Of a stretch of 64,000 bases of DNA, positions 1-64,000 are shown piece after piece (within the stretch, counting starts at the first letter, position 1; each line of letters opens with the position of its first letter). A model generated the notes under the pieces. It saw nothing but the letters and a program-made list of their open reading frames with translations, made no database searches and had not been told where the DNA came from. The DNA is from Rhodospirillaceae bacterium. Lineage in GTDB: Bacteria; Pseudomonadota; Alphaproteobacteria; SP197. The translations under genes were made by a program, and so were the position numbers. The stretch spans positions 423,333 through 487,332 of the forward strand of contig PBNE01000002.1 in assembly GCA_002722885.1 (NCBI GenBank). The letters run 5' to 3'.

Positions 1-1
1 A

Positions 2-967
2 TACGTGACCGCCGAAAACGCCTACGTGAAAACCGACATCGTCAACATCGGTTCCGAAGTCAACGGCCGCGTCGTGCGTGTCTTCGTCAACGACTACGCC
101 CATGTCGAGTTGGGCCAGCCGCTCTTCGAGATCGATCCCGAACCCTTCGGCATCGCGATTGCGATGGCCGACGCCGAAATGGCCGCCGTGGAGCAGGAGG
201 TCGAAGCCCTGCGCGCCCTCTACCGCCAGGGCGAGGCCGAGATTCGGGCGGCGGAAGAAGACGTGCGTTACCTGCGTGGCGAACTGGAGCGGCAGCAGTC
301 GCTGGTCGACGAAGGTGCCGGTACCCAGTCGAAGCTGGATGCGGCCGAGCACGAACTGAACGCAGCGATCCGCGAACTGGCGGTTCTGCGTGAACAGAAT
401 GCTGTGGTGCTGGCCGATCTCGGCGGCTCGCTCGATTCCCCGGTTGAAGATCAGCCGATGTACCGCGCCGCCGAGGCGATGCGCCGCGACGCCTCGATGG
501 ACATGTCGCGGACGCTGGTGACCGCGCCGATGGACGGCACGCTGTCGCAGGTCCTGCTGGAGGTAGGCGAATACATCGAAGCGGGCGATCCGGTGTTTGC
601 CCTGGTCGCCACCCGCGAGCCCTGGATCGAGGTCAACCTCAAGGAGGTCGACCTCACCTATGTCGTCGTTGGCCAGGCCGCGACCGTGGTGGTCGATGCC
701 TATCCCGACGTTGTGTGGTCGGCCACAGTCGATGCCATCAGCCCTGCGACCGGGGCCGAGTTCGCCCTGCTGCCGCCGCAGAATTCGACCGGCAACTGGG
801 TCAAGGTTGTGCAGCGTGTTCCCGTGCGTCTTCGGCTTGAGGATGGCCACGAGGCTGATCTTCTGCGCTCCGGCATGACCGTGACCGTTTCGATCGATAC
901 CGGCCAGGAGCGCACCTTCGACGGCGTCGTGGACGGCGTGCTGGCGGACGTGCTGCCGAGCGAGTGA
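2..967 (+). CDS. HlyD/EmrA-family membrane fusion protein, 5' end outside window
   Basis: Periplasmic adaptor of a tripartite efflux pump. The reading frame is open to the first base, so the N-terminal membrane anchor lies upstream of the window. Two half-lipoyl segments are visible, one starting TDIVNIGSEVNGRVVRVF and one starting RTLVTAPMDGTLSQVLLEV, separated by a long alpha-helical hairpin rich in Glu, Ala and Arg. That order (half-lipoyl, coiled coil, half-lipoyl, beta-barrel) is typical of EmrA. The stop codon overlaps the GTG start of the adjoining MFS gene by four bases, so the two are probably translationally coupled. Substrate unknown. Confidence 0.9.
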   Translation, partial: YVTAENAYVKTDIVNIGSEVNGRVVRVFVNDYAHVELGQPLFEIDPEPFGIAIAMADAEMAAVEQEVEALRALYRQGEAEIRAAEEDVRYLRGELERQQSLVDEGAGTQSKLDAAEHELNAAIRELAVLREQNAVVLADLGGSLDSPVEDQPMYRAAEAMRRDASMDMSRTLVTAPMDGTLSQVLLEVGEYIEAGDPVFALVATREPWIEVNLKEVDLTYVVVGQAATVVVDAYPDVVWSATVDAISPATGAEFALLPPQNSTGNWVKVVQRVPVRLRLEDGHEADLLRSGMTVTVSIDTGQERTFDGVVDGVLADVLPSE

Positions 968-2571
968 CCGCCGACGCCTCTATGGCAGACGACTCCGTCG
1001 TCATCCAGACGGTCGGCGACGATGCCGAGCGCCCCCAGGGCCTGCGCTTTGTTCTGCTGGTCTTTTTCGCCACTCTGGCTACGATGGCCTACGACTTCAC
1101 CTGGACCATCGTCTCGGTCGCCCTGCCGCATATGCAGGGCACCTTCTCCACCACATCGGATCAGATCGCCTGGGTCCTGATCGCCTTCATGCTGGGCAGC
1201 GCCACGGCGACCGCAAGCGCGGGCTGGTTCTCGAACCGCTTCGGACGCAAGAACCTCTTCCTGTTCGCGACGGCCGGTTACACCATCACGCTGATCGGTT
1301 GCGGCATGTCAGAAACCCTGCTCGAGGCCGCGTTCTGGCGTTTCGTTCAGGGCCTGGTCGGCGCGCCGCTGATTCCACTGGGCCAGACCATCGTGGTCGA
1401 CGCCTTCCCCAAACACCTCCACGGCAAGGCCACTTCGATCTGGGGTGTCGGTGTGATGCTGGGATCGGTCGCAGGCCCGGTCGGCGGCGGCTTTCTTCTG
1501 GAAGACTTCAGCTGGCCCTGGGTCTTCTACGTTACGGTACCGGTCGGCATCGTCGCCTTCATCGGTACATGGCTTTTTGTGCCCAACACACCGGCCGACA
1601 AGACTGCGAAGTTCGACTGGTTCGGTTTCGCCACGCTGGTGCTGGGCGCGGGCCTGATGCAGCTCGCGCTGGCCCGCGGCGAACGCGAGGAATGGCTCGA
1701 TTCGGTCGAAGTGATGCTGGAGTTCGCCGCGGCGATCCTGTTCCTTTATCTCTTCGCAGTTCACACGTTCTTCGCCAAGGAGCCCTTTGTTTCACGCAAG
1801 CTCTTTGTCGACCGCAACTTCGTGATCGGCATGCTGTTTGTCGGCATCATCGGTTCGATCATCGTGCTGCCCAACTTCCTGTTGCCGCTGATGCTGCAGC
1901 AGATCGGCGGCTACCCGCCGGTCGAGACCGGCCGCATGATGATGTACCGGGGCGGTGGCGTGTTGCTGGGTCTGATTATCGTGGGCCAGCTCGCCGAGCG
2001 CTTCACACCCAAGACACTCATTGTCACGGGCATCGCCTTCATGGCCGTGCCGGCATGGTTCATGGCGCAGTGGACGGTCGACGTCCGCTTCAACGATGTC
2101 GCCTGGACCGGATTCATTCAGGGTTTCGGCGGCGCCTTCATCTGGGTCCCGATCAGCACGCTGGCGCTGAGCCATCTTGGCGGCAAAGTCCAGGACCAAG
2201 GCTACTCGCTGTTTTATCTGTTCTTCGAACTCGGCAGCTCGATCGGCGTGGCCGGGATTGTCGGTCAGCATCTGCGTGACACCCAGATCAACCACGCCGC
2301 CCTGACCGAACACATCCATCCCTTCAACGAGTTGTTCCGTTACGACGCCATGGAACGGATGTTCTCGGCAAGCGACCCGGCGAGCCTCGCCGCAATCGAG
2401 GTCGAGATCGGCATCCAGTCGACGATGATCGCCTACAACAACGCCTTCCTGACGACCTTCATCCTGATGCTGGCCCTGATCCCAGTGCTCTATCTCTTCC
2501 GCACGAAGACTCCGGCCTCCGGGAAGGAGAGCGATGTGTCAGGCGACGTGGAACCCGCCGCAGCGGAGTAG
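964..2571 (+). CDS. DHA2-family (EmrB/QacA) MFS drug transporter
   Basis: Inner-membrane, probably 14-helix, proton-driven exporter of 535 aa, the normal EmrB length. The MFS signature GWFSNRFGRKNLF sits between helices 2 and 3, and an antiporter-type motif C lies in the MLGSVAGPVGGGFLL helix. The GTG start at 964 overlaps the stop of the HlyD gene; an ATG at 982 is the alternative. With the preceding adaptor it forms an EmrAB-like pump, for which an outer-membrane channel would have to come from elsewhere. The C-terminal tail is short and hydrophilic. The exported compound cannot be told from sequence. Confidence 0.93.
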   Translation: MTADASMADDSVVIQTVGDDAERPQGLRFVLLVFFATLATMAYDFTWTIVSVALPHMQGTFSTTSDQIAWVLIAFMLGSATATASAGWFSNRFGRKNLFLFATAGYTITLIGCGMSETLLEAAFWRFVQGLVGAPLIPLGQTIVVDAFPKHLHGKATSIWGVGVMLGSVAGPVGGGFLLEDFSWPWVFYVTVPVGIVAFIGTWLFVPNTPADKTAKFDWFGFATLVLGAGLMQLALARGEREEWLDSVEVMLEFAAAILFLYLFAVHTFFAKEPFVSRKLFVDRNFVIGMLFVGIIGSIIVLPNFLLPLMLQQIGGYPPVETGRMMMYRGGGVLLGLIIVGQLAERFTPKTLIVTGIAFMAVPAWFMAQWTVDVRFNDVAWTGFIQGFGGAFIWVPISTLALSHLGGKVQDQGYSLFYLFFELGSSIGVAGIVGQHLRDTQINHAALTEHIHPFNELFRYDAMERMFSASDPASLAAIEVEIGIQSTMIAYNNAFLTTFILMLALIPVLYLFRTKTPASGKESDVSGDVEPAAAE

Positions 2572-2682
2572 TGCTGTTCTGCAGTCGGGCGGCCTGCGCT
2601 TCACGTGGTAGCCAGACGGGGTTGATTTCGGACCGTCCGGTCCTCAGTGTCTTGGTTCCTGTTTCCCAGAACTGGAGCCAGC

Positions 2683-3894
2683 ATGCCCGGTCCTCTTCAC
2701 GGCGTCAGAGTCATCGATCTCACCGGCATGGTCTCAGGCCCTGCCACCACCATGATGTTGGCCGACCAAGGGGCCGACGTCATAAAGGTCGAGAACCCTT
2801 CCGGCGGCGGTGATCACACCCGCCACGTGGCGTCGAGACGGGGCGGTCTGGCGACCTCGTTTCTCAACAACAACCGCAACAAGCGCTCGGTCACGATCCA
2901 CCTGAAGCACGCCGAAGGTCTGGCTGTGCTGAAGCGACTGCTCAAGGGTGCCGATGTTCTGGTGCAGAATTTCCGCCCCGGTGTTGCCGAACGCATCGGG
3001 GTGGGCGAGGACGCGGTGCGCGAGATCGCACCCGACATCATCCATGTCTCGATCTGCGGCTTCGGCTTCGAAGGCCCCTATGCCGCCAAGCCGGTCTACG
3101 ACCCCCTGATCCAGGCACTATCGGGGCTGGCCACCGTGCAGGCCGGCTCCGACCAGGAGCGGCCGCGACTGGTACGCACGATCCTGCCGGACAAGCTGAC
3201 CGGGATAGTCGCCGCCCAGGCGATCAGCGCGGCGCTGTTCGCCCGCGAGCGCAGCGGCGAAGGCCAGGCCATTCACCTTTCGATGCTCGACAGCGTGATC
3301 GCCTTCCTCTGGGGTTCCGACATGGAGAGCCAGACGCTCGCCGACGGCTCGATCCCGCAGCAGAAGGCCCAGAGCTTCATCGACCTGATCTATGAGACGA
3401 CTGATGGCTACATTTCGGTCGCCGTGCAGCAGGACAAGGAATGGTGGGGGCTGACCCGGGCGCTCGACAAACCCGAGTGGCTGGAGGACGAACGGTTCAA
3501 GACATCGTCGGGCCGCCACCACAACATCAACGACCGGCTGATGATGACCCAGGAGGTGCTGCGCACGGCGAGCTCCGATCACTGGATCGGACGGCTTGAG
3601 GCAGAAGGTGTGCCCTGCGCGCCGGTGCTGACACGCACGGAGATGATCAGCCATCCGCAGATCCAGGCCAACGGCATCGTAACCGAACACGATCATCCGA
3701 CCACCGGCTGGATCCGCCAGGCACGGCCCGCCGCCCGCTTTTCGAAAACCGACTTCGAGCTGCGTCACACGGGCGCGGAGCTCGGGCAGCACACCGATGA
3801 GGTCCTGGCCGAAGCGGGCTTCGGCGCCGACGAGATTGCCGCGCTGCGCCAGACCGGCGTGTTCGGCACCATGACAAAGGAGGCGGCAGAGTAA
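2683..3894 (+). CDS. CaiB/BaiF family III CoA-transferase
   Basis: Moves CoA between a CoA-thioester and a carboxylic acid. The protein has 403 aa, the usual length. Conserved blocks: GVRVIDLTGMVSGP at the N-terminus, the nucleotide-binding ADVIKVENPSGGGDHTR region, and TILPDKLTG around Asp170, the position of the catalytic aspartate in this family. The start is set at ATG 2683 because family members begin just before GVRVIDL and a GGAG lies nine bases upstream; an in-frame upstream start at 2647 would add 12 unlikely residues. The stop TAA shares its last base with the start of the next gene, so they form a two-gene unit. Substrate unknown. Confidence 0.9.
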   Translation: MPGPLHGVRVIDLTGMVSGPATTMMLADQGADVIKVENPSGGGDHTRHVASRRGGLATSFLNNNRNKRSVTIHLKHAEGLAVLKRLLKGADVLVQNFRPGVAERIGVGEDAVREIAPDIIHVSICGFGFEGPYAAKPVYDPLIQALSGLATVQAGSDQERPRLVRTILPDKLTGIVAAQAISAALFARERSGEGQAIHLSMLDSVIAFLWGSDMESQTLADGSIPQQKAQSFIDLIYETTDGYISVAVQQDKEWWGLTRALDKPEWLEDERFKTSSGRHHNINDRLMMTQEVLRTASSDHWIGRLEAEGVPCAPVLTRTEMISHPQIQANGIVTEHDHPTTGWIRQARPAARFSKTDFELRHTGAELGQHTDEVLAEAGFGADEIAALRQTGVFGTMTKEAAE

Positions 3895-4598
3895 TGATCG
3901 ATTTCTACTACTGGCCGACACCGAACGGGTGGAAGGTGGCGATCCTGCTCGAGGAGCTCGGCACACCCTACAACCTGATCCCGGTCAACATCGGCAAGGG
4001 CGATCAGTTCAAGCCGGAGTTCATGGCGATAAGCCCGAACAACCGCATGCCCGCGATTGTCGACCATGATGTCGAGGGCGCGCCAGTCAGTGTGTTCGAA
4101 TCGGGCGCGATCATGTTCTACCTCGCCAGAAAGACCGGCCGGTTCATGAGCGCCGATCCGATCCTGGAAAAGGAAGCGCTGGAGTGGCTGTTCTGGCAGA
4201 CCGGCAACCAGGGCCCGATGGCAGGCCAGCTTTCCCATTTCGTGAACTATGCGCCTGAGACAATCACGTATGCCCAAGAGCGTTACCGCAACGAATACGA
4301 CCGCTGCGTCGGTATCCTGGAAACGCGCCTGGAAGGCCGCGATTGGATCGTGGGCGACGATTACTCGATTGCCGACATGATCTGCTGGCCGTGGATCCTG
4401 ATCGCCAAGCCGCTCACGGCGAGCCTGAAGGACTTCCCCAATGTCAGCCGCTGGCGCAAGGCCATGAAGGAGAGGCCGGCGGTGCAGGCCGCCGTCAATC
4501 TCGGCAAGGATTGGGACAAGGGCGAGACGACTGAAGAAGAGCGCCGGATGCTCTATCAGCAGACCTCGCGCACAGCCGCCGAACAGACCGGCTCCTGA
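3894..4598 (+). CDS. Glutathione S-transferase family protein (YfcG/YghU/Ure2-like)
   Basis: Cytosolic thiol transferase or disulfide reductase of 234 aa. The N-terminal thioredoxin-fold half shows PTPNGWKVAILLEELG and the cis-proline segment NNRMPAIVDH, followed by ESGAIMFYLARKTG, which binds the gamma-glutamyl part of glutathione. The helical C-terminal domain contains IVGDDYSIADMICWPW. The TPNG motif at the N-terminus is typical of YfcG/Ure2-type proteins, which have disulfide-bond oxidoreductase activity. Its start overlaps the CoA-transferase stop by one base, so it may act on a product of that enzyme; this is inference. Confidence 0.88.
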   Translation: MIDFYYWPTPNGWKVAILLEELGTPYNLIPVNIGKGDQFKPEFMAISPNNRMPAIVDHDVEGAPVSVFESGAIMFYLARKTGRFMSADPILEKEALEWLFWQTGNQGPMAGQLSHFVNYAPETITYAQERYRNEYDRCVGILETRLEGRDWIVGDDYSIADMICWPWILIAKPLTASLKDFPNVSRWRKAMKERPAVQAAVNLGKDWDKGETTEEERRMLYQQTSRTAAEQTGS

Positions 4599-4613
4599 AA
4601 CAGTCAGCGCCGC

Positions 4614-6144
4614 TTATGGCGCACCCATGACATCGCGCGGAAGCTGGATGTCGAAGCGCGCCCGAAGCGTGTCGTCGAGCGCGCCGCTGAGATGATCCGG
4701 GTAGTGCGTGTTCAGAACATCGCGGACGTGGAGCCTGGCCCGAGACCGGATGTCGGGCGCGCCATCGGCCTGCCACTCCTCGACCGTGCGCCTGTCGGCC
4801 AGCATGGGATAGAGGAAGTCGGTTTCCATCCGTGCGTAGGTGTCGGCCTCGCCCAGAAAGTGACCCTCACCGCGCACCGCCTCTGCGATGCCAGCCGGGA
4901 AAAGGGTTTCGGCGCTGACATCGATGGTGCTGAGGGAACGCAGGATCGAACCCAGCATATCGTTGTCGATCACATAACTTTCGAACGACACGCCCATCAG
5001 CGCGCCATGCATGCCGCAAGCCTGAGTCACCAGATTGCACCCGGCCTGCGCCGCCATGGCGACCGCAAGGCAGCGCTCATAACTCGCCTGTCCGTCGGGT
5101 GCCTTGCTGTCGGTCGCACCGGCGATGGTCGGATTGGGCAGGCCGTAGAACACCGACATCTGGACCGAGGCGGCTGTCAGCAGTGCCTGCTCGCCACTGC
5201 CACTGGCCATCGCTCCCGTGCGAAGGTCGATCACCAAGGGGCGCGGCCCGAAGATGAGCTTCGCCCCGGGGTCGACCAGCCACAGGTTGATCATGCCCGC
5301 CAGCGTCTCGGCCAGGGTCTGGGCCAGACAGCCCGCGATGGTGACCGGGCTCGACGCCCCGAGCTGGCCGAAAGTGTTGACGTGAACCGGGATACCGCGG
5401 CGCACGGCTTCGGCCTGCACGGCACAGGTCTGCGCATCGAACCGCAGGGGTGGCACCACATGATTGGAATTGAGCGAGAAGAACGGGCGCTCGCGAAACG
5501 CATCCGCTGAGCCCGCAATGATCGCGCCCATCTCGGACACCTCGGCGACCGTCTCCGGCTCGGTGACGGCGGTGAAGGCATGTTTGGTCGAGCCTGCCAG
5601 GCAGGCATAGGTCGTGTTGATGTCGAGTGCCTGTGGCGTCTCCATGTCTCGTGCGACCAGGGGCCGGCTGAAGAACTGGATGTGGTCCAGGCAGTCAGTC
5701 AGGCGCGCGGCGTCATAGAGGTCGCGCACGGTCGAATCGCGATAGAGCCCGCTGTCGAGATCGGCGATCAGCGGCGCGGCGCCGCCTGTCCCGACATGAA
5801 CGTTGGTGCCGGAGAGATCGAGATCGTGGTCAGGGGTCTGGCCACACAGGGTCAGCGTGCGGGGCAGTTCGTCGAGTGCACGGCTGACCAACGCGCGCGG
5901 AAACAGCAGGCGTCCATGGTCGTCGATGCGCCCGCCCGCAGCCGAGACCCGGTCGATCACGTCAGCGGGGGGCTTCGGCCATGCCGACGGTTTCGAGGAT
6001 ATCGAACACACCCTCGTGAATCTGCTCTTGGTCGGTCTCGTCGAGGGGGGCGAGCCTCCCGCCCTGCAGCCGGGTCTCGGCCACACGCCGGGACGGCGCA
6101 CGGGCCTCGGCACGGTTGTGCCTGGTCCTGCGTGACCGCGTCAC
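4614..6144 (-). pseudogene. Trimethylamine methyltransferase (MttB) family, frameshifted near the N-terminus
   Basis: MttB-superfamily corrinoid-dependent methyltransferase of the non-pyrrolysine kind: the body contains no in-frame TAG. The N-terminal 58 residues (ending ILETVGMAEAP) are read from a GTG at 6144 in one frame, and the remainder (starting ADVIDRVSAAGG) continues in another. The switch falls in a run of six C on the coding strand (5967-5972); five C would restore one open frame of about 509 codons. Either the gene is inactive, the run is slippery, or a base was miscounted. No corrinoid protein or MtgA-like partner lies nearby. Homologues without pyrrolysine, such as MtgB, demethylate glycine betaine or related quaternary amines. 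Confidence 0.8.
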
Positions 6145-6204
6145 CCCGGCTTCACCCTATCTGCTGTGTCACGGCGATCCCGCCCGGGACTCGCCGGGCG
6201 GCCA

Positions 6205-7230
6205 TCAGTCGCCACCGGCCGCCGCGCCTTTGGGTGCGCCCGCCTTCATGCGCAGGTTCTGCTTCATGATCCGGGTCGTGACTTCCGCACTGCCGTCGTG
6301 GAAGCTTCCAAACCACTTGTCGAGCGGCACCAGCATCTGGCCGTAGTTGCAGTTGTAGTAGCGGTGATGGAGCTGGTGGAACAGGTTGGCGACGTCCATC
6401 ACGTTTTTGCCCTTCACATCGACGTTCTGATAGCCCGTGTGGCCTGTGCTCGCCCCGGTGGTCAGGAAGAAGCTGTGATAAAGCATGTGCAGCGGATGCG
6501 ATGCGATCACCAGATGCAGCAGCATTGAGCTCAGGTAGATGACGTGTTCGACCGGATGCATCGAGAGGCCGGAAAATGGCCCGACGTTGACGTTGTTGTG
6601 GTGGAGGTCATGGAAGCGGTAGAGCGGTTTCCAGTGCAGCAGGCGATGCACGAAATAGAAGTGTGCGGATTCGAAAAACAGCACCACAAAAAACAGCGCA
6701 ATAAACCAGACCGGCCCGTCGTCCCAGCCGAAACAGCCGACATAGCCGTTGGCCCAGGCCCACCAGATCACGACCTCATAGGCCGTCACCAGAGTGATGC
6801 CGCTGGCCAGGCTCCAGAAGACATTGTCGCCGAGCTGATGACCAAACAGGAACTTCGGGTCGCGCGGCTGCAGCGGTTTGGGGTCGAACTTGTGCTTGTC
6901 GCCCTGGGCACGGAAGGTGTGGAACCACAGATGCAATCCGCCCGTGAACACCATGAAGAGCACCGCATTGCGCAGCCAGATCTCGACCATCCAGCCAGCC
7001 TCGAAGGTCGCCATGCGCTCCAGTGACGGCGTGAAGACCCAGGCAACGACGGCCAGGGCGATATAGACCATGTGTACCGAGCAGAGAATCCCGCGCCCGA
7101 ACAGCCAGGCAAGGAACCGTTTGGGTTCGGGAGGCCAGACCAGAACCGGCGGGTGTTGCAATGGCAGTTCGGGATGCCAGTGCCACGGCTTGCGTGGATC
7201 GCCCGGAGTGAATTCAGTGGAATCGGTCAT
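6205..7230 (-). CDS. Sterol desaturase / fatty acid hydroxylase family protein, copy 1
   Basis: Integral-membrane di-iron oxygenase of 341 aa. The His clusters expected of the family are present: HFYFVHRLLH, HDLHH shortly after it, and LFHQLHHRYYN near the C-terminus. At least four hydrophobic segments flank them. It begins with FTPGDPRKPWHWHPELP, a proline- and tryptophan-rich cytoplasmic N-terminus shared with the gene just upstream at 7323, so the pair is a tandem duplication. Likely introduces a hydroxyl group or double bond in a lipid, but the lipid is unknown. The downstream neighbour is the mttB-like pseudogene, 60 bases away. Confidence 0.88.
   Translation of the reverse strand: MTDSTEFTPGDPRKPWHWHPELPLQHPPVLVWPPEPKRFLAWLFGRGILCSVHMVYIALAVVAWVFTPSLERMATFEAGWMVEIWLRNAVLFMVFTGGLHLWFHTFRAQGDKHKFDPKPLQPRDPKFLFGHQLGDNVFWSLASGITLVTAYEVVIWWAWANGYVGCFGWDDGPVWFIALFFVVLFFESAHFYFVHRLLHWKPLYRFHDLHHNNVNVGPFSGLSMHPVEHVIYLSSMLLHLVIASHPLHMLYHSFFLTTGASTGHTGYQNVDVKGKNVMDVANLFHQLHHRYYNCNYGQMLVPLDKWFGSFHDGSAEVTTRIMKQNLRMKAGAPKGAAAGGD
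7163..7212. repeat. 50-bp direct repeat shared by the two desaturase genes, copy 1
   Basis: This stretch, coding for the N-terminal PWHWHPEL region of the first desaturase, is identical base for base to 8272-8321 in the second desaturase, although the rest of the two genes has diverged clearly at protein level. Confidence 0.85.
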
Positions 7231-7322
7231 GGCGGTCTCGGGATTAGCTAGCCGCTGACATCAGCTTCGACCGTACCGTCATAAAGAAGCCGTGCGCGGT
7301 GAGATGAATGGGCGGGTGGGTG

Positions 7323-8351
7323 TCATGCGTCCGGCGCACTGGCCATACCAGCCTTGAGTTTCAGATTCTGCTTCATGATCCGGGTGGTCGCCGCGGCGGT
7401 GCCATCATGGAAACTCCCGACCCATTTGTCGATCGGCACGGTGCCCAGCCCGTAGTTGCAGGTGTAGAAGCGGTGGTGAAGTGTATGGAAGAGGGTGCCA
7501 GCGTCGAGCACATTCTTGCCCTTCACATCGATGTTCTGGAACCCGGTATGGCCCAGACTGGCACCGGTGGTGAGCCAGAAGAAGTGATACAGCATATGAA
7601 GCGGATGGCTCACCACGATCAGGTGGAACACCAGCGAGCTCAGATAAAAGACATGTTCGACCGGATGCATCGAAAGCCCTGACCACGGACCGGTGGTGAC
7701 ATTGTGGTGGTGAAGCGCGTGGAAGCGGTAGAGCGGCTTCCAGTGCAGCAGTCGGTGTTGCAGGTAGAAGTGCACGTCCTCGAAAACCAGAACCACGACA
7801 AACAGACCTACAAACCAGACCGGGCCGTCGCTCCAGCTGAACCACCCGACAAAACCGTTGGCCCAGAACCACCAGACCACGACCTCGAACACCGTTGCGA
7901 TGGTGATACCGCTCACCATGCTCCAGACCACGTTGTCCCAGACCTGACGGCCGAACAGGAACTTCGGATTATTGGTGGCAAGAGGCTTGGCGTCGAACTT
8001 GTGGGTGTCGCCCTGGGCACGGAAGGTGTAGAACCACAGATGCAAGGCAAGGGTGACGCCACCGAACATGACGAGGTTGCGCAGCCAGATCTCGGCAATC
8101 CAGCCGGCTTCAAACGTCACCATCCTTTCAAGCGACGGTGTGGCATACCAGGCGATGAAGGCCAAACCCAGATAGAGCATGTGCTGGGAGTGCAGCACCC
8201 CCCGCCCGACGATCCACTTCAAGAGATTGACGGGCTGGGGCGGCCAGACGAACAACGGCGGATGCCCGATCGGCAGTTCGGGATGCCAGTGCCACGGCTT
8301 GCGTGGATCGCCCGGAGTGAAGGGGCTCGAGTCCGACATGGTCTCAGACAT
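7323..8351 (-). CDS. Sterol desaturase / fatty acid hydroxylase family protein, copy 2
   Basis: Paralogue of the gene at 6205, 342 aa from the chosen start. It carries the same His motifs: HFYLQHRLLH, HALHHHN, and LFHTLHHRFYTCNYG near the end. The ATG at 8351 (MSETMSDSSPFTP) is chosen because a GAAGGA sits nine bases before it on the coding strand; an in-frame start at 8426 would add 25 unconserved residues. It is the first gene of a two-gene unit separated by 92 bases from its sister. The AT-rich stretch 8430-8475 upstream is a plausible promoter region. The double copy suggests two substrates or two positions on one lipid; this is inference. Confidence 0.88.
   Translation of the reverse strand: MSETMSDSSPFTPGDPRKPWHWHPELPIGHPPLFVWPPQPVNLLKWIVGRGVLHSQHMLYLGLAFIAWYATPSLERMVTFEAGWIAEIWLRNLVMFGGVTLALHLWFYTFRAQGDTHKFDAKPLATNNPKFLFGRQVWDNVVWSMVSGITIATVFEVVVWWFWANGFVGWFSWSDGPVWFVGLFVVVLVFEDVHFYLQHRLLHWKPLYRFHALHHHNVTTGPWSGLSMHPVEHVFYLSSLVFHLIVVSHPLHMLYHFFWLTTGASLGHTGFQNIDVKGKNVLDAGTLFHTLHHRFYTCNYGLGTVPIDKWVGSFHDGTAAATTRIMKQNLKLKAGMASAPDA
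8272..8321. repeat. 50-bp direct repeat shared by the two desaturase genes, copy 2
   Basis: Identical to 7163-7212. It lies in the second desaturase gene at the equivalent codons, in the same frame. Confidence 0.85.
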
Positions 8352-8491
8352 GGCTGATTTTCCTTCGGGGGCCAGCGAATCACAACCGGCTTCGGGAAGC
8401 AACGCTGAACCGAACGGGCCCGTCACACAATCAGAAAATTCAAAATTCGAACAACTGAAGCGTGACTTAAGAATCGGCGTTGGCCGCGCGC

Positions 8492-9298
8492 TCAGGGTGC
8501 GACCGGGTTACAGTACTGGTCCAGTGGCTGGAGACGGCCGCAGATGAGATCGGCCTGAGTGGCATCGGCCAGCGGTCCCGCGAGAAGCTGGTAGTAGGTC
8601 GCGCCGCCGGCCAGCTCCAACGTGGCCAGGGCAGGCGTCAGCTCGCCCAGAAGGTCAGGGTGGCGGTTACGCACGATCTGCCACTGGGCCATCGCCGCCT
8701 CGATCGACTGTTCCGAACCGAGGTGAACCTGGTAGCTGGTCAGCACGGCCTGGGCCGTGGCCGGGTCGGCCTCGACCACCGCGCCGTCCGAGGCCGTGAT
8801 GTAGCTCGGCAGGAGTGCCTGACCGCCCTCGTGTTGCACAAGGTCGTACCAGACCCGCGCCTGGGTGAAGTCCTGCTCGACTCCCAGGCCCTTCTCGTAG
8901 AGATAACCCAGCTTGAACGCCGCGCTGACATGACCCCATTCCGCGGCCATGCGGTAGAGATGGGCAGCCGAGGCAAAGTCCTGACCGACACCCTGGCCGC
9001 CTTCGAAGAGACCTCCAAGATAGAAGGCCGCCAGCGCATCGCCCTGGCGCACGGCACGGTCGTACCACCGCGCCGCGGCCCGGTAGTCCGGCTTGCCGAA
9101 GACGCCGGTCTCGTACATCGAGCCGACGACCGTCTGGGCGACGGGGTCGCCGGCTTCAGCGACGGCAATGGTTTCGTAGAGTTCGGGCGGCAGATCGCCG
9201 CGCGGGCTGGGCGGAGTGTGGCAGGCCTGCAAAAGCAGCAACAGCGCCGGGACCAGCGCCACCACAAGCGCCCGCGGGTGCAGGGGCGGGCGCGGCAT
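8492..9298 (-). CDS. Sel1-repeat lipoprotein with C-terminal SPOR-like domain
   Basis: Secreted protein of 268 aa. The first 28 residues form a signal peptide ending in a lipobox-like LLLLLQAC, so it is probably a lipoprotein. Then come three to four Sel1-type TPR repeats (for example AQTVVGSMYETGVFG and AAFKLGYLYEKGLGV), and the last 40 residues (YYQLLAGPLADATQADLIC) resemble a SPOR domain, which binds denuded peptidoglycan at division sites. The start at 9298 follows from the signal peptide; the same frame is open much further upstream but overlaps the DUF1674 gene. Likely an envelope scaffold or division-linked protein, function inferred only. Confidence 0.8.
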   Translation of the reverse strand: MPRPPLHPRALVVALVPALLLLLQACHTPPSPRGDLPPELYETIAVAEAGDPVAQTVVGSMYETGVFGKPDYRAAARWYDRAVRQGDALAAFYLGGLFEGGQGVGQDFASAAHLYRMAAEWGHVSAAFKLGYLYEKGLGVEQDFTQARVWYDLVQHEGGQALLPSYITASDGAVVEADPATAQAVLTSYQVHLGSEQSIEAAMAQWQIVRNRHPDLLGELTPALATLELAGGATYYQLLAGPLADATQADLICGRLQPLDQYCNPVAP

Positions 9299-9303
9299 GG
9301 GGA

Positions 9304-9462
9304 TCAAAAATCGACCACCCGGCCGTTGACCTCCCACTCGCCGTGGCGGGTCGGTTCCGGTCCCTTGGGGGCCCCGATCTCCTTGGGGGCAGTGGGCACG
9401 GGTTTGTCCTGCGGCGTCTCGGCGGCAGGCGGTGTATCGGTCTTTTGCGTCTCGTCGCTCAT
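9304..9462 (-). CDS. DUF1674 / SDHAF4-like small protein
   Basis: A 52-residue protein starting MSDETQKTDTPP and ending EPTRHGEWEVNGRVVDF. The C-terminal block GPEPTR-GEWE-NGR-DF is the signature of DUF1674, the bacterial relative of mitochondrial succinate dehydrogenase assembly factor 4, which binds the flavinylated SDH subunit during assembly. The N-terminus is low-complexity, as usual. The ATG overlaps the stop of the upstream thioesterase gene (ATGA), so translation is probably coupled, and the lipoprotein gene starts five bases downstream. No sdh genes are in the window. Confidence 0.85.
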   Translation of the reverse strand: MSDETQKTDTPPAAETPQDKPVPTAPKEIGAPKGPEPTRHGEWEVNGRVVDF

Positions 9463-9944
9463 CCTTTCCTCGGTTGGCCGATGGCGCGGCCGATGTTGTT
9501 GTGGCGTTCGATGCCGGCATGGGCCGCCACGGTTTCCTGCATGCGCTCATAGGCGGCCGGCACGAACTCCATCATGCCCCGGGTGTTGAGATTGAAACCC
9601 AGCGACATCACCTCGTTGGTCGCGGCGAGATAACCCTTTTCGGCGTGGTACATGCGGTGGAACAGGCGATAACGCTTGGTGTCGGCGCTCAGCAGCTGGG
9701 TCGTGACCAGAACGGGATCGCCTTCGCGGACCTCATCGAGATAGTTCACATGGGTTTCGACCACGGCGTATTCACCACCGTCACGCTGGTCCTGGACAAG
9801 TGGTGCGTTCATGGCGTCCCAGAAGGCGGCTGTGGCGTGATCGCAGATCAGCACATAATAAGCCATGTTGAGATGGCCGTACTCGTCGATCCATTCCGGT
9901 TTCACCATCACGTCAAGCGTGAACAAACGCGGGTCGATATCCAT
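9459..9944 (-). CDS. Acyl-CoA thioesterase, 4-hydroxybenzoyl-CoA (hot-dog) family
   Basis: Single hot-dog domain protein of 161 aa. The helix motif DEYGHLNMAYYVLICDHA fits the 4HBT family, in which the Asp-Gly-His-x-Asn segment lines the active site. The start is ATG 9944, preceded by AAGGA at good spacing; an in-frame extension to 10001 contains no family residues. Its stop overlaps the DUF1674 start. It faces the M24 gene across a 136-bp divergent intergenic region. Related proteins in carnitine and betaine degradation loci hydrolyse betainyl- or carnitinyl-CoA, but the substrate here is unproven. Confidence 0.85.
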   Translation of the reverse strand: MDIDPRLFTLDVMVKPEWIDEYGHLNMAYYVLICDHATAAFWDAMNAPLVQDQRDGGEYAVVETHVNYLDEVREGDPVLVTTQLLSADTKRYRLFHRMYHAEKGYLAATNEVMSLGFNLNTRGMMEFVPAAYERMQETVAAHAGIERHNNIGRAIGQPRKG

Positions 9945-10080
9945 GGCAGGGTCCTTACACTTGAGGCTCGCGTGCGTTCGCTCGCACCAGCAAACCAACA
10001 CCTCACCGTTCTAGCCTTTACGTCACGACCCCCGCAACGCCATCATCCCCGCTGGACACGAATCATCATAGGGGGAGACC

Positions 10081-11235
10081 ATGGCCCATCTACATTTCAG
10101 CGAAGAGGAACTGGCCGCGCGGCGGCATCGCGCCTGCGAGGCCATGGCGGCGAAGGGCCTGGATGCCGTTCTGCTCTTCAAGCAGGAGAGCATGTTCTAT
10201 CTCACCGGCTACGACACCGGCGGCTATTCGCTCTTCCAGTGCCTGATCATGCGCGCCGACGGCGACCTCGTTCTGGTCACCCGCTCAGCCGACCGGCAGC
10301 AGGCCGCCCACACCTCGATCATTCCCGATGTCCGCATCTGGGTCGACAAGGGCGGCGCCAACCCGGCGCTCGATGTGAAGGCGGTGCTCGACGAAAAGGG
10401 CCTCGGCGGCAAACACGTCGGCGTTGAACTCCACGCCTGGTGCCTGACAGGTCAGCGCTGGGACATGGTGCGAAATGCTCTTGACGGGTTCTGCTACCAC
10501 GAAGATGTCACCGATCTCGTCCAGACCCTGCGTCTGGTCAAGAGCCCGGCCGAGCAGGAGTACGTCAGGAAATCCGGTGCCTTGTGTGACGAGGCGCTTA
10601 AGGCGCTGAACGAAGCCATCGAACCCGACGTCGACGAGGGCCTTTTGTACTCCCGCATGAGCCAGGCGATCTTCGAGGGCGGCGGCGATCCCGGTGCCAG
10701 CCGTCCGATCATCGGCTCCGGCGACGGCGCCCTTCTGGTGCGCTACTTCACCGGACGCGCCAAGGTCGGCGCGCAGGACCAGGTGCAACTTGAGTACGGT
10801 GCGGCCTACCGTCACTACCACACCGCGATCATGCGCACGGTGCTGACCGGCGTCGCGGGCGACCGGCACAAGGCCATGCATGCCGCCGGAGTCGAAGCGC
10901 TAGCGGCATGCCAGGAGGTCGCCCGGCCGGGCGCGACCTATCACGATATCTATGAGGCGCATGCCCGCGTGGTCGACGCCCACGGCCTGAAAGACTGCAG
11001 ACTCAACGCCTGCGGCTATTCGCTCAGCGCGAACTTCCCGCCGAGCTGGATGGAAGAGCCGATGATCTATCCCGAAAACCGCACCGTGATCGAACCTGGC
11101 CATGTGATCTTCATGCACATGATCCTGGTCGACGGCCCCGGCAAGCTCACCATGAGCCTGGGCGAGACCGGCATCGTGCACGGCTCCAGCTTCGAAAGCG
11201 TCTCTTCCATGCCGCACGATCTGGTGGTGAAGTAG
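10081..11235 (+). CDS. M24-family creatinase/ectoine-hydrolase-like protein, apparently metal-free
   Basis: Pita-bread fold protein of 384 aa, with an N-terminal creatinase-N domain (about 1-150) and an M24 catalytic domain (about 160-375). In metallopeptidases of the family the central motif has two metal-binding Asp residues; here it reads LEYGAAYRHYHTAIMRT, with Glu and Ala at those positions. This resembles creatinase (YYTALERT), which works without metal. It may therefore hydrolyse a C-N bond of a small compound such as an ectoine- or creatine-like molecule rather than a peptide. A GGGGGAGA lies just before the ATG. A PhyH dioxygenase gene follows 31 bases later, suggesting one pathway. 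Confidence 0.85.
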   Translation: MAHLHFSEEELAARRHRACEAMAAKGLDAVLLFKQESMFYLTGYDTGGYSLFQCLIMRADGDLVLVTRSADRQQAAHTSIIPDVRIWVDKGGANPALDVKAVLDEKGLGGKHVGVELHAWCLTGQRWDMVRNALDGFCYHEDVTDLVQTLRLVKSPAEQEYVRKSGALCDEALKALNEAIEPDVDEGLLYSRMSQAIFEGGGDPGASRPIIGSGDGALLVRYFTGRAKVGAQDQVQLEYGAAYRHYHTAIMRTVLTGVAGDRHKAMHAAGVEALAACQEVARPGATYHDIYEAHARVVDAHGLKDCRLNACGYSLSANFPPSWMEEPMIYPENRTVIEPGHVIFMHMILVDGPGKLTMSLGETGIVHGSSFESVSSMPHDLVVK

Positions 11236-11266
11236 GGACCAGAAGCACAGAACCACGGAGTTGCCC

Positions 11267-12085
11267 ATGGCTGCTCATCCCGCACGTCTTCCGACGGACG
11301 CTGAGATCGAAGCCTACGAGACCGATGGCGCGGTGGCGCTGAAGGGCGTCTACCAGCCCGAATGGATCGACCTGCTGCGCGACGGTGTCGATGAGGCGAT
11401 GCAGACGTCGGACCGGTACACGCGGCGAATCCAGGACGAGGGCGAGCCCGACTTCTTCACCGACTACATCGCCTGGAAGCGGGCGCCCGCCATCGAGCGC
11501 TTCGTGATGGAAGGCCCCGCTGCCGAACTGGGTGCGGCTTTGATGCGCTCATCGAAGGCCAACTTCCTGTTCGACGGCATTTTCGTGAAGGAACCAGGCG
11601 TGACCAAACGCAGCAGCTGGCATCAGGACCAGCCCTACTATTGTGTTGAGGGCCGTCAGATCGTCGTGCTCTGGGTTCCGCTCGATCCCTGTCCCGCCTC
11701 GGTCAGCCTGCAATGTGTGAAGGGCTCGCACCGCTGGGGCACGACCTTCCGGCCGGTGAAGTTCCGTGACGACAGCGATTTCGGCCGTGGTGCCGATGAT
11801 GGTTATGTCGACCCGGTGGATCCCAACGTCGAGCATGCCGGAGACATCATCAGCTTCGACATGGAACCCGGCGACGTGCTCGCCTTCCACGGCATGACCA
11901 TGCACGGCGCCCCAGGCAACCCCGGGCCCCATCGGCGGCGCGCGACCAACTCCACCTGGGTCGGTGACGACGGCCTCTACATCGAACGCCCCGGCGTGAT
12001 GGAACCCGACTTCCCCGATTGCGGTTTGAAAACAGGCGATCCGATCGACAGCGCTTACTTTCCGCGCGTCTACGAACGCGCCTAG
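11267..12085 (+). CDS. Phytanoyl-CoA dioxygenase (PhyH) family protein
   Basis: Non-haem Fe(II)/2-oxoglutarate oxygenase of 272 aa. The iron-binding triad is visible: SWHQDQPYY supplies His and Asp, and FHGMTMHGAPGN supplies the distal His, followed by Arg residues that would bind 2-oxoglutarate. The ATG at 11267 is preceded by ACGGAG at six bases; a TTG at 11261 is less likely. It is the second gene after the creatinase-like M24 protein. Members hydroxylate ectoine, phytanoyl-CoA and many small molecules, so the substrate stays open. Its 3' side runs straight into the palindromic repeat at 12092. Confidence 0.9.
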   Translation: MAAHPARLPTDAEIEAYETDGAVALKGVYQPEWIDLLRDGVDEAMQTSDRYTRRIQDEGEPDFFTDYIAWKRAPAIERFVMEGPAAELGAALMRSSKANFLFDGIFVKEPGVTKRSSWHQDQPYYCVEGRQIVVLWVPLDPCPASVSLQCVKGSHRWGTTFRPVKFRDDSDFGRGADDGYVDPVDPNVEHAGDIISFDMEPGDVLAFHGMTMHGAPGNPGPHRRRATNSTWVGDDGLYIERPGVMEPDFPDCGLKTGDPIDSAYFPRVYERA

Positions 12086-12091
12086 AATTAT

Positions 12092-12360
12092 GTTCGTTTA
12101 GCTTCAGTCGCCGGCCCTCGCTCCGCTCGGTTGGTTCACGCGGCTCGCACCGCGGGGTCGCAGTCGCTCCCCTCGGCCCCTAGCGGGGCCTCTCGCCAAC
12201 AAACCGTCTGTGATCATTCCGGCAAAAACCTGCGCGGGCGGTGACAGGGAGTTTCGGCGGCAAGAGCGAAGCGGCCGCCGTCCGATGCGACTGCATCGGC
12301 GGGCCGGTGAGGCCCGGAAACCAAGCGTGCGGAGCGCGCCCGGCGACTGAAGGAACAAAA
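12092..12360. repeat. Long palindromic intergenic repeat, copy A
   Basis: About 270 bp between convergent genes. The left end (TTCAGTCGCCGG) and right end (CCGGCGACTGAA) are inverted copies. The inner core shares CTCGGCCCCT-n-GGGGCCTCTCGCC and GACAGGGAGTTTCGGCG with copies at 18989, 48001 and 52134. Short open frames crossing it are not conserved in frame between copies and are not genes. It could form a long hairpin in RNA from either strand. Confidence 0.85.
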
Positions 12361-12385
12361 AGACGAGCAGAGCCAAGGCGACGCC

Positions 12386-13039
12386 TCAGTCGCCGCCCCG
12401 CGGATACACAATCACGCTCAGGAACCGCACCGGCACATCGTACAGGGTTTCGGGGCCGTGGGGGGCGTCGGCGTCGAAGAACAGCGAATCGCCGGGATTC
12501 ATGCGGTAGCTGCGGCCGCCGTGATGGTAGTCCATCGCGCCGCTGACGACATAGAGGAACTCCTGGCCGTCGTGCTGGAACAGCGGGAAGACTTCGGATT
12601 CGTGGGTCAGGGTAATCATGTAGGGTTCGACCGCGACCTGCTTGTGCACGCTATGGCCGAGCAAGGCGTATTGGTGGCCCGCGCGGGTGCCGCGCCGTTC
12701 GATCTTCAGGCCTTCGCCTGATTTCACGTGGCTGGCGTCCCGCTGCTCCTCGAAACGCTGGAAGAGCGCGGTAAACGGCACGTTAAGCGCCACGGCCAGG
12801 CTCTTCAGCGTGGTCAGTGACGGCGAGGTGAGCCCGTTCTCGATCTTCGAGAGCATGCCGTTGGAAAGCCCGGCCAGCGACGCGAGTTCGCCCACGGTCA
12901 TGCCGAGCTTCTTGCGCTGGGCCCGGACCTGGGTGCCGATCGCCGACTCGAGATCACGCTCGTCGTCGTTCACGGCGTGAGGATCCTGACCGAGCCGCTC
13001 GTGGTTGCCGTTACCGCCGGAGCGGGATTGCTGGGTCAT
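12386..13039 (-). CDS. XRE-family regulator with C-terminal cupin domain
   Basis: Transcription factor of 217 aa. A Cro/C1-type helix-turn-helix is at about residues 36-92 (IGTQVRAQRKKLGMTVGELASLAG, then LSNGMLSKIENG), and a cupin_2 domain at about 140-212 (HDGQEFLYVVSGAMDYHHGG, then PGDSLFFDADAPHGPE) that would bind a small ligand. This architecture is common for regulators of amine, polyamine and amino-acid catabolism (PuuR-like). It lies downstream of the cold-shock-like gene on the same strand and converges on the PhyH gene, so it may control the M24/PhyH pair; that is inference. Confidence 0.88.
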   Translation of the reverse strand: MTQQSRSGGNGNHERLGQDPHAVNDDERDLESAIGTQVRAQRKKLGMTVGELASLAGLSNGMLSKIENGLTSPSLTTLKSLAVALNVPFTALFQRFEEQRDASHVKSGEGLKIERRGTRAGHQYALLGHSVHKQVAVEPYMITLTHESEVFPLFQHDGQEFLYVVSGAMDYHHGGRSYRMNPGDSLFFDADAPHGPETLYDVPVRFLSVIVYPRGGD

Positions 13040-13054
13040 GGCCTTCTCCCGGCC

Positions 13055-13276
13055 CTAGAGCGAATCGTCATCGAGGTGACCCGGCGCGATACGATGGGCG
13101 ATCGGGCCGCGATCGTCGCGGCGCACGGTGTAGTGCACGGCCAGCCCGACGCGGACCTCCCCGAGGTCCGGCGTGACCGACTGCCGTGCGCAGAAGACGA
13201 TATCCGGACCGCCATCGAGCGGACGGATGAAGCCGTAGGCCCCGGATTCGCTGAACCAGACGATGTCGCCGTTCAT
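13055..13276 (-). CDS. Divergent cold-shock-domain protein
   Basis: Small nucleic-acid-binding protein of 73 aa, a single OB fold. It begins MNGDIVWFSESGAYGFIRP, matching the CspA pattern in which the YGFI segment is RNP1, and continues with DIVFCA at the RNP2 position, where a typical family member has DVFVH. The replacement of the conserved His by Cys-Ala and the acidic tail make it atypical. Located 15 bases upstream of the XRE gene on the same strand, and divergent from the rimP operon. Confidence 0.75.
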   Translation of the reverse strand: MNGDIVWFSESGAYGFIRPLDGGPDIVFCARQSVTPDLGEVRVGLAVHYTVRRDDRGPIAHRIAPGHLDDDSL

Positions 13277-13379
13277 GGCAGCGTGTTTCGTGCCCCGGTC
13301 CCGTACTTGTCAAGCGCCGTCTGGCCACGGCCTTGCGGACAGGACTCAATCGGCGCCGCGCCAAGGCTGCCGAAAAAAC

Positions 13380-13407
13380 TTGCTCTTGTGCGCTCCATGA
13401 CTAAGAT
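13380..13407 (+). promoter_or_regulatory. Candidate sigma70 promoter for the rimP-nusA operon
   Basis: A -35-like TTGCTC at 13380-13385 and a -10-like TAAGAT at 13402-13407, spaced by 16 bases, lie about 190 bases before rimP. Transcription would start near 13414 and give a short leader that runs into the terminator at 13447. Confidence 0.45.
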
Positions 13408-13446
13408 CGCGCCGCCTTGAAGCTTGGCCTTCCGGGCGTTTCAGGG

Positions 13447-13469
13447 GTGGGCCAACGGCCCACTTTTTT
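13447..13469 (+). terminator. Attenuator-like intrinsic terminator in the rimP leader
   Basis: A perfect seven-base stem (GTGGGCC / GGCCCAC) with a three-base loop is followed by six T. It stands between the candidate promoter and rimP, the place where many proteobacteria have the rimP-leader element. It most likely attenuates the operon and would be read through when antitermination is favoured, giving feedback by NusA. Within the rest of 13277-13594 I see no gene. Confidence 0.75.
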
Positions 13470-13594
13470 GTTTGGGCCACATCATCGGTCCAGTCCGATC
13501 TGTGTTTGGCGCAATGTGTTGTGCGACGCGACATCGGCCGGTGGGCATTCTGACGCCGTTTTCGGCCCGTCACGCGGCGCGGGGGGTGGAGTGA

Positions 13595-14110
13595 ATGGGC
13601 CTGGCCGGCGAGATCGAACGTCTGATCAACCCGACCGTCGAAGCGATGGGGTTCCGGGTGGTGCGGGTCAAGTTGGCCACCCACCCCAGGCGGACCCTGC
13701 AGGTCATGGCCGAGCGAAGCGACGGCGGACCGGTCGTGGTCGACGAGTGCGCCAGGATCAGCCGGGCCGTTTCGGCCCTGCTGGACGTAGAGGACCCGGT
13801 ACCCGGAGCCTATGACCTCGAGGTCAGCTCCACCGGCATCGACCGGCCGCTTGTAAGGCCGGAGGATTTCGACCGTTTCGCCGGTTTCGAGGCGGTCGCA
13901 ACGGTTGATCCGCCGCAGAACGGGCAACGCAAGTTCCGCGGCAAACTGCTGGGCATGGTGGATGGCCGTGTCCGGCTGGAACTGGAGGATGATCGGCAAG
14001 CCGATCTTCCCTTCGACGCCATCCAGGAGTCCAAGCTGGTCCTGACCGACGAGCTTGTTGAAGCGATGACACCGCCGCGCGACAGCGAGGCGGACGAGAA
14101 AACGGAGTAG
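13595..14110 (+). CDS. rimP: Ribosome maturation factor RimP
   Basis: Cytoplasmic assembly factor for the 30S subunit, 171 aa, in its standard place before nusA. The N-terminal domain shows EAMGFRVVRVKLATHPRRTLQVMAE and the DLEVSSTGIDRPLVRPEDFDRF block that is the strongest signature of the family; the C-terminal SH3-like domain follows with FDAIQESKLVL. The acidic tail SEADEKTE is typical for alphaproteobacteria. Six bases separate it from nusA. Expression is probably controlled by the leader terminator at 13447. Confidence 0.95.
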   Translation: MGLAGEIERLINPTVEAMGFRVVRVKLATHPRRTLQVMAERSDGGPVVVDECARISRAVSALLDVEDPVPGAYDLEVSSTGIDRPLVRPEDFDRFAGFEAVATVDPPQNGQRKFRGKLLGMVDGRVRLELEDDRQADLPFDAIQESKLVLTDELVEAMTPPRDSEADEKTE

Positions 14111-14116
14111 GAAGAT

Positions 14117-15727
14117 ATGGCAGCAACGGACGCTGTTGAATCATCGGTGGTTTACCAGGAGCTGATCCAGATCGCGGATGCGGTTGCGCGCGAGAAGGGT
14201 ATCGAGCGCGAAACCGTCGTTGAGGCGATGGAGCAAGCCATCCAGCACGCCGGCAAGCGGAAGTACGGTCTGGAGCTCGATATCCGGGCCGAGATCGACC
14301 GCACGTCGGGTGCCGTAACGCTGCAGCGTTTCATCGAGGTCGTCGAATCCGACGGCGTCGAGGTGCCCGGTGCCCAGCTTTCTATCGAGGACGCACGCCA
14401 AGCCAATCCGATCGCGCAGGTCGGCGACTTCATCGCCGAAGAGCTGCCCCCGATCGAGTTCGGCCGGATCGCCGCACAGACCGCCAAGCAGGTCATCGTG
14501 CAGAAGGTCCGTGAAGCCGAGCGCGAGCGCCAGTACGGTGAATACAAGGACCGCGTGGGCGAGATCATCAACGGTCTGGTCAAGCGTCCCGAGCACGGCA
14601 ACTGGATCATCGATCTTGGCAAGGCCGAAGCCATGCTGCGCCGCGACGACTGCCTGCCGCGCGAGATTCTGCGCCGCGGCGACCGCGTTCGCGCCTATAT
14701 CTACGATGTCCGCCAGGAGCCGCGCGGACCGCAGATTTTCATCAGCCACACCCATCCGCAGTTCATGGCGAAGCTGTTCGCTCAGGAAGTGCCGGAGATT
14801 TATGACGGCATCATCGAGATCAAGGCCGTGGCCCGCGATCCCGGCAGCCGCGCCAAGATCGCCGTCGTGTCCAACGACAGCTCGATCGATCCCGTCGGCG
14901 CCTGCGTTGGCATGCGCGGCAGCCGCGTGCAGGCGGTGGTGTCGGAACTGGGTGGCGAGAAGATCGACATCATTCCCTGGTCGCACGACACCGCGACCTT
15001 CGTGGTGAACGCGCTGCAGCCCGCCGAGGTTGCCAAGGTGGTGATGGACGAGGAAGACCGCCGCATGGAAGTGGTGGTACCCGACGATCAGCTTTCGCTG
15101 GCGATCGGTCGCCGCGGCCAGAACGTGCGTCTGGCCTCTCAGCTTGTCGGCTGGGACATCGACATCATGACCGAGACCGACGAAAGCGAGCGCCGGATCG
15201 AGGAGATGCGACTTAGGAGCGAACACTTCATCGAGGCGCTTGACGTCGACGACGTGCTGGCCCGCCTGCTGGTGACCGAAGGCTTCAGCGAGGCCGACGA
15301 GGTGGCTTACGTACCGGTCGAGGAACTGGCCGGTATCGAAGGTCTCGACGAGGCCATCGCGCAGGAGCTTCAGAGCCGTGCCCTGGGTTATGTCGAGGAA
15401 CGCGATCGCCAAATGGACGAACGCCGGCGCGAGCTCGGCGTCAGCGACGAGCTGGCCGCCATCGAGGTGCTGTCACCCACGATGCTGGTGCAGCTCGGCG
15501 AAAAGGACATCAAAACGCTCGACGACCTGGGCGATCTGGCCGGCGACGAGCTGCTCGAGGACTACCTGCCGGGCAGCTACCTGACGCTGGACGAGGCCAA
15601 CGCCATCATCATGGCCGCCCGAGCCCACTGGTTCGAAGGCGAGGAAGCCGAAGAAACAGAAGCGGAAGACAACGCTGAAGCCGAAACGGACGAGAGCGCC
15701 GCGACCGAGGAGGAAACGGCATCCTGA
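14117..15727 (+). CDS. nusA: Transcription termination/antitermination factor NusA
   Basis: RNA-polymerase-binding elongation factor of 536 aa. Domains in order: N-terminal polymerase-binding domain (about 10-130), S1 domain (about 140-205, around GDRVRAYIYDV), two KH domains (about 210-350, including GACVGMRGSRVQAVVSELGGEKIDII and LAIGRRGQNVRLASQLVGWDIDI), and two C-terminal helix-hairpin-helix repeats (about 360-500) followed by a Glu-rich tail. All parts appear intact. The gene is the core of the operon and is followed eight bases later by the ylxR-like gene. Confidence 0.97.
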   Translation: MAATDAVESSVVYQELIQIADAVAREKGIERETVVEAMEQAIQHAGKRKYGLELDIRAEIDRTSGAVTLQRFIEVVESDGVEVPGAQLSIEDARQANPIAQVGDFIAEELPPIEFGRIAAQTAKQVIVQKVREAERERQYGEYKDRVGEIINGLVKRPEHGNWIIDLGKAEAMLRRDDCLPREILRRGDRVRAYIYDVRQEPRGPQIFISHTHPQFMAKLFAQEVPEIYDGIIEIKAVARDPGSRAKIAVVSNDSSIDPVGACVGMRGSRVQAVVSELGGEKIDIIPWSHDTATFVVNALQPAEVAKVVMDEEDRRMEVVVPDDQLSLAIGRRGQNVRLASQLVGWDIDIMTETDESERRIEEMRLRSEHFIEALDVDDVLARLLVTEGFSEADEVAYVPVEELAGIEGLDEAIAQELQSRALGYVEERDRQMDERRRELGVSDELAAIEVLSPTMLVQLGEKDIKTLDDLGDLAGDELLEDYLPGSYLTLDEANAIIMAARAHWFEGEEAEETEAEDNAEAETDESAATEEETAS

Positions 15728-15735
15728 ACGCGACC

Positions 15736-16341
15736 GTGAGCAGGGACGACGCGCGAGAGGACACCACCGTGAGGCGGTGTCTGGCATCGGGCGAAAGGGC
15801 CGAAAAGGAGACGCTGGTTCGGTTCGTGCTGGCGCCCGACGGCCGTGTCGTGCCCGATCTCGCCGAACGTCTGCCCGGCCGGGGTGCCTGGGTCAGCGCC
15901 TGGCGCGAGGCGGTCGATCAGGTCGTTGCCAACGGGCTGTTTGCGCGCGGCTTCAAGACCCGTGCGCTGGCCGACGCCGATCTCGGCGACACGGTAGAGC
16001 GGCTTCTGGCGACGCGCGTGATGGACACGCTGAGCCTGGCGCGCCGCGCCGGTGAGGCTGTGACGGGGTATGAGAAGTGCCGTGCCATGCTGGCGCGCGG
16101 CGATGCGGTGTTGCTGCATGCCCGCGATGGTTCTATGGACGGCCTCAAGAAGCTTGCTGGGGTTGCGGGTGAGCAGGCGATCCGCCTGTTCGACAGCACC
16201 GAACTCGGTGCGCCCTTCGGGCGTGGCGAGGCCGTCCATGTGGCGCTTACGCCGGGTGGACTGGCCGACAGGATCAAGACGGAATGTTCGCGGCTGGCTG
16301 GATTTCGCAGTCTGGCCGTTGGTGGCAAGGAAGGACGGTAG
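15736..16341 (+). CDS. YlxR (DUF448) RNA-binding protein fused to an L7Ae-like domain
   Basis: 201-aa fusion typical of alphaproteobacterial nusA-infB operons. Residues about 10-90 are the YlxR/DUF448 domain (VRRCLASGERAEKETLVRFV and LPGRGAWVS), which binds RNA and probably RNase P or RNA polymerase. Residues about 95-190 form an L7Ae/L30e-like domain (SLARRAGEAVTGYEKC). The start is a GTG at 15736, eight bases after the nusA stop, in line with family members that begin shortly before VRRC. The stop at 16341 is two bases before infB. Confidence 0.88.
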   Translation: MSRDDAREDTTVRRCLASGERAEKETLVRFVLAPDGRVVPDLAERLPGRGAWVSAWREAVDQVVANGLFARGFKTRALADADLGDTVERLLATRVMDTLSLARRAGEAVTGYEKCRAMLARGDAVLLHARDGSMDGLKKLAGVAGEQAIRLFDSTELGAPFGRGEAVHVALTPGGLADRIKTECSRLAGFRSLAVGGKEGR

Positions 16342-16343
16342 GC

Positions 16344-18974
16344 ATGGCTGGTGACGACGACAGCGACAAAAAGCCCAAGACGCTGAGTCTCAACCGTCCG
16401 AGACTCGAGATCAAAACAACCGTGGACGGCGGACAGGTGCGCCAGAGCTTCAGCCATGGCCGCTCCAAGCAGGTTGCGGTCGAGGTCAAGAAGCGCCGAG
16501 TCATTCGCCCGGGACGTGACGACACCGAGGCTGCGCCCGCCCCGGAACCCGTGGAAGAGGCTGCGCCCGCGTCCGCACCGGAGCCTGTGGCCGAAGCGCC
16601 TGCGCCCAAGCCTGTGGCCGAACCGGTCGACACACCGACCGACGCACGCCCCTCTCTGGTCCTCAAGGACCTCTCGAACGAGGAGCGCGAGGGCCGGGCT
16701 CGTGCCCTGGCCGAGGCCCGCAAGACCGAGGAAGAGGCGCGCAAGCAAGCCGAAATCGATGCCGCGCGCCGAGCCGAGGAAGAGGCACGCGAGGCGGTCG
16801 AACGTGCCGAGGCCGAAAAACGCGCCAATGAAGACGACGCCCGTCGCGAACGCGAAGAAGAAGCCCGCCTGCGCGCCGAAGAGCAGGCCCAGCGCCTGGA
16901 GGGCAAGCAGCGCGATCCCGAAGTCGATCCTGAAGCCATCGCCGCGGCCCAGGCTGCGGCAGCTCAGCCCGCCGCACCGGTGGCCGAGGATGAGGACAAG
17001 AAACGCTCCAAGCGCGACCGTCGTTCGCCGCTGGCGCCCAAGACGCGTCCCAGTGACCGCCGCCGTTCCGGCAAACTGACCATAGCCCAGGCGCTCGCCG
17101 GCGACGATGGCGAGGAACGTGCGCGCAGTCTTGCCGCAGCCAAGCGCGCCCGCGAGAAGTTGCGCCAGCAGCAGGCTGGCCAGCAGCAGAGCGACGGCAG
17201 CTCCAAGAAGTTCGTCCGTGAGGTTGTCGTGCCCGAGGCCATTCTCGTCGGCGAGTTGGCCAACCGCATGGCCGTCCGTGGCGGCGAAGTGGTCAAGAAG
17301 CTCATGCAGATGGGCCAGATGGTCACGATCAATCAGACGATCGATGCCGACACCGCTGAGCTTCTGGTCGAGGAGTTCGGCCACAAGATCCGGCGCGTAT
17401 CCGAATCCGATGTCGAGGTCGGCCTCAAGCAGGATGATGATCCCGATGAAACCAAGAAGCCCCGCGCTCCGGTCGTGACCGTGATGGGCCATGTCGACCA
17501 CGGCAAGACCAGTCTGCTCGATGCCCTGCGCAAGACCGATGTGGTCGCGGGCGAAGCGGGCGGCATTACCCAGCATATCGGCGCCTATCAGGTCGTCCTG
17601 CAGGGTGGCGAACGCATCACCTTCCTCGACACCCCGGGCCATGCCGCTTTCACGGCGATGCGCGCCCGTGGCGCCAGTGTGACCGACATCGTGATCCTGG
17701 TCGTGGCGGCTGATGATTCGGTCATGCCACAGACCAAGGAAGCGATCGATCATGCCCGCGCGGCGGATGTGCCGATCATCGTGGCGATCAACAAGTGCGA
17801 CACCCCCGGTGCCGATCCCGACAAGGTGCGCCAGGACCTGCTTCAGCATGAGCTGGTCGTCGAAGGCATGGGTGGCGACATCCTGGATGTCGAAGTCTCG
17901 GCCCTGAAGGGCGACGGGCTCGACAAGCTGGAAGAAGCCATTCTGCTGCAGGCCGAACTCCTGGAACTGAAGGCCAATCCCGACCGCACCGCTGAGGGTG
18001 TGGTGGTCGAGGCCCGGTTGGAAAAGGGTCGCGGCGCGGTCTCCACCGTGCTGGTCCAGCGCGGCACCCTACATGTTGGTGATACCATGGTCGTGGGCAA
18101 GGAATGGGGCCGCATCCGCGCCCTGATCGACGACCGCGGCAAGAACGTTAAGGAAGCCGGGCCCTCGATCCCAGTCGAGGTGCTGGGCCTGTCCGGCGCG
18201 CCGACGGCCGGCGACGAGTTCTTTGTCGTCGACAACGAGAAGCGTGCGCGCGAGATCGCAGCCTACCGTGACGAGCAGGAGCGCCAGCAGAAGATCACCT
18301 CTGTCGGCTCCAGCACCGTTGAGCAGCTTTTTGCCAACATCGCGGCTGGCGAAACCAAGGAGCTGCCGCTGGTCATCAAAACCGACGTGCACGGCTCGGC
18401 CGAAGCGATCACCCACAGCCTCGAGGATCTCGGCACCGATGAGGTGAAGCCGCGTGTTCTACTGTCGGCCGTGGGTGGCATCAGCGAATCGGATGTCACG
18501 CTGGCCAAGGCATCGAACGCGATCATCTTCGGCTTCAACATTCGCGCCAACAGCCAGGCGCGTCAGCTCGCTGAGAAGGAAGGCGTGGAGATCCGCTACT
18601 ACCGGATCATCTACGAGCTTCTCGACGAGGCCAAAACCATGCTTTCGGGCATGCTGGCGCCGGCGACCGAAGAGAAGGTCCTGGGTGCCGCCCAGGTGCT
18701 CGATACCTTCGAGATCTCCAAGGTCGGCCGCATCGCCGGTTGCCGCATCATGGACGGCCTGGTGCGCCGCACCGCGAAGGTCCGCCTGCTGCGCGACGGC
18801 CACATTCTGTTCGACGGCCACATCAAGTCGCTCAAGCACCACAAGGACGAGGTGCGAGAGATCAAGCAGGGCAGCGAATGCGGCATCCAGCTCGACGGCC
18901 ATCATGACATCGAGATCGGAGACGAGATCGAAGCCTACGAACTGAACGAAATCGCCCGGAGCCTGGACGACTAG
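16344..18974 (+). CDS. infB: Translation initiation factor IF-2
   Basis: GTPase that places initiator tRNA on the 30S subunit, 876 aa. The start ATG 16344 ([10 protein letters not shown]) lies two bases after the ylxR stop with AAGGACGG in front; family members begin with this MS/MT-D-D-K-K-x-L-x-L pattern. Residues about 60-290 are a charged Ala/Glu/Arg-rich linker, then IF2N ([20 protein letters not shown]). The G domain starts at about 380 with [17 protein letters not shown] and NKCD motifs, followed by domains II-IV with the C-terminal fMet-tRNA-binding domain. Intact. The repeat element at 18989 separates it from rbfA. Confidence 0.97.
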
Positions 18975-18988
18975 CGGTTTTGTTTGTT

Positions 18989-19323
18989 TAGCCTCCATCG
19001 CCGGCCTTCGCGTCTTTTGTTTTTTTCTTGTTCCCTTGGACACCGGGCGCGGGCGTTTGTCGTTTCGTTAGCCTCAGTCGCCGGCGTTCCCTCCGGTCAC
19101 TTGGCTTCCGCCGCTTTCGCGGCGGGGTCGCAGTCGCTCCCCTCGGCCCCTTACGGGGCCTCTCGCCTGCAAGACGTTGGTGTTCGCTCCAATGGACACC
19201 GGTGCAGACGGCGACAGGGAGTTTCGGCGCCGCGCATGCGGCGGAAGCCAAGTGACCGGAGGGAACGCCGGCGTCTGAGGGAACAAACAAAAACAAACGG
19301 AGCGAAGGCCGGCGCTTGAGGCT
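18989..19323. repeat. Long palindromic intergenic repeat, copy B (nested)
   Basis: About 335 bp between infB and rbfA, which are otherwise operon neighbours. The outer arms (start TAGCCTCCATCGCCGGCC, end GGCCGGCGCTTGAGGCTA) enclose a second palindrome whose 43-base arms at 19072-19114 and 19238-19280 match at 42 of 43 positions. The inner core carries the same GGCCCC-TTAC-GGGGCC hairpin and GACAGGGAGTTTCGGCG as copies A, C and D. It looks like one element inserted in, or grown inside, another. Apparent open frames inside are frame-shuffled and not genes. Confidence 0.88.
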
Positions 19324-19346
19324 AGAGATAGATAGAGAACCACCCG

Positions 19347-19724
19347 ATGTCCAAGAAGAGAAATACCAACACCACCCGTAGCCAGCGCCAGCTCAGGGTC
19401 GGCGAGGAAATCCGGCACGTGCTGTCGGAAATGTTCACCCGCGGCGAGGTTCACGACAGCGCGCTTTCGGGCAAGGTCATTACCGTGTCCGAGGTTCGTA
19501 TGAGCCCCGACCTGCGCCACGCAACCTGTTTCGTGATGCCGTTGGGCGGCGAGGACCTCGAGGAGGTGCTCGAAGGTCTGAAGCGCGCCGCACCCTATCT
19601 GCGCGGTGAGGTCGGACGGCGCGTCCAGCTACGGCTGACTCCGGAACTGGCCTTCAAGGCCGACCCGGGCTTCGATCACGCCGAACGCATCAGCACCCTG
19701 CTGCGGGACGCTGACGGCCGCTGA
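19347..19724 (+). CDS. rbfA: Ribosome-binding factor A
   Basis: Late 30S maturation factor and cold-shock protein of 125 aa, a single KH-like domain. RQLRVGEEIRHVLSEMFTRGEV at the N-terminus, ITVSEVRMSPDLRHATCFVMPLGG in the middle and LRGEVGRRVQLRLTPELAFKADPGFDHAERISTLL at the end fit the family, including the conserved PEL-F pattern. It is seven bases upstream of truB. Transcripts from infB must cross the palindromic repeat B to reach it, so it may have reduced read-through or its own promoter. Confidence 0.95.
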   Translation: MSKKRNTNTTRSQRQLRVGEEIRHVLSEMFTRGEVHDSALSGKVITVSEVRMSPDLRHATCFVMPLGGEDLEEVLEGLKRAAPYLRGEVGRRVQLRLTPELAFKADPGFDHAERISTLLRDADGR

Positions 19725-19731
19725 CCGGACC

Positions 19732-20637
19732 ATGGCGCGCAAACGCAGGGGCCTGAAGGTCGACGGCTGGATCATTGTCGACAAGCCCCGGGGCATGACC
19801 TCGACCCAGGCGATCGGCAAGACCCGGCGTGCGACCCAGGCCGCCAAACTGGGCCATGGCGGCACGCTCGACCCCGAGGCTACAGGTGTTCTGCCCATGG
19901 CTCTGGGCGAGGCGACCAAAACCATCCCCTATTGCCAGGACGCGACCAAGGTCTACGAGGTCACGGTTCGCTGGGGCCAGGCCACCGCCACCGATGACGC
20001 CGAGGGCGAAGTCATCGAAACCAGCGACCATCGGCCCGACGCGACAGCCATCGCCGAAACCCTGCCCGCATTCATCGGCACAATCAGCCAGATGCCGCCG
20101 CTGTTTTCAGCCCTGAAGGTCGAGGGCCAGCGCGCCTACGATCTCGCGCGCCGGGGCGAAACACCGGATCTGAAGCCACGCGATGTCAGGATCGAAGCGA
20201 TCAGCCACCGCGACAGCCCCGATGCCGACCACAGCCGGTTTGAGGTCACCTGCGGCAAGGGAACCTACATCCGTTCGCTGGCGCGCGACCTGGCTGTTGC
20301 CCTGCGCACGGTCGGCCATGTCGCCGACCTGCGCCGGACGCGGGTGGGTCCCTTCACCGAAAGCATGGCGATTTGTGTGGATAAACTCGCCGAATATGGT
20401 AATGAAACGCCGCCTTTCGGGGCGCTTTTGCCCGTGGAGACGGCGCTGGACGACATCCCGGCGTTTGCCGTCACGGAGACCCAAGCCAGCCTACTGCGGC
20501 AGGGGCAGACGGTCGAAGTACCCGAAACAAGCAACGGCACCGTGCAGGTCCGCCATGATCGGAACCTTGTCGCTTTGGGCGAGGTCGAGGAAGGCATCCT
20601 GCGTCCGGTGCGCGTCTTCAACCTAATGGAAAAGTGA
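19732..20637 (+). CDS. truB: tRNA pseudouridine-55 synthase TruB
   Basis: Forms pseudouridine at position 55 of tRNA. 301 aa. The catalytic motif [15 protein letters not shown] holds the nucleophile Asp47; [20 protein letters not shown] and [11 protein letters not shown] are the other family blocks, and a PUA-like C-terminal domain ends with VFNLMEK. Start ATG 19732 is eight bases after the rbfA stop. Its stop is seven bases before rpsO, as in most proteobacteria. Confidence 0.96.
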
Positions 20638-20644
20638 GATCCCG

Positions 20645-20914
20645 ATGTCGATTACCGTTGAACGCAAGGCCGAGCTCGTCAAGGAGTTTGGCAAAGCAAA
20701 GGGTGATACCGGTTCGCCCGAGGTCCAGGTTGCGATCCTCACCGAGCGTATCGTGAACCTGACCGAACACTTCAAAACCCACCGCAAGGACAAGCATTCC
20801 CGCCGCGGCCTGCTCATGTTGGTCAGCCGGCGCCGAGCCCTGCTGGATTACCTGCGTGGCAAAAGTGAAGAGCGCTATCAGTCGCTCATCAAGACTCTCG
20901 GCATCCGACGCTGA
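20645..20914 (+). CDS. rpsO: 30S ribosomal protein S15
   Basis: 89-aa rRNA-binding protein of the central 30S domain. Characteristic segments: [35 protein letters not shown] and [23 protein letters not shown]. Length is exactly as usual. Located seven bases downstream of truB and followed by a hairpin at 20924. Confidence 0.98.
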
Positions 20915-20923
20915 GCGGGACGA

Positions 20924-20952
20924 ACGGGGAGACAGCCTGGCTGTGCCCCCGT
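20924..20952 (+). terminator. Hairpin after rpsO
   Basis: An inverted repeat of about 14 bases per arm with two mismatches (ACGGGG..ACAGCC, then GGCTGT..CCCCGT) is followed by TATCGTTT. It fits a partial terminator or the processing stem found between rpsO and pnp in other bacteria. In the remaining 200 bases to pnp I see no further gene. Confidence 0.6.
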
Positions 20953-21154
20953 TATCGTTTCCCGTCACCGGCACGGTGCAGGACCGAGACAAAACGGCGA
21001 TTTCGCTGGGCATCCAAGGGGGTGTCATGAACCCGTTTTCCATGGGGGAAAGCGGCGTCACACGTCGTGTTTGCGCATACGGGCGCAGGCATTTGGAAGA
21101 ATCAAGGACGTGAGCGGTTCGCCGTGTGATCCGTAGGAAGAGGAAGAGAAATCC

Positions 21155-23380
<2,226 letters not shown>

Positions 23381-23383
23381 GGT

Positions 23384-23441
23384 CATAACGGCATGATGCG
23401 GCCGGGCGGTGCGCTTTCACCGTCCGGCCGTAGCCGTTATG
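23384..23441 (+). terminator. Large bipartite hairpin downstream of pnp
   Basis: CATAACGGC at the left pairs with GCCGTTATG at the right, and inside them CGGCCGG-CGGTG pairs with CACCG-CCGGCCG. The right end carries TTATGTTGG, a weak U-tract. It is very likely the 3' end of the pnp transcript. An in-frame ATG of the next gene at 23439 is buried in the right arm, which argues that translation of that gene starts further downstream. Confidence 0.7.
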
Positions 23442-23468
23442 TTGGGGCGCAGGGAAACTGGAAGAATC

Positions 23469-24866
23469 GTGAAGCCGCTTAACGCAATCCGCATTTCAGG
23501 TCGTGAAGCCTTGCCGCTGGTCGAGGGCGGAAAAGGCATTTCGGTATCAAACGGTGAGAGCTCCGGTGCATGGTCGTCCTGCGGGGGCGTTGGCACGTTT
23601 TCGGGCGTGAACGCCGACTTCCTCGACGACAACGGCGAGCTGATCGAACAGGTCTACTATGGCAAGAGCCGCAAGGAACGCCACGAGGAGCTGATCGCAT
23701 TCGGCATCAAGGGCGCCATTCACCAGGCTCAGGTGGCCCACGAACTGTCGGACGGCCGCGGCGCCATCCACATGAACGTGCTGTGGGAAATGGGCGGCTG
23801 CGAACATATCCTGCACGGCGTGCTTGAGGGCGCGAAGGGCATGGTCCACGGCGTCACCTGTGGTGCCGGCATGCCCTACAAGATGGCGCAGATCTGCGCC
23901 GAGTACGGCGTCTACTACTATCCCATCGTGAGTTCGGCTCGCGCCTTCCAAATTCTTTGGAAGCGCGCCTACAACCGTTTCCCCGAGCTTCTGGGCGGTG
24001 TGGTCTATGAAGACCCCTGGCGTGCAGGCGGCCACAATGGCCTCTCCAATGTCGAGGATCCACAGAAGCCCGAAGATCCCTATCCGCGTGTAGTTGCGCT
24101 GCGCAAGGTGATGACCGACTGCGGTCTCGACGAGACCCCGATCATCATGGCCGGCGGTGTCTGGCGCGTTGACGAATGGGAAGACTGGCTCGACAACCCC
24201 GAGGTCGACCCGGTCGCCTTCCAGTTCGGCACCCGCCCGCTGCTGACCCAGGAAAGCCCGATCAGCGACACCTGGAAGAAGCGTCTGCCGACCCTGCGCG
24301 AGGGTGAGATCTACCTCAACCGTTTCAGCCCCACGGGTTTCTATTCCTCGGCGGTCGAGAACAGCTTCCTGCTGGAGCTCAAGGACCGCAACGAACGTCA
24401 GGTCGCCTATTCGACCGAGCCGGTCGGCGATCATGTCGTCGAGTTCAAGTTCGGTCCGCGCGGCCGTGCGATCTACCTGACCGAACACGACCTTGAGCAT
24501 GTCGAAGCCTGGGTCGCGGCAGGATTCACCGAACAGCTCAAGACACCGGATTCCACCATCGTCTTCGTTACGCCGGAGAAATCGCGGCAGATCCGCAAGG
24601 ATCAGATCGAATGCATGGGCTGCCTGAGCCAGTGCCGCTTCTCGAACTGGAAGGCGGACGAGGGCGGCACCACGGGCCGCAAGCCCGATCCGCGCAGCTA
24701 CTGCATCCAGAAGACCCTGCAGACCATCAGCCATTCTGACGATATCGAAACCCAGCTGATGTTCGCCGGCCACAACGCCTTCCGCTTTGCCTCCGACTCC
24801 TGGTACGCCGACGGCTTCGTGCCGACCGTGGCCCAGCTCATGGAACGGCTCCAGACCGGCCAGTAG
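23469..24866 (+). CDS. NAD(P)H-dependent flavin oxidoreductase, nitronate monooxygenase-like
   Basis: FMN TIM-barrel protein of 465 aa related to 2-nitropropane dioxygenase / nitronate monooxygenase and enoyl-ACP reductase FabK. Typical blocks: GKGISVSNGESSGAW at the N-terminus, MVHGVTCGAGMPYKMAQICAEYGVYYYPIVSS, GGVVYEDPWRAGGHNG and IIMAGGVW. A GTG at 23469 is preferred because earlier candidates lie in the pnp terminator hairpin and upstream residues are not conserved. Unusual for the family is a C-terminal segment with a tight CMGCLSQC cluster and a further Cys near SYC. A role in oxidising nitronates or acyl compounds is inference only. Confidence 0.8.
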   Translation: MKPLNAIRISGREALPLVEGGKGISVSNGESSGAWSSCGGVGTFSGVNADFLDDNGELIEQVYYGKSRKERHEELIAFGIKGAIHQAQVAHELSDGRGAIHMNVLWEMGGCEHILHGVLEGAKGMVHGVTCGAGMPYKMAQICAEYGVYYYPIVSSARAFQILWKRAYNRFPELLGGVVYEDPWRAGGHNGLSNVEDPQKPEDPYPRVVALRKVMTDCGLDETPIIMAGGVWRVDEWEDWLDNPEVDPVAFQFGTRPLLTQESPISDTWKKRLPTLREGEIYLNRFSPTGFYSSAVENSFLLELKDRNERQVAYSTEPVGDHVVEFKFGPRGRAIYLTEHDLEHVEAWVAAGFTEQLKTPDSTIVFVTPEKSRQIRKDQIECMGCLSQCRFSNWKADEGGTTGRKPDPRSYCIQKTLQTISHSDDIETQLMFAGHNAFRFASDSWYADGFVPTVAQLMERLQTGQ

Positions 24867-24881
24867 GCATCTCGGCAGGCT

Positions 24882-26488
24882 TCAGGTCTGTTTGTCGTTC
24901 CCGGTCTCGACCGTGCCCGGAATCGTGTAGTCCCAGTTGCCGGCGACCAGCTCGTTCTTCTTGATCTTTTCGGACGGCGTGTGATCGAACGCGGTGACGA
25001 TCTCGATGTAGCGCGGGATCTTGAACGATGCGACGTGTTCGGCGCAGTGGGCATGGAGCCTGGCGTAGTCGAACGCGGTGGCATCGCGGCCCGGTCGCAG
25101 GGTGATGAGGGCCTTGACCTCCTCGCCCCGGACTCGGTTTTTGACCGGGATCACGGCGACCTCGTCGATGTCGGAGAACTGGCGCATCACAGTCTCGACC
25201 TCGACCGCTGAGACGTTCTCGCCGGTGCGTTTGATGATGTCCTTGAAGCGGCCGACTTAGCGGAAGTAGCCCTGCGGGGTTCTGCAAAAGAGGTCGCCGG
25301 TGTGGAACCATCCGTCTGAAAAGCTCGTCGCGTTGACTTCGGGCTTGTTCCAGTACCCCTCCATGATGCCGGGTCCCCGGATCCAGAGCTCGCCTGGCGT
25401 GTCGGGCGGGCAGTCCCGGCCCTGATCATCGACCACTCTGGTCTCGTAGAGCGGATGGGAATGCCGCAGGTGCCGATGATCGCGGGATCATCGACCCGGT
25501 AGGGCACGCCGAGCGCGATGCCCACCTCGGTCATCCCGTAGAGCTCGCGCACAGGCGCACTGAACCGGCCCTCGATCGCGGCGTTCTCGGCCGGTGAGCC
25601 TGCGACGCAGATGAACAGTTTGATGTTGTGCTGCGATTCTTCCGGGCCCAGCTCATCGGCCAGCACCGGTGCAAAGGCGCACTCACACTGCGTGTCGACC
25701 AGGCGTCCGCCGTGCTTGCGCAGGCTCATGCGTTCGGCCTGATGGAGCGTCGCACCCTGAAACAGGCTGCGGGAGGTCATCAGCAGGGCATCGAGATAGA
25801 AGAAGGGCGACTCGCCCAGGATGCCGCCCGTCGTGAACACCTCGGGCATGACATGCTGGTTGAAACCAAAGACCAGCCAGAAGCGGTGGCTCTGCATGCA
25901 GCCCTTCGGGAAGCCGGTGGTGCCCGAAGTGTACTGGATCGAGGCGAGGTCCGATTGGGCCACCGATTCGGACGGCGCAAATGCGGCCTCCCCGCGTTCC
26001 AGCTCAGGGTGTCCGGTGGTCTGGGATCATCGCCCGCAACCATGACTGCCTGCAGACCGGTCTCTGGCCAGGTCGTGCGAACCTCGGCGATCTTGTCGAC
26101 CGACTCCGGCCCTATCACCATGTGATGGATGTCTGCGTCCGTAATGACATAGTGGAGTTCGGTCGGCGTGTAGCGGGGGTTGATCGGTACCAACACGCGC
26201 CAGCGCCAGCCAGGTCAACGGAAACTCCACGACATTCTGCAACAACACACCGACATGCATGCCCCGCTTGATCCCGAGCCGGTCGAACCCCGACGCTAGG
26301 CGAAGGGAGCGGTCACGCCACTGCGCATAGCTCATGGTCGTGCCCCGTTCGAAGAGATCAATCGCGACAGCGTCGCCGTGCTCAGCACCCGCGCGGTCCA
26401 GCAACGCGCCAAGCGACTCCGGCGCCTGCTCGGCAAAGACCGTTTCGCGCTGACGGCGCCAGGCCGCCGATGTGTCGAGCATGGTCAC
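24882..26488 (-). pseudogene. AMP-forming acyl-CoA synthetase, multiply frameshifted
   Basis: Remnant of an ANL-superfamily acyl-CoA ligase of about 535 codons. Read from ATG 26488, the frame is lost near 26200 (between WLALARVG and LVPINPRYTP), again near 26010 (before ELERGEAAF), and again near 25460 (between CGIPI and LYETRVVDDQG); a TAA at 25257-25259 also interrupts GYFR-VGRFKD. The surviving pieces carry the family signatures YTSGTTGFPKG, LYGMTEVG, the DGWFHTGD region and the catalytic-Lys segment HTPSEKIKKNELV near the C-terminus. At least three frameshifts and one stop make it inactive. It could once have supplied CoA esters for the MaoC-type gene directly upstream. Confidence 0.88.
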
Positions 26489-26492
26489 GGCG

Positions 26493-26902
26493 TCATACAG
26501 CCGTTTCGGGTTCAGCCATGTCCTGATTGAGAGCCCAGTAGATCAGGCCCTCGTAGACCATGAACGGCGTATCGCGGCCCTGGACCTCGACGGTGGTGCT
26601 GACCTTGATGACATGGGCGTTCTCGCCCTTGGGCCTGGCGTCGACAATCCTGGTGCGATAGCGGAAGGGATGGCCGACCCGCAGTGGCGCGATGACCCGC
26701 ACGCGGTCGTAGCCGTAGTTCAGAACGTAGTGGCTGCCGTTCGACACGGTCTGGACTGGCAGGGATGTCATCTCACCGACACCCAGCGCCAGGACATGGG
26801 CCGCCTGGCGAAGGTGTCGGTCTCGTGCTGCTCGATGGTCTTCCAGTCCGAAACGATCTCGTCGGCATCGAGCAGGGCCTGGATCGCGGGATCAGCGCTC
26901 AT
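26493..26902 (-). pseudogene. MaoC-like hot-dog dehydratase remnant
   Basis: A good ribosome-binding site (GGAGGAG) precedes ATG 26902, and the first residues (SDWKTIEQHETDTFA) look like the start of a MaoC-type (R)-hydratase. The frame then breaks; the C-terminal half resumes in another frame with AAHVLALGVGEMTSLP and LNYGYDRVRVIAPLRVG. Between TDTFA and AAHVL the family normally has about 25 residues with the catalytic Asp and His; they are missing. The gene is thus internally deleted and frameshifted. It ends five bases before the broken acyl-CoA synthetase, so both belonged to one lost acid-degradation unit. Confidence 0.78.
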
Positions 26903-26932
26903 CGTTGGTCTCCTCCATGGTGGCAGGATGCA

Positions 26933-28318
26933 TCACAGCACCTTGCCGGGATTCATCAGACCCTGGGGGTCCAGCGCGGACTTGACGGATTCCATGGCGG
27001 AGAGCTTTCCGCCAGAACCGTAGTGCCGGAGATAGGAACGCTTCTCAAGACCGATGCCGTGTTCGGCGCTGAACGACCCGCCGGCCTCCACCAGCCCATC
27101 AAACAGGGCGGCGTTGACCCGGTCATGCAGCTCTTCCATCGGTTCACCCTTGGTCACCGTGAGATGAAGGTTGCCGTCGCCCAGATGGCCGAACATGAAC
27201 AACACCAGTGCGGGATCAATGGCTGCCATACGCTGGAACAGCGCATCGGTGTAGTCCTGCAGGCAGGCGTGGGGGACCGAGATATCGTACCAGAAGCCGT
27301 GCGGCATAGTCTTGTCGGCCTCGAAGCTCTCCTCGCGCACCAGCCACATGCGGCGGCGGTCCTCGCCGCTCTTGGCAAACACGGCATCGGCCGCCTCGCC
27401 CGCCTCCAGGGCATCGGCCAGGGCCTCCTCGAGTCGCTCCTGGGCGTTGTCGGCAGCGGCAAGATCGACCAGCAGATAGACATGATGGTCCGGCGCGAAG
27501 TCGACCACCGCGTCAAGCTTGAGGTTGCGCGCGACCCCACGGGCGAAATCGGGCCACATGATTTCCGCCGCCAGCAGGGTCGAGCCCGGGGCCTGGTGCA
27601 GACGGTGGAACAGCGCTAGGGCATCGCCCGCGGTGGAGCAGGCGACGAGCGCGGTCGCCGGATCCGGATCCTTTGGCACGAGCTTGAGCGCGGCGCGGGT
27701 GATGATGCCTAGGGTGCCCTCAGCGCCGCACAGGAGCTGCGAGATGCCGTAACCTTCGTTCGCCTTCACAACGCGCTTGAGATCATCGACCACGTCGCCG
27801 TCGGCCATCACGGCCTCCAGCCCCAGAACCCGGTGGCGCATGGTGCCGAATCGAAAGGCTTCGATGCCGCCCGCGTTGGTCGCGATCAGTCCGCCGATTG
27901 TGGCACTGTCCCGCGCGGCGAGATCGATCCCGGGCGACAAGCCATGCTCGGCGGCGGCCTCCTGCAAAGCAGAGAGCGGCACACCGGCGCCGACCAGCGC
28001 GGTGCCACCCGCTGCGTCGATTTCCAGCGGCTGGTTCAGCCGTGCCGTGGCGACGATCAGCTGGCCCGTCTGCGAGACCGCGCCGCCCGCGAGTCCCGTA
28101 CGACCGCCCTGTGGCACCATGGCAACCGCATGCTCGGCACAAAGGCGCACAACAGCCTGCATATGGTCCCTGCTCGCCGGCAGTGCGACCACACCGGCAC
28201 CGAGATTGCCGGCATCCATACCGGGATCGAGGGTGACGGCGACACCGTCGCAGCGCAGGCCGGTCTCACCAAGAACCGACCGGAGTTCGTTCAGGAAACT
28301 GTCGGAGAGTCTGCTCAT
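26933..28318 (-). CDS. FAD-linked oxidase, D-lactate/glycolate/D-2-hydroxyglutarate dehydrogenase type (GlcD-like)
   Basis: Soluble flavoprotein of 461 aa in the VAO/PCMH family. The FAD-binding PP-loop region is seen in MVPQGGRTGLAGGAV and in SPGIDLAARDSATIGGLIATNAGG; the FAD-oxidase C-terminal domain contains MFGHLGDGNLHLTV and ends FSAEHGIGLEKRSYLRHYGSG...LDPQGLMNPGKVL, all family hallmarks. The start ATG 28318 (MSRLSDSF) is chosen over a long upstream open stretch without homology. It oxidises a D-2-hydroxy acid, which one is unknown. The decayed MaoC and acyl-CoA synthetase genes lie directly downstream. Confidence 0.9.
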   Translation of the reverse strand: MSRLSDSFLNELRSVLGETGLRCDGVAVTLDPGMDAGNLGAGVVALPASRDHMQAVVRLCAEHAVAMVPQGGRTGLAGGAVSQTGQLIVATARLNQPLEIDAAGGTALVGAGVPLSALQEAAAEHGLSPGIDLAARDSATIGGLIATNAGGIEAFRFGTMRHRVLGLEAVMADGDVVDDLKRVVKANEGYGISQLLCGAEGTLGIITRAALKLVPKDPDPATALVACSTAGDALALFHRLHQAPGSTLLAAEIMWPDFARGVARNLKLDAVVDFAPDHHVYLLVDLAAADNAQERLEEALADALEAGEAADAVFAKSGEDRRRMWLVREESFEADKTMPHGFWYDISVPHACLQDYTDALFQRMAAIDPALVLFMFGHLGDGNLHLTVTKGEPMEELHDRVNAALFDGLVEAGGSFSAEHGIGLEKRSYLRHYGSGGKLSAMESVKSALDPQGLMNPGKVL

Positions 28319-28397
28319 GGCGTGATCATGACCCGGCTGTGCAGGCTTTGGTAGCCGGTTTCGCCATGCTAGAGCGGACGGCCACGCGGAGGGTGTG

Positions 28398-29309
28398 ATG
28401 ACAGGTTCGATCATTGTGACGGGGACGGCGGGGTTCATCGGATCCTGGGTCGCCAAACAGCTCCTTGAGCTGGGCTGGTCTGTGACCGCCTTCGACCGGG
28501 AGGCCGACGACCGCAAGCTGCGCGCCAATGCCGGTGACGAGGCCGCCTCACGGGTGACCTGGCATGCCGGAGACATCGCCAATCCTGATACCGTCAAAGC
28601 GCTGTTTGAAGCGGCGCGTCCTGACAGGGTGATCCATCTCGCTGCCGTGCTGATTCCCGTCTGCCGCGACACGCCGGTGACTGGCGCCCTGATCGATGTG
28701 ATCGGCCACATCAACATCTTTGAAGCCGCGCATGCCGTGGGCTGCGATCAGGTCGTTTATGCAAGCTCGGCAGCTGCGACCGCCCGTCGCGGCGACGGCA
28801 CGCTAACCACGGTCTACGGCAGCTACAAGCGCTGGTGCGAGGAGTTCTCGGCCGTGCGCCATCACGAGCGCGGCACCCACAGCATCGGCCTGCGGCCGGC
28901 CATCGTTTATGGGCCGGGCCGGGAAGCCGGAGCCACCGCCTTTGTGAATGCAGCGATCACCGAGGCCGTGGCCGGGCGTGAGCACACACTGCCGACCCGC
29001 TGGAATCACCGCGTGGAGCATGTCGAAGAGGTCGCCGATGCCTTCGTACGTTGCGCCACCACGCCCATTGAGGGCGCACACGCCAGCGACATCACGACCA
29101 CCAACACCAACGACGAGGATTTCCTGGCTGCTCTGCGCCAGGCCATCCCCGACTGCCGCGTTGATCCGGCCGACAGCGAGAGTTTCCGTGAAGCCGCTCC
29201 GGCGGACACCTCGGTTCTGGAAGGGCTGATCGGACCGCTCCACGGCATCAGCCTCGAGGAAGGGGTCGCGCGGACCGTGGCGGCGATGCGGCAGTCCGGC
29301 GGATCCTGA
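28398..29309 (+). CDS. NAD-dependent epimerase/dehydratase (extended SDR)
   Basis: Extended short-chain dehydrogenase of 303 aa. The Rossmann motif GTAGFIGSW is at residues about 9-17, the SDR catalytic pattern appears as YASSAA and YGSYKRWCE (Tyr-x3-Lys), and LRPAIVYGPGRE is the substrate-side motif. GGAGGG precedes the start; a GTG at 28395 is the alternative. It is divergent from the FAD-linked oxidase with a 79-bp gap. Substrate probably a nucleotide sugar or a hydroxy acid, not determinable. Confidence 0.88.
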   Translation: MTGSIIVTGTAGFIGSWVAKQLLELGWSVTAFDREADDRKLRANAGDEAASRVTWHAGDIANPDTVKALFEAARPDRVIHLAAVLIPVCRDTPVTGALIDVIGHINIFEAAHAVGCDQVVYASSAAATARRGDGTLTTVYGSYKRWCEEFSAVRHHERGTHSIGLRPAIVYGPGREAGATAFVNAAITEAVAGREHTLPTRWNHRVEHVEEVADAFVRCATTPIEGAHASDITTTNTNDEDFLAALRQAIPDCRVDPADSESFREAAPADTSVLEGLIGPLHGISLEEGVARTVAAMRQSGGS

Positions 29310-29319
29310 CGATACCGTC

Positions 29320-29348
29320 TTGTCGGATTTTCAGCCTTTATTTATAGT
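29320..29348 (+). promoter_or_regulatory. Candidate promoter of the irr gene
   Basis: TTGTCG (29320-29325), 17 bases, TATAGT (29343-29348): a good sigma70 match in an unusually AT-rich stretch. It would start transcription near 29355, about 24 bases before irr. Confidence 0.6.
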
Positions 29349-29378
29349 AATTCCAGATAGCGGCAACATATTTTGACC

Positions 29379-29807
29379 ATGAACGAAACAGAGATCTATT
29401 CGCCCGAGGCCTTGCACGAGCGATTGCGCGCCGCGGGCATGCGCCCGACCCGGCAGCGCGAGGAGCTGGCGGAGCTTCTGTTCCGTGACGGCAACCGCCA
29501 CGTCACCGCAGAGGTCCTTCACCGCGAAGCTGCCCAGGACGGCATCCAGGTGTCGCTGGCCACGATCTACAACACCTTGCACCAGTTCACCGAAGCGGGC
29601 CTGCTACGCGAGGTTGTGGTCGATTCCGGCCGCGCCTATTTCGATACGAACACGGGCCCGCACCACCACTTCTTCAACATCGAGAGCCAGGAGCTGACGG
29701 ACATTCCGCCCGACAGCGTGGCCGTGGGTGATCTGCCGGTGCCGCCGGCCGGCACCACGATCGACGCTGTCGATATTGTCATCAGGGTCGCGCCCCAAGG
29801 GCGCTGA
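29379..29807 (+). CDS. irr: Irr-like Fur-family iron response regulator
   Basis: Winged-helix metalloregulator of 142 aa. The N-terminal DNA-binding part contains RLRAAGMRPTRQREELAELLF and LATIYNTLHQFTEAGLLREV; the dimer domain has GPHHHFFNIES, with the three-His run followed by Phe-Phe that marks Irr proteins of alphaproteobacteria, and no C-terminal Cys pairs. Irr is a haem-sensing repressor or activator active under iron limitation. ATG 29379 is preferred to a TTG two codons earlier. An iron-control-element-like palindrome sits between it and the rubrerythrin gene, so direct control of that gene is likely. Confidence 0.85.
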   Translation: MNETEIYSPEALHERLRAAGMRPTRQREELAELLFRDGNRHVTAEVLHREAAQDGIQVSLATIYNTLHQFTEAGLLREVVVDSGRAYFDTNTGPHHHFFNIESQELTDIPPDSVAVGDLPVPPAGTTIDAVDIVIRVAPQGR

Positions 29808-29809
29808 CA

Positions 29810-29840
29810 GGACCGGCCGGAGATTTTCGGCCGGTCCCTT
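29810..29840 (+). terminator. Intrinsic terminator of irr
   Basis: Perfect ten-base stem (GGACCGGCCG / CGGCCGGTCC) with an eight-base loop, starting three bases after the irr stop. The U-tract is weak (CTTGAAACCTTCTT), so termination may be partial. Confidence 0.65.
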
Positions 29841-29848
29841 GAAACCTT

Positions 29849-29865
29849 CTTAGAAGAATTCTAAG
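29849..29865 (+). promoter_or_regulatory. Iron control element (ICE)-like palindrome upstream of rubrerythrin
   Basis: The perfect inverted repeat CTTAGAA-GAA-TTCTAAG differs only in its end bases from the TTTAGAA-n3-TTCTAAA sites bound by Irr in rhizobia. It lies about 90 bases before the rubrerythrin start and 42 bases after irr, well placed for Irr to control the rubrerythrin operon and possibly itself by read-through. Confidence 0.75.
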
Positions 29866-29955
29866 TAAGGAGAATGGAGCGCCCGGTGCTCCATAGTTGG
29901 GACCAACGGAGACCGCCGCTCAAAGGGAGCAGCGGGACAAAGGGAGAGACAACAG

Positions 29956-30375
29956 ATGTCGCTTGCTGGCACCAAGACCGAAGAAAACCTGAAAGCCGCG
30001 TTCGCCGGCGAGAGCCAGGCCAACCGCCGCTACCTCTATTTCGCACAGAAGGCCGACGTTGAAGGTTACAACGACGTAGCCGCCGTGTTCCGCTCGACCG
30101 CTGAAGGCGAGACCGGTCACGCCCACGGCCACCTCGAGTTCCTCGAGGAGACCGGTGATCCGGCCACCGGCGAGCCGATCGGTTCGACCGAAAACAACCT
30201 GAAGGCCGCCGTTGCCGGCGAGACGCACGAGTACACCGACATGTACCCGGGCATGGCGCGTTCGGCCCGTGACGAAGGGTTCGACGAGATCGCCGACTGG
30301 TTCGAGACTCTGGCGAAGGCTGAAAAGAGCCACGCCGGGCGCTTCCAGAAGGCTCTGGACACCCTCGACGACTGA
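29956..30375 (+). CDS. Rubrerythrin (erythrin-type, no rubredoxin domain)
   Basis: Ferritin-like di-iron protein of 139 aa. Two four-helix-bundle halves are evident, with ExxH-type metal ligands: the segments [16 protein letters not shown] and [13 protein letters not shown] in the first, and [15 protein letters not shown] and [13 protein letters not shown] in the second. The C-terminal rubredoxin domain of classical rubrerythrins is absent. Such proteins reduce hydrogen peroxide or store/handle iron. It is the first gene of a trio with the Fe-S protein and DUF3501, all on one strand, and has the ICE-like site upstream. Confidence 0.92.
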
Positions 30376-30382
30376 TCCGACT

Positions 30383-30409
30383 GGGGAGCCTGCAGCGCGC
30401 AGGGTCCCC
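30383..30409 (+). terminator. Hairpin between rubrerythrin and the Fe-S gene
   Basis: GGGGAGCCTGC pairs with GCAGGGTCCCC with one mismatch, and is followed by pyrimidine-rich CCACCCCTTTCTCTTTC. No clear U-tract, so it could be a weak terminator or mRNA-stabilising stem that keeps rubrerythrin more abundant than the genes after it. Confidence 0.5.
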
Positions 30410-30503
30410 GCCACCCCTTTCTCTTTCATGGCTGGCCGGCTGACGCCGCGAATCCACGGGTTTGCGCGAACCCTGCCGCCTTGCCCGCACCGGAGATGAC
30501 ATC

Positions 30504-31865
30504 ATGACCGCACGTGAAGGCAGCCTGGATGCGCCGACCCGCCACGTCATCGATTGGCAGAGCCCCGATTTCACCGACCCCGACAAGATCGACGCCGAGC
30601 TGCGCCACACCTTCGATATCTGTCACGGCTGCCGCCGCTGCTTTAATCTCTGCGACAGCTTCCCGCAGCTGTTCGATCTGATCGACGAATCCGAATCGGG
30701 TGAACTCGACACGGTCGACAGCAAGGATTTCAAGCCGGTCACCGACGCCTGCACCCTGTGCGACATGTGTTTCATGACCAAGTGCCCCTATGTCCCGCCG
30801 CACGAGTTCGATCTCGACTTCCCGCATCTGATGCTGCGGGCCCGCGCGGCCGAGTTCCAGCGCGGCGAGGTCGGCTTCATCGACAAGAAAATTGCCGACA
30901 CCGACGCCAACGGAAAGCTGGGCACGACCTTCTCACCGATCGCTAACTGGGCCTGCAGGAACGGCAACAGCCTGACCCGTCCAGTGATGCAAAAGGTTGC
31001 CGGCATCGATGCCCGGGCAGAACTGCCGCGTTTCAACGCCAAAAGTCTCGTGGCCAGCGCCAAGGCCGATCCGGTCCAGCCGAACACAGCCGCCCCGGCA
31101 CATGGCCGCAAGGCCGTGATCTATGCGACCTGCTTTTCCAACTGGAACGACGCGGCAATCGGCGAGGCGACACGCCACGTTCTCGCCCACAACGGTGTTG
31201 AGACCGAGCTTGTCCACCCGGCCTGCTGCGGCATGCCCAAGCTGGAACAGGGCGATCTCGCAGAGGTGACCAGGCGCGCTAAGACGGTTGCTGCCGCGCT
31301 TCTGCCCTATGTCGACAAGGGCTGGGACGTGATCACCTTGGTCCCGAGCTGCGCGCTGATGATGAAGTTCGAGTGGCCGCTGATTGTGCCCGATGATCCC
31401 GACGTGAAGCGTCTTGCCGAGGCGACCCGCGATGTCAGCGAGTACGTCATGGAAATCTCCAAGAACGAGGGCCTTGTCGACGGCATGGACGCGATCGAGG
31501 TGCCGGTCACACTGCATATCGCCTGCCACGCCCGCGCCCAGAATATGGGGGCCAAGGCCGCGGAGATGCTGCGCCTGATCCCCGAGACCAAGGTCAACGT
31601 GGTCGAGCGGTGCTCGGGTCACGGCGGCGCCTGGGGCATCAAGAAGGGCAACTTCGAGCTCGGCATGAAGGTCGGCAAGCCAGTCTTCCGCCATGCCGCC
31701 AAGCACGACCCCGACGGCTCCGGCTACGTGGTGTCCGAATGTCCACTGGCCGCGCTTCACATTCATCAGGGTGTTGAGGACACCAGCGGGCGCGAGACGC
31801 CCCCGCCTGCCGCTTCAACACCCATTCAGCTCATCGCCCGCGCCTTCGGCCTGCCGGGCGCCTGA
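30504..31865 (+). CDS. GlpC/HdrD-like iron-sulfur protein of the rubrerythrin-DUF3501 trio
   Basis: 453-aa Fe-S oxidoreductase. Two [4Fe-4S] ferredoxin-type motifs are near the N-terminus, CHGCRRCFNLC at about 40-50 and CTLCDMCFMTKCPYVPPH at about 84-101, followed by two Cys-rich CCG-type segments (CCGMPKLEQGD, and CHARAQNMG with CSGHGGAWG). This arrangement resembles GlpC and heterodisulfide reductase subunit D. The ATG at 30504 follows CGGAGATGAC. In many proteobacteria this gene stands between rubrerythrin and DUF3501, so it probably passes electrons to rubrerythrin; the donor is unknown. Confidence 0.88.
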   Translation: MTAREGSLDAPTRHVIDWQSPDFTDPDKIDAELRHTFDICHGCRRCFNLCDSFPQLFDLIDESESGELDTVDSKDFKPVTDACTLCDMCFMTKCPYVPPHEFDLDFPHLMLRARAAEFQRGEVGFIDKKIADTDANGKLGTTFSPIANWACRNGNSLTRPVMQKVAGIDARAELPRFNAKSLVASAKADPVQPNTAAPAHGRKAVIYATCFSNWNDAAIGEATRHVLAHNGVETELVHPACCGMPKLEQGDLAEVTRRAKTVAAALLPYVDKGWDVITLVPSCALMMKFEWPLIVPDDPDVKRLAEATRDVSEYVMEISKNEGLVDGMDAIEVPVTLHIACHARAQNMGAKAAEMLRLIPETKVNVVERCSGHGGAWGIKKGNFELGMKVGKPVFRHAAKHDPDGSGYVVSECPLAALHIHQGVEDTSGRETPPPAASTPIQLIARAFGLPGA

Positions 31866-31876
31866 CGGAGAGACCC

Positions 31877-32458
31877 ATGACGACGCTGACCCGCGACGAC
31901 ATCATCCCGCTCGACGACTACACCGCCAAGCGCAAGGAACACCGTCAGACCGTGCGCGCGATCAAGCAGAACCGGCGCATCGATGTCGGCCCCTTCGTGT
32001 CGTTCTACTTCGAAAACCGCGACACCATGTGGCACCAGATTCAGGAGATGCTCTACATCGAGAAGGGTGGCGAAGAGCAGATTGCCGACGAGCTCGAGGC
32101 CTACAACCCGCTGATCCCGCAGGGCCGCGACCTGCGCTGCACCATGATGATCGAGATCGACGACGAAAAACGACGCAACACGACCCTGCGCAAGCTCGGC
32201 TGGATTGACGAGAAGATCGTGCTGCGTGCCGGCAAACACACCGTCCGCGCCGAACCGTTGCAGGAGACCGAGCGCAACACATCGGACGGCAAGACCAGCG
32301 GCGTGCACTTCCTGGTCTTCAACTTCGATGACGCCGCAGCGGCCGCGTTCAAGAATGGCGACGTGCGCGCCTGCGTCGACATCGAACACGAGAACTACAG
32401 CCATAGCGCCCTGATCATCGGCGCCACGCGCGGGTCACTGGCCGCCGACCTGGCCTGA
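31877..32458 (+). CDS. DUF3501 family protein
   Basis: 193-aa protein of unknown function. It contains VGPFVSFYFENRDTMWHQIQEMLYIEKGGEEQIADELEAYNP, the most conserved part of DUF3501, and ends in DIEHENYSHSALIIGATRGSL. No membrane segment, Cys or signal is visible. It starts 11 bases after the Fe-S gene, so the three genes form an operon. The conserved company with rubrerythrin and the Fe-S protein implies a role in peroxide defence or iron handling; the biochemical role is not known to me. Confidence 0.85.
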   Translation: MTTLTRDDIIPLDDYTAKRKEHRQTVRAIKQNRRIDVGPFVSFYFENRDTMWHQIQEMLYIEKGGEEQIADELEAYNPLIPQGRDLRCTMMIEIDDEKRRNTTLRKLGWIDEKIVLRAGKHTVRAEPLQETERNTSDGKTSGVHFLVFNFDDAAAAAFKNGDVRACVDIEHENYSHSALIIGATRGSLAADLA

Positions 32459-32524
32459 CGACATCTCGGCAACTGGCTGCTGTTTGGCTTGCTCCGCGCT
32501 GAAGCAAGCGGGCATAGTGCCCGC

Positions 32525-34189
32525 GTGCAGACACCACAGGCCACAGATCCCGCGCAGCTTCAGGCTGTCGTGCAACGTTTCCAGGGCGGCGACCGCGCCG
32601 GTGCCCTGAGTGCCTGCCGTTCTCTGGTTGAAGCAGCACCCCAGGACGGCAACAGCCGCTACGCCCTGGCCCTGATGCTGCTTCAGTCCGGTGATTTGAC
32701 CGGCGGCGTGCGCGAGCTCGACACCCTTCTGGAAGGCGGCGACGAACGCGCCGATGCTCTGGCCAGTCGTGGTGCGGCGCGCCTGCGCCTGGGCCAGCTC
32801 GATGGCGCGGCGTCCGATCTTGACGCCGCCCTGCGTCACAACCCGCAGCTTCCCGACGCATGGCTGGCTCTGGCATCGCTCTATCGCAATCAGGCCGATT
32901 GGGGCCGTTGCATCACCGTGTTGCGCGATGCGGCACAGGCCCTTCCGGGTCACCCCGGCCTGGCGAGCAACCTGGCCGGACTTCTGGCCCAGCACGGTGA
33001 TGCGGCAGAGGCCGTCACGCTGCTCGAACCCGCGGTGGCCACAGACCCCCAGAACAAGGCCGTGCGCTACAATCTGGGAACGGCGCTGCATCGGCTCGAG
33101 CGCTTCGAGGAGGCGCGCGACCACCTGCGCAAGGTGGTCGAGCTCGATCCCGATCAGGCCCCGGCCTGGCACAACCTCGGCAACACACTCGTCGACCTGG
33201 GTGAAGTCACCGACGGCTTCGCTGCCTATGACCGCTCCCATGCCCTGCGCCGGAAGATCGGCGTCCAGCGGCACGGAGAACGCGGCCTGACCATGACCAG
33301 CCGCACCAAGCTGGAACACGATATCGAGCAGCTCCGTTACCTGCGCAGGCGCGACATTCTGCCGCCGCAATACGACGAAACCATCACGGCCCACGAAGCC
33401 GCTCTCGACGCGCTTGGCACACCGGAGGCCGATACCCACATGGTGCCGCTGCCGCTTGCCGCCAGCCCGACCCTGGCGCCGTTCTACAACCGGCTTGTCC
33501 ATCGCGATCCCGGTGCGGCCCTTGATGGTCCTGCGGTGTCCCCTGATTTCGACGGGGCCGCTGCCGAGGCGATGTATCGCGATCATGCTCCGGGGATCGC
33601 CTGGGCCGATGGTCTGCTGACACCCGAAGCCCTGGACGCCCTGCGCCGTTTCTGCCTGGAATCTACGATCTGGTATGAGTTCCGCTACGACAACGGCTAT
33701 CTCGGTGCATTCCAGGAAGAGGGCTTCTCCTGCCCGCTGATCCTGCAGATCGCCGAGGAACTGCGTCGTGCCATGCCTGGTGTCGTGGGCCCGCACGCCC
33801 TCCGCAAGACCTGGGGGTTCAAATACGACAGCCGGCTTTCGGGCATCCGCATGCATGCCGATGCGGCTGCGATCAACGTCAACTTCTGGCTGACCCCCGA
33901 TGATGCCAACCTGGATCCGGACGGCGGTGGTCTCGTGGTCTGGGACAAGGAAGCGCCGCTTGATTGGGACTTCGCCCGTTACAACCGCGACACACCCGCC
34001 GTACGCGCCTTCCTGGATGAGGTGGGCGCCCGCCCGGTTACCGTGCCGCACCGCCAGAATCGTGCCATGTTGTTCAATTCGGACCTGTTCCACGAAACGG
34101 GTGCATTGACCTTCAAACCGGGTTACGAGAATCGCCGCATCAACGTCACGATGCTGTTCGGCCGGCGCGGCGACGAACAGCAGGCGTGA
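32525..34189 (+). CDS. TPR-repeat protein with C-terminal 2OG-Fe(II) oxygenase-like domain
   Basis: About 554 aa in two parts. Residues about 1-230 hold five to six tetratricopeptide repeats (for example LPDAWLALASLYRNQADWGRCITVL and APAWHNLGNTLVDLGEV). The C-terminal 200 residues show the double-stranded beta-helix pattern GIRMHADAAAINVNFWLTP (His-x-Asp), then RAMLFNSDLFHET (distal His) and an Arg in GYENRRINVTMLFG, fitting a Fe(II)/2-oxoglutarate hydroxylase. The start is uncertain: GTG 32525 directly follows a perfect hairpin (GCGGGCA-TAG-TGCCCGC, 32508-32524), and a TTG at 32489 is in frame. Probably modifies a protein or peptide. The next gene is a second TPR enzyme 29 bases on. Confidence 0.72.
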   Translation: MQTPQATDPAQLQAVVQRFQGGDRAGALSACRSLVEAAPQDGNSRYALALMLLQSGDLTGGVRELDTLLEGGDERADALASRGAARLRLGQLDGAASDLDAALRHNPQLPDAWLALASLYRNQADWGRCITVLRDAAQALPGHPGLASNLAGLLAQHGDAAEAVTLLEPAVATDPQNKAVRYNLGTALHRLERFEEARDHLRKVVELDPDQAPAWHNLGNTLVDLGEVTDGFAAYDRSHALRRKIGVQRHGERGLTMTSRTKLEHDIEQLRYLRRRDILPPQYDETITAHEAALDALGTPEADTHMVPLPLAASPTLAPFYNRLVHRDPGAALDGPAVSPDFDGAAAEAMYRDHAPGIAWADGLLTPEALDALRRFCLESTIWYEFRYDNGYLGAFQEEGFSCPLILQIAEELRRAMPGVVGPHALRKTWGFKYDSRLSGIRMHADAAAINVNFWLTPDDANLDPDGGGLVVWDKEAPLDWDFARYNRDTPAVRAFLDEVGARPVTVPHRQNRAMLFNSDLFHETGALTFKPGYENRRINVTMLFGRRGDEQQA

Positions 34190-34218
34190 CGGTCCACCGG
34201 CCCCGAGACTGACCCGCC

Positions 34219-35655
34219 ATGGCGATTACCGATTCCATGATCCAGACGGCCATGAGCCACCTGCGCGCAGGCGCGCGGGGCGAGGCCGCGAAGGTACTGC
34301 GTGATGTCTGCCGCATCGAACCGTCGCATATCAGGGCCCATTGCATGCTGGCAATCGTGACCTATCAGGATGGCGATTCCGGCGGTGCCCTTGCGATTCT
34401 CGATGAGCTCGAGAGCCGCCATCCCGACAAGCCGGAGGTGGTGCGGTCGCGCGCCGAGGTGTTGCGCGGAACCGGAAATCTGGAAGCCGCACTCGACGCC
34501 CAGCGCAAGGCGCGGGAGCTGAACCCGCACGATCCCGTTGGCCACCTTCAGGAAGGTGTGTTGCTGGACGCGATGGGGCGGCGCACCGAGGCGATGGCCG
34601 CAGCCGAACAGGCATTGACCCTCAAGCCCGACCTGACCGGCGCCCAGCAGCTTCTGGGTGCGCTGACCTATCGCACCGGCGAAATCGGGGAAAGCGCCCG
34701 GTTGATGGCCGAGGCACGCCGGGCCGGCAAGGCCGGCATCGATCCGAACCACCACCAGGCGCTGTCGCTTTTCGGACTGGGCAGGATCAATGAATTGATG
34801 GCGTTGACACCTGCCATCCATCCGACGCAGCGGTTCGGCGAAACCATGGTCAAGGCGATCGCAGCCTGGCTCGACAACGACCCGCAGCGTTGCGGGGACA
34901 TGCTGATCGAGGCGCAGCCGCTGGCCGGAAACGCCGCTATCGATGCACCCAACCGTTCGGTCTTCATCGTCTATGGCGCCATCCTCGACGGTCTCCTGTC
35001 ATGGCGTCGTGACAACCCGGATTCCTATGGCCGGGAGGCCGAACAGACCTTCCATGTCATCGGCGACAGCCATGTCCTGACCGCCGCCAACCTCACCCTG
35101 CCCGTCGCAGGCGTGATGACACGCTTAAAGAGCCACTTCACCTTCGGCTGCAAGGCCTGGCATCTGGTGCGCGACGAACCGAGTCCCTATCGCAGTTTTT
35201 TCCAAGCCGCCGCCGACGGCATTCCGGCCAGCAGCACCGTGGTTGCCGGATATGGCGAGCTCGACTGTCGCTACAAGGAAGGCATCATGCGGGTTGTGCG
35301 CAACAACCCCGCACGTGACTGGCGCGCCCTGGTCGACGACCTGGTGCCGCGTTATGTCGCCTTCGTCATGGCCGAGGCCGAGCGGCGCGGCTGGACTCTG
35401 TGGCTCCAGACTCCGCCGATGTCGAATGTCAACACAAGTCTGTTGCTGACCGACGACCGATTGGCCTTCCTGGGCATCATCGAACGCTTCAACGAGCGCC
35501 TGCGCGCCGAAGCCGAAGCCCACAAACTTCCCCTGATCGATGTGAAGGCCGCGACCACGACGCCTAAGCGCACCCCACGCCACACCCACTACATCGACAC
35601 CAACCAAGTCCGCCCCACCGCCCTGATCGAAGCGTTGAGGTTGATGACGCTCTAG
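34219..35655 (+). CDS. TPR-repeat protein with C-terminal SGNH-like domain
   Basis: 478 aa. The first 220 residues hold TPR-like repeats (ARGEAAKVLRDVCRIEPSHIRAHCMLA and EAMAAAEQALTLKPD). The second half starts with FHVIGDSHVLTAANLT, a GDSH variant of the SGNH block I, and has VVAGYGELDCRYK and LIDVKAATTT in places typical of GDSL/SGNH-like or sulfotransferase-associated domains. No signal peptide is seen. Transcribed together with the TPR-dioxygenase upstream, so the two may act on the same target, perhaps a glycan-bearing peptide. The assignment of the catalytic fold is tentative. Confidence 0.6.
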   Translation: MAITDSMIQTAMSHLRAGARGEAAKVLRDVCRIEPSHIRAHCMLAIVTYQDGDSGGALAILDELESRHPDKPEVVRSRAEVLRGTGNLEAALDAQRKARELNPHDPVGHLQEGVLLDAMGRRTEAMAAAEQALTLKPDLTGAQQLLGALTYRTGEIGESARLMAEARRAGKAGIDPNHHQALSLFGLGRINELMALTPAIHPTQRFGETMVKAIAAWLDNDPQRCGDMLIEAQPLAGNAAIDAPNRSVFIVYGAILDGLLSWRRDNPDSYGREAEQTFHVIGDSHVLTAANLTLPVAGVMTRLKSHFTFGCKAWHLVRDEPSPYRSFFQAAADGIPASSTVVAGYGELDCRYKEGIMRVVRNNPARDWRALVDDLVPRYVAFVMAEAERRGWTLWLQTPPMSNVNTSLLLTDDRLAFLGIIERFNERLRAEAEAHKLPLIDVKAATTTPKRTPRHTHYIDTNQVRPTALIEALRLMTL

Positions 35656-35661
35656 AGCGTC
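35646..35661. other. Perfect 16-bp palindrome over the stop codon
   Basis: GACGCTCTAGAGCGTC contains the TAG stop of the preceding TPR gene and lies 6 bases before the end of the convergent ribokinase gene. It could form a small stem on both transcripts, but there is no U-tract; significance is uncertain. Confidence 0.5.
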
Positions 35662-35667
35662 AGGCGC

Positions 35668-36579
35668 TCACACTCTCTTTGCGGGCGCGACCTCACTGAG
35701 CCTTGCATCGACCGCAGCGGCATCAGGCAGGGCCGGCATGGCGCCATGTTCGAGGCAGGCGAGCGAACCGGCAACCACGCCGCAGCGCAAGGCATCGGGA
35801 AGATCGAGGCCGTTGTCGAGCGCGGCAGCCAGGGTGCCGCAGAAGGCATCGCCCGCGCCCACGGTATCGATCGGCCGGATCGCCAGGCTGCCGATCGACC
35901 AGCGCGCCTCGGGCCCGATGGCAATCGCGCCCTCTACGCCCAGCGTGACGATTGTGGTGAGGCCGTGGCTTTGGGCCAGTCGCGTTGCGACATCGGCGGT
36001 TGCGCGTTCCTCGAGGCCGATTTCGATGGCCACGGCGCTGGCCTCGCCTTCGTTCACGATCAGGATGTCAAGCGTCTCCGGCATGATCGGGCCCGCCGGG
36101 GCAGCGTTCAGGATGACACGTTTGCCCTGCTGTTTGGCGCGTCCGGTCAGCATGAAGACCTCGCGCAACGGGGTCTCCATCTGCAGCAGCAGGGTCGAGC
36201 AATCGGCGAGCAGTTCGTCGTCGACCATCTCGTGGGACGAAGTCATGTTGGCGCCGCTGGCGACAAATATCTGGTTCTCACCGTCATCTGCCACGGCCAC
36301 CACGGCAATACCGGTGGGCGCTTCGACATGGTCGATCAGGCTGGTGTCGATGCCTTCGGCTGAGACGATTTCGAGCAGTTCGTCGCCATAGCCGTCGCGG
36401 CCGACACAGCCGACCATCACGACCTCGGCCCCTGCACGGACGGCGGCCACCGCCTGGTTGGCACCCTTGCCGCCCGGCGCTTTCACATGGCCCGGTGACA
36501 GCACGGTCTCACCCGGTCCCGGCAGGGTCGGGACCGGCACGATGAGATCCATGTTGAGCGATCCGAAGACGAGAATCAT
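35668..36579 (-). CDS. rbsK: Ribokinase (PfkB family sugar kinase)
   Basis: 303-aa cytosolic kinase phosphorylating a sugar, likely ribose to ribose-5-phosphate. The N-terminal PfkB signature APGGKGANQAVAAVRAGAEVVMVGCVG and the C-terminal DTVGAGDAFCGTLAAALDNG with the catalytic Asp are intact. Length normal. There is no ribose transporter or other rbs gene nearby, so the sugar is an inference from the family. Convergent with the TPR-SGNH gene. Confidence 0.88.
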   Translation of the reverse strand: MILVFGSLNMDLIVPVPTLPGPGETVLSPGHVKAPGGKGANQAVAAVRAGAEVVMVGCVGRDGYGDELLEIVSAEGIDTSLIDHVEAPTGIAVVAVADDGENQIFVASGANMTSSHEMVDDELLADCSTLLLQMETPLREVFMLTGRAKQQGKRVILNAAPAGPIMPETLDILIVNEGEASAVAIEIGLEERATADVATRLAQSHGLTTIVTLGVEGAIAIGPEARWSIGSLAIRPIDTVGAGDAFCGTLAAALDNGLDLPDALRCGVVAGSLACLEHGAMPALPDAAAVDARLSEVAPAKRV

Positions 36580-36595
36580 CGTGTCTGTCCCCCCT

Positions 36596-36618
36596 CAAGA
36601 AAACGGGGCGACCCCGTT
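36596..36618 (-). terminator. Intrinsic terminator downstream of glnT
   Basis: On the minus strand AACGGGG-TCG-CCCCGTT is a perfect seven-base stem followed by TTCTTGAG. It ends the glnT transcript before the ribokinase gene. Confidence 0.7.
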
Positions 36619-36645
36619 CACGACGTCACAAGATGTCGAACCACC

Positions 36646-37980
36646 TCAGCAATCCAGCGTGTTGTCACGCTCCCACTGGGTCAGGTGACGGGCGTATTCG
36701 TTCCATTCCCGCGCCTGCATGCGCAGGAAGGCGTTCATGGTCTCGTCGCCCAGGTACTTGCGCAGCATCGCGTTCTTCTCGGTCACACGCAGCGCGTCCA
36801 TCAGGTTGAGCGGCAGGCGCTTGACGTTGAGCTTCTTGAGGTCGGCATTGCGGCGAAACTCATACATGTTGTTATCAAGACGCTTGCCCGGATTGGTCTT
36901 GTTCGCAATCCCGTCCAGCCCCGCGGCCAGCAGGGCGGCCTGGGCAAGATAAGGATTGGTCGCGCCGTCCATCAGACGGAACTCGAAGCGACCCTCGTCG
37001 GGGATACGCACCATATGCGTCCGGTTGTTGCCGGTGTAGCTGATCGTGTTTGGAGCCCAGGTCGCGCCAGACGTGGTGACCGAGCCGTTGATCCGCTTGT
37101 AGCTGTTGACGGTGGGATTGAAGATCGACGTCAGCGCCTCGGCGTTCTGAATGACACCGCCCAGGAAGTGATAGCCGAGCTGAGAGATGCCGAGCTCGCC
37201 CTTGGGATCGTGGAACAGGTTCTTCTTGCCCGCCTTGTCCCAGATGCTGGCATGGGTGTGGCAGCCGTTGCCGGTCAGGTGCGCGAACGGCTTGGGCATG
37301 AAGGTCGCGCGCAGGCCGTGCTTTTCGGAAATCGACTTCACCATGAACTTGAAGAAGGTGTGGCGATCGGCCGTGAGCAGGACGTCGTCGAAATCCCAGT
37401 TCATCTCGAACTGGCCATTCGCGTCCTCATGGTCGTTCTGGTAGGGGCCCCAGCCCAGATACAGCATGGCATCACAGATTTCCGAGACGACGTCGTAGCG
37501 GCGCATCAGGGCCTGCTGGTCGTAGCAGGGCTTGGCCATGGTATCGCGCTCGTCGGAGATATCGGAGCCGTCGGGGTTGATCAGGTGGTATTCACACTCC
37601 ACACCGGTCTTGAGGTAGTAACCCTTCTTCGCGGCCAGGGCCATCATGCGGCGCAGCACGTTACGCGGTCCGTGGTCGACCTCCTGGCCGTCCATCACCA
37701 GATTGCCGGCCATCCAGCCGACTTCGGGCTTCCAGGGCAGCTGAATCAGAGACGCGGGATCGGGCACCGCGAACATGTCGGGATGCGCCGGGGTCAGGTC
37801 GAGATTGGTGGCGAACCCGGCGAAGCCGGCGCCGTCCTTGACCATGCCGTCGATCGCGGCGGCCGGAACCAGCTTGGAACGGGCAACACCGGCCAGATCC
37901 GAAAAACTGATCAGGAAGTACTTGATGCCCTTCTCTTTCGCGATCTGCGAAACCTTCTTTGCTGCCGCCTGGCGTGCCAT
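36646..37980 (-). CDS. glnT: Glutamine synthetase family protein, type III (GlnT / GMAS-like)
   Basis: 444-aa ATP-dependent ligase forming an amide on glutamate. Glutamine synthetase signatures include VECEYHLINPDG (metal-binding Glu residues), GNGCHTHASIWDKAG, PNTISYTGNNRTHMVRIPDEGRFEFRLMDGATNPYLAQAALLAAG. The pattern SYKRINGSVTTSGATWAPN and overall order match GlnT/GlnIII-like enzymes, of which some make gamma-glutamylmethylamide from methylamine. ATG 37980 is preceded by GGGGG at five bases; upstream codons to 38058 are unconserved. An mttB-like gene elsewhere in the window makes methylated-amine use conceivable, but no methylamine-specific genes adjoin. Confidence 0.85.
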   Translation of the reverse strand: MARQAAAKKVSQIAKEKGIKYFLISFSDLAGVARSKLVPAAAIDGMVKDGAGFAGFATNLDLTPAHPDMFAVPDPASLIQLPWKPEVGWMAGNLVMDGQEVDHGPRNVLRRMMALAAKKGYYLKTGVECEYHLINPDGSDISDERDTMAKPCYDQQALMRRYDVVSEICDAMLYLGWGPYQNDHEDANGQFEMNWDFDDVLLTADRHTFFKFMVKSISEKHGLRATFMPKPFAHLTGNGCHTHASIWDKAGKKNLFHDPKGELGISQLGYHFLGGVIQNAEALTSIFNPTVNSYKRINGSVTTSGATWAPNTISYTGNNRTHMVRIPDEGRFEFRLMDGATNPYLAQAALLAAGLDGIANKTNPGKRLDNNMYEFRRNADLKKLNVKRLPLNLMDALRVTEKNAMLRKYLGDETMNAFLRMQAREWNEYARHLTQWERDNTLDC

Positions 37981-38105
37981 GGATGCCCCCGAATGTTGGA
38001 CGTTGCTGTGTGGGCGGACTCTACCCATGGAGACCGCCATGTCCATGCTTTGCTTCACACTTTGACTGTCCTACCGTCGCGGCTCGGCAAACAGAGAGGT
38101 GGGCT

Positions 38106-38631
38106 ATGGCGGGCTTCGACGAGATTGCAACGATCACCTATCACGAAGCCCTGGGTGCCCGGTTCCGTGTCGCGCAGGCAGGCAACGGGCCCGACATCGT
38201 CTGGCTGCCCGGCGGCGACAGTCCCGCCCATTACTGGGCCGACCAGTTCGAACACTTTCACGGCGACCATCGCTGCACCGCCTACGACCCCCGTGGCGTG
38301 GGCGAAACCACCAGCACGCCGCCGCCATGGACGATGAAGCAGTTCGGTGCGGACTGCGCCGCCATCATCGAGGCCTATTGCAATCCGCCGGTGATCCTGT
38401 CGGGACTATCCATGGGCGCGCTGATCACCCAGCAGGTCGCCATCGATTTTCCCCATCTGGTGCGGCTTGCGATTCCAACGGGCAACGCCGCGGCTCGTGA
38501 CAAAGGTCGCCGACGCCGCCATGAACGGCCACTACCACGAGCTTCCGGGCCTCGGTCACGTCTCGCTCAACCGTCACGCGCCCGAGGTCGTGAACGCCTA
38601 CCTCAGCAAGCTGATCGCAGAACACGGGTAG
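38106..38631 (+). pseudogene. Alpha/beta hydrolase with a large internal deletion
   Basis: The N-terminal 130 residues (WLPGGDSPAHYWADQFEHF, YDPRGVGETTS, then the nucleophile elbow SGLSMGALITQQ) are a normal alpha/beta hydrolase. The frame then runs into nonsense near 38490 while another frame supplies the C-terminus MNGHYHELPGLGHVSLNRHAPEVVNAYLSK with the catalytic His, ending at TAG 38629-38631. The roughly 100-residue middle with the lid and the acid residue is absent. Together these show a deletion joined with a frameshift, so no functional enzyme is expected. Confidence 0.8.
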
Positions 38632-38650
38632 CGGTGTCTCAAGCAGTGCC

Positions 38651-39001
38651 TCAGAACTTTTCGTCGCCGCGGACGCGGTTGTCGTCGGGGAAGTCTCGGT
38701 AGAGCGCAAAAAAGACATCCTCGACCTTCGACTTCATCGCGTGGTGGAAGCTCTCGACCGGATCACCGCGGCTGGCGACGGCCCCAAAGGCCGTGTCCAT
38801 CTGCGCCATGGATTCGAACTCCAGCGTGATGTGCCATTCCGGCAGGTTGGGGTGGCCCAGCCCCAGCTTGCGCCGCGTCACACGGTATCCTGCGATGCCG
38901 CTCTCGGCCTTGAGATGGCCCAGGTAACTGTGTGGGGCGTCGGAGAAGTCTGTGTCCTTCGCCCTGGCCTTAAGGCTGGCCTAGATATGATAGATGTCCA
39001 T
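38651..39001 (-). pseudogene. DUF6614-like protein with a TAG at codon 7
   Basis: 116 codons. It starts MDIYHI, has TAG at 38981-38983 where relatives recalled from memory have Trp, then continues in frame with KARAKDTDFSDAPHSYLGHLKAESG, RVTRRKLGLGHPNLPEWHITLEFES and ALYRDFPDDNRVRGDEKF. Everything but this one codon looks intact, so it is a recent TGG-to-TAG change, a sequencing error or readthrough. An internal GTG at 38881 could give a shorter product of 76 aa. Function unknown. Confidence 0.75.
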
Positions 39002-39073
39002 CGCGTTCTCCTGATGTTGGACCTCGAGAAAACCGCCCGTTGGCCGGGACGGCCACCCGAAACGTGCGCTGTC

Positions 39074-40759
39074 TTACTCCAGCACAGGCGCGTTGTCCTC
39101 GGCGGCGGCGGCGCGGCGTTTTTTCTTCGCCGGCGGCGGAACACGGGTGAGCGCCCATTTGATTTCGGTGCGTTCGCCGTTCAGGCCGCCGGAAATTACG
39201 ACCTGCTGGCTGCGCTTCATCGGTCCCGCGCCGAGATAGACACTGTCGGTCAGCGACAGCACGCCACCCGACATGCGTAGACGCCAGCCTTCGCCCGAGG
39301 GCAGGCGCAGCAGAGCGCCCTGGCCGTCCTGAACCACCGCGGCCTGGACGTCGGGATGCAGGTGGAAGCGCAAGGTGAACTGCTCGCCGCCGGGGCCGAC
39401 GACCACATCCTCGCCCCTCACATCCTCGCCATCGGCGCTGAGGTAGAGGCTGCGCCGATGGACCAGGCGGCCCAGCGGGCGGTAGCCGTCATGGCTCATG
39501 GAGACCAGGCTGGCGCCTTCCTCGTCCCGGCGCTCGACCGTGACTTGGCGGGGCACACGGCCCAGGTTGCCATCCTTGCGGATCTCGACCGCACTCTTGT
39601 CGTCGACACTGAGCGTCGAATGAGCCGCGGTCTCCCGCACGGCCTGACGCCAGGAAACATCGGCCCCCAGCCAGGTGCCCATGTTGACGATCAGCCGTTC
39701 GGTGCCGATGCTCATCTCAAAGGCCATCGGCGCGGCATGGGCATGGGCCGCGAAGTCGGCGTGCGGCGGGCCCGCCGCATCGACCAGCAGCAGGGTCTTG
39801 CGCGCCGCAAGCCGCTCGTAGCCCGTGTGCTGGGCTCGGCTGACCGGCTTGCCCGTGGCCTGGCCGATCGCCAGCACGTTGTCAATCAGCCCCGCGCTTT
39901 CCTCACGACCACCATTAAACAGCGCCAGCGCACCGTCGCCATGGCGATAGAATCGCAGCATCGGTGCGGCGCGGTCGATGGTCTGCTGCAGCCAGTCGGG
40001 GATCGGACGCTTGGCCTGGATAAGTGCCAGGCGGATGTCGACGAGATCGCGCAGCAGCAGGAAATGGACCGACGGATTGCGCTCACGCTGGCCGCCGTCC
40101 TGCAGCATCTGGCGGTCGAGCTCGTGTTCCAGCAGGCGCATGGCCTGGGCAAAACGCTTTTCCGCGCCGGGCAGGCTGAGCCCGGCATAAAGCAGCGCCT
40201 TGACCGCCGCGATTCGGCCCAGGCCCTCAGGGCCTGCGGTGACGACACGGGCCAGATGGCGAGTCTGTTCGGCAAGGCTCTGCAGGAAGCGGCGGCGAAA
40301 CAGGGCATCGGCGCCGTTCAGCAGAAAGCCGCCATGGGTCAACCAGGACACAAGTCGTCGGCCCAGGATGTCGGGCCGCCAGGCAAAGCCGTCCCAACTG
40401 CCGCAGTCGGCCATCCAGCCCGCCAGGGCATGACGCGCGATCTGGCGCGAATCGCCGCCCATCTCGCGCAGGTCGCGGAGCCAGACAAAGCCGTGCAGCT
40501 CCTCCAGCCAGCCGGTCCAGGCAGCCTCGGGATACCATTCCGGCGCACCGTCGCGGGGCGGGAAGGTCAGGGTCTGCCCGGCCAGCCGCCAGCGCCCTTC
40601 GGCGATGGCGCGGCCGTTTTCGGCACGGCCGGGCCACGGGTCGGTCGGCGCCTGCAGCACCTGATCCGGCGCACGGCCCAGCAGCGCAAGCCGGTAGAGC
40701 GGGCTGCCGTAATACATCGCCTTGAGCTGGCGCAGCGGACGGGTAACGAAACCGCTCAT
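39074..40759 (-). CDS. Heparinase II/III family protein
   Basis: 561 aa. The N-terminal 300 residues form an alpha-alpha toroid (LAGWMADCGSWDGFAWRPDILGRRLVSWLTHGGFLL), and the C-terminal part is the heparinase II/III-like beta-domain (RLIVNMGTWLGADVSWRQAVRETAAHSTLSVDDKSAVEIR). No signal peptide is evident; many alphaproteobacteria carry this protein beside rpe and rsmB, where its role in envelope polysaccharide is unproven. The tail VPPPAKKKRRAAAA is basic. It ends the rsmB-rpe-heparinase operon, starting 38 bases downstream of rpe. Confidence 0.88.
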   Translation of the reverse strand: MSGFVTRPLRQLKAMYYGSPLYRLALLGRAPDQVLQAPTDPWPGRAENGRAIAEGRWRLAGQTLTFPPRDGAPEWYPEAAWTGWLEELHGFVWLRDLREMGGDSRQIARHALAGWMADCGSWDGFAWRPDILGRRLVSWLTHGGFLLNGADALFRRRFLQSLAEQTRHLARVVTAGPEGLGRIAAVKALLYAGLSLPGAEKRFAQAMRLLEHELDRQMLQDGGQRERNPSVHFLLLRDLVDIRLALIQAKRPIPDWLQQTIDRAAPMLRFYRHGDGALALFNGGREESAGLIDNVLAIGQATGKPVSRAQHTGYERLAARKTLLLVDAAGPPHADFAAHAHAAPMAFEMSIGTERLIVNMGTWLGADVSWRQAVRETAAHSTLSVDDKSAVEIRKDGNLGRVPRQVTVERRDEEGASLVSMSHDGYRPLGRLVHRRSLYLSADGEDVRGEDVVVGPGGEQFTLRFHLHPDVQAAVVQDGQGALLRLPSGEGWRLRMSGGVLSLTDSVYLGAGPMKRSQQVVISGGLNGERTEIKWALTRVPPPAKKKRRAAAAEDNAPVLE

Positions 40760-40797
40760 GGCATCACGTACTGCGGGGCCGGCGGCACGGCCGGGCC

Positions 40798-41457
40798 TCA
40801 GCCGCGCAGGGCGGCGATGTTGGGGGCGTAACTGGCGGGGCCACCCTTGAAGACGGCGGTGCCGGCAACAAGCACGTCGGCGCCTGCCTCGATCACCCGG
40901 GCGGCGTTGTCAGCCGTAACGCCGCCATCGACCTCGAGATCGATCGTGCGACCGCTGGCATCGATCATGGCCCGGAGCTGGGCGATCTTCGCGAGCGAGG
41001 AGTCGATGAAGCTCTGGCCCCCGAAGCCGGGATTGACGCTCATCACCAGCACGAGATCAACCATCTCCAGCACCTCGGCCACAGCCAACGCCGGGGTCTG
41101 CGGATTGAGCGAGACACCGGCGCGAACGCCAGCGGCCTTGATCGCTTGGAGTGTGCGGTGGGTGTGGAGCGAAGCTTCGATATGGACTGTGACGATATCG
41201 CTGCCGGCCTTGATGAAGGCGTCGAGCAGCGGATCGACCGGCTGGATCATCAGATGTACATCGAACGGCTTGGCGCTGTGCGGCTTGAGCTTGCCGATGA
41301 TCGGCGGGCCGATGGTGATGTTGGGCACGAAGTGCCCGTCCATCACATCGACATGAATGTAGTCGCAGCCGGCCTCGTCGATCGCGCGGATTTCCTCACC
41401 CAGCCGCGCGAAGTCGGCCGAGAGGATGGAGGGGGCGATGCGGACGGGCTGTTGCAC
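40798..41457 (-). CDS. rpe: Ribulose-phosphate 3-epimerase
   Basis: Interconverts ribulose-5-phosphate and xylulose-5-phosphate in the pentose phosphate pathway. 219 aa from a GTG start at 41457 that gives the typical N-terminus [17 protein letters not shown]. Other signatures: [19 protein letters not shown] with metal-binding His and Asp, [17 protein letters not shown] and [13 protein letters not shown]. The frame stays open into rsmB, but those residues are not conserved. It starts 18 bases after the rsmB stop, in one operon. Confidence 0.94.
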
Positions 41458-41474
41458 GAGCCGGGCGTACCAGC

Positions 41475-42761
41475 TTACCCGGAACGTCGCAAGCGCATGG
41501 CATAGAATCCATCCACGCCCCCGTCGTGGGCCATGTGACAGGGCAGGGTACGCAGGCAACCGCGAGCATCGACAAGCTCGGCAACACCGCCGATCTCAGC
41601 CGCTTCGACCGGTTCGAGCGTTGCATCGGGATTCCGCCCCAATGCCGCCTCGAGCTGACCTTCGCCCTCCTGGGCCTGGAGCGAACAGACGGCATAAACC
41701 AGCACCCCGTCGGGCTTCAGGCAGGCCAGCGCGTTGTCGATCATGCGCCGCTGGAGCTGGGAAAGACGTTCGGGATCGTCGGCGGATTTGGTCCAGGCGA
41801 TATCAGGGTGCCGCCGGATCGTGCCGGTGCCGCTGCACGGCGCATCGAGCAGCACCGCATCGACCGGCGCTTCAGGCCGCCAGCTCACCGCATCACCGGT
41901 AACCGTGGCGATCTCAAGGTCCAGCCGTTTCATGTTCTCGGCCAGCCGCGCGAGACGACGTTCGGAAAGATCGACCGCCGTCACATGGGCGCCCGCGGCG
42001 GCAAGCTGTGCGGTCTTGCCGCCCGGCGCAGCGCAGAGATCGAGCACGATCTTGCCCGCGACATCGCCCAGCAGGCGTGCGGGCAAGGAGGCCGCCGCGT
42101 CCTGGACCCACCAGGCGCCGGTGTCATAACCCGGCAGGCCCTCGATCCCGCCCCCGGCTGCGCGGCGCAGGCCGCCCGTGGGAAGAAGGCGTGCATCAAG
42201 CCGCGAGGCCCAGACCACGGGATCGGACTTCACCGTGAGATCGAGCGGCGCACGCTTGCTGTGCGCCTCAGCAATGGCACGGGCGGTCTCGTCGCCATAA
42301 CTCCTGCGCCAGCCGTCCATCAGCCATCGCGGCGTGTTCAGTCGGGCGACGTCCTGCCGGGCGATCATCTTCGCACCCTCGCGGCCCAGCCGCCGCAGCA
42401 CGGCGTTGACCAGCGGGGCGTGCGCCTTCACGCGCTTGCGGGCGAGATCGACCGAGGTCGAAACCGCGGCGTGCGGTGCGAACTCCAGGAACAGGAGCTG
42501 GGCCGCGCCCATGCGCAGAATGGCACGGGCCACCCGTTCCTTGTGCGGCAGCGGCCGTTTCATGCAGGCCTTCAGGCAGGCATCGATCTGGCCCAGGCGG
42601 CGGCAGGTTTCCGCCGTGACGGTCTGGACCAGTGCCCGGTCACGTGACTCCAGCGCGTTGTGCCGGCGGTCGCGCTGCAGCAGATCGTCGAGCGGCTTGC
42701 CGTCATCCAGACAGGCGACCAGCGCATCGAGCGCGACCATACGGGGATCGTTCTTTGCCAC
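41475..42761 (-). CDS. rsmB: 16S rRNA m5C967 methyltransferase RsmB-like
   Basis: SAM-dependent RNA cytosine-C5 methyltransferase of 428 aa. The N-terminal NusB-like helical domain (1-130: [20 protein letters not shown]) is followed by the Rossmann domain with [18 protein letters not shown] (SAM binding), [24 protein letters not shown] (motif IV with catalytic Cys) and [12 protein letters not shown] (motif VI Cys). Start ATG 42761 directly follows the remnant of the dctP gene (42767), with no leader gap. Leads the rpe/heparinase operon. Confidence 0.93.
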
Positions 42762-42766
42762 CCGGG

Positions 42767-43604
42767 TTAACCCTCAGCGCCCTGGCGCAGTTCGAGGAAG
42801 CCAAGCTCCGCATGAGGCGCATAGGCCCGCGCACGGGCCAGAAAGCCCATGTGGCTGTCGTGAATCTCGCGGGCCAGGGCATCGTGTGCGGCAAGATCCG
42901 CCACCACCTCCGTTGTCTCCTGGCAGAGGCCTTCGATCACCGCGTGCGGAAAGCGCAGGACCTCGACCCCCCGCTCGGCGAGCTTCGGATAGGCCTCGAT
43001 GTTGTGGAAGTTGAACTCCGCCAGCGGCTCCTCTGCAGTCGCCGCCGCCGCCGTCGTGACGATGGCGCGGACCTCGTTGTCGAGCGCCCCCCCAGGAGCG
43101 GCGGGCCACGGTGACCTTGCCTGCATGGCCGAGTTCATGCCAGCGCGGCATGTAGTAGTAGGATGCGGCCTTGCAGAGACCGGCGGCGATGTCGTTCCAC
43201 GGCCCGACCCAGTCGGCGGCGTCAAGATCGCCCGACGATCCGGCATAAAACGGAATGGCATCAAAGGGCTCGCAGAGCCGACGCCATAACTCGAGCCCGC
43301 CGCCGAAGCTGAGCCAGGCGCAGAACTCCGTGGCCATCATGCCGAAGGGGATCGAAGTGAAGAAGTTGAGCGCGGGATGGCGCGCGGCCCAGAAGTAGGG
43401 CGAGCCGTGCAGGAGATCGGCTCGGCCGTCCCCGACCGCTTCCAGCGCCGCGAAGGCGCCTGCGATCTCACCCGCACCATGGAAGATAATCTCCATCCGT
43501 CCCGGAGCTATGGTGTTCACCATGGGCGCGGCCAGCGGCAGGGCGCCGGCGGAAGCCGCCAGGCTGCGGCGCGACAGGCGGGACGCGGATCGGTCTTGGG
43601 TCAT
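42767..43604 (-). pseudogene. TRAP transporter substrate-binding protein (DctP-type), deleted and frameshifted
   Basis: Starts with a twin-arginine-like leader (SRRSLAASAGALPLAAPM). Family blocks present: GRMEIIFHGAGEIAGAFAALEAVGDGRADLLHGSPYFWAARHP, FTSIPFGMMATEFCAWLSFGGGLELW, DAADWVGPWNDIAAGLCKAASYYYMP. But about 35-40 residues after the leader and about 50 residues before DAADWVGP, present in normal DctP proteins, are missing. A run of seven G on the coding strand (43087-43093) shifts the frame; six would restore the C-terminus ALDNEVRAIVTTAAAATAEEP. No DctQ or DctM gene lies nearby. Dead. Confidence 0.82.
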
Positions 43605-43639
43605 GCGGAGTCTCGTGAAGGCGGATGTGCCTGCCTTCT

Positions 43640-43701
43640 AGAGCGGATCGCGTTGAGGAGGAATCACTTTGTGGTCCCTCCTCAACGCGCGAATCCGCTC
43701 T
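43640..43701. repeat. Palindromic intergenic repeat 1 (AGAGCGGAT type)
   Basis: AGAGCGGAT followed by CGCGTTGAGGAGG pairs with CCTCCTCAACGCGCGAATCCGCTCT, with a three-base bulge, around a loop of about 15 bases. It is directly downstream of the start of the dctP remnant and upstream of htpX in orientation, in 170 bp without a gene. Confidence 0.75.
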
Positions 43702-43713
43702 ACATCAAAGAGT

Positions 43714-43775
43714 TAGAGCGGATTCACGTGTAAGAACCATCTCGCTTGCGATCCGGTTTTGCACGATCTGCTCTA
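43714..43775. repeat. Palindromic intergenic repeat 2 (TAGAGCGGATTCACG type)
   Basis: TAGAGCGGATTCACG at the left and GTGCACGATCTGCTCTA-like bases at the right are imperfect inverted arms around ATCTCGCTTGCGAT, itself nearly palindromic. Both the left end and the centre resemble a common dispersed repeat of alphaproteobacteria. Its right end supplies the TAG stop of the htpX pseudogene (43773-43775). Confidence 0.7.
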
Positions 43776-44635
43776 CTCCCAGGGCCCGGCGCTTTCACCC
43801 CTATCCCGCGCCATCTCGCGCAAGCGGCCGATCCGCTCGGCCGTCTTCAGGTGCGTGCTGAAAAGGTTGTCGACCCGGTGCGCATGAAGCGGGTTGACGA
43901 TAAAGACATGGGCCGTGGCGGGATTAGTCTCCGCGGTGCGGTTATCGATCCGGCGCGCGGCATTCTCCATCTTCTCCAGCGCCGTGGCGAACCACAGAGG
44001 CTGTCCGCAGATTTCGGCACCCCCGGCGTCGGCGCCGAACTCCCGCGTGCGGCTGATCGCCATCTGGACCAGCGAGGCCGCGAGCGGCGCCATGATCATC
44101 ATCAGGATCACCCCGACGATACCCAGCGGGTTGTTGCGCCCGCCGCCGAAGAACATCGCGAAGCTCGCCAGCATCGACAAGGCACCGGCCATGGTGGCGG
44201 TGATCGTCATGATCAGCGTGTCGCGGTTCTTCACATGGGCCAGCTCGTGGGCCATCACGCCAGCGACCTCCTCGGAGCTGAGCATCTCCAGGAGGCCTGA
44301 GGTCGCCGCGACCGGGGCATTCTCAGGATTGCGCCCCTGGCAAAGGCGTTGGGCTGGGGCGTGTCGATGATGAAGACCTTGGGCATGGGCACCGCGGCCC
44401 GATAGGCCAGCTGCTCGACAAGACCATAAAGCTGCGGTGTGCTCTGCTTGTCGACCTGGCGCGCGCCATGCATCGCCAGAACCATCCGGTCGGAGTTCCA
44501 GTAGGTGATCCCGGTGGTCACCAGCGCAAAGCCAAACGCGATGATCGCCCCGGTTTCACCGCCCAGAATGAAGCCGCCGACAAGGAAGATCGCGGTCAGC
44601 GGCGCCATCAGCATGAAGGTCTTGATCCGGTTTAT
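43773..44635 (-). pseudogene. htpX: Membrane metalloprotease HtpX, start codon lost and frameshifted
   Basis: HtpX is an inner-membrane zinc protease in envelope quality control. The first fragment (NRIKTFMLMAPLTAIFLVGGFILGG through TPQPNAFA) begins with ATA at 44633-44635 where an ATG is expected. The frame is lost near 44333-44340 in the conserved NAFATGRNPE block: one missing base turns ACGGGGCGC-like sequence into AGGGGCGC. The second fragment continues [18 protein letters not shown] and has an intact HELAH zinc motif, a second Glu ligand region [10 protein letters not shown], and the C-terminus. An ATG at 44284 could yield a 170-aa piece with the active site but only half the membrane part; a function is unlikely. 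Confidence 0.82.
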
Positions 44636-44707
44636 TGGTCCAATGTCATCAAAGATGACATAATATTCAAAAGAGGTACGGGACCCTTCAAGATGAGGAG
44701 CCACGCC

Positions 44708-45052
44708 ATGAGTGACAAGCCCATGACGGACGAGGAAAAGCGCAAGGCCGATGTCGCGCGCCTGCGCGCCGCCGCGCGTTCGACCACGCCCGAGGCCTAC
44801 CGCACGCCCGAGACCCGCATCACCGCCAATCCCATGACCGAGGCGGGCAACTCCTACAACACCCTGTTCGGCGCCTATTTCGCGGGGTCGACCGGCTGGC
44901 GCCAGCATCTAGCGACCGCCATGCAGCTCGGCGCCTATGGCCTGGCCTATCTCGTGCTGATCCTGCTGCTGAACATCGCCCAGTGCGAGTGGTGGTACGA
45001 ACCCGGCATGTATTCCAACCCGGATCGCTACGGCAACACCGGCGGACGCTGA
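44708..45052 (+). CDS. Hypothetical single-pass membrane protein
   Basis: 114 aa from ATG 44708 (MSDKPMTDEEKRKADVARL). The first half is charged and probably cytoplasmic; a single hydrophobic helix (YGLAYLVLILLLNIAQC) lies at about residues 78-97, followed by a short tail rich in Trp, Tyr and Asn (WWYEPGMYSNPDRYGN). Good spacing from a GAGGAG. I do not recognise the family. It is divergent from htpX, whose lost start codon lies 73 bases away. The same strand continues with the HyuA-like gene after 73 bases. Confidence 0.6.
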   Translation: MSDKPMTDEEKRKADVARLRAAARSTTPEAYRTPETRITANPMTEAGNSYNTLFGAYFAGSTGWRQHLATAMQLGAYGLAYLVLILLLNIAQCEWWYEPGMYSNPDRYGNTGGR

Positions 45053-45125
45053 TCACACGCCTCCGCGGGTGACACGTCAGTCCATTCCGCTTTAGGCTGC
45101 CGCCAAAGCACAGTGGGGGCAGATC

Positions 45126-47144
45126 ATGCGTGTGGGTGTTGAGGTCGGCGGGACGTTCACGGACCTGGTGGCGATCGACGAATCCGGAGCCATCACCGTG
45201 GCGAAGGTGCCGTCCGTGCCCTCGGCTCCCGATGAGGGCGCGTTCAACGCGCTGGTCGCTTCAGGTGTCTCCATCGCAGAGATCGAGGACCTGGCCCACG
45301 GCTCCACCATCGCGACCAACGCGGTGCTCGAACGCAAGGGTGCCAGGGTCGCCTTTGTCACGACCCAGGGCTTCCGCGACATCCTCATCATGCAACGTCA
45401 TTCGCGCAGCCGCGTCTACGACCTGACTTACCAGAAGCCCGAGCCGGTGGTGAAACGGCGCGACAGCTTCGAGGTCGCCGAGCGTATGCTGGCCGACGGC
45501 AGCGTGCTCGATGCGCTCGATGCGCAAGCAGTCGAGCGGGATCTGATTCCAAAGCTGAAAGCGGGCGACTACGAGGCCGTGGCGATCTGCCTTTTGAACG
45601 GCTACGTCAATCCTGCCCACGAAGAGGAGCTGGCGGCCATCATCACGCGCCACTGCCAGGGCCTGCAGGTCGCCTGCTCTTCGGGCGTGACCCGCGAGTT
45701 CCGGGAATACGAACGGGCCTCAACCACCACGCTGTCGGCCTATGTACAGCCGGTGATCAACCGCTATCTCGAACGCTTCCAGGACCGGCTGACCGGTTCG
45801 GGTTTCACAGGCCGGTTCTCGGTGATGCAGTCGAACGGCGGACGACTGCCCGCCGAAGGCATGCGGCGCAATGCCATCACCGCGCTCCTGAGTGGTCCCG
45901 CCGCCGGCGTGATGGGTGCGGTGCGCCAGGCGGCGCGTTCGGGTCACGGCAATCTCGTGACCTTCGACATGGGCGGCACCTCGACCGATGTCTGCCTGGT
46001 GACCGAGGGCAAGCCGGACCTCACTGCCGAGTTCGCCCTCGACGGCCTGCCGATCCGGACTCCGATCATAGACATCAACACAGTCGGTGCGGGCGGCGGG
46101 TCGATCATCTGGATCGACGACGGCGGCATGCTGCGCGCCGGACCGCAGAGCGCGGGTGCTGATCCCGGTCCGGCCTGTTATGGCCGCGGCGGCGCCGAGC
46201 CCACGGTGACCGACGCCCATGTCATTCGCCGCACGCTGCGCCCGGATGCCTTCCTGGGCGGGCGCATGGAGATCGATGTTGCGTCAGCGGAAGCCGCGTT
46301 CCGTCCCCTGGCCGAGACGCTGGGCATGAGCCTGGAAGAAATCGCCGATGCGGCGATCCGCGTGGCCGACGCCAACATCGTGCGCGCTATGCAGATCATC
46401 TCGACCGAACGCGGCAAGGACCCGCGCGACTATGCCATGGTTTCCTTCGGCGGCGCCGGACCCCTGCACGCTGCGCGCGTGGCCGAGGACCTAGGGGTCA
46501 ACACGATCATCGTGCCGCCCAACGCGGGCGTGCTATCGGCCTATGGCCTCCTTGCCGCCGACTACCAGCAGTTCGATTCCACGACACGGAAGATGCGCCT
46601 TGGCGATGACACACCGGCGGCCGTGCGCAAGGTCTTCGAGGAGATGCGCAAGCGTGCGGTCGAACGGTTCGTTCTGATGGGCCTGGGCAACCAACCCCGG
46701 CTGACCTTCATCGCCGACATGCGTTTTGTCGGCCAGGCCTTTGAAGTCGCGGTGGAGCTTGATGTCGGCGGTCTTGAAAGCCTGACCAGCGAAGCCCTGC
46801 GCACCGCCTTTGCCGACGAGCATCACCGTGTCTTCATGCACGGCGGCGATGCCTCGAACCCGATCGAGATCGTCGCCTTCCGGTTGGGTGTGGCAGCCCC
46901 CCTGGAGCACATTCCCGCCCTGCGCGAAGACAGCGACGGCGACCCTGCCCCGATGATCGCCTGGCCGATGTACGAACACGGCGCTAGCCATCAGGGCACC
47001 AGCGGCCACCGCGCTTCACTCAGTCAGGGCGAGTCCCTCGCAGGCCCGGCGTTGCTGGAAGACAGCACGTCGACCATCTCCATCCCCCAGGGCTGGACCG
47101 CCGCCATCGACGACCACCACAACCTGATTCTGACGCGGGGCTAG
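45126..47144 (+). CDS. Hydantoinase/oxoprolinase HyuA-type subunit
   Basis: 672-aa ASKHA-fold subunit A of ATP-dependent N-methylhydantoinase / 5-oxoprolinase-type enzymes. The N-terminal phosphate-1 motif VEVGGTFTDLVAIDESGA, the phosphate-2 motif FDMGGTSTDVCLV and GAGGGSIIWID are conserved. These enzymes open cyclic amides such as hydantoins or 5-oxoproline with ATP, or carboxylate acetone-type compounds. The B subunit usually follows immediately; here two HyuB-like genes occur 3.3 and 5.3 kb downstream. The C-terminal tail ends in IPQGWTAAIDDHHNLILTRG, typical of the A chain. Confidence 0.9.
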   Translation: MRVGVEVGGTFTDLVAIDESGAITVAKVPSVPSAPDEGAFNALVASGVSIAEIEDLAHGSTIATNAVLERKGARVAFVTTQGFRDILIMQRHSRSRVYDLTYQKPEPVVKRRDSFEVAERMLADGSVLDALDAQAVERDLIPKLKAGDYEAVAICLLNGYVNPAHEEELAAIITRHCQGLQVACSSGVTREFREYERASTTTLSAYVQPVINRYLERFQDRLTGSGFTGRFSVMQSNGGRLPAEGMRRNAITALLSGPAAGVMGAVRQAARSGHGNLVTFDMGGTSTDVCLVTEGKPDLTAEFALDGLPIRTPIIDINTVGAGGGSIIWIDDGGMLRAGPQSAGADPGPACYGRGGAEPTVTDAHVIRRTLRPDAFLGGRMEIDVASAEAAFRPLAETLGMSLEEIADAAIRVADANIVRAMQIISTERGKDPRDYAMVSFGGAGPLHAARVAEDLGVNTIIVPPNAGVLSAYGLLAADYQQFDSTTRKMRLGDDTPAAVRKVFEEMRKRAVERFVLMGLGNQPRLTFIADMRFVGQAFEVAVELDVGGLESLTSEALRTAFADEHHRVFMHGGDASNPIEIVAFRLGVAAPLEHIPALREDSDGDPAPMIAWPMYEHGASHQGTSGHRASLSQGESLAGPALLEDSTSTISIPQGWTAAIDDHHNLILTRG

Positions 47145-47154
47145 ACCCTCACCG

Positions 47155-47928
47155 TCAGCCGTGCGCGGCGATGAACCGGCGGATGTGGCCAGCGACCTCT
47201 TCGGCGGCTTCCTTCAGGATCGAATGTTTGAGGTCCTTCAGGATGACCAGCTCGCTGGTCGGCAGCAGGCTGTCGATGATGGCGTTCAGGCGCGGGTTGC
47301 AGCCGCCATCGAACTCGCCGGTCAGGACCAGGCTGGGCGCCATGATCTGGTGCAGCCAGGGCGCCATCTCGGTCGCGGCATAAACCCGGAAGACCGCGAG
47401 GAAAACCTCGTCGGGCGTGGTCAGCACCTCGTCGAGCCGGGCCTGTACGAGATCGGGATTGGCCTTCAGGAAATCATCGGTGAACCAGCGATCGACCAGG
47501 GTGTCGAGGATGTTGGGAATACCCTTTTCCTCCATCGCCGTGATCACGCCCTTCACCTTGGCCGCATCCTCATGGGTGCGGCCTGCCGCCGTCGAAAGCA
47601 GGCCCAAGGTCAGGACGCGGTCGGGATGGGTACGGGCGTAGGCCGGGGCGATCATGCCGCCGAGCGAATGGCCCACGACATGGGCCTTTTCGATCCCGAG
47701 CTTCGCGCGCAGGGCTTCGAGGTCCTCGACCAGTTCGTCGAGCGAATAGGGCACCGGCGGCACCGGTGATTCACCGTGACCGCGCTGGTCATAGCGGATG
47801 CAGGTAAAGTCATCCTCCAGGAACGCGATGATGTCGTCCCAGCCGGACCGCCGACCTCCGATCCCATGGGCAAAGAAGATCGCCGGGCCGGACCCGGTCA
47901 CGGTGTAGTCGACGTCGATGGCGGCCAT
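47155..47928 (-). CDS. Alpha/beta hydrolase
   Basis: 257-aa serine hydrolase. FFAHGIGGRRSGWDD holds the oxyanion-hole HG, VVGHSLGGMIAP the nucleophile Ser, GEFDGGCNP the acid Asp and LKHSILKEAA the His. The start MAAIDVDYTVTG at 47928 has AAGGGGGA in front; an open stretch further upstream runs through the palindromic repeat C and is not coding. It converges on the HyuA-like gene with a ten-base gap. Substrate unknown; possibly a hydrolase or dehalogenase-like enzyme for ester bonds. Confidence 0.88.
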   Translation of the reverse strand: MAAIDVDYTVTGSGPAIFFAHGIGGRRSGWDDIIAFLEDDFTCIRYDQRGHGESPVPPVPYSLDELVEDLEALRAKLGIEKAHVVGHSLGGMIAPAYARTHPDRVLTLGLLSTAAGRTHEDAAKVKGVITAMEEKGIPNILDTLVDRWFTDDFLKANPDLVQARLDEVLTTPDEVFLAVFRVYAATEMAPWLHQIMAPSLVLTGEFDGGCNPRLNAIIDSLLPTSELVILKDLKHSILKEAAEEVAGHIRRFIAAHG

Positions 47929-48000
47929 GGTGTTCCCCCTTGTTGTGATGGTGTCGGGACTTTCGGGTGATTGCGATTTCAGAGCAAGCCGCCGTTTTAT

Positions 48001-48213
48001 CTGTTCCCTCAGTCGCCGTGCGCTCACTCCGCTCGGTTGGCTTACGCCGCGGCCGCTCCCCTCGGCCCCTTGCAGGGGCCTCTCGCCTACAAAACGTCGG
48101 TGTTCGCCCCAACGAACACTGGTGAAGACGGTGACAGGGAGTTTCGGCGCCGCGCATGCGGCGGAAGCCAACCGAGCGGAGTGAGCGCCCAGCGACTGGG
48201 GCTAACAAACAAA
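48001..48213. repeat. Long palindromic intergenic repeat, copy C
   Basis: About 213 bp between two minus-strand genes. Its 44-base arms (48007-48050 and 48158-48201) pair at 40 positions. Where copy B has CGTTCCCTCCGGTCACTTGG, copy C has CGCTCACTCCGCTCGGTTGG, and its right arm carries the matching changes. The core contains GGCCCCTTGCAGGGGCC and GACAGGGAGTTTCGGCGC. Confidence 0.9.
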
Positions 48214-48232
48214 GCAGGCCGGCACTGCCAAT

Positions 48233-49285
48233 TCAGGACATCTCGGCAGCCACAGCAATCTTCGCATCTCTAAATCGCGGCATCACGTCCGCCGCGAACC
48301 GTTCCATCGAGTCCATCACGTCCTGATGGCTGGGAATGCCCAGGTGCATGTCGAGCGCGATCTCGTCCATGCCGAGTTCGGCATAGGCGCCGATCTTGTC
48401 GATGATCTCGTCCTTGGTGCCGACGATCAGCTGTTTCATGGCGTCTTCGAAGCCGTAATCGACCTCGATGATTTCGAGCTCGCCTTTGCTCACCGTGCCC
48501 GGGGTCTCGAAGCCGTTGGTGAAGCGCAGGCCGTACTCGTAGACCACCTTGCCCTTCTCGCGCGCGTCCGCCTCATCGGTGGCGACATAGGCCGAGCGCA
48601 GCATCGACATCCTGGGCCGTGTGCCGGCGCGCTCCAGCGCCTCATCGGCGCCGCGATGGAAGGCCTCCATCTGCTTGACCGCGAGATCGAAGCCGCCGCG
48701 CAGCGGCGTGGTCTGCACGTCATAACCTTTCCGCGCGGTGTGATAGATCGCCTCCGGCCCCAGGGCCGCGATCCAGAGTTTTGGGCGGCGCGGCGAGCGC
48801 GGCATCACGGTGATCGGCCCGAAATTGTAGTGCTTGCCTTCCCAGGAGACGTCCTCGCCATCAAACAGCGCTTCGAGCACCGCGAGCGATTCGTCGAACT
48901 TCTCGCGCGTGTCGGCGGGATCGATGCCCATGCGCTCCATCTCGTAGGCAAAGGCACCGCGGCCGATGCCGAGTTCGACCCGGCCGTTCGACAGGATGTT
49001 GGCCAGCATGCACTGGCCCGCAAAGCGGCGCATGTCGTGGAACGGCAGAACGATCACGGCTGTCGAGACCGGAAGCCGTTCGGTCGCGTTGGCGACATGC
49101 AGTGCCAGCATCAGCGGGTCCGGGTTCATCAGGATGTTGACGAAGTGATGTTCGGGCACCGACAGCGCGTCGTAGTCCAGCGCCTCGGCATGGCGCGCCT
49201 GTTCGATCAGGTCGGCGTAGAGCTGCGTGTGGCTGCGTGAGTCGGAGAAATGATGGCAACTGAGGAAAACGTTGAAGGTGGTCAT
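48233..49285 (-). CDS. LLM-class flavin-dependent oxidoreductase
   Basis: 350-aa bacterial-luciferase-like monooxygenase. Blocks: NVFLSCHHFSDSRSHTQLYADLIEQARHAEALDYDALSVPEHHF at the N-terminus, LPFHDMRRFAGQCMLANILSNGRVELGIGRG (flavin-binding Gly-rich segment), and PKLWIAALGPEAIYHTARKGYDVQTTP. The cofactor FMNH2 or F420 cannot be told from sequence. The family oxidises aldehydes, sulfonates or amines. It lies downstream of the TetR gene (67-base gap) on the same strand, so the regulator may control it. Confidence 0.88.
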   Translation of the reverse strand: MTTFNVFLSCHHFSDSRSHTQLYADLIEQARHAEALDYDALSVPEHHFVNILMNPDPLMLALHVANATERLPVSTAVIVLPFHDMRRFAGQCMLANILSNGRVELGIGRGAFAYEMERMGIDPADTREKFDESLAVLEALFDGEDVSWEGKHYNFGPITVMPRSPRRPKLWIAALGPEAIYHTARKGYDVQTTPLRGGFDLAVKQMEAFHRGADEALERAGTRPRMSMLRSAYVATDEADAREKGKVVYEYGLRFTNGFETPGTVSKGELEIIEVDYGFEDAMKQLIVGTKDEIIDKIGAYAELGMDEIALDMHLGIPSHQDVMDSMERFAADVMPRFRDAKIAVAAEMS

Positions 49286-49352
49286 GGCAAATCATCCCTG
49301 GGGACGAACAACCGACTCCTAATCCTTATTATACGACCGCACAACAGAGAAG

Positions 49353-49973
49353 TTATCGGTCGGCTAAACTCGGCAGCGAACGACCGAGCAGGCGGTGGCA
49401 TTCGCCGAGCGCACGGCGCACCGAAAACAGCTTCGGCTCCAGGCACATCTGAAGCCACAGTCCGTCGAGCAGGGCCGTCAGGGCACGTGCCTCCGCACGG
49501 GCATCGACGTCGACACCATCGGCGCAGGCGACCTCGGCGATGACTCTGGCAATGTCCCGGCGGTAGTCGCCATAGAGCTTCTTGTGCATGGCAGCGATCG
49601 CCGGGTTGCGTGGCACAAGATCCCAAAAAGCGAGCTGCACGCGGCGGCGTTCCGGGGCAGCCAGCGGCGGCCGAAGGCTGGCTTCGATCGCGCCCGACAA
49701 CCGCGCGGCCGGGCCAAGGTCGGAACGGCCGATCATACCGCGCGTGGCCTGTTCGAGTTCCAGGACCTGAGCGCGGTAGGTCTCGGCCATCAGGTTGTCC
49801 TTGCTGCCGAAGTGATGGCGAAGAAGGCCCTGGCTCACGCCGGCCTCCTCGCAGATGCGGCGCACGGACGCGCCCTCGACCCCGTCACGCGCCATGCAGC
49901 GGCGCGTGGCGTCGATCAGCGCCTGGCGGCGGACATCGGGGTCTTCCCGGGTGAAGCGGGGCGTGCGGGCCAT
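49353..49973 (-). CDS. TetR-family repressor, BetI-like
   Basis: 206-aa regulator. The N-terminal helix-turn-helix (RRQALIDATRRCMARDGVEGASVRRICEEAGVSQGLLRHHFGSKDNLMAETYRA) and the BetI-like C-terminal ligand domain (LTALLDGLWLQMCLEPKLFSVRRALGECHRLLGRSL) are clear. BetI-type repressors respond to choline or related amines. It lies upstream of the LLM gene on the same strand, opposite to the HyuB gene to the right. Confidence 0.88.
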   Translation of the reverse strand: MARTPRFTREDPDVRRQALIDATRRCMARDGVEGASVRRICEEAGVSQGLLRHHFGSKDNLMAETYRAQVLELEQATRGMIGRSDLGPAARLSGAIEASLRPPLAAPERRRVQLAFWDLVPRNPAIAAMHKKLYGDYRRDIARVIAEVACADGVDVDARAEARALTALLDGLWLQMCLEPKLFSVRRALGECHRLLGRSLPSLADR

Positions 49974-50020
49974 CGCCCATGGCTACGCCGCCTGATGCAT
50001 CAGGACAAGTCGTGACATGA

Positions 50021-50055
50021 AAAGGGGCGCCCGGCGCTGCAGCCGGGTGCCCTTG
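50021..50055 (-). terminator. Intrinsic terminator on the minus strand
   Basis: AAGGGCACCCGGC pairs with GCCGGGCGCCCCTT (one extra base) and on the minus strand ends in CCCCTTTTC. It lies 110 bases downstream of the small frame at 50165 and just upstream of the TetR gene, so it would end a transcript from that small frame. Confidence 0.65.
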
Positions 50056-50164
50056 TTTCAGCCAGAGACGGAATCTTCAGATCGAGAGCATCGCGTCAGT
50101 GCGATAGGTCGCAGATGGCCGACGCCGGCGGACAAATCATTGTGCTCGGATAACCGTCACAGGT

Positions 50165-50281
50165 CTAGTTCGTCGAGGCGGCCTCGCTGTCCTGTGGCGC
50201 GATGTCGGTGAGTTCGCCGTTGCAAAGGCTGTCGACGGGCAACAACGATGTGCCAACAAGATCAGAAAGCGTGGTGTTCAT
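50165..50281 (-). CDS. Candidate small protein, 38 aa
   Basis: The frame reads MNTTLSDLVGTSLLPVDSLC and then a hydrophilic tail with TDIAPQDSEAA, ending at TAG. No similarity to a family I know. Support: a terminator 110 bases downstream in the right direction, a weak TTGGCT-n17-TAGGGT promoter-like pair and the inverted repeat GACTT-GAG-AAGTC just before the ATG. Against: no clear Shine-Dalgarno sequence and unremarkable codon choice. Listed as a candidate only. Confidence 0.3.
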   Translation of the reverse strand: MNTTLSDLVGTSLLPVDSLCNGELTDIAPQDSEAASTN

Positions 50282-50485
50282 ATCTTGGACTTCTCAAGTC
50301 AACGTGCGAAACCCTACAAACTAGCCCGGCTTGAGCCAAGACACGAGCAACGGTGAGCAGCCTGGTTTCTGTGCGACCCATCACTCACGGGCAGGTTTGG
50401 CGGCAGGACCCGCTTCGGGATACGGCGTGGTTGTCCACGCTCTCGCTAAACGCCAGAATGGCCGCGCTGCTAGGGGACCATGATC
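50282..50485. other. Gene-free stretch upstream of the first HyuB-like gene
   Basis: Between the small minus-strand frame and the HyuB gene I see no gene, only the GACTT-GAG-AAGTC inverted repeat near 50288-50300. The promoter of the HyuB gene should lie within this stretch, but no strong -35/-10 pair is evident. Confidence 0.5.
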
Positions 50486-52126
50486 ATGACTCTCGATCCC
50501 GTCGATTACGCCGTTATCAGCCAGGGTATCCTCGCCGCCGCGCGCGAGATGGGCTCCAAGCTGGTACGTTCCGCCTACTCTACCGTGGTGCGCGAGGCGG
50601 CCGATGCGTCGGCCGGGCTGATGGATGCGCAGGGCCGCATCGTGGCCCAGGCCGAGATGATCCCGATGCAGCTGGGATCGATGACAGCGACTTGGGCGGC
50701 CTGCGCCGCACATCATCCGGTCGAAACGCTGGAAGAGGGCGATTTCTATATCTGCAACGACCCCTTCGAGGGTGGTCAGCACATCCCCGATGTCTTCATC
50801 TTCCAGCCGATCTTCTTCGAGGGCCGCCTGCTTGGTTTCGCCGCCTCGGTCGCCCATCACCTGGAGATGGGCGGCGCGGCGGCCGGGATCGTGGCCGATG
50901 CCAGCGATGTCTATCAGGAGGGCCTGCGCCTGCCGCCCTCGCGCTGGAACCTTGAACGTGACTGGTACGGCGGCCCGCTGCAGCGGCTGATTGCCAAGAA
51001 CATCCGCGTCCCCCAGCTCACCATCGGTGATTTAAACGCCCAGTTTGCCGCGGGCAGCGTTGGTGCTGGACGACTGAAACAGCTTGCCGAAAAGTACGGT
51101 GGCGACACAGTCGAGGCCACCATGGCCGAGCTCATCGCCTATTCCGAGCGGCGGGTCCGCGCCGCCATCGCCGCGGTCCCCGACGGCACCTGGCACGGCG
51201 AAGACAACATCGACGACGACGGACTCACCGATGAGCCCCGTACCATCAGGGTCGCTCTGACGATCAAGGGCGACACCATCCACTGCGACTTCACCGGCAC
51301 CAGCGAGCAGGTGGCGCGCAATCTCAACAGCCCGCTCAGTTCGACCTTCTCAGCCACCTTCACGCCGATCAAGGCCGCGCTGACCAGCACCGATATTCCT
51401 TTCAACCACGGCAGCACCCGTGCCGTGACGCTCGACGTGCCCTACGGTTCGATCCTCAATCCGAAGCCGCCCGCGCCGGTCCACGCCCGCATGCTGGTCT
51501 GCTACCGCACCTTCAACGCCGTGATGAAGGCATTGAGCCAGGCGGTGCCCGAAAAGGTGATCGCTTGCGGCTACGACACCACCACAGCCCTTTATCTCTC
51601 CCACTTCGACGACGACCGGTACCGCGTGATCGCCGAGGTGCTGGGCGGAGGCTATGGCGCGGGCCATAGAAACGACGGGGTCAGTGCGGTGGGCGGACCG
51701 CTGGCCAACTGCACCAACACACCGGTCGAAGTGCTCGATCTCGACTACGACTTCTTCCGCATGCACGAGTACTCCCTGCGGCCCGACAGCGGCGGCGGCG
51801 GCCGCCAACGGGGCGGTCTGGGTTATGTGCGCGCCTACGAGATCCTCAAGCCCGGCGCCTCTCTTTCAATGTACGCGGATCGTTTCAAGCTGGCACCCGA
51901 AGGCCTCTTCGGCGGTCAGGAGGGCAAACGCGCCCGCTGCACCGTCGAACGCGGCGGCGAAATCATCGACATCCCCAGCAAAGGCGGCCTGGCGCTGGAA
52001 CCCGGCGATATCCTCACTATCATGACCGGCGGCGGTGCAGGTTACGGTGATCCCGAAGAGCGGGACCCGACTGCTATCGCCGCTGACCTGGCGGATGGTT
52101 TCATCACGCGGGCGGCAGCGGAGTAA
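50486..52126 (+). CDS. Hydantoinase/oxoprolinase HyuB-type subunit, copy 1
   Basis: 546-aa subunit B of ATP-dependent hydantoinase/oxoprolinase/acetone carboxylase-type enzymes. Family features: DPVDYAVISQGILAAAREMGSKLVRSAYSTVVREAADASAGLMDAQG, GDFYICNDPFEGGQHIPDVFIFQPIF, FAASVAHHLEMGG. The ATG at 50486 lies nine bases after AGGGGA, in line with the start of copy 2; the ATG at 50480 would be too close. It has no A subunit adjacent; the HyuA-like protein 3.3 kb upstream is the obvious partner. Repeat D follows its stop codon. Confidence 0.92.
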   Translation: MTLDPVDYAVISQGILAAAREMGSKLVRSAYSTVVREAADASAGLMDAQGRIVAQAEMIPMQLGSMTATWAACAAHHPVETLEEGDFYICNDPFEGGQHIPDVFIFQPIFFEGRLLGFAASVAHHLEMGGAAAGIVADASDVYQEGLRLPPSRWNLERDWYGGPLQRLIAKNIRVPQLTIGDLNAQFAAGSVGAGRLKQLAEKYGGDTVEATMAELIAYSERRVRAAIAAVPDGTWHGEDNIDDDGLTDEPRTIRVALTIKGDTIHCDFTGTSEQVARNLNSPLSSTFSATFTPIKAALTSTDIPFNHGSTRAVTLDVPYGSILNPKPPAPVHARMLVCYRTFNAVMKALSQAVPEKVIACGYDTTTALYLSHFDDDRYRVIAEVLGGGYGAGHRNDGVSAVGGPLANCTNTPVEVLDLDYDFFRMHEYSLRPDSGGGGRQRGGLGYVRAYEILKPGASLSMYADRFKLAPEGLFGGQEGKRARCTVERGGEIIDIPSKGGLALEPGDILTIMTGGGAGYGDPEERDPTAIAADLADGFITRAAAE

Positions 52127-52133
52127 GGGGTTG

Positions 52134-52362
52134 GTTGTTCTTTAGCCTCAGACGCCAGCCCTCGCTCCGCTCGGCCCCTTACGGGGCCTCTCGCCTACAG
52201 AACGTCCATGTTCGCTCCTGTCGACACCGGCGCAGACAGCGACAGGGAGTCTCGGCGGCGTACAGCGAAGCGGCCGCCGACCGGCGCGACTGCGCCGGCA
52301 GGCGATCAGGCCCGGAAGCCAAGCGAATGGAGTTCGCGCCCGGCGCTTGAGGGAACAACGAA
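52134..52362. repeat. Long palindromic intergenic repeat, copy D
   Basis: About 229 bp between two HyuB-like genes. The ends are inverted (left: TAGCCTCAGACGCC; right: GGCGCTTGAGGGAACAA). The left arm is shorter than in copies A-C: it jumps from CTCCGCTCGG straight to the CCCCTTACGGGGCC hairpin. The core GACAGGGAGTCTCGGCGGCG is conserved. Confidence 0.85.
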
Positions 52363-52449
52363 AGAATCATGGCGAGGTAGCAGCGGGCCGATTACTCTTT
52401 CGTCTCCCGATCACCGATGCAGTCTCTCAGGACATCACGGAGCCTCGCC

Positions 52450-54117
52450 ATGACATTGGATACAGTCGATTATGCGGTTATCAGCCAGGGCATCATCGCC
52501 GGGGCTCGCGAGATGGGGGCGAAGCTGATCCGCAGCGCTTATTCTACCATCGTGCGCGAGGCGCAGGATGCCTCGGCCGCGCTGCTCGACCGTGACGGCA
52601 ATGTCATCGCCCAGGCCGAGCTGATCCCGATGCAGCTGGGGCCGATGAAGATGACCTTCGTGCCCTGCGCGGAAACCCATCCGGTCGACACGCTGGTGCC
52701 GGGCGATTTCTACATCACCAACGATCCCTTCAACGGCGGCCAGCACCTGCCCGATGTCTTCATCTTCTCGCCGATCTTCTTCGAAGGCGAGGTGATCGGC
52801 TTCGGCGCCTCGGTCGCCCATCATCTCGATCTCGGCGGCGGCGCACCGGGGCTCAACGCCGATGCCTCGGATGTCTATCAGGAAGGCCTGCAGATTCCGC
52901 CCAGCTGCTACAACCTCGACCGCGACTGGAACGGCGGCCCCTTCGAGCGCCTGGTTGCCGCCAACATCCGCGTGCCCCAACTCACCATCGGGGACTTCAA
53001 CGCCCAGTTCGCGGCCAACGCCATCGGCGGTCTGCGCATCCAGGAGCTTGCGGCAAAGTTCGGCAAGGACGCCGTGCTCGAGACCATGGCCGAGCTCCTG
53101 AACTATTCCGAACGTCGCGTCCGCACGGCCATCGCGGAGATTCCAGACGGTGTCTACTTCGGCGAGGACGCGGTCGACGACGACGGCCTGACCGACGATC
53201 CGCTGCCCGTGAAGGCCAAGGTCACAATCCAAGGCGACACCATCGACATCAGCTTCGACGGCAGCGCCCAGCAGGTCTCACGCAATCTCAACTGCCCGTT
53301 CTCCTCGACCGTCTCGGCCGCGCTGGCCTGCGTGAAGTCGGTCCTGACCAGCGCTGACATTCCCTTCAACGAAGGCGTGAAGCGGCCGTTCACGATCACG
53401 GCACCCTATGGTTCGCTGCTCAATCCCCGCCCGCCCGCGCCGGTCCGCGCCCGCATGGAGCCGGCCTACCGCACGTTCAACGCGGTGATGAAAGCACTCA
53501 GCCAGGCAGCACACGAGAAGGTGATCGCAGGCGGATTCGACACCACGGTGGTCTTCGCCCTCTCCCATCTCACCGATGACGGCTACCGCGTCTACGTCGA
53601 GATCTTCGGCGGCGGCTACGGCGCCTCGGTCGACCAGGACGGCTGTGATGCCATCGACAGCCCGCTGTCGAACTGCGCCAACACGCCGGTCGAAGCACTC
53701 GACATGGAGTACGACTATTTCCGCGTGGTCGACTACGGCGTGCGTCCGGATTCCTCAGGCGCCGGTAAACAGCGCGGCGGGCTCGGCCTGATCCGCGCCT
53801 ACGAGATCACCCGCGATGACGTCACCTTCGCGGTCTATGCCGACCGCTTTCGCATTGCACCAAGCGGTCTGCAGGGCGGTGCCGACGGCCCGCTCGGCCG
53901 CTGCGCGATCCAGCGTGGCGACGAAACCATCCCGGTCAATTCGAAGACCGGCATGGAGCTCAGGAAAGGCGATGTGTTGACGATCTTTTCGGGCGGTGGT
54001 GGCGGCTACGGCGATCCCGCCGAACGTTCGCGCGACGCCATCGACGCCGACATCGCCGACGGCCTCATCACCCCCGAAACCGCCCACCGCGACTACCCGG
54101 CCATCGCCGCGGAGTAG
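52450..54117 (+). CDS. Hydantoinase/oxoprolinase HyuB-type subunit, copy 2
   Basis: 555-aa paralogue of the gene at 50486, with the same order of motifs (DTVDYAVISQGIIAGAREMGAKLIRSAYSTIVREAQDASAALLDRDG, GDFYITNDPFNGGQHLPDVFIFSPIF). The C-terminal halves keep GGGYGDP. The ATG 52450 follows ACGGAG. Sequence divergence between the two B chains is large, so they may assemble into enzymes of different specificity with the single A subunit in this window. The upstream promoter may lie in or near repeat D. Confidence 0.92.
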   Translation: MTLDTVDYAVISQGIIAGAREMGAKLIRSAYSTIVREAQDASAALLDRDGNVIAQAELIPMQLGPMKMTFVPCAETHPVDTLVPGDFYITNDPFNGGQHLPDVFIFSPIFFEGEVIGFGASVAHHLDLGGGAPGLNADASDVYQEGLQIPPSCYNLDRDWNGGPFERLVAANIRVPQLTIGDFNAQFAANAIGGLRIQELAAKFGKDAVLETMAELLNYSERRVRTAIAEIPDGVYFGEDAVDDDGLTDDPLPVKAKVTIQGDTIDISFDGSAQQVSRNLNCPFSSTVSAALACVKSVLTSADIPFNEGVKRPFTITAPYGSLLNPRPPAPVRARMEPAYRTFNAVMKALSQAAHEKVIAGGFDTTVVFALSHLTDDGYRVYVEIFGGGYGASVDQDGCDAIDSPLSNCANTPVEALDMEYDYFRVVDYGVRPDSSGAGKQRGGLGLIRAYEITRDDVTFAVYADRFRIAPSGLQGGADGPLGRCAIQRGDETIPVNSKTGMELRKGDVLTIFSGGGGGYGDPAERSRDAIDADIADGLITPETAHRDYPAIAAE

Positions 54118-54127
54118 CGCAAGGCAG

Positions 54128-54532
54128 CTACGTGCTCCAGAGATCCTGCTGTTTGTACCAGTCCTCGATCGAGAGGTCAGGGTACCCGGCAAAGTGGATA
54201 ATCCGGACATCGGTCGGTGGCACGTCGACCCATGACGGCGCTGAATCCAGCATGATGTGGACGGTCTCGGGCGTGGGCGGCAGCTCCGAATCGATGATCC
54301 CTGCGAAGGGGTGGATCAGCTCGGGCCAGCGTGCGTCATAACCCCACAGGGCTGTGCCGCAGTGTTTGCAGAAGCGCCGTTCGGTCGGGCTTGTTTCACC
54401 GTCGATCACCGCATGCCATACCCTGATGTTCTCTTCGCCCTCGATCGTGAGCGTTGCCGAGTCGCCTGAGAGATTGATGACCGGGCCCATGCTGCCGGCG
54501 GTCTTGCAGCCGATCGAGCAGTAGCACTTCAT
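54128..54532 (-). pseudogene. GFA/CENP-V-like protein, N-terminally truncated
   Basis: 134 codons of a glutathione-dependent formaldehyde-activating (GFA) fold. Present: MKCYCSIGCKTAGS and the second zinc pair in RRFCKHCGTALWGYDARWPELIHPFAG, then ESVEDW-like C-terminus (SIEDWYKQQDLW). Missing: about 25 N-terminal residues with the first Cys-x-Cys zinc pair; a TGA stands 16 codons upstream of the ATG in the same frame. Both zinc sites of the family need these cysteines, so the protein is probably non-functional or very altered. Confidence 0.6.
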
Positions 54533-54588
54533 ATAGGGCGTGCGGCCGTCGCGATGACGATCAGCACGTCCATCAGGTCACGCCCGAA

Positions 54589-55161
54589 TCACCGGTGCCG
54601 CTTCAGCAGAATGTAGAAGGCGCCATCGCCGCCGTGCTGGGGCTGGGCGGGGCTCACGGCCAGGACGCGGCCGCGGTTGGGCGCTTCGTTGAGCCAGCGG
54701 GGGAGCTGGGCGCGCAGCACGCCGGTGGGTTCTTCCAGCGGCGCGCGCTGGCCCTTGCCCGTGATCACGAGCACGCAGCGGCAGCCCCGGTCGTGAGCTT
54801 GGGCGAGGAAGCGATTGAGTGCGACATGGGCCTCGCGCTGGGTCATGCCATGGAGATCGTAGCGTGCATCGATCGGAAGCTGGCCGCGCCGGAAGCGCCG
54901 GGCCTGGCGCTTGTCGACTCCGTCCACTGCGCCGGACACGACATCACGCACCTTCGGCACGGCGGGGCCGCGCGTGGCCGGCTTGCGCATCAGCAGCCGC
55001 TTGGCGTCATCCCTGTTGTCGGCAGCGACGGAGGGCGGCTGTGGCGACTCCGGACGGATGCGGCCGGGCAGCGGTTCGACGGACTGAGTGACACGCCACC
55101 ACAGCCGCTCGTCGTCGGCGCTCAGGCCCTGGCTCCGGCCGTGATCTTTCTTGCCTACCAC
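54589..55161 (-). CDS. Smr-domain protein
   Basis: 190 aa. The C-terminal Smr (MutS2-related) domain carries DLHGMTQREAHVALNRFLAQA and VITGKGQR, the DLHG and TGKG motifs of Smr nucleases. The first 90 residues are basic and probably flexible. In alphaproteobacteria a Smr protein normally stands directly downstream of mltA; here lutCBA and a Rieske gene sit between. Involved in nucleic-acid processing; target unknown. Confidence 0.88.
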   Translation of the reverse strand: MVGKKDHGRSQGLSADDERLWWRVTQSVEPLPGRIRPESPQPPSVAADNRDDAKRLLMRKPATRGPAVPKVRDVVSGAVDGVDKRQARRFRRGQLPIDARYDLHGMTQREAHVALNRFLAQAHDRGCRCVLVITGKGQRAPLEEPTGVLRAQLPRWLNEAPNRGRVLAVSPAQPQHGGDGAFYILLKRHR

Positions 55162-55169
55162 GAGGTCGG

Positions 55170-56312
55170 CTATTCAGCCGCAACGGCGTCGGACGGCATC
55201 GGCGCACCTACGGTCGTGGCGAGGTAACGCCAGAACTCCCACATGGTGCGCTCCTTCTCGCCCAGCCGTCCCCGCGCGGCATGCGTGCTCTTCAGGGACC
55301 GCGCGATCGATTCGACAATCGTCTGGTCTTCCCAGTTCACCGCCTCGAAGGTCTCTGCAATTTCGGTCGCCATAGTGGTGCGTTCCTCAGCATCGTCGGG
55401 CAGGCTCTGGCGCGCGATCGTCACGCCCCAGAGCACACGCACCGCATCCGGCCCCTCGGGCTGGAGCGACATCCAGAAGCCGCGCATCAGAGAAGCCGAG
55501 ACGACATGGCTGGGATAGACATGCATCAGCGGAAAGCGGGAGCGGATCTCGTCGGTGCTGTCATCGAAGACCTTGTCCTGCGGCCGGCTGGTGTCCATCC
55601 AGTGAATGTTCCAGCCGGTATCACCGGTTTCACACCACACGCCCTGGGTCGGCGTGAACGGCTGCAGCGTGGTCTTGTGGCTCGAGAACAAGTGGTAACT
55701 TTCGGTGAAGTTCTCGGCAAGCGTCTTCCAGTTGCACTGCCAGATCTTCTCGTCGCGATGGATCATCACGTGGTCGGCCATGTGATAGCCGTCGACTCGT
55801 TGCGACAGGCTACCCAGCCGCTCTGAGATGGGCGCAACCGCGTCATCGAGCGTGACATAGAGCCAGCCCTCCCACTGATCCAGCCGCAGCTTCGGCAGGC
55901 AGACACCCTTCTTGTCGAAATGGGGGCCCATGAACGGGGCCATCTGCAACGTGCCTTCAAGATTGTAGGACCAGGCGTGGTAGGGGCAGACGATCTTGGC
56001 CGCATGGCCGATTCCCTGCAGCAGCTCGGCCGAGCGATGGCGGCAGGCGTTCACCAGCGCCTTGAGCGAGCCGTCGGCCTGGCGCACCACCATCACCGGG
56101 GTCGACACCACCCGGTGCGTGAGATAGTCGCCCGGCTCCGGAATCTCGTCCGCCCGCCCGACACAGACCCAGTCCTTCTCGAACAGCCGCGCAACCTCAA
56201 GCGCTGTGAAGTCAGGATCGGTGTAGGCCTCTCTCGGCAACGTCACCGCCTGCTCGAACGGCAGGGCAGCGGTCCGGCCGATTTCGTGAAGAAGGCTGTC
56301 GAGGCCCGGCAT
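55170..56312 (-). CDS. Rieske non-haem iron oxygenase, large subunit
   Basis: 380-aa aromatic-ring-hydroxylating dioxygenase alpha-subunit type. The Rieske cluster ligands are Cys90-x-His92 (NACRHRSAELL) and Cys109-x2-His112 (VCPYHAW). The catalytic iron site is near residues 201-212 (NFTESYHLFSSH, with His207 and His212); the Asp ligand lies further on. There is no small subunit, ferredoxin or reductase gene near, so it may be a demethylase or betaine-type monooxygenase served by a shared reductase. It lies between lutC and smr. Confidence 0.9.
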   Translation of the reverse strand: MPGLDSLLHEIGRTAALPFEQAVTLPREAYTDPDFTALEVARLFEKDWVCVGRADEIPEPGDYLTHRVVSTPVMVVRQADGSLKALVNACRHRSAELLQGIGHAAKIVCPYHAWSYNLEGTLQMAPFMGPHFDKKGVCLPKLRLDQWEGWLYVTLDDAVAPISERLGSLSQRVDGYHMADHVMIHRDEKIWQCNWKTLAENFTESYHLFSSHKTTLQPFTPTQGVWCETGDTGWNIHWMDTSRPQDKVFDDSTDEIRSRFPLMHVYPSHVVSASLMRGFWMSLQPEGPDAVRVLWGVTIARQSLPDDAEERTTMATEIAETFEAVNWEDQTIVESIARSLKSTHAARGRLGEKERTMWEFWRYLATTVGAPMPSDAVAAE

Positions 56313-56368
56313 GACGGTCTCCCGGATTAAAGCGTTGGGCCAGCCATGCCATAGGCGGCCGGCGGACG

Positions 56369-57055
56369 CTAGCCTTCCTTCACCACCACGATATGAAGGT
56401 GCTTGGGGCCGTGGACGCCAGTTTGCATGATCTGTTCGATGTCACCGGTGCGGCTGGTGCCGGTGATCATGTTGACGGTGCGGGGCAGGGCCTTGCCGCG
56501 CCCGCGGCCCGCGGCGCGCAGGCGGTCCCAGACGTCCTCGTAGCCGCCGGCGATCTCCGAGGCGCGCACCACGGCGATATGGCTGGCGGGCAGGAAGTTC
56601 ATGGTCGAGGGGCTTTCGGGGCCTGCGGCCATCACCAGCGTGCCGGTTTCGGCCACGGCACCGAACGCCCGGTTGATGCCCACGGCATCTGCATCCTGCG
56701 GCGGGCGGCGTTCCACGGTCATGGTGCCGGCCTCCCAGTCCATGGTGTCGAGATCGGGATGGGGCGCGATCGCCGCTTCGGCGGGCAGGTTGCGTCCGCG
56801 CAGATAGTCAGCGACAGCCTCGGGCACATCGGCCGGGGTCACGACAAAAGAGACCGTGGCCTCGACCGCCTGGGCCTTTTCGACAAAGAGATCGACGAGG
56901 TCTTCGGCCTCCAGCGCGATGCGCCGGGGCTGCAGTCCGCGCTGACGCCCGGCCAGCCGTTCCGCCACCGCCGAACGCGCGGCATCCTGATCACCATCGG
57001 GGCGTCCGGTGCCCGTACGCACCCGGCCCAGGATGGCATCGCGCGCCGCGCTCAT
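56369..57055 (-). CDS. lutC: Lactate utilization protein LutC / LUD-domain protein
   Basis: 228-aa LUD-domain subunit of the LutABC L-lactate oxidation complex. Signature parts: GINRAFGAVAETGTLVMAAGPESPSTMNFLPASHIAVV and MITGTSRTGDIEQIMQTGVHGPKHLHIVVV. Its ATG overlaps the stop of lutB (ATGA), so the two are coupled. Last gene of the lutABC operon (in the order lutA, lutB, lutC on the minus strand). Confidence 0.92.
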   Translation of the reverse strand: MSAARDAILGRVRTGTGRPDGDQDAARSAVAERLAGRQRGLQPRRIALEAEDLVDLFVEKAQAVEATVSFVVTPADVPEAVADYLRGRNLPAEAAIAPHPDLDTMDWEAGTMTVERRPPQDADAVGINRAFGAVAETGTLVMAAGPESPSTMNFLPASHIAVVRASEIAGGYEDVWDRLRAAGRGRGKALPRTVNMITGTSRTGDIEQIMQTGVHGPKHLHIVVVKEG

Positions 57056-58488
57056 GTCGACCCGCCGGGACGTTCGCCCCGGTTCCATCGCTGCTGGAAG
57101 CTCTGTCCCTGCGGCGCCGGAAGGTCACGATCCCGCGTCCAGGCGCCCGCCATGGGCAGGCTGGAGAACCGTCCCCGTGTGCGGCCGCGGCGGCCCAGCA
57201 CGGCGGTCACCAATGAGGTCGCCCAGCGGTAGAGGCCGGGCCGGCGCGCCGCGAAAGCCCAGAGTGCCAGGCCACGGCGGGCAGCAGCAGGCGCCTTGCC
57301 TGACTTTGCCTCTTCATCGCGGAAGTGGCGCAGCATCTTCGGGATCGGGATGCGCATGGGGCAGACCTCCTCGCAACGGCCGCAGAGCGACGACGCGTTG
57401 GGAAGGTGTTGTGCTTCGCTGAGCCCGGCCAGCGAGGGCGTCAGCACCGCGCCCATCGGCCCGGAGTAGGTCGAGCCATAGGCATGACCGCCGATCTTGC
57501 CGTAGACCGGACAGGCGTTGAGGCAGCATCCGCAGCGGATGCAGCGTAGGATGTCTTCGGTAGGCGAGCCGAGCAGGGCCGAACGGCCGTTGTCGATCAG
57601 CACAACATGAAAGGCGCCGGGCCCATCGAGGTCGCCATCACGCCGCGGCCCAGCGGAGAACGTGGTGTAGGAGGACATCTCCTGGCCGGTCGCCGATCGG
57701 GCCAGCACCCGCAGCACCGTGGTGGCGTCCTCCAGCGTGGGAATGATCTTTTCGATCCCGGCCAGCACAATATGCACACGCGGCAGAAGCTGGGTGAGGT
57801 CGCCGTTGCCCTCGTTGGTCACGATCACGGTCTGGCCGGTCTCGGCGATCATAAAGTTGGCCCCGGTGATCCCGACATCGGCATCCTGGAAGCGCTGGCG
57901 CAGCACGGCGCGGGCATCGGCCAGCAGACCGTCGACATCATCGTCATGGCGGTCGGCGAGATCGGGATGGTGTTCGTTGAACAGCGCGGCAACCTGCTGC
58001 CGGTTCTTGTGGATCGCTGGTGCGATGATGTGACTGGGCGGTTCGTCAGCAAGCTGGATGATGTATTCGCCCAGATCGGTTTCGACCGGGGTCATACCAT
58101 GGGCTTCAAGGAACGGATTGATACCGATCTCCTCGCCCACCATGGTCTTGCCCTTGGTGACGGTCCTGGCGTTTTCGCCCTTGCAGATTTCCAGCACGGC
58201 GGCGCGGGCTTCGGCATCATCCCGCGCCCAATGGACATGGCCACCGGCTTCCTTCACCGCCGTCTCGAAGGCTTCGAGGTAGAGGTCCATGTGGGCGATC
58301 GTGTGCTTCTTGATCGCCACCGAGGCGTCACGCAGATCATCGAACTCCGGCAGCGATTTCCGCGCTCTGGCGCGGCGCGCCAGGAAGTTGTGCTTCAGCT
58401 TCTCGAGATTGCCCTGCAGCACCGAATCGGCCAGCGCCTGATCCGCCTGCCCCTTGAACCCCCGGCTGGTCAGCTGATGCAACGTCAT
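57052..58488 (-). CDS. lutB: Lactate utilization iron-sulfur protein LutB
   Basis: 478-aa Fe-S protein. The LUD domain (residues about 65-290: VTKGKTMVGEEIGINPFLEAHGM, TGANFMIAETGQTVIVTNEGNG) is followed by two [4Fe-4S] motifs, CIRCGCCLNACPVY and CGRCEEVCPMRIPIPKML, and a basic C-terminal tail. It transfers electrons from L-lactate to the respiratory chain together with LutA and LutC. Its stop overlaps the start of lutC; its own start overlaps lutA. Confidence 0.93.
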   Translation of the reverse strand: MTLHQLTSRGFKGQADQALADSVLQGNLEKLKHNFLARRARARKSLPEFDDLRDASVAIKKHTIAHMDLYLEAFETAVKEAGGHVHWARDDAEARAAVLEICKGENARTVTKGKTMVGEEIGINPFLEAHGMTPVETDLGEYIIQLADEPPSHIIAPAIHKNRQQVAALFNEHHPDLADRHDDDVDGLLADARAVLRQRFQDADVGITGANFMIAETGQTVIVTNEGNGDLTQLLPRVHIVLAGIEKIIPTLEDATTVLRVLARSATGQEMSSYTTFSAGPRRDGDLDGPGAFHVVLIDNGRSALLGSPTEDILRCIRCGCCLNACPVYGKIGGHAYGSTYSGPMGAVLTPSLAGLSEAQHLPNASSLCGRCEEVCPMRIPIPKMLRHFRDEEAKSGKAPAAARRGLALWAFAARRPGLYRWATSLVTAVLGRRGRTRGRFSSLPMAGAWTRDRDLPAPQGQSFQQRWNRGERPGGST

Positions 58489-59252
58489 GGCTCGCCCTCA
58501 CCGATGGCCGGGGTGGTGGTGTCTCCGGCCAGGACTTCGGCGATGTGGCGGACCTGCATGGCAGAACCGCGCCGCTTCAGGGTGCCGGCGATGTTGAGCA
58601 GGCAGCCCATGTCAGCGGCCAGCGCGATAGCGGCGCCGGTCTCCTCCAGGCGATCGGCCTTATCGCGTGCCATGGCCGACGAGATCGCCGGGTACTTAGC
58701 CGCGAAGGTCCCACCGAAGCCGCAGCAGACCTCCCGGTCCGCCGCTTCGGTGACCGCAACGCCCTCGACCTGATCCAGCAGGGCCCGGGGCTGGTCGCGC
58801 ACCCCCGCTTCGCGCAGGCAGGAACAGGAATCGTGGAGAGTGACGGTGGCGTCGAGCTTCGCGCCGAGATCAGTCACCCCCGCCACTTCGACGAGATAGC
58901 GGGTCAGCTCCCAGGTCCGGTCTGCAAGATCCCGGGCGCGGACTTCGTCGGCGGTACCCTCGAAGAGCTCGGGGTAGTGCTTCACCACCATCCCCGCGCA
59001 GGAGCCGGAGGGCGCCACGACATGCTCGAACCCCTCGAGGGCATCGAGCATGGTGCGCGCCACATCCCGCGCCTTGTCCCGTTCCCCGGCGTTGTAGGCC
59101 GGCTGGCCGCAGCAGCTCTGCAGCGGCACCTCGACGACACAGCCGGCGTCCTCCAGGAGCTTCACCGCGGCAAAGCCGACCGAAGGCCGGAAGAGATCTA
59201 CCAGGCAGGTCACCATAAGGGCAGCGCAGGGTTTGGCGGGCGTCTCGGTCAT
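58485..59252 (-). CDS. lutA: Lactate utilization protein LutA (CCG-domain)
   Basis: 255-aa subunit with two cysteine-rich CCG domains: SCCGQPAYNAGERDKARDVARTMLDALEGFEHVVAPSGSCAGMV and SCSCLREAGVRDQP...REVCCGFGGTFAAKYPAISSAMARDKADRLEETGA. These motifs are as in LutA/YkgE and the heterodisulfide reductase family. The start at 59252 is 14 bases downstream of the mltA stop on the same strand, which gives operon structure mltA-lutABC and makes read-through possible. Confidence 0.92.
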   Translation of the reverse strand: MTETPAKPCAALMVTCLVDLFRPSVGFAAVKLLEDAGCVVEVPLQSCCGQPAYNAGERDKARDVARTMLDALEGFEHVVAPSGSCAGMVVKHYPELFEGTADEVRARDLADRTWELTRYLVEVAGVTDLGAKLDATVTLHDSCSCLREAGVRDQPRALLDQVEGVAVTEAADREVCCGFGGTFAAKYPAISSAMARDKADRLEETGAAIALAADMGCLLNIAGTLKRRGSAMQVRHIAEVLAGDTTTPAIGEGEP

Positions 59253-59265
59253 AGCCCGGAGCCTA

Positions 59266-60396
59266 TCACTCGACGTCGAGTGCGGCGATGAGATCGGTGC
59301 CGATCAGCCGCGGCAATAGGATCCACGTACGCCCGTCGCCTGCCATATGGCCGGCCAGCAGCTCCGCCAGCTCGCCTGCACCAAAGAAGATGTCACCGCG
59401 TACCGGGCCGTCGATCGCACCACCGGTATCCTGGGCAACCATCAGTCGCCGCCAGGGCTGACCGTCGGGCAGGGTGGTTTCGAGCCAAACCGGCACACCA
59501 TAGGCCAGGTAGCCCTTGTCGACCGCCAGACTGCGGCCCGGTGTGAGCGGCACGCCTTGGGCGCCCAGCGGGCCGGGACCTTCGAGCTCGGTGAAATAGA
59601 CATAGCTCGCGTTGGTCCACATCACCTGGTCGGCACGGTCCGGGTTGGCGTGAAGCCAGTCGCGGATCGCCTGCAGCGACATGTCCTCGCGCGCGACCTC
59701 CTCCATCGCGATCAACTCGCGTCCGATGGCGTAATAGGCATGCCCGTTCTGCCCGGCATAGCCGACCCGGATCGTGCTGCCGTCCGGCAGACGAACCCGA
59801 CCCGAACCCTGGATATGCAGAAAGAAGGCGGCGACCGGATCATCGACCCAGAGCAGTTCCAGTCCCAGGCCGTCCAGCGCACCTTCGTCGATTGCCTGCC
59901 GTTCATGGCCGGCCTCGCCGCTCGGCGGCACGCGATAGAGGGGATAGTGATAGGTCGCGTTTTTGACCCGGGAGCCGTTCAGCAGGGGCTCGTAGTAGCC
60001 GGTGAACAGGCCCAGTTCCTCGCCGTTGTTGGTGGCGAGCCAGGGGCGGAACCAGATCTCGAAAAAGTCGCGTGCCTCTTCAGGCGGCACCGCCTGCGCG
60101 ACGTAGCAGACCTCGTGCCAGGTGCCGGTCGTGCCCATCGCCGCCGAACTGGCCAGCGGTGCGGCGGGGTCGCGGTTGGCGATCGCACCACAGGAGATCA
60201 GGAAGGTCTCGAGCGCAGCCTCGTGATCGTCGAAGCGCCAGCCCACGATGTCGCTGAAGCTGGCCGGGAGAAGCATGAGTTCGGGCGGCAGGACCGGTTC
60301 GGGCTCATCGTCGGGCAGCGGCGACTCGCGCGACCCGCAGCCCGCCAGCACGGCCATGCAAGCGAGCATGGCGCAAACACGGATGACCGGAAGCAC
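59266..60396 (-). CDS. mltA: Membrane-bound lytic murein transglycosylase A
   Basis: Outer-membrane lipoprotein of 376 aa that cleaves peptidoglycan. The signal ends in the lipobox LAGC (MLACMAVLAGCGS). The MltA domain shows GYYEPLLNGS, IQGSGRVRLPDG and the 3D domain AVDKGYLAYGVPVW, with the catalytic Asp in VAQDTGGAIDGPVRGDIFFGAG. Next to timA, a single base away, as in other alphaproteobacteria. Confidence 0.94.
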   Translation of the reverse strand: MLPVIRVCAMLACMAVLAGCGSRESPLPDDEPEPVLPPELMLLPASFSDIVGWRFDDHEAALETFLISCGAIANRDPAAPLASSAAMGTTGTWHEVCYVAQAVPPEEARDFFEIWFRPWLATNNGEELGLFTGYYEPLLNGSRVKNATYHYPLYRVPPSGEAGHERQAIDEGALDGLGLELLWVDDPVAAFFLHIQGSGRVRLPDGSTIRVGYAGQNGHAYYAIGRELIAMEEVAREDMSLQAIRDWLHANPDRADQVMWTNASYVYFTELEGPGPLGAQGVPLTPGRSLAVDKGYLAYGVPVWLETTLPDGQPWRRLMVAQDTGGAIDGPVRGDIFFGAGELAELLAGHMAGDGRTWILLPRLIGTDLIAALDVE

Positions 60397-60397
60397 G

Positions 60398-61054
60398 TCA
60401 GCTCGGGCTGCGGGTGGCGATCAACTGCCAGTTGGGATCGCGCGAACGGGTGTCGCGGCCAAAGGTCCAGATATCCGTGACCTCGACCGGTGTTGTGGGG
60501 TCGCCGGCGATGATGCGCTCTTCGGTGTCCTTCACGATATCGGTCTGGTCGCTTTCGAAACGGATCGTGACATGAGCTTCCCGGCCCTGCATCTCGGCCT
60601 CGATGGCCTCACAACGGTTGATCGCGACCAGTTCGATCAGACGGCGGCTGCCTTCTTCGTCCCGGTCTTCGACCGCCTGCTGGAAGCTGCGGTAGACATC
60701 ACTGGCCAGAAACGGTTTCACCGACTCAAGCTCACCCTTGTGAAAGGCATCGAGAATCATCTCGAAGGCCGCGCGTGCTCCGGACAGGAACTGCTCAAGA
60801 CCGAAACTGGCATCGGCCAGACGAACCTGTGTCAGCCCGGCCCGCAGATCGCCATCGGTACCCGCCAGGGGATCAATATCGATCTGCTCGTCAAGATGCA
60901 GCGTCACCACCTTTTCGTCGCCGGCATCGTTGGCCGGTTGCTCCATTGGTCTGGGTGGCGGCTGTTCGTGGCCGGTGCGCCGACCCAGCACATTAAACAG
61001 GCGAAAGAAGATCACGCCCGCGACCACGGCCAGAATGAGAATGTCGATACCCAC
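60398..61054 (-). CDS. Tim44/TimA-like protein
   Basis: 218 aa. A hydrophobic N-terminal anchor (DILILAVVAGVIFFRLFNVLG) is followed by the Tim44-like domain (SFGLEQFLSGARAAFEMILDAFHKGELESVKPFLASDVYRSFQQAVEDR). Bacterial homologues sit in the inner membrane with MltA and are linked to envelope assembly; the mitochondrial relative recruits Hsp70 to the import channel. It is divergent from fxsA, with a 176-bp intergenic region in which no further gene is seen. Confidence 0.9.
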   Translation of the reverse strand: MGIDILILAVVAGVIFFRLFNVLGRRTGHEQPPPRPMEQPANDAGDEKVVTLHLDEQIDIDPLAGTDGDLRAGLTQVRLADASFGLEQFLSGARAAFEMILDAFHKGELESVKPFLASDVYRSFQQAVEDRDEEGSRRLIELVAINRCEAIEAEMQGREAHVTIRFESDQTDIVKDTEERIIAGDPTTPVEVTDIWTFGRDTRSRDPNWQLIATRSPS

Positions 61055-61230
61055 GTGAGCACCTGTCCTTCGGGATCAAGATTCGACGCGATCGGCCCGC
61101 GTCACGGCTCTGAGCAGACAACCTAAACCGCATTGATCGCCAATGCCACGTTCGGACACGTCCGATTCGGCTGGCGCGCGGCCTCGTCGCTGCCAATATA
61201 GAGATAACACTCAATGCGGTTCTATCAACC

Positions 61231-61704
61231 ATGCCCCTGCTGATCCTTCTTGGTCTGTTCATCGTCGTTCCCCTAATCGAGGTTTTCGTCTTCATCGAGG
61301 TCGGGGGTGTGATCGGTGCCTGGTGGACCGTGTTGCTGTGTCTCGTCACCGCGTTCGCCGGCGCCATGCTGGTCCGTATGCAGGGCCGCGCCGTGATGGT
61401 GAGTGCCCAGGAGGCGCTGAACCAGGGTCGCATGCCCGCGACCGAAGCGTTCGACGGAATCTGCATCCTGATGGCCGGCTTCATGCTCCTGACACCGGGT
61501 TTCTTCACCGATGCCGCGGGTTTCATGCTGCTGACACCGCCGATCCGCAGCCTGATGCGCCACCTGCTGGCGCGGCGCGTCGAGACCTTCAGCGTCAACA
61601 TGCGCGCCGGACCCGGCGGACCTGTGATGGATGGCGAGTGGGAAACCGTCGATGATCCCCCGGCACCCGCCAACGACATTCGACTCACGGATCGCCGCCG
61701 CTGA
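61231..61704 (+). CDS. fxsA: FxsA family membrane protein
   Basis: 157-aa inner-membrane protein with two to three hydrophobic segments (LLILLGLFIVVPLIEVFVFIEVGGVIGAWWTVLLCLVTAFAGAMLV and FMLLTPGFFTDAAGFMLLTPPIR). In E. coli FxsA relieves exclusion of phage T7 by the F plasmid. Its ending overlaps the ATG of the deaminase by one base (TGATG), which suggests coupling. Confidence 0.9.
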   Translation: MPLLILLGLFIVVPLIEVFVFIEVGGVIGAWWTVLLCLVTAFAGAMLVRMQGRAVMVSAQEALNQGRMPATEAFDGICILMAGFMLLTPGFFTDAAGFMLLTPPIRSLMRHLLARRVETFSVNMRAGPGGPVMDGEWETVDDPPAPANDIRLTDRRR

Positions 61705-62204
61705 TGCCGATCAGCAACGGCGACGCCATGGACATGGCGCGCGGCGAAGCCAAGGCCGGGATCAGAGAGGGCGGCGAGCCGGTCGGTGCCGTAATTGTGA
61801 CGGATGGCGAAATCCTGGGGCGCGGCCGCAACCGCCTGCATCAGGACAGCGATCCGACCGCACACGAGGAGATGGAGGCCTACCGCAATACCGCGCGGAA
61901 GCTGCGCACCGATCATGGTGCGAACGGGCTTAAGGAACGGCTCTTCGGCGCATCGGTCTTTACCACGGCCATGCCCTGCGAGATGTGTAAGGGCACGATC
62001 CTGCGCTTCCGGGCGGCCCGTGTGGTCGTGGCCGAAACAGCGACCTATCGCCCCGCCGGCACACAATCCCTCATGGAAAGCCACGGCGTCACCGTGGATC
62101 TGCTCGACGACGCCCAGACCATCACCATGATCAGACAGTATCTGGACGTTCATCCCGACCGCCGCGCGGCCTTTGAACAGGGCGACAATCGCCCAGTTCT
62201 GTAG
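61704..62204 (+). CDS. Cytidine/deoxycytidylate deaminase family protein
   Basis: 166-aa zinc hydrolase. TAHEEMEAY holds the zinc His and the catalytic Glu two positions later (His-Glu-Glu instead of the more common His-Ala-Glu). PCEMCKGTI holds the two zinc Cys. This arrangement resembles cytosine deaminase (yeast type) and other nucleoside deaminases rather than TadA. Overlaps the fxsA stop. Substrate uncertain, likely a nucleobase. Confidence 0.85.
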   Translation: MPISNGDAMDMARGEAKAGIREGGEPVGAVIVTDGEILGRGRNRLHQDSDPTAHEEMEAYRNTARKLRTDHGANGLKERLFGASVFTTAMPCEMCKGTILRFRAARVVVAETATYRPAGTQSLMESHGVTVDLLDDAQTITMIRQYLDVHPDRRAAFEQGDNRPVL

Positions 62205-62294
62205 TGTCCAGCCGGGTCGCGGCGGTTGTCGTGATCCGCGTCCCGTGTTAGCCAGCGCGCAACAAACCGACCCCCTCTTGAAGGAGTAGACTTC

Positions 62295-62807
62295 ATGGCC
62301 GACGACAAGACGGACGCTCCGGAAACCGCCGCAACGATGGCTGCAGCCGGCGACCAGCCCCAGCCCAAGCTGATGCTGCATAGCCAGTTCCTGCAGGACA
62401 TGTCGTTCGAGAATCCACAGGGTGCCAAGAGCTTCTCCAAGGCCGATATGAAGCCGCAGGTTCAGGTCAACCTGAATGTCGATTCGCGCAAGCTGGGCGA
62501 GACCCTCTACGAGGTCTCCCTGAAGATCACCGCGAACGCCACCCTGGAAGAAGAGCCCTGCTTCCTGACCGAGATCGACTACCGGGGCGTGTTCTCGCTG
62601 ACCGGTGTCGAAGATGCCGTGGTCCCGCAGGTCCTGCTGATCGAAGGCCCGCGCACCATCTTCCCCTTCGCCCGCCGCATCATTGCCGATGCCGTTCGCG
62701 ACGGTGGTTTCCCGCCGCTCATGCTCGAGCCGGTCGATTTCGTAAACCTCTATCGCCAGCACGCCACCCGCCGTAAACCCGAGGGTGAAAGCGGCGGCAA
62801 CACCTAG
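62295..62807 (+). CDS. secB: Protein-export chaperone SecB
   Basis: 170-aa cytosolic tetrameric chaperone that keeps preproteins unfolded for SecA. LHSQFLQDMSFENPQGAKSF, then PQVQVNLNVDSRKLGETLYEVSLKITANATLEEEPCFLTEIDYRGVF, and LLIEGPRTIFPFARRIIADAVRDGGFPPLMLEPVDFVNLYRQ are conserved. GAAGGAG is upstream. Its TAG stop shares the tetranucleotide CTAG (62804-62807) with the TAG stop of the convergent nusG-like gene. Confidence 0.96.
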   Translation: MADDKTDAPETAATMAAAGDQPQPKLMLHSQFLQDMSFENPQGAKSFSKADMKPQVQVNLNVDSRKLGETLYEVSLKITANATLEEEPCFLTEIDYRGVFSLTGVEDAVVPQVLLIEGPRTIFPFARRIIADAVRDGGFPPLMLEPVDFVNLYRQHATRRKPEGESGGNT

Positions 62808-63301
62808 ATCGCTTCGACGTTCCGGGCGTCAACCTGTACTCGCACGGTCCGGCCCATCAGGGACAACAGGATCGCGACCCGCGCCTGGTCATCCACCTCA
62901 AGGAACACACCTTCGAGATCAGCCAGCGGACCTTCTGCTATGCGTACGCTCTGGCCTGCGGTGAGCCCGAGTGCCGGATCGACACGCACGAGACCCTCCT
63001 CGTCACACCGTTGGCGCAGAACCTCAACCACCTCATCGGCCATCGGGGTCGGCGGATCGCCGCCGACCAGCGAGATCACGCCGACCGTGCCCAGAATGCT
63101 GCGCCACTGCTCGGCATCAAGATCGACCCGGACAAAGAGATAACGAGGGAACAGCGGCCGCAGCACGCTCTGGCTCTTGCGGGCATGGCGCACGGTCTTG
63201 CGGAACTGCGGCAGCCAGGCATCGAAACCCTGGTTGCCGAGATGCTGGGCCGCACGGACCTCGGCCTGTGGCCGGGTCTGGACGACATACCACCATTTCA
63301 T
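62804..63301 (-). CDS. NusG-like / RfaH-type transcription elongation factor
   Basis: 165 aa. The NGN domain (1-105: WWYVVQTRPQAEVRAAQHLGNQGFDAWLPQFR and LRPLFPRYLFVRVD) is followed by a KOW-type domain (LTAGQSVRIAEGPLADLEGVFLEV). The true NusG is normally longer and lies in the secE-rplK cluster; this solitary copy is closer to RfaH, which lets RNA polymerase read through long polysaccharide operons. Its start overlaps the stop of the kdsD-like gene (ATGA), which ties it to surface polysaccharide synthesis. Confidence 0.85.
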   Translation of the reverse strand: MKWWYVVQTRPQAEVRAAQHLGNQGFDAWLPQFRKTVRHARKSQSVLRPLFPRYLFVRVDLDAEQWRSILGTVGVISLVGGDPPTPMADEVVEVLRQRCDEEGLVRVDPALGLTAGQSVRIAEGPLADLEGVFLEVDDQARVAILLSLMGRTVRVQVDARNVEAI

Positions 63302-64000
63302 CGCGGGCCGTTGGGCAGGCGCTCCGACTTCACCGCTACGTCGAGATCACGGGCGAGAATCTCGTGCATGTGCACCGCGCCGGCCAGACGCCCCGCGCCG
63401 TCGTCACACAGCAGGAACGAGAAGCGGTTGGATTCCATCAGGCGCAAGGCATCAAGCATCAGGGCACCCGACGTGATCGCCGTGGGGTCGGCGGTCATCA
63501 TGGAGCCTGCCGTCCGCAACGACGCGGTATCCCAATCGGCCAGGGCGCGGCGAATATCACCTTCGGAGATCACCCCGACCGACGCCAGCGGCGGAGCCGA
63601 TGACGGGTCCTCGTCACAAACCAGGGCGAAGCCCCGCGCGCCGGCGGTGATAACCTCCAGCACGTGCCGGAAGGAGTCGTCGGGCTTGAGCCAGGGCAGG
63701 CGGTCCGGCGTGGTCATCACCTCGTCCACCTTCATCAGCTTGCGGCCGAGCAGACCGCCGGGGTGGAACATGCGGAATTCTTCAGGCGAGAAACCACGGA
63801 TGTTCAGGCTGGCAATCATCAGGGCGTCGCACAACGCCAGTGTCGTGGTCGACGACGAGGTCGGCGCGAGCTGGTGCAGGCCAGCCTCGGCCTCCACACG
63901 CGTCTCGATCACCCAGTCGCTGACAGAGGCGAGCTGACAGTCGCGGTAGGCCGTGATGGTCACGATCTTTGCGCCGAAGTCGCCCAGGGTCGGGGCCAGA
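63298..64000 (-). CDS. Arabinose-5-phosphate isomerase KdsD/KpsF-like, 5' end outside window
   Basis: C-terminal 233 residues of a KpsF/GutQ-type isomerase making arabinose-5-phosphate for Kdo. The C-terminal end of the SIS domain (LAPTSSSTTTLALCDALMIASL) leads to the conserved FHPGGLLGRKL motif and then two CBS domains (VMTTPDRLPWLKPDD and SMMTADPTAITSGALMLDALRLMESNRFSFLLCDDG). The N-terminus lies beyond 64000. Its stop overlaps the nusG-like start, so the two are co-transcribed. Confidence 0.9.
   Translation of the reverse strand, partial: LAPTLGDFGAKIVTITAYRDCQLASVSDWVIETRVEAEAGLHQLAPTSSSTTTLALCDALMIASLNIRGFSPEEFRMFHPGGLLGRKLMKVDEVMTTPDRLPWLKPDDSFRHVLEVITAGARGFALVCDEDPSSAPPLASVGVISEGDIRRALADWDTASLRTAGSMMTADPTAITSGALMLDALRLMESNRFSFLLCDDGAGRLAGAVHMHEILARDLDVAVKSERLPNGPR

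What the first reader, a model, noticed from the sequence alone, without database searches (positions are those of the whole stretch)
12092..52362. Family of long palindromic repeats with compensated arm differences
Four intergenic copies (12092-12360, 18989-19323, 48001-48213, 52134-52362) share a common core, CTCGGCCCC-n-GGGGCCTCTCGCC and GACAGGGAGTTTCGGCG, flanked by long inverted arms. Copy B reads CGTTCCCTCCGGTCACTTGG in the left arm, copy C CGCTCACTCCGCTCGGTTGG; all five differences are matched by complementary changes in the right arms. Such pairwise change suggests selection for a hairpin, or copying of one arm from the other. The copies carry no conserved frame.
Basis: seen in the sequence. 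Interest (0 to 1): 0.8.

Follow-up and report, generated by a model that had tools for sequence, protein, structure and literature searches.

The report
Mobile three-hairpin repeats, inverted pairs
The four repeats are copies of a probably mobile, multi-hairpin DNA element that recurs in many alphaproteobacterial families; the matched changes come from small hairpins inside each arm rather than from one arm pairing with the other.

Summary
The four copies are real. Each is built from a ~73-nt half-unit that reads outward and folds into three consecutive hairpins (hp4, hp5, arm), paired as an inverted dimer. The conserved pairing lies inside each half-unit: 15 of 19 base pairs show changes on both sides, 0 of 500 shuffles reach the observed score. 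In hp4 and arm the middle pairs switch between Watson-Crick and tandem G·A, almost only on the outward strand. A covariance model matches 36 of 385 genomes of the class, in 20 families, with 89 matches in Niveispirillum; no Rfam match covers it. Opposite presence and absence at two gene junctions and identical 3-bp flanks in 12 of 21 TACCA-ended copies argue for mobility. PF01797 (RAYT) is absent from 10 of 10 genus genomes. Best reading: a new REP/MITE-like family, probably recognised as a folded single strand.

The parts
12092..12365 (+). Copy A, inverted dimer of half-units, between PhyH (11261-12085 +) and a cupin regulator (12386-13039 -); arms not matched to each other
12101..12172 (-). 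Copy A left half-unit (hp4-hp5-arm, read outward)
   Evidence: R1 match G000:C2:435433-435504 -, E 4.3e-12
12282..12353 (+). Copy A right half-unit
   Evidence: R1 match G000:C2:435614-435685 +, E 5.4e-13
19065..19290 (+). Copy B, inverted dimer with matched arms, between infB and rbfA; lacks the GAGCGAAGC hairpin part
19071..19142 (-). Copy B left half-unit
   Evidence: R1 match, E 1.9e-14
19199..19281 (+). Copy B right half-unit
   Evidence: R1 match, E 1.9e-10
18989..19024 (+). Outer left half-arm around copy B (stops near the apex of an arm hairpin)
   Evidence: inverted repeat I5, 86% complementary
19289..19324 (-). Outer right half-arm around copy B
   Evidence: inverted repeat I5
47999..48213 (+). 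Copy C, compact inverted dimer with matched arms; lacks the GAGCGAAGC hairpin part
48006..48066 (-). Copy C left half-unit, shortened
   Evidence: R1 match, E 1.5e-4
48129..48202 (+). Copy C right half-unit
   Evidence: R1 match, E 1.1e-7
52136..52365 (+). Copy D, left half reduced and fused to the core, between two Hydantoinase_B genes
52281..52353 (+). Copy D right half-unit
   Evidence: R1 match, E 4.1e-13

Best explanation
The repeats are non-autonomous mobile elements of REP/MITE style. The shared module is a ~73-nt half-unit of three hairpins ending in GCCCGGCGNNTGAGG or GCCGGCGNNTGAGG. In the window's genus two half-units stand back to back as an inverted dimer, each reading outward, with a variable spacer between them. 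In loci of other families that I inspected the module mostly stands alone, in part of them between TACCA...TGGTA ends. A trans-acting enzyme (not identified) most likely recognises the outward strand as a folded single strand, probably DNA, and moves or copies it. Copies settle in intergenic DNA, often just downstream of a gene, and are rare between divergent genes. Pairing inside each hairpin is maintained by that recognition; arm-to-arm complementarity is a by-product of dimerisation with occasional homogenisation. Shown: the family, the covariation, the strand-specific tandem G·A, presence and absence between species, identical 3-bp flanks in part of the TACCA-ended copies. Inferred: single-strand recognition, DNA rather than RNA, the enzyme, and that the presence differences are gains.
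For: Covariation in the genus: 69 half-units from five genomes, 84.9% of cells paired against 69.5% shuffled, 202 cells changed on both sides against 83.5, at most 53 when slid. Wider set of 42 matches (26 from other genera, 16 from the own genus; 40 distinct): 170 against 55.2, slid at most 29 (this alignment is fitted to the model). Arm hairpins: 388 Watson-Crick cells at pairs 1, 2, 5, 6 in 108 arms with a TCC loop (of 126 arm contexts) against a permuted mean of 283 and maximum of 313 in 5000. Strand: G·A 59 against T·C 2 in hp4, 88 against 2 in arm. Mobility: between infB and rbfA a model match is present in own, G005 and G009 and absent in the other 7 of 10 genus genomes; between PhyH and cupin it is present in own and G002, absent in G005 with a 26-bp gap, the opposite state for G002 and G005. 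TACCA-ended copies: 12 of 21 carry identical flanking triplets, 3.5 expected by re-pairing. Orientation, 80 hits with both neighbours called: convergent 29, tandem sense 25, tandem antisense 21, divergent 5.
Against: No transposase was tied to it. Energy folding gives little support to the G·A form of the arm: 23-nt pieces do not form it as DNA or RNA; as isolated 15-mers two of three G·A forms fold weakly as RNA on the outward strand (-0.2, -0.4 kcal/mol), none on the complement. The excess of G·T over A·C holds for the genus arm (22:6) but not for hp4 (6:6), hp5 (4:7) or the wider set (hp4 5:3, hp5 4:5, arm 3:2). The shuffles do not correct for relatedness. The flanking triplets come from the 21 of 91 hits that show both ends, the best of possible end pairs was taken, some copies are near-identical, and no target duplication was established for the window's own copies. 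No bias to the replication strand in Niveispirillum (19:18 and 15:11 in the two arcs, my count on the list).
Confidence: 0.62

Rival explanations
1. The half-unit is a structured RNA, acting in 3' untranslated regions or as a small RNA (mRNA 3' stability, attenuation), and spreads as such.
For: Strong covariation; hits lie mostly downstream of genes: upstream neighbour in sense 54 of 80, p=0.002.
Against: Among tandem genes the half-unit is sense 25, antisense 21, so no transcription polarity is seen (heuristic gene calls). In dimers the two halves fold on opposite strands. No Rfam match. Presence differs between species of one genus.
Confidence: 0.22
2. One reading: the two long arms of one copy pair with each other (long hairpin or cruciform), or one arm is copied from the other.
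For: B, C and the C4 copy have identical arms (p=0.03 in the own genome). One of the 5 differences between the strain duplicate C16 and the window (position 19108) lies in the left arm of B; there the window base is complementary to the right arm and that of C16 is not.
Against: 45 copies: within-copy arm identity equals the permuted value (p=0.48); identical arms in 1 of 40 copies outside the own genome. The tandem T·C / G·A mismatch persists in most arms, which simple correction within the hairpin would remove.
Confidence: 0.07
3. Classical REP/BIME/REPIN elements mobilised by a RAYT (Y1 HUH transposase).
For: Inverted doublets, intergenic, imperfect hairpins with a conserved tandem mismatch, strand specificity; similar traits are described for REPINs and E. 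coli REPs (passages of PMC3116915 and PMC8266576).
Against: PF01797 found in 0 of 10 genus genomes while the same search rings in 5 of 14 control genomes. No GTAG or CGTC in the consensus. The unit is 73 nt with three hairpins, not 20-40 bp.
Confidence: 0.07
4. Chance resemblance of GC-rich palindromes.
For: The sequences are GC-rich; E-values of R1 are rough because of short calibration.
Against: 0 of 500 shuffles, slid controls far lower; 349 of 385 class genomes give no match at E<=0.001 (at most 12 candidates scored per genome, stricter filters); long constant stretches AAGCCAAG and GCCCGGCGNNTGAGG across families.
Confidence: 0.01

Closest known systems
REPINs / BIMEs (REP doublets with RAYT)
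   Same: Inverted doublets in intergenic DNA, compensatory changes in the hairpin, many copies, variable spacer; strand-specific imperfect hairpins (PMC3116915, PMC8266576, passages seen)
   Different: 73-nt three-hairpin unit, no GTAG tag, no PF01797 in the genus, tandem G·A that switches to Watson-Crick pairs
CGTC-tagged REPs of alphaproteobacteria
   Same: Mostly alphaproteobacterial, REPs mostly downstream of genes, dimers, apparently no dedicated transposase (PMC3733652, abstract and passages seen)
   Different: No CGTC tag or CCA tail in the half-unit consensus; a repeat with CGTC start and CCA tail sits inside the spacer of some G009 copies instead
Bacterial MITEs
   Same: Short, non-coding; TACCA/TGGTA ends and identical 3-bp flanks in part of the solitary copies
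   Different: The internal three-hairpin module is conserved and covaries across families although the ends differ (TACCA/TGGTA; TTTAGCC; TTGTTCCC)
RIME / ABC mosaic elements of rhizobia (recalled)
   Same: Mosaic palindromic intergenic elements of alphaproteobacteria (recalled)
   Different: One genus copy has no blastn match outside Niveispirillum in the plasmid collection; no RIME sequence was compared directly

Membership tests
REP/BIME/REPIN with RAYT | A Y1 (RAYT) transposase gene in the genome | tested here: not met
   PF01797: 0 of 10 genus genomes, 2 of 17 genomes searched in all
REP/BIME/REPIN with RAYT | GTAG tag at the foot of the hairpin | tested here: not met
   no GTAG in the consensus of A1, by inspection
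REP/BIME/REPIN with RAYT | Inverted doublets | tested here: met
   genus copies; also L335, L336, L341 and G611; elsewhere often solitary
CGTC REPs | CGTC tag and CCA tail | tested here: not met
   inspection of the A1 consensus; definition from PMC3733652 passages
MITE | Terminal repeats with target-site duplication | tested here: inconclusive
   12 of 21 TACCA-ended copies outside the genus have identical 3-bp flanks; not established for the window copies
MITE | A parent transposase with the same ends | not tested
   no search by ends was made
Structured RNA family in Rfam | Match to a described family | tested here: not met
   window at gathering score: 0 matches; 20 loci at E<=0.1: 3 matches, none on the repeat
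Structured RNA | Transcript from the element | not testable with these tools
   no expression data
RIME/ABC elements | Sequence similarity | tested here: inconclusive
   indirect only: blastn of one genus copy against plasmids matched only Niveispirillum

The most novel reading that the evidence does not exclude
A class-wide folded module, not tied to one transposon, that is carried between different mobile ends (TACCA/TGGTA solitary; TTTAGCC or TTGTTCCC dimers) and is recognised as a single strand with three hairpins, two of which use an interchangeable tandem G·A / Watson-Crick switch: a single-strand recognition code comparable in role to integron attC sites, served by an unknown enzyme that is not a RAYT.
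Probability: 0.25. Interest if true: 0.8.

Novelty: new variant of a known kind. Interest (0 to 1): 0.6.

Why it matters
CGTC REPs, the short palindromic repeats that predominate in alphaproteobacteria, apparently lack a dedicated transposase (PMC3733652, abstract). Here is a larger, defined module with a covariance model, a preferred strand and a named host with 89 matches, so the question of what moves such repeats becomes testable. It also shows that matched changes between the arms of a palindrome can mislead: the conserved pairing was inside each arm.

Tried and rejected
Arm-to-arm pairing as a rule: rejected by permutation. RAYT: PF01797 absent from the genus. Rfam: nothing on the repeat. 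Replication-strand bias in Niveispirillum: strands cluster locally (runs p=0.02, best-arc p=0.055), but in the two arcs that I drew by eye from GGGNAGGG counts they are 19:18 and 15:11. First gene calls by ORF length alone were unreliable (sense 33, antisense 23 of 56, p=0.23) and were replaced by codon-scored calls trained on window genes. Folding single arms by energy gave little. The plasmid record of Niveispirillum holds no annotation at the hit. The phylum search gave 13 of 398 genomes, own included, all of the same class; how many of the 398 lie outside the class is not shown. Literature searches listed no paper that I recognised as describing this repeat; beyond abstracts I saw passages of five papers; the library lacks most subscription journals.

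Rows dropped: of 55 harvested dimers 45 had a clean 15-mer in both arms (window A and D are among the 10 dropped; copy B was represented by its strain duplicate L002). A1 holds 69 of the 70 half-units that a similarity filter kept (one poor row left out). Of 114 model matches were used for orientation and ends; dropped were own-genus loci, some weak matches and some array repeats. 80 of the 91 had both neighbours called, 21 of the 91 showed both ends. At the PhyH-cupin site seven genus genomes were fetched and three have both genes together; G007-G009 were not among those searched. An earlier count said six genomes behind A1; the rows come from five.
Full report
What is there. The four copies lie at the stated coordinates and share the stated core. 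B and C have long matched arms. A has arms of different sequence; D's left half lacks part of the arm, hp5 and hp4. B is nested inside an outer pair of half-arms that stop near the apex of the arm hairpin. The genome (3.71 Mb, 23 contigs) holds further copies and, by a model of the half-unit, 27 matches at E<=0.01, 7 of them in the window (150 of 5014 candidates scored). It is a draft with some redundancy: contig C16 repeats the infB-rbfA region with 5 differences in 2679 bases.

Relatives. With a G002 copy as query the genus gives 52, 96 and 82 aligned pieces in G002, G005 and G009, 25 in own, 6 in G003, 5 in G008 and no match in the other 4 of 10. By equal contig lengths three of these genomes correspond to records that a pattern scan named: CALSLK01, CALIUG01 and JABIUG01, uncultured alphaproteobacterial assemblies.

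The arms. I harvested 55 distinct dimers. For 45 with a clean 15-base variable block in both arms, arms of one copy agree at 10.73 of 15 positions, arms re-paired within genomes at 10.71 (p=0.48). In the own genome 3 of 5 copies have identical arms (p=0.03); elsewhere 1 of 40. The block is itself a hairpin, six pairs around TCC: among 108 arms with that loop (of 126 arm contexts), pairs 1, 2, 5 and 6 are Watson-Crick in 388 cells, against a permuted mean of 283 and a maximum of 313 in 5000.

The half-unit. Reading outward from the centre, both halves show the same order: hp4 (centre GCGACNGC), hp5, AAGCCAAG, the arm hairpin with GGA loop, then CGCCCGGCG or CGCCGGCG and NNTGAGG. On 69 half-units from five genomes, 15 of 19 pairs have changes on both sides, 202 cells against 83.5 shuffled; slid structures give at most 53. 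The counts do not correct for relatedness. In hp4 and in the arm the two middle pairs are mostly either Watson-Crick or tandem G·A: 59 G·A against 2 T·C in hp4, 88 against 2 in the arm. The complementary strand would carry T·C mismatches, so I read the outward strand as the one that folds. G·T exceeds A·C in the genus arm (22:6, p=0.004) but not in hp4 (6:6), hp5 (4:7) or the wider set. That a GNA loop and tandem sheared G·A are stable in DNA is recalled, not tested; ViennaRNA gives the G·A form little or no support.

Distribution. The model R1 matches 36 of 385 class genomes in 20 families, own included (at most 12 candidates scored per genome). G188 is Niveispirillum cyanobacteriorum by a 100% match to its plasmid record and has 89 matches at E<=0.001. 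In the loci outside the genus that I inspected the module mostly stands alone, in part of them framed by one more hairpin on either side and by TACCA...TGGTA. Tandem arrays occur. Outward inverted dimers also occur in another family (G611) and in three IMG/VR contigs. No Rfam match covers the module.

Mobility. The infB-rbfA junction carries an element in own, G005 and G009; in the other seven genus genomes the gap between the gene matches is 40 bp or less and there is no model match. The PhyH-cupin junction carries one in own and G002 and is empty in G005; in four further genus genomes PhyH was not found beside the cupin gene, and three were not examined. G002 and G005 thus show opposite states at the two sites, which favours repeated gain over one shared loss. 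In 21 copies outside the genus with both ends visible (of 91 hits), 12 have identical flanking triplets: TAA, TGA, TAG or TTA, each a stop codon on one strand; re-pairing gives 3.5. A reduced set without near-copies gives 10 of 18 (p=1.1e-4). Taking the best of several possible end pairs biases this upward.

Genes around it. By codon-scored gene calls, 80 hits outside the genus with both neighbours split into 29 convergent, 25 tandem sense, 21 tandem antisense and 5 divergent. The element is rare between divergent genes, and in tandem arrangement it shows no preference for the transcribed strand. This, and the opposite strands of the two halves in dimers, speaks for a DNA-level role rather than one RNA, without excluding RNA.

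Mechanism. I think a trans-acting enzyme recognises the folded outward strand and moves or copies the element, as TnpA-REP does with REPs (PMC8266576, passages) but by another enzyme, since PF01797 was not found in the genus. E. coli REPs also carry a conserved tandem mismatch that matters for activity and are read on one strand only, and REPINs show compensatory changes in their long hairpin. Membership in the RAYT-REP family is not claimed: two defining features were tested and not met.

Verdict. A new family of REP/MITE-like elements with an unusual three-hairpin module found in 20 families of the class.

Noticed in passing
window 50480-52126 and 52417-54117: Two Hydantoinase_B genes in tandem (repeat stretches 70-75% identical, spacing 1964), with copy D between them.
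   Followed up: partly
window 6205-7230 and 7323-8426, minus strand: Tandem pair of fatty acid hydroxylase genes.
   Followed up: partly
G000 contig C16, locus L002: Near-identical duplicate of the infB-rbfA region (5 differences in 2679), suggesting strain redundancy in the draft; one difference lies in the left arm of copy B.
   Followed up: partly
L083 and L084 (G009), spacer of the element: A repeat beginning CGTC and ending in CCA, resembling CGTC REPs, sits inside the spacer; a GTCATCCCGG-type palindrome sits in some G005 spacers and one G002 spacer.
   Followed up: no
L254, L252, L334: Tandem arrays of the half-unit with periods of about 115, 100 and 108 bases.
   Followed up: no
L335, L336, L341 (IMG/VR contigs): Inverted dimers beside the end of what looks, by eye, like the same gene in three viral-labelled contigs.
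   Followed up: no
L046, L051-L053, L055: Half-arms that end at the CTCCG apex flank these copies on both sides, giving concentric palindromes.
   Followed up: partly
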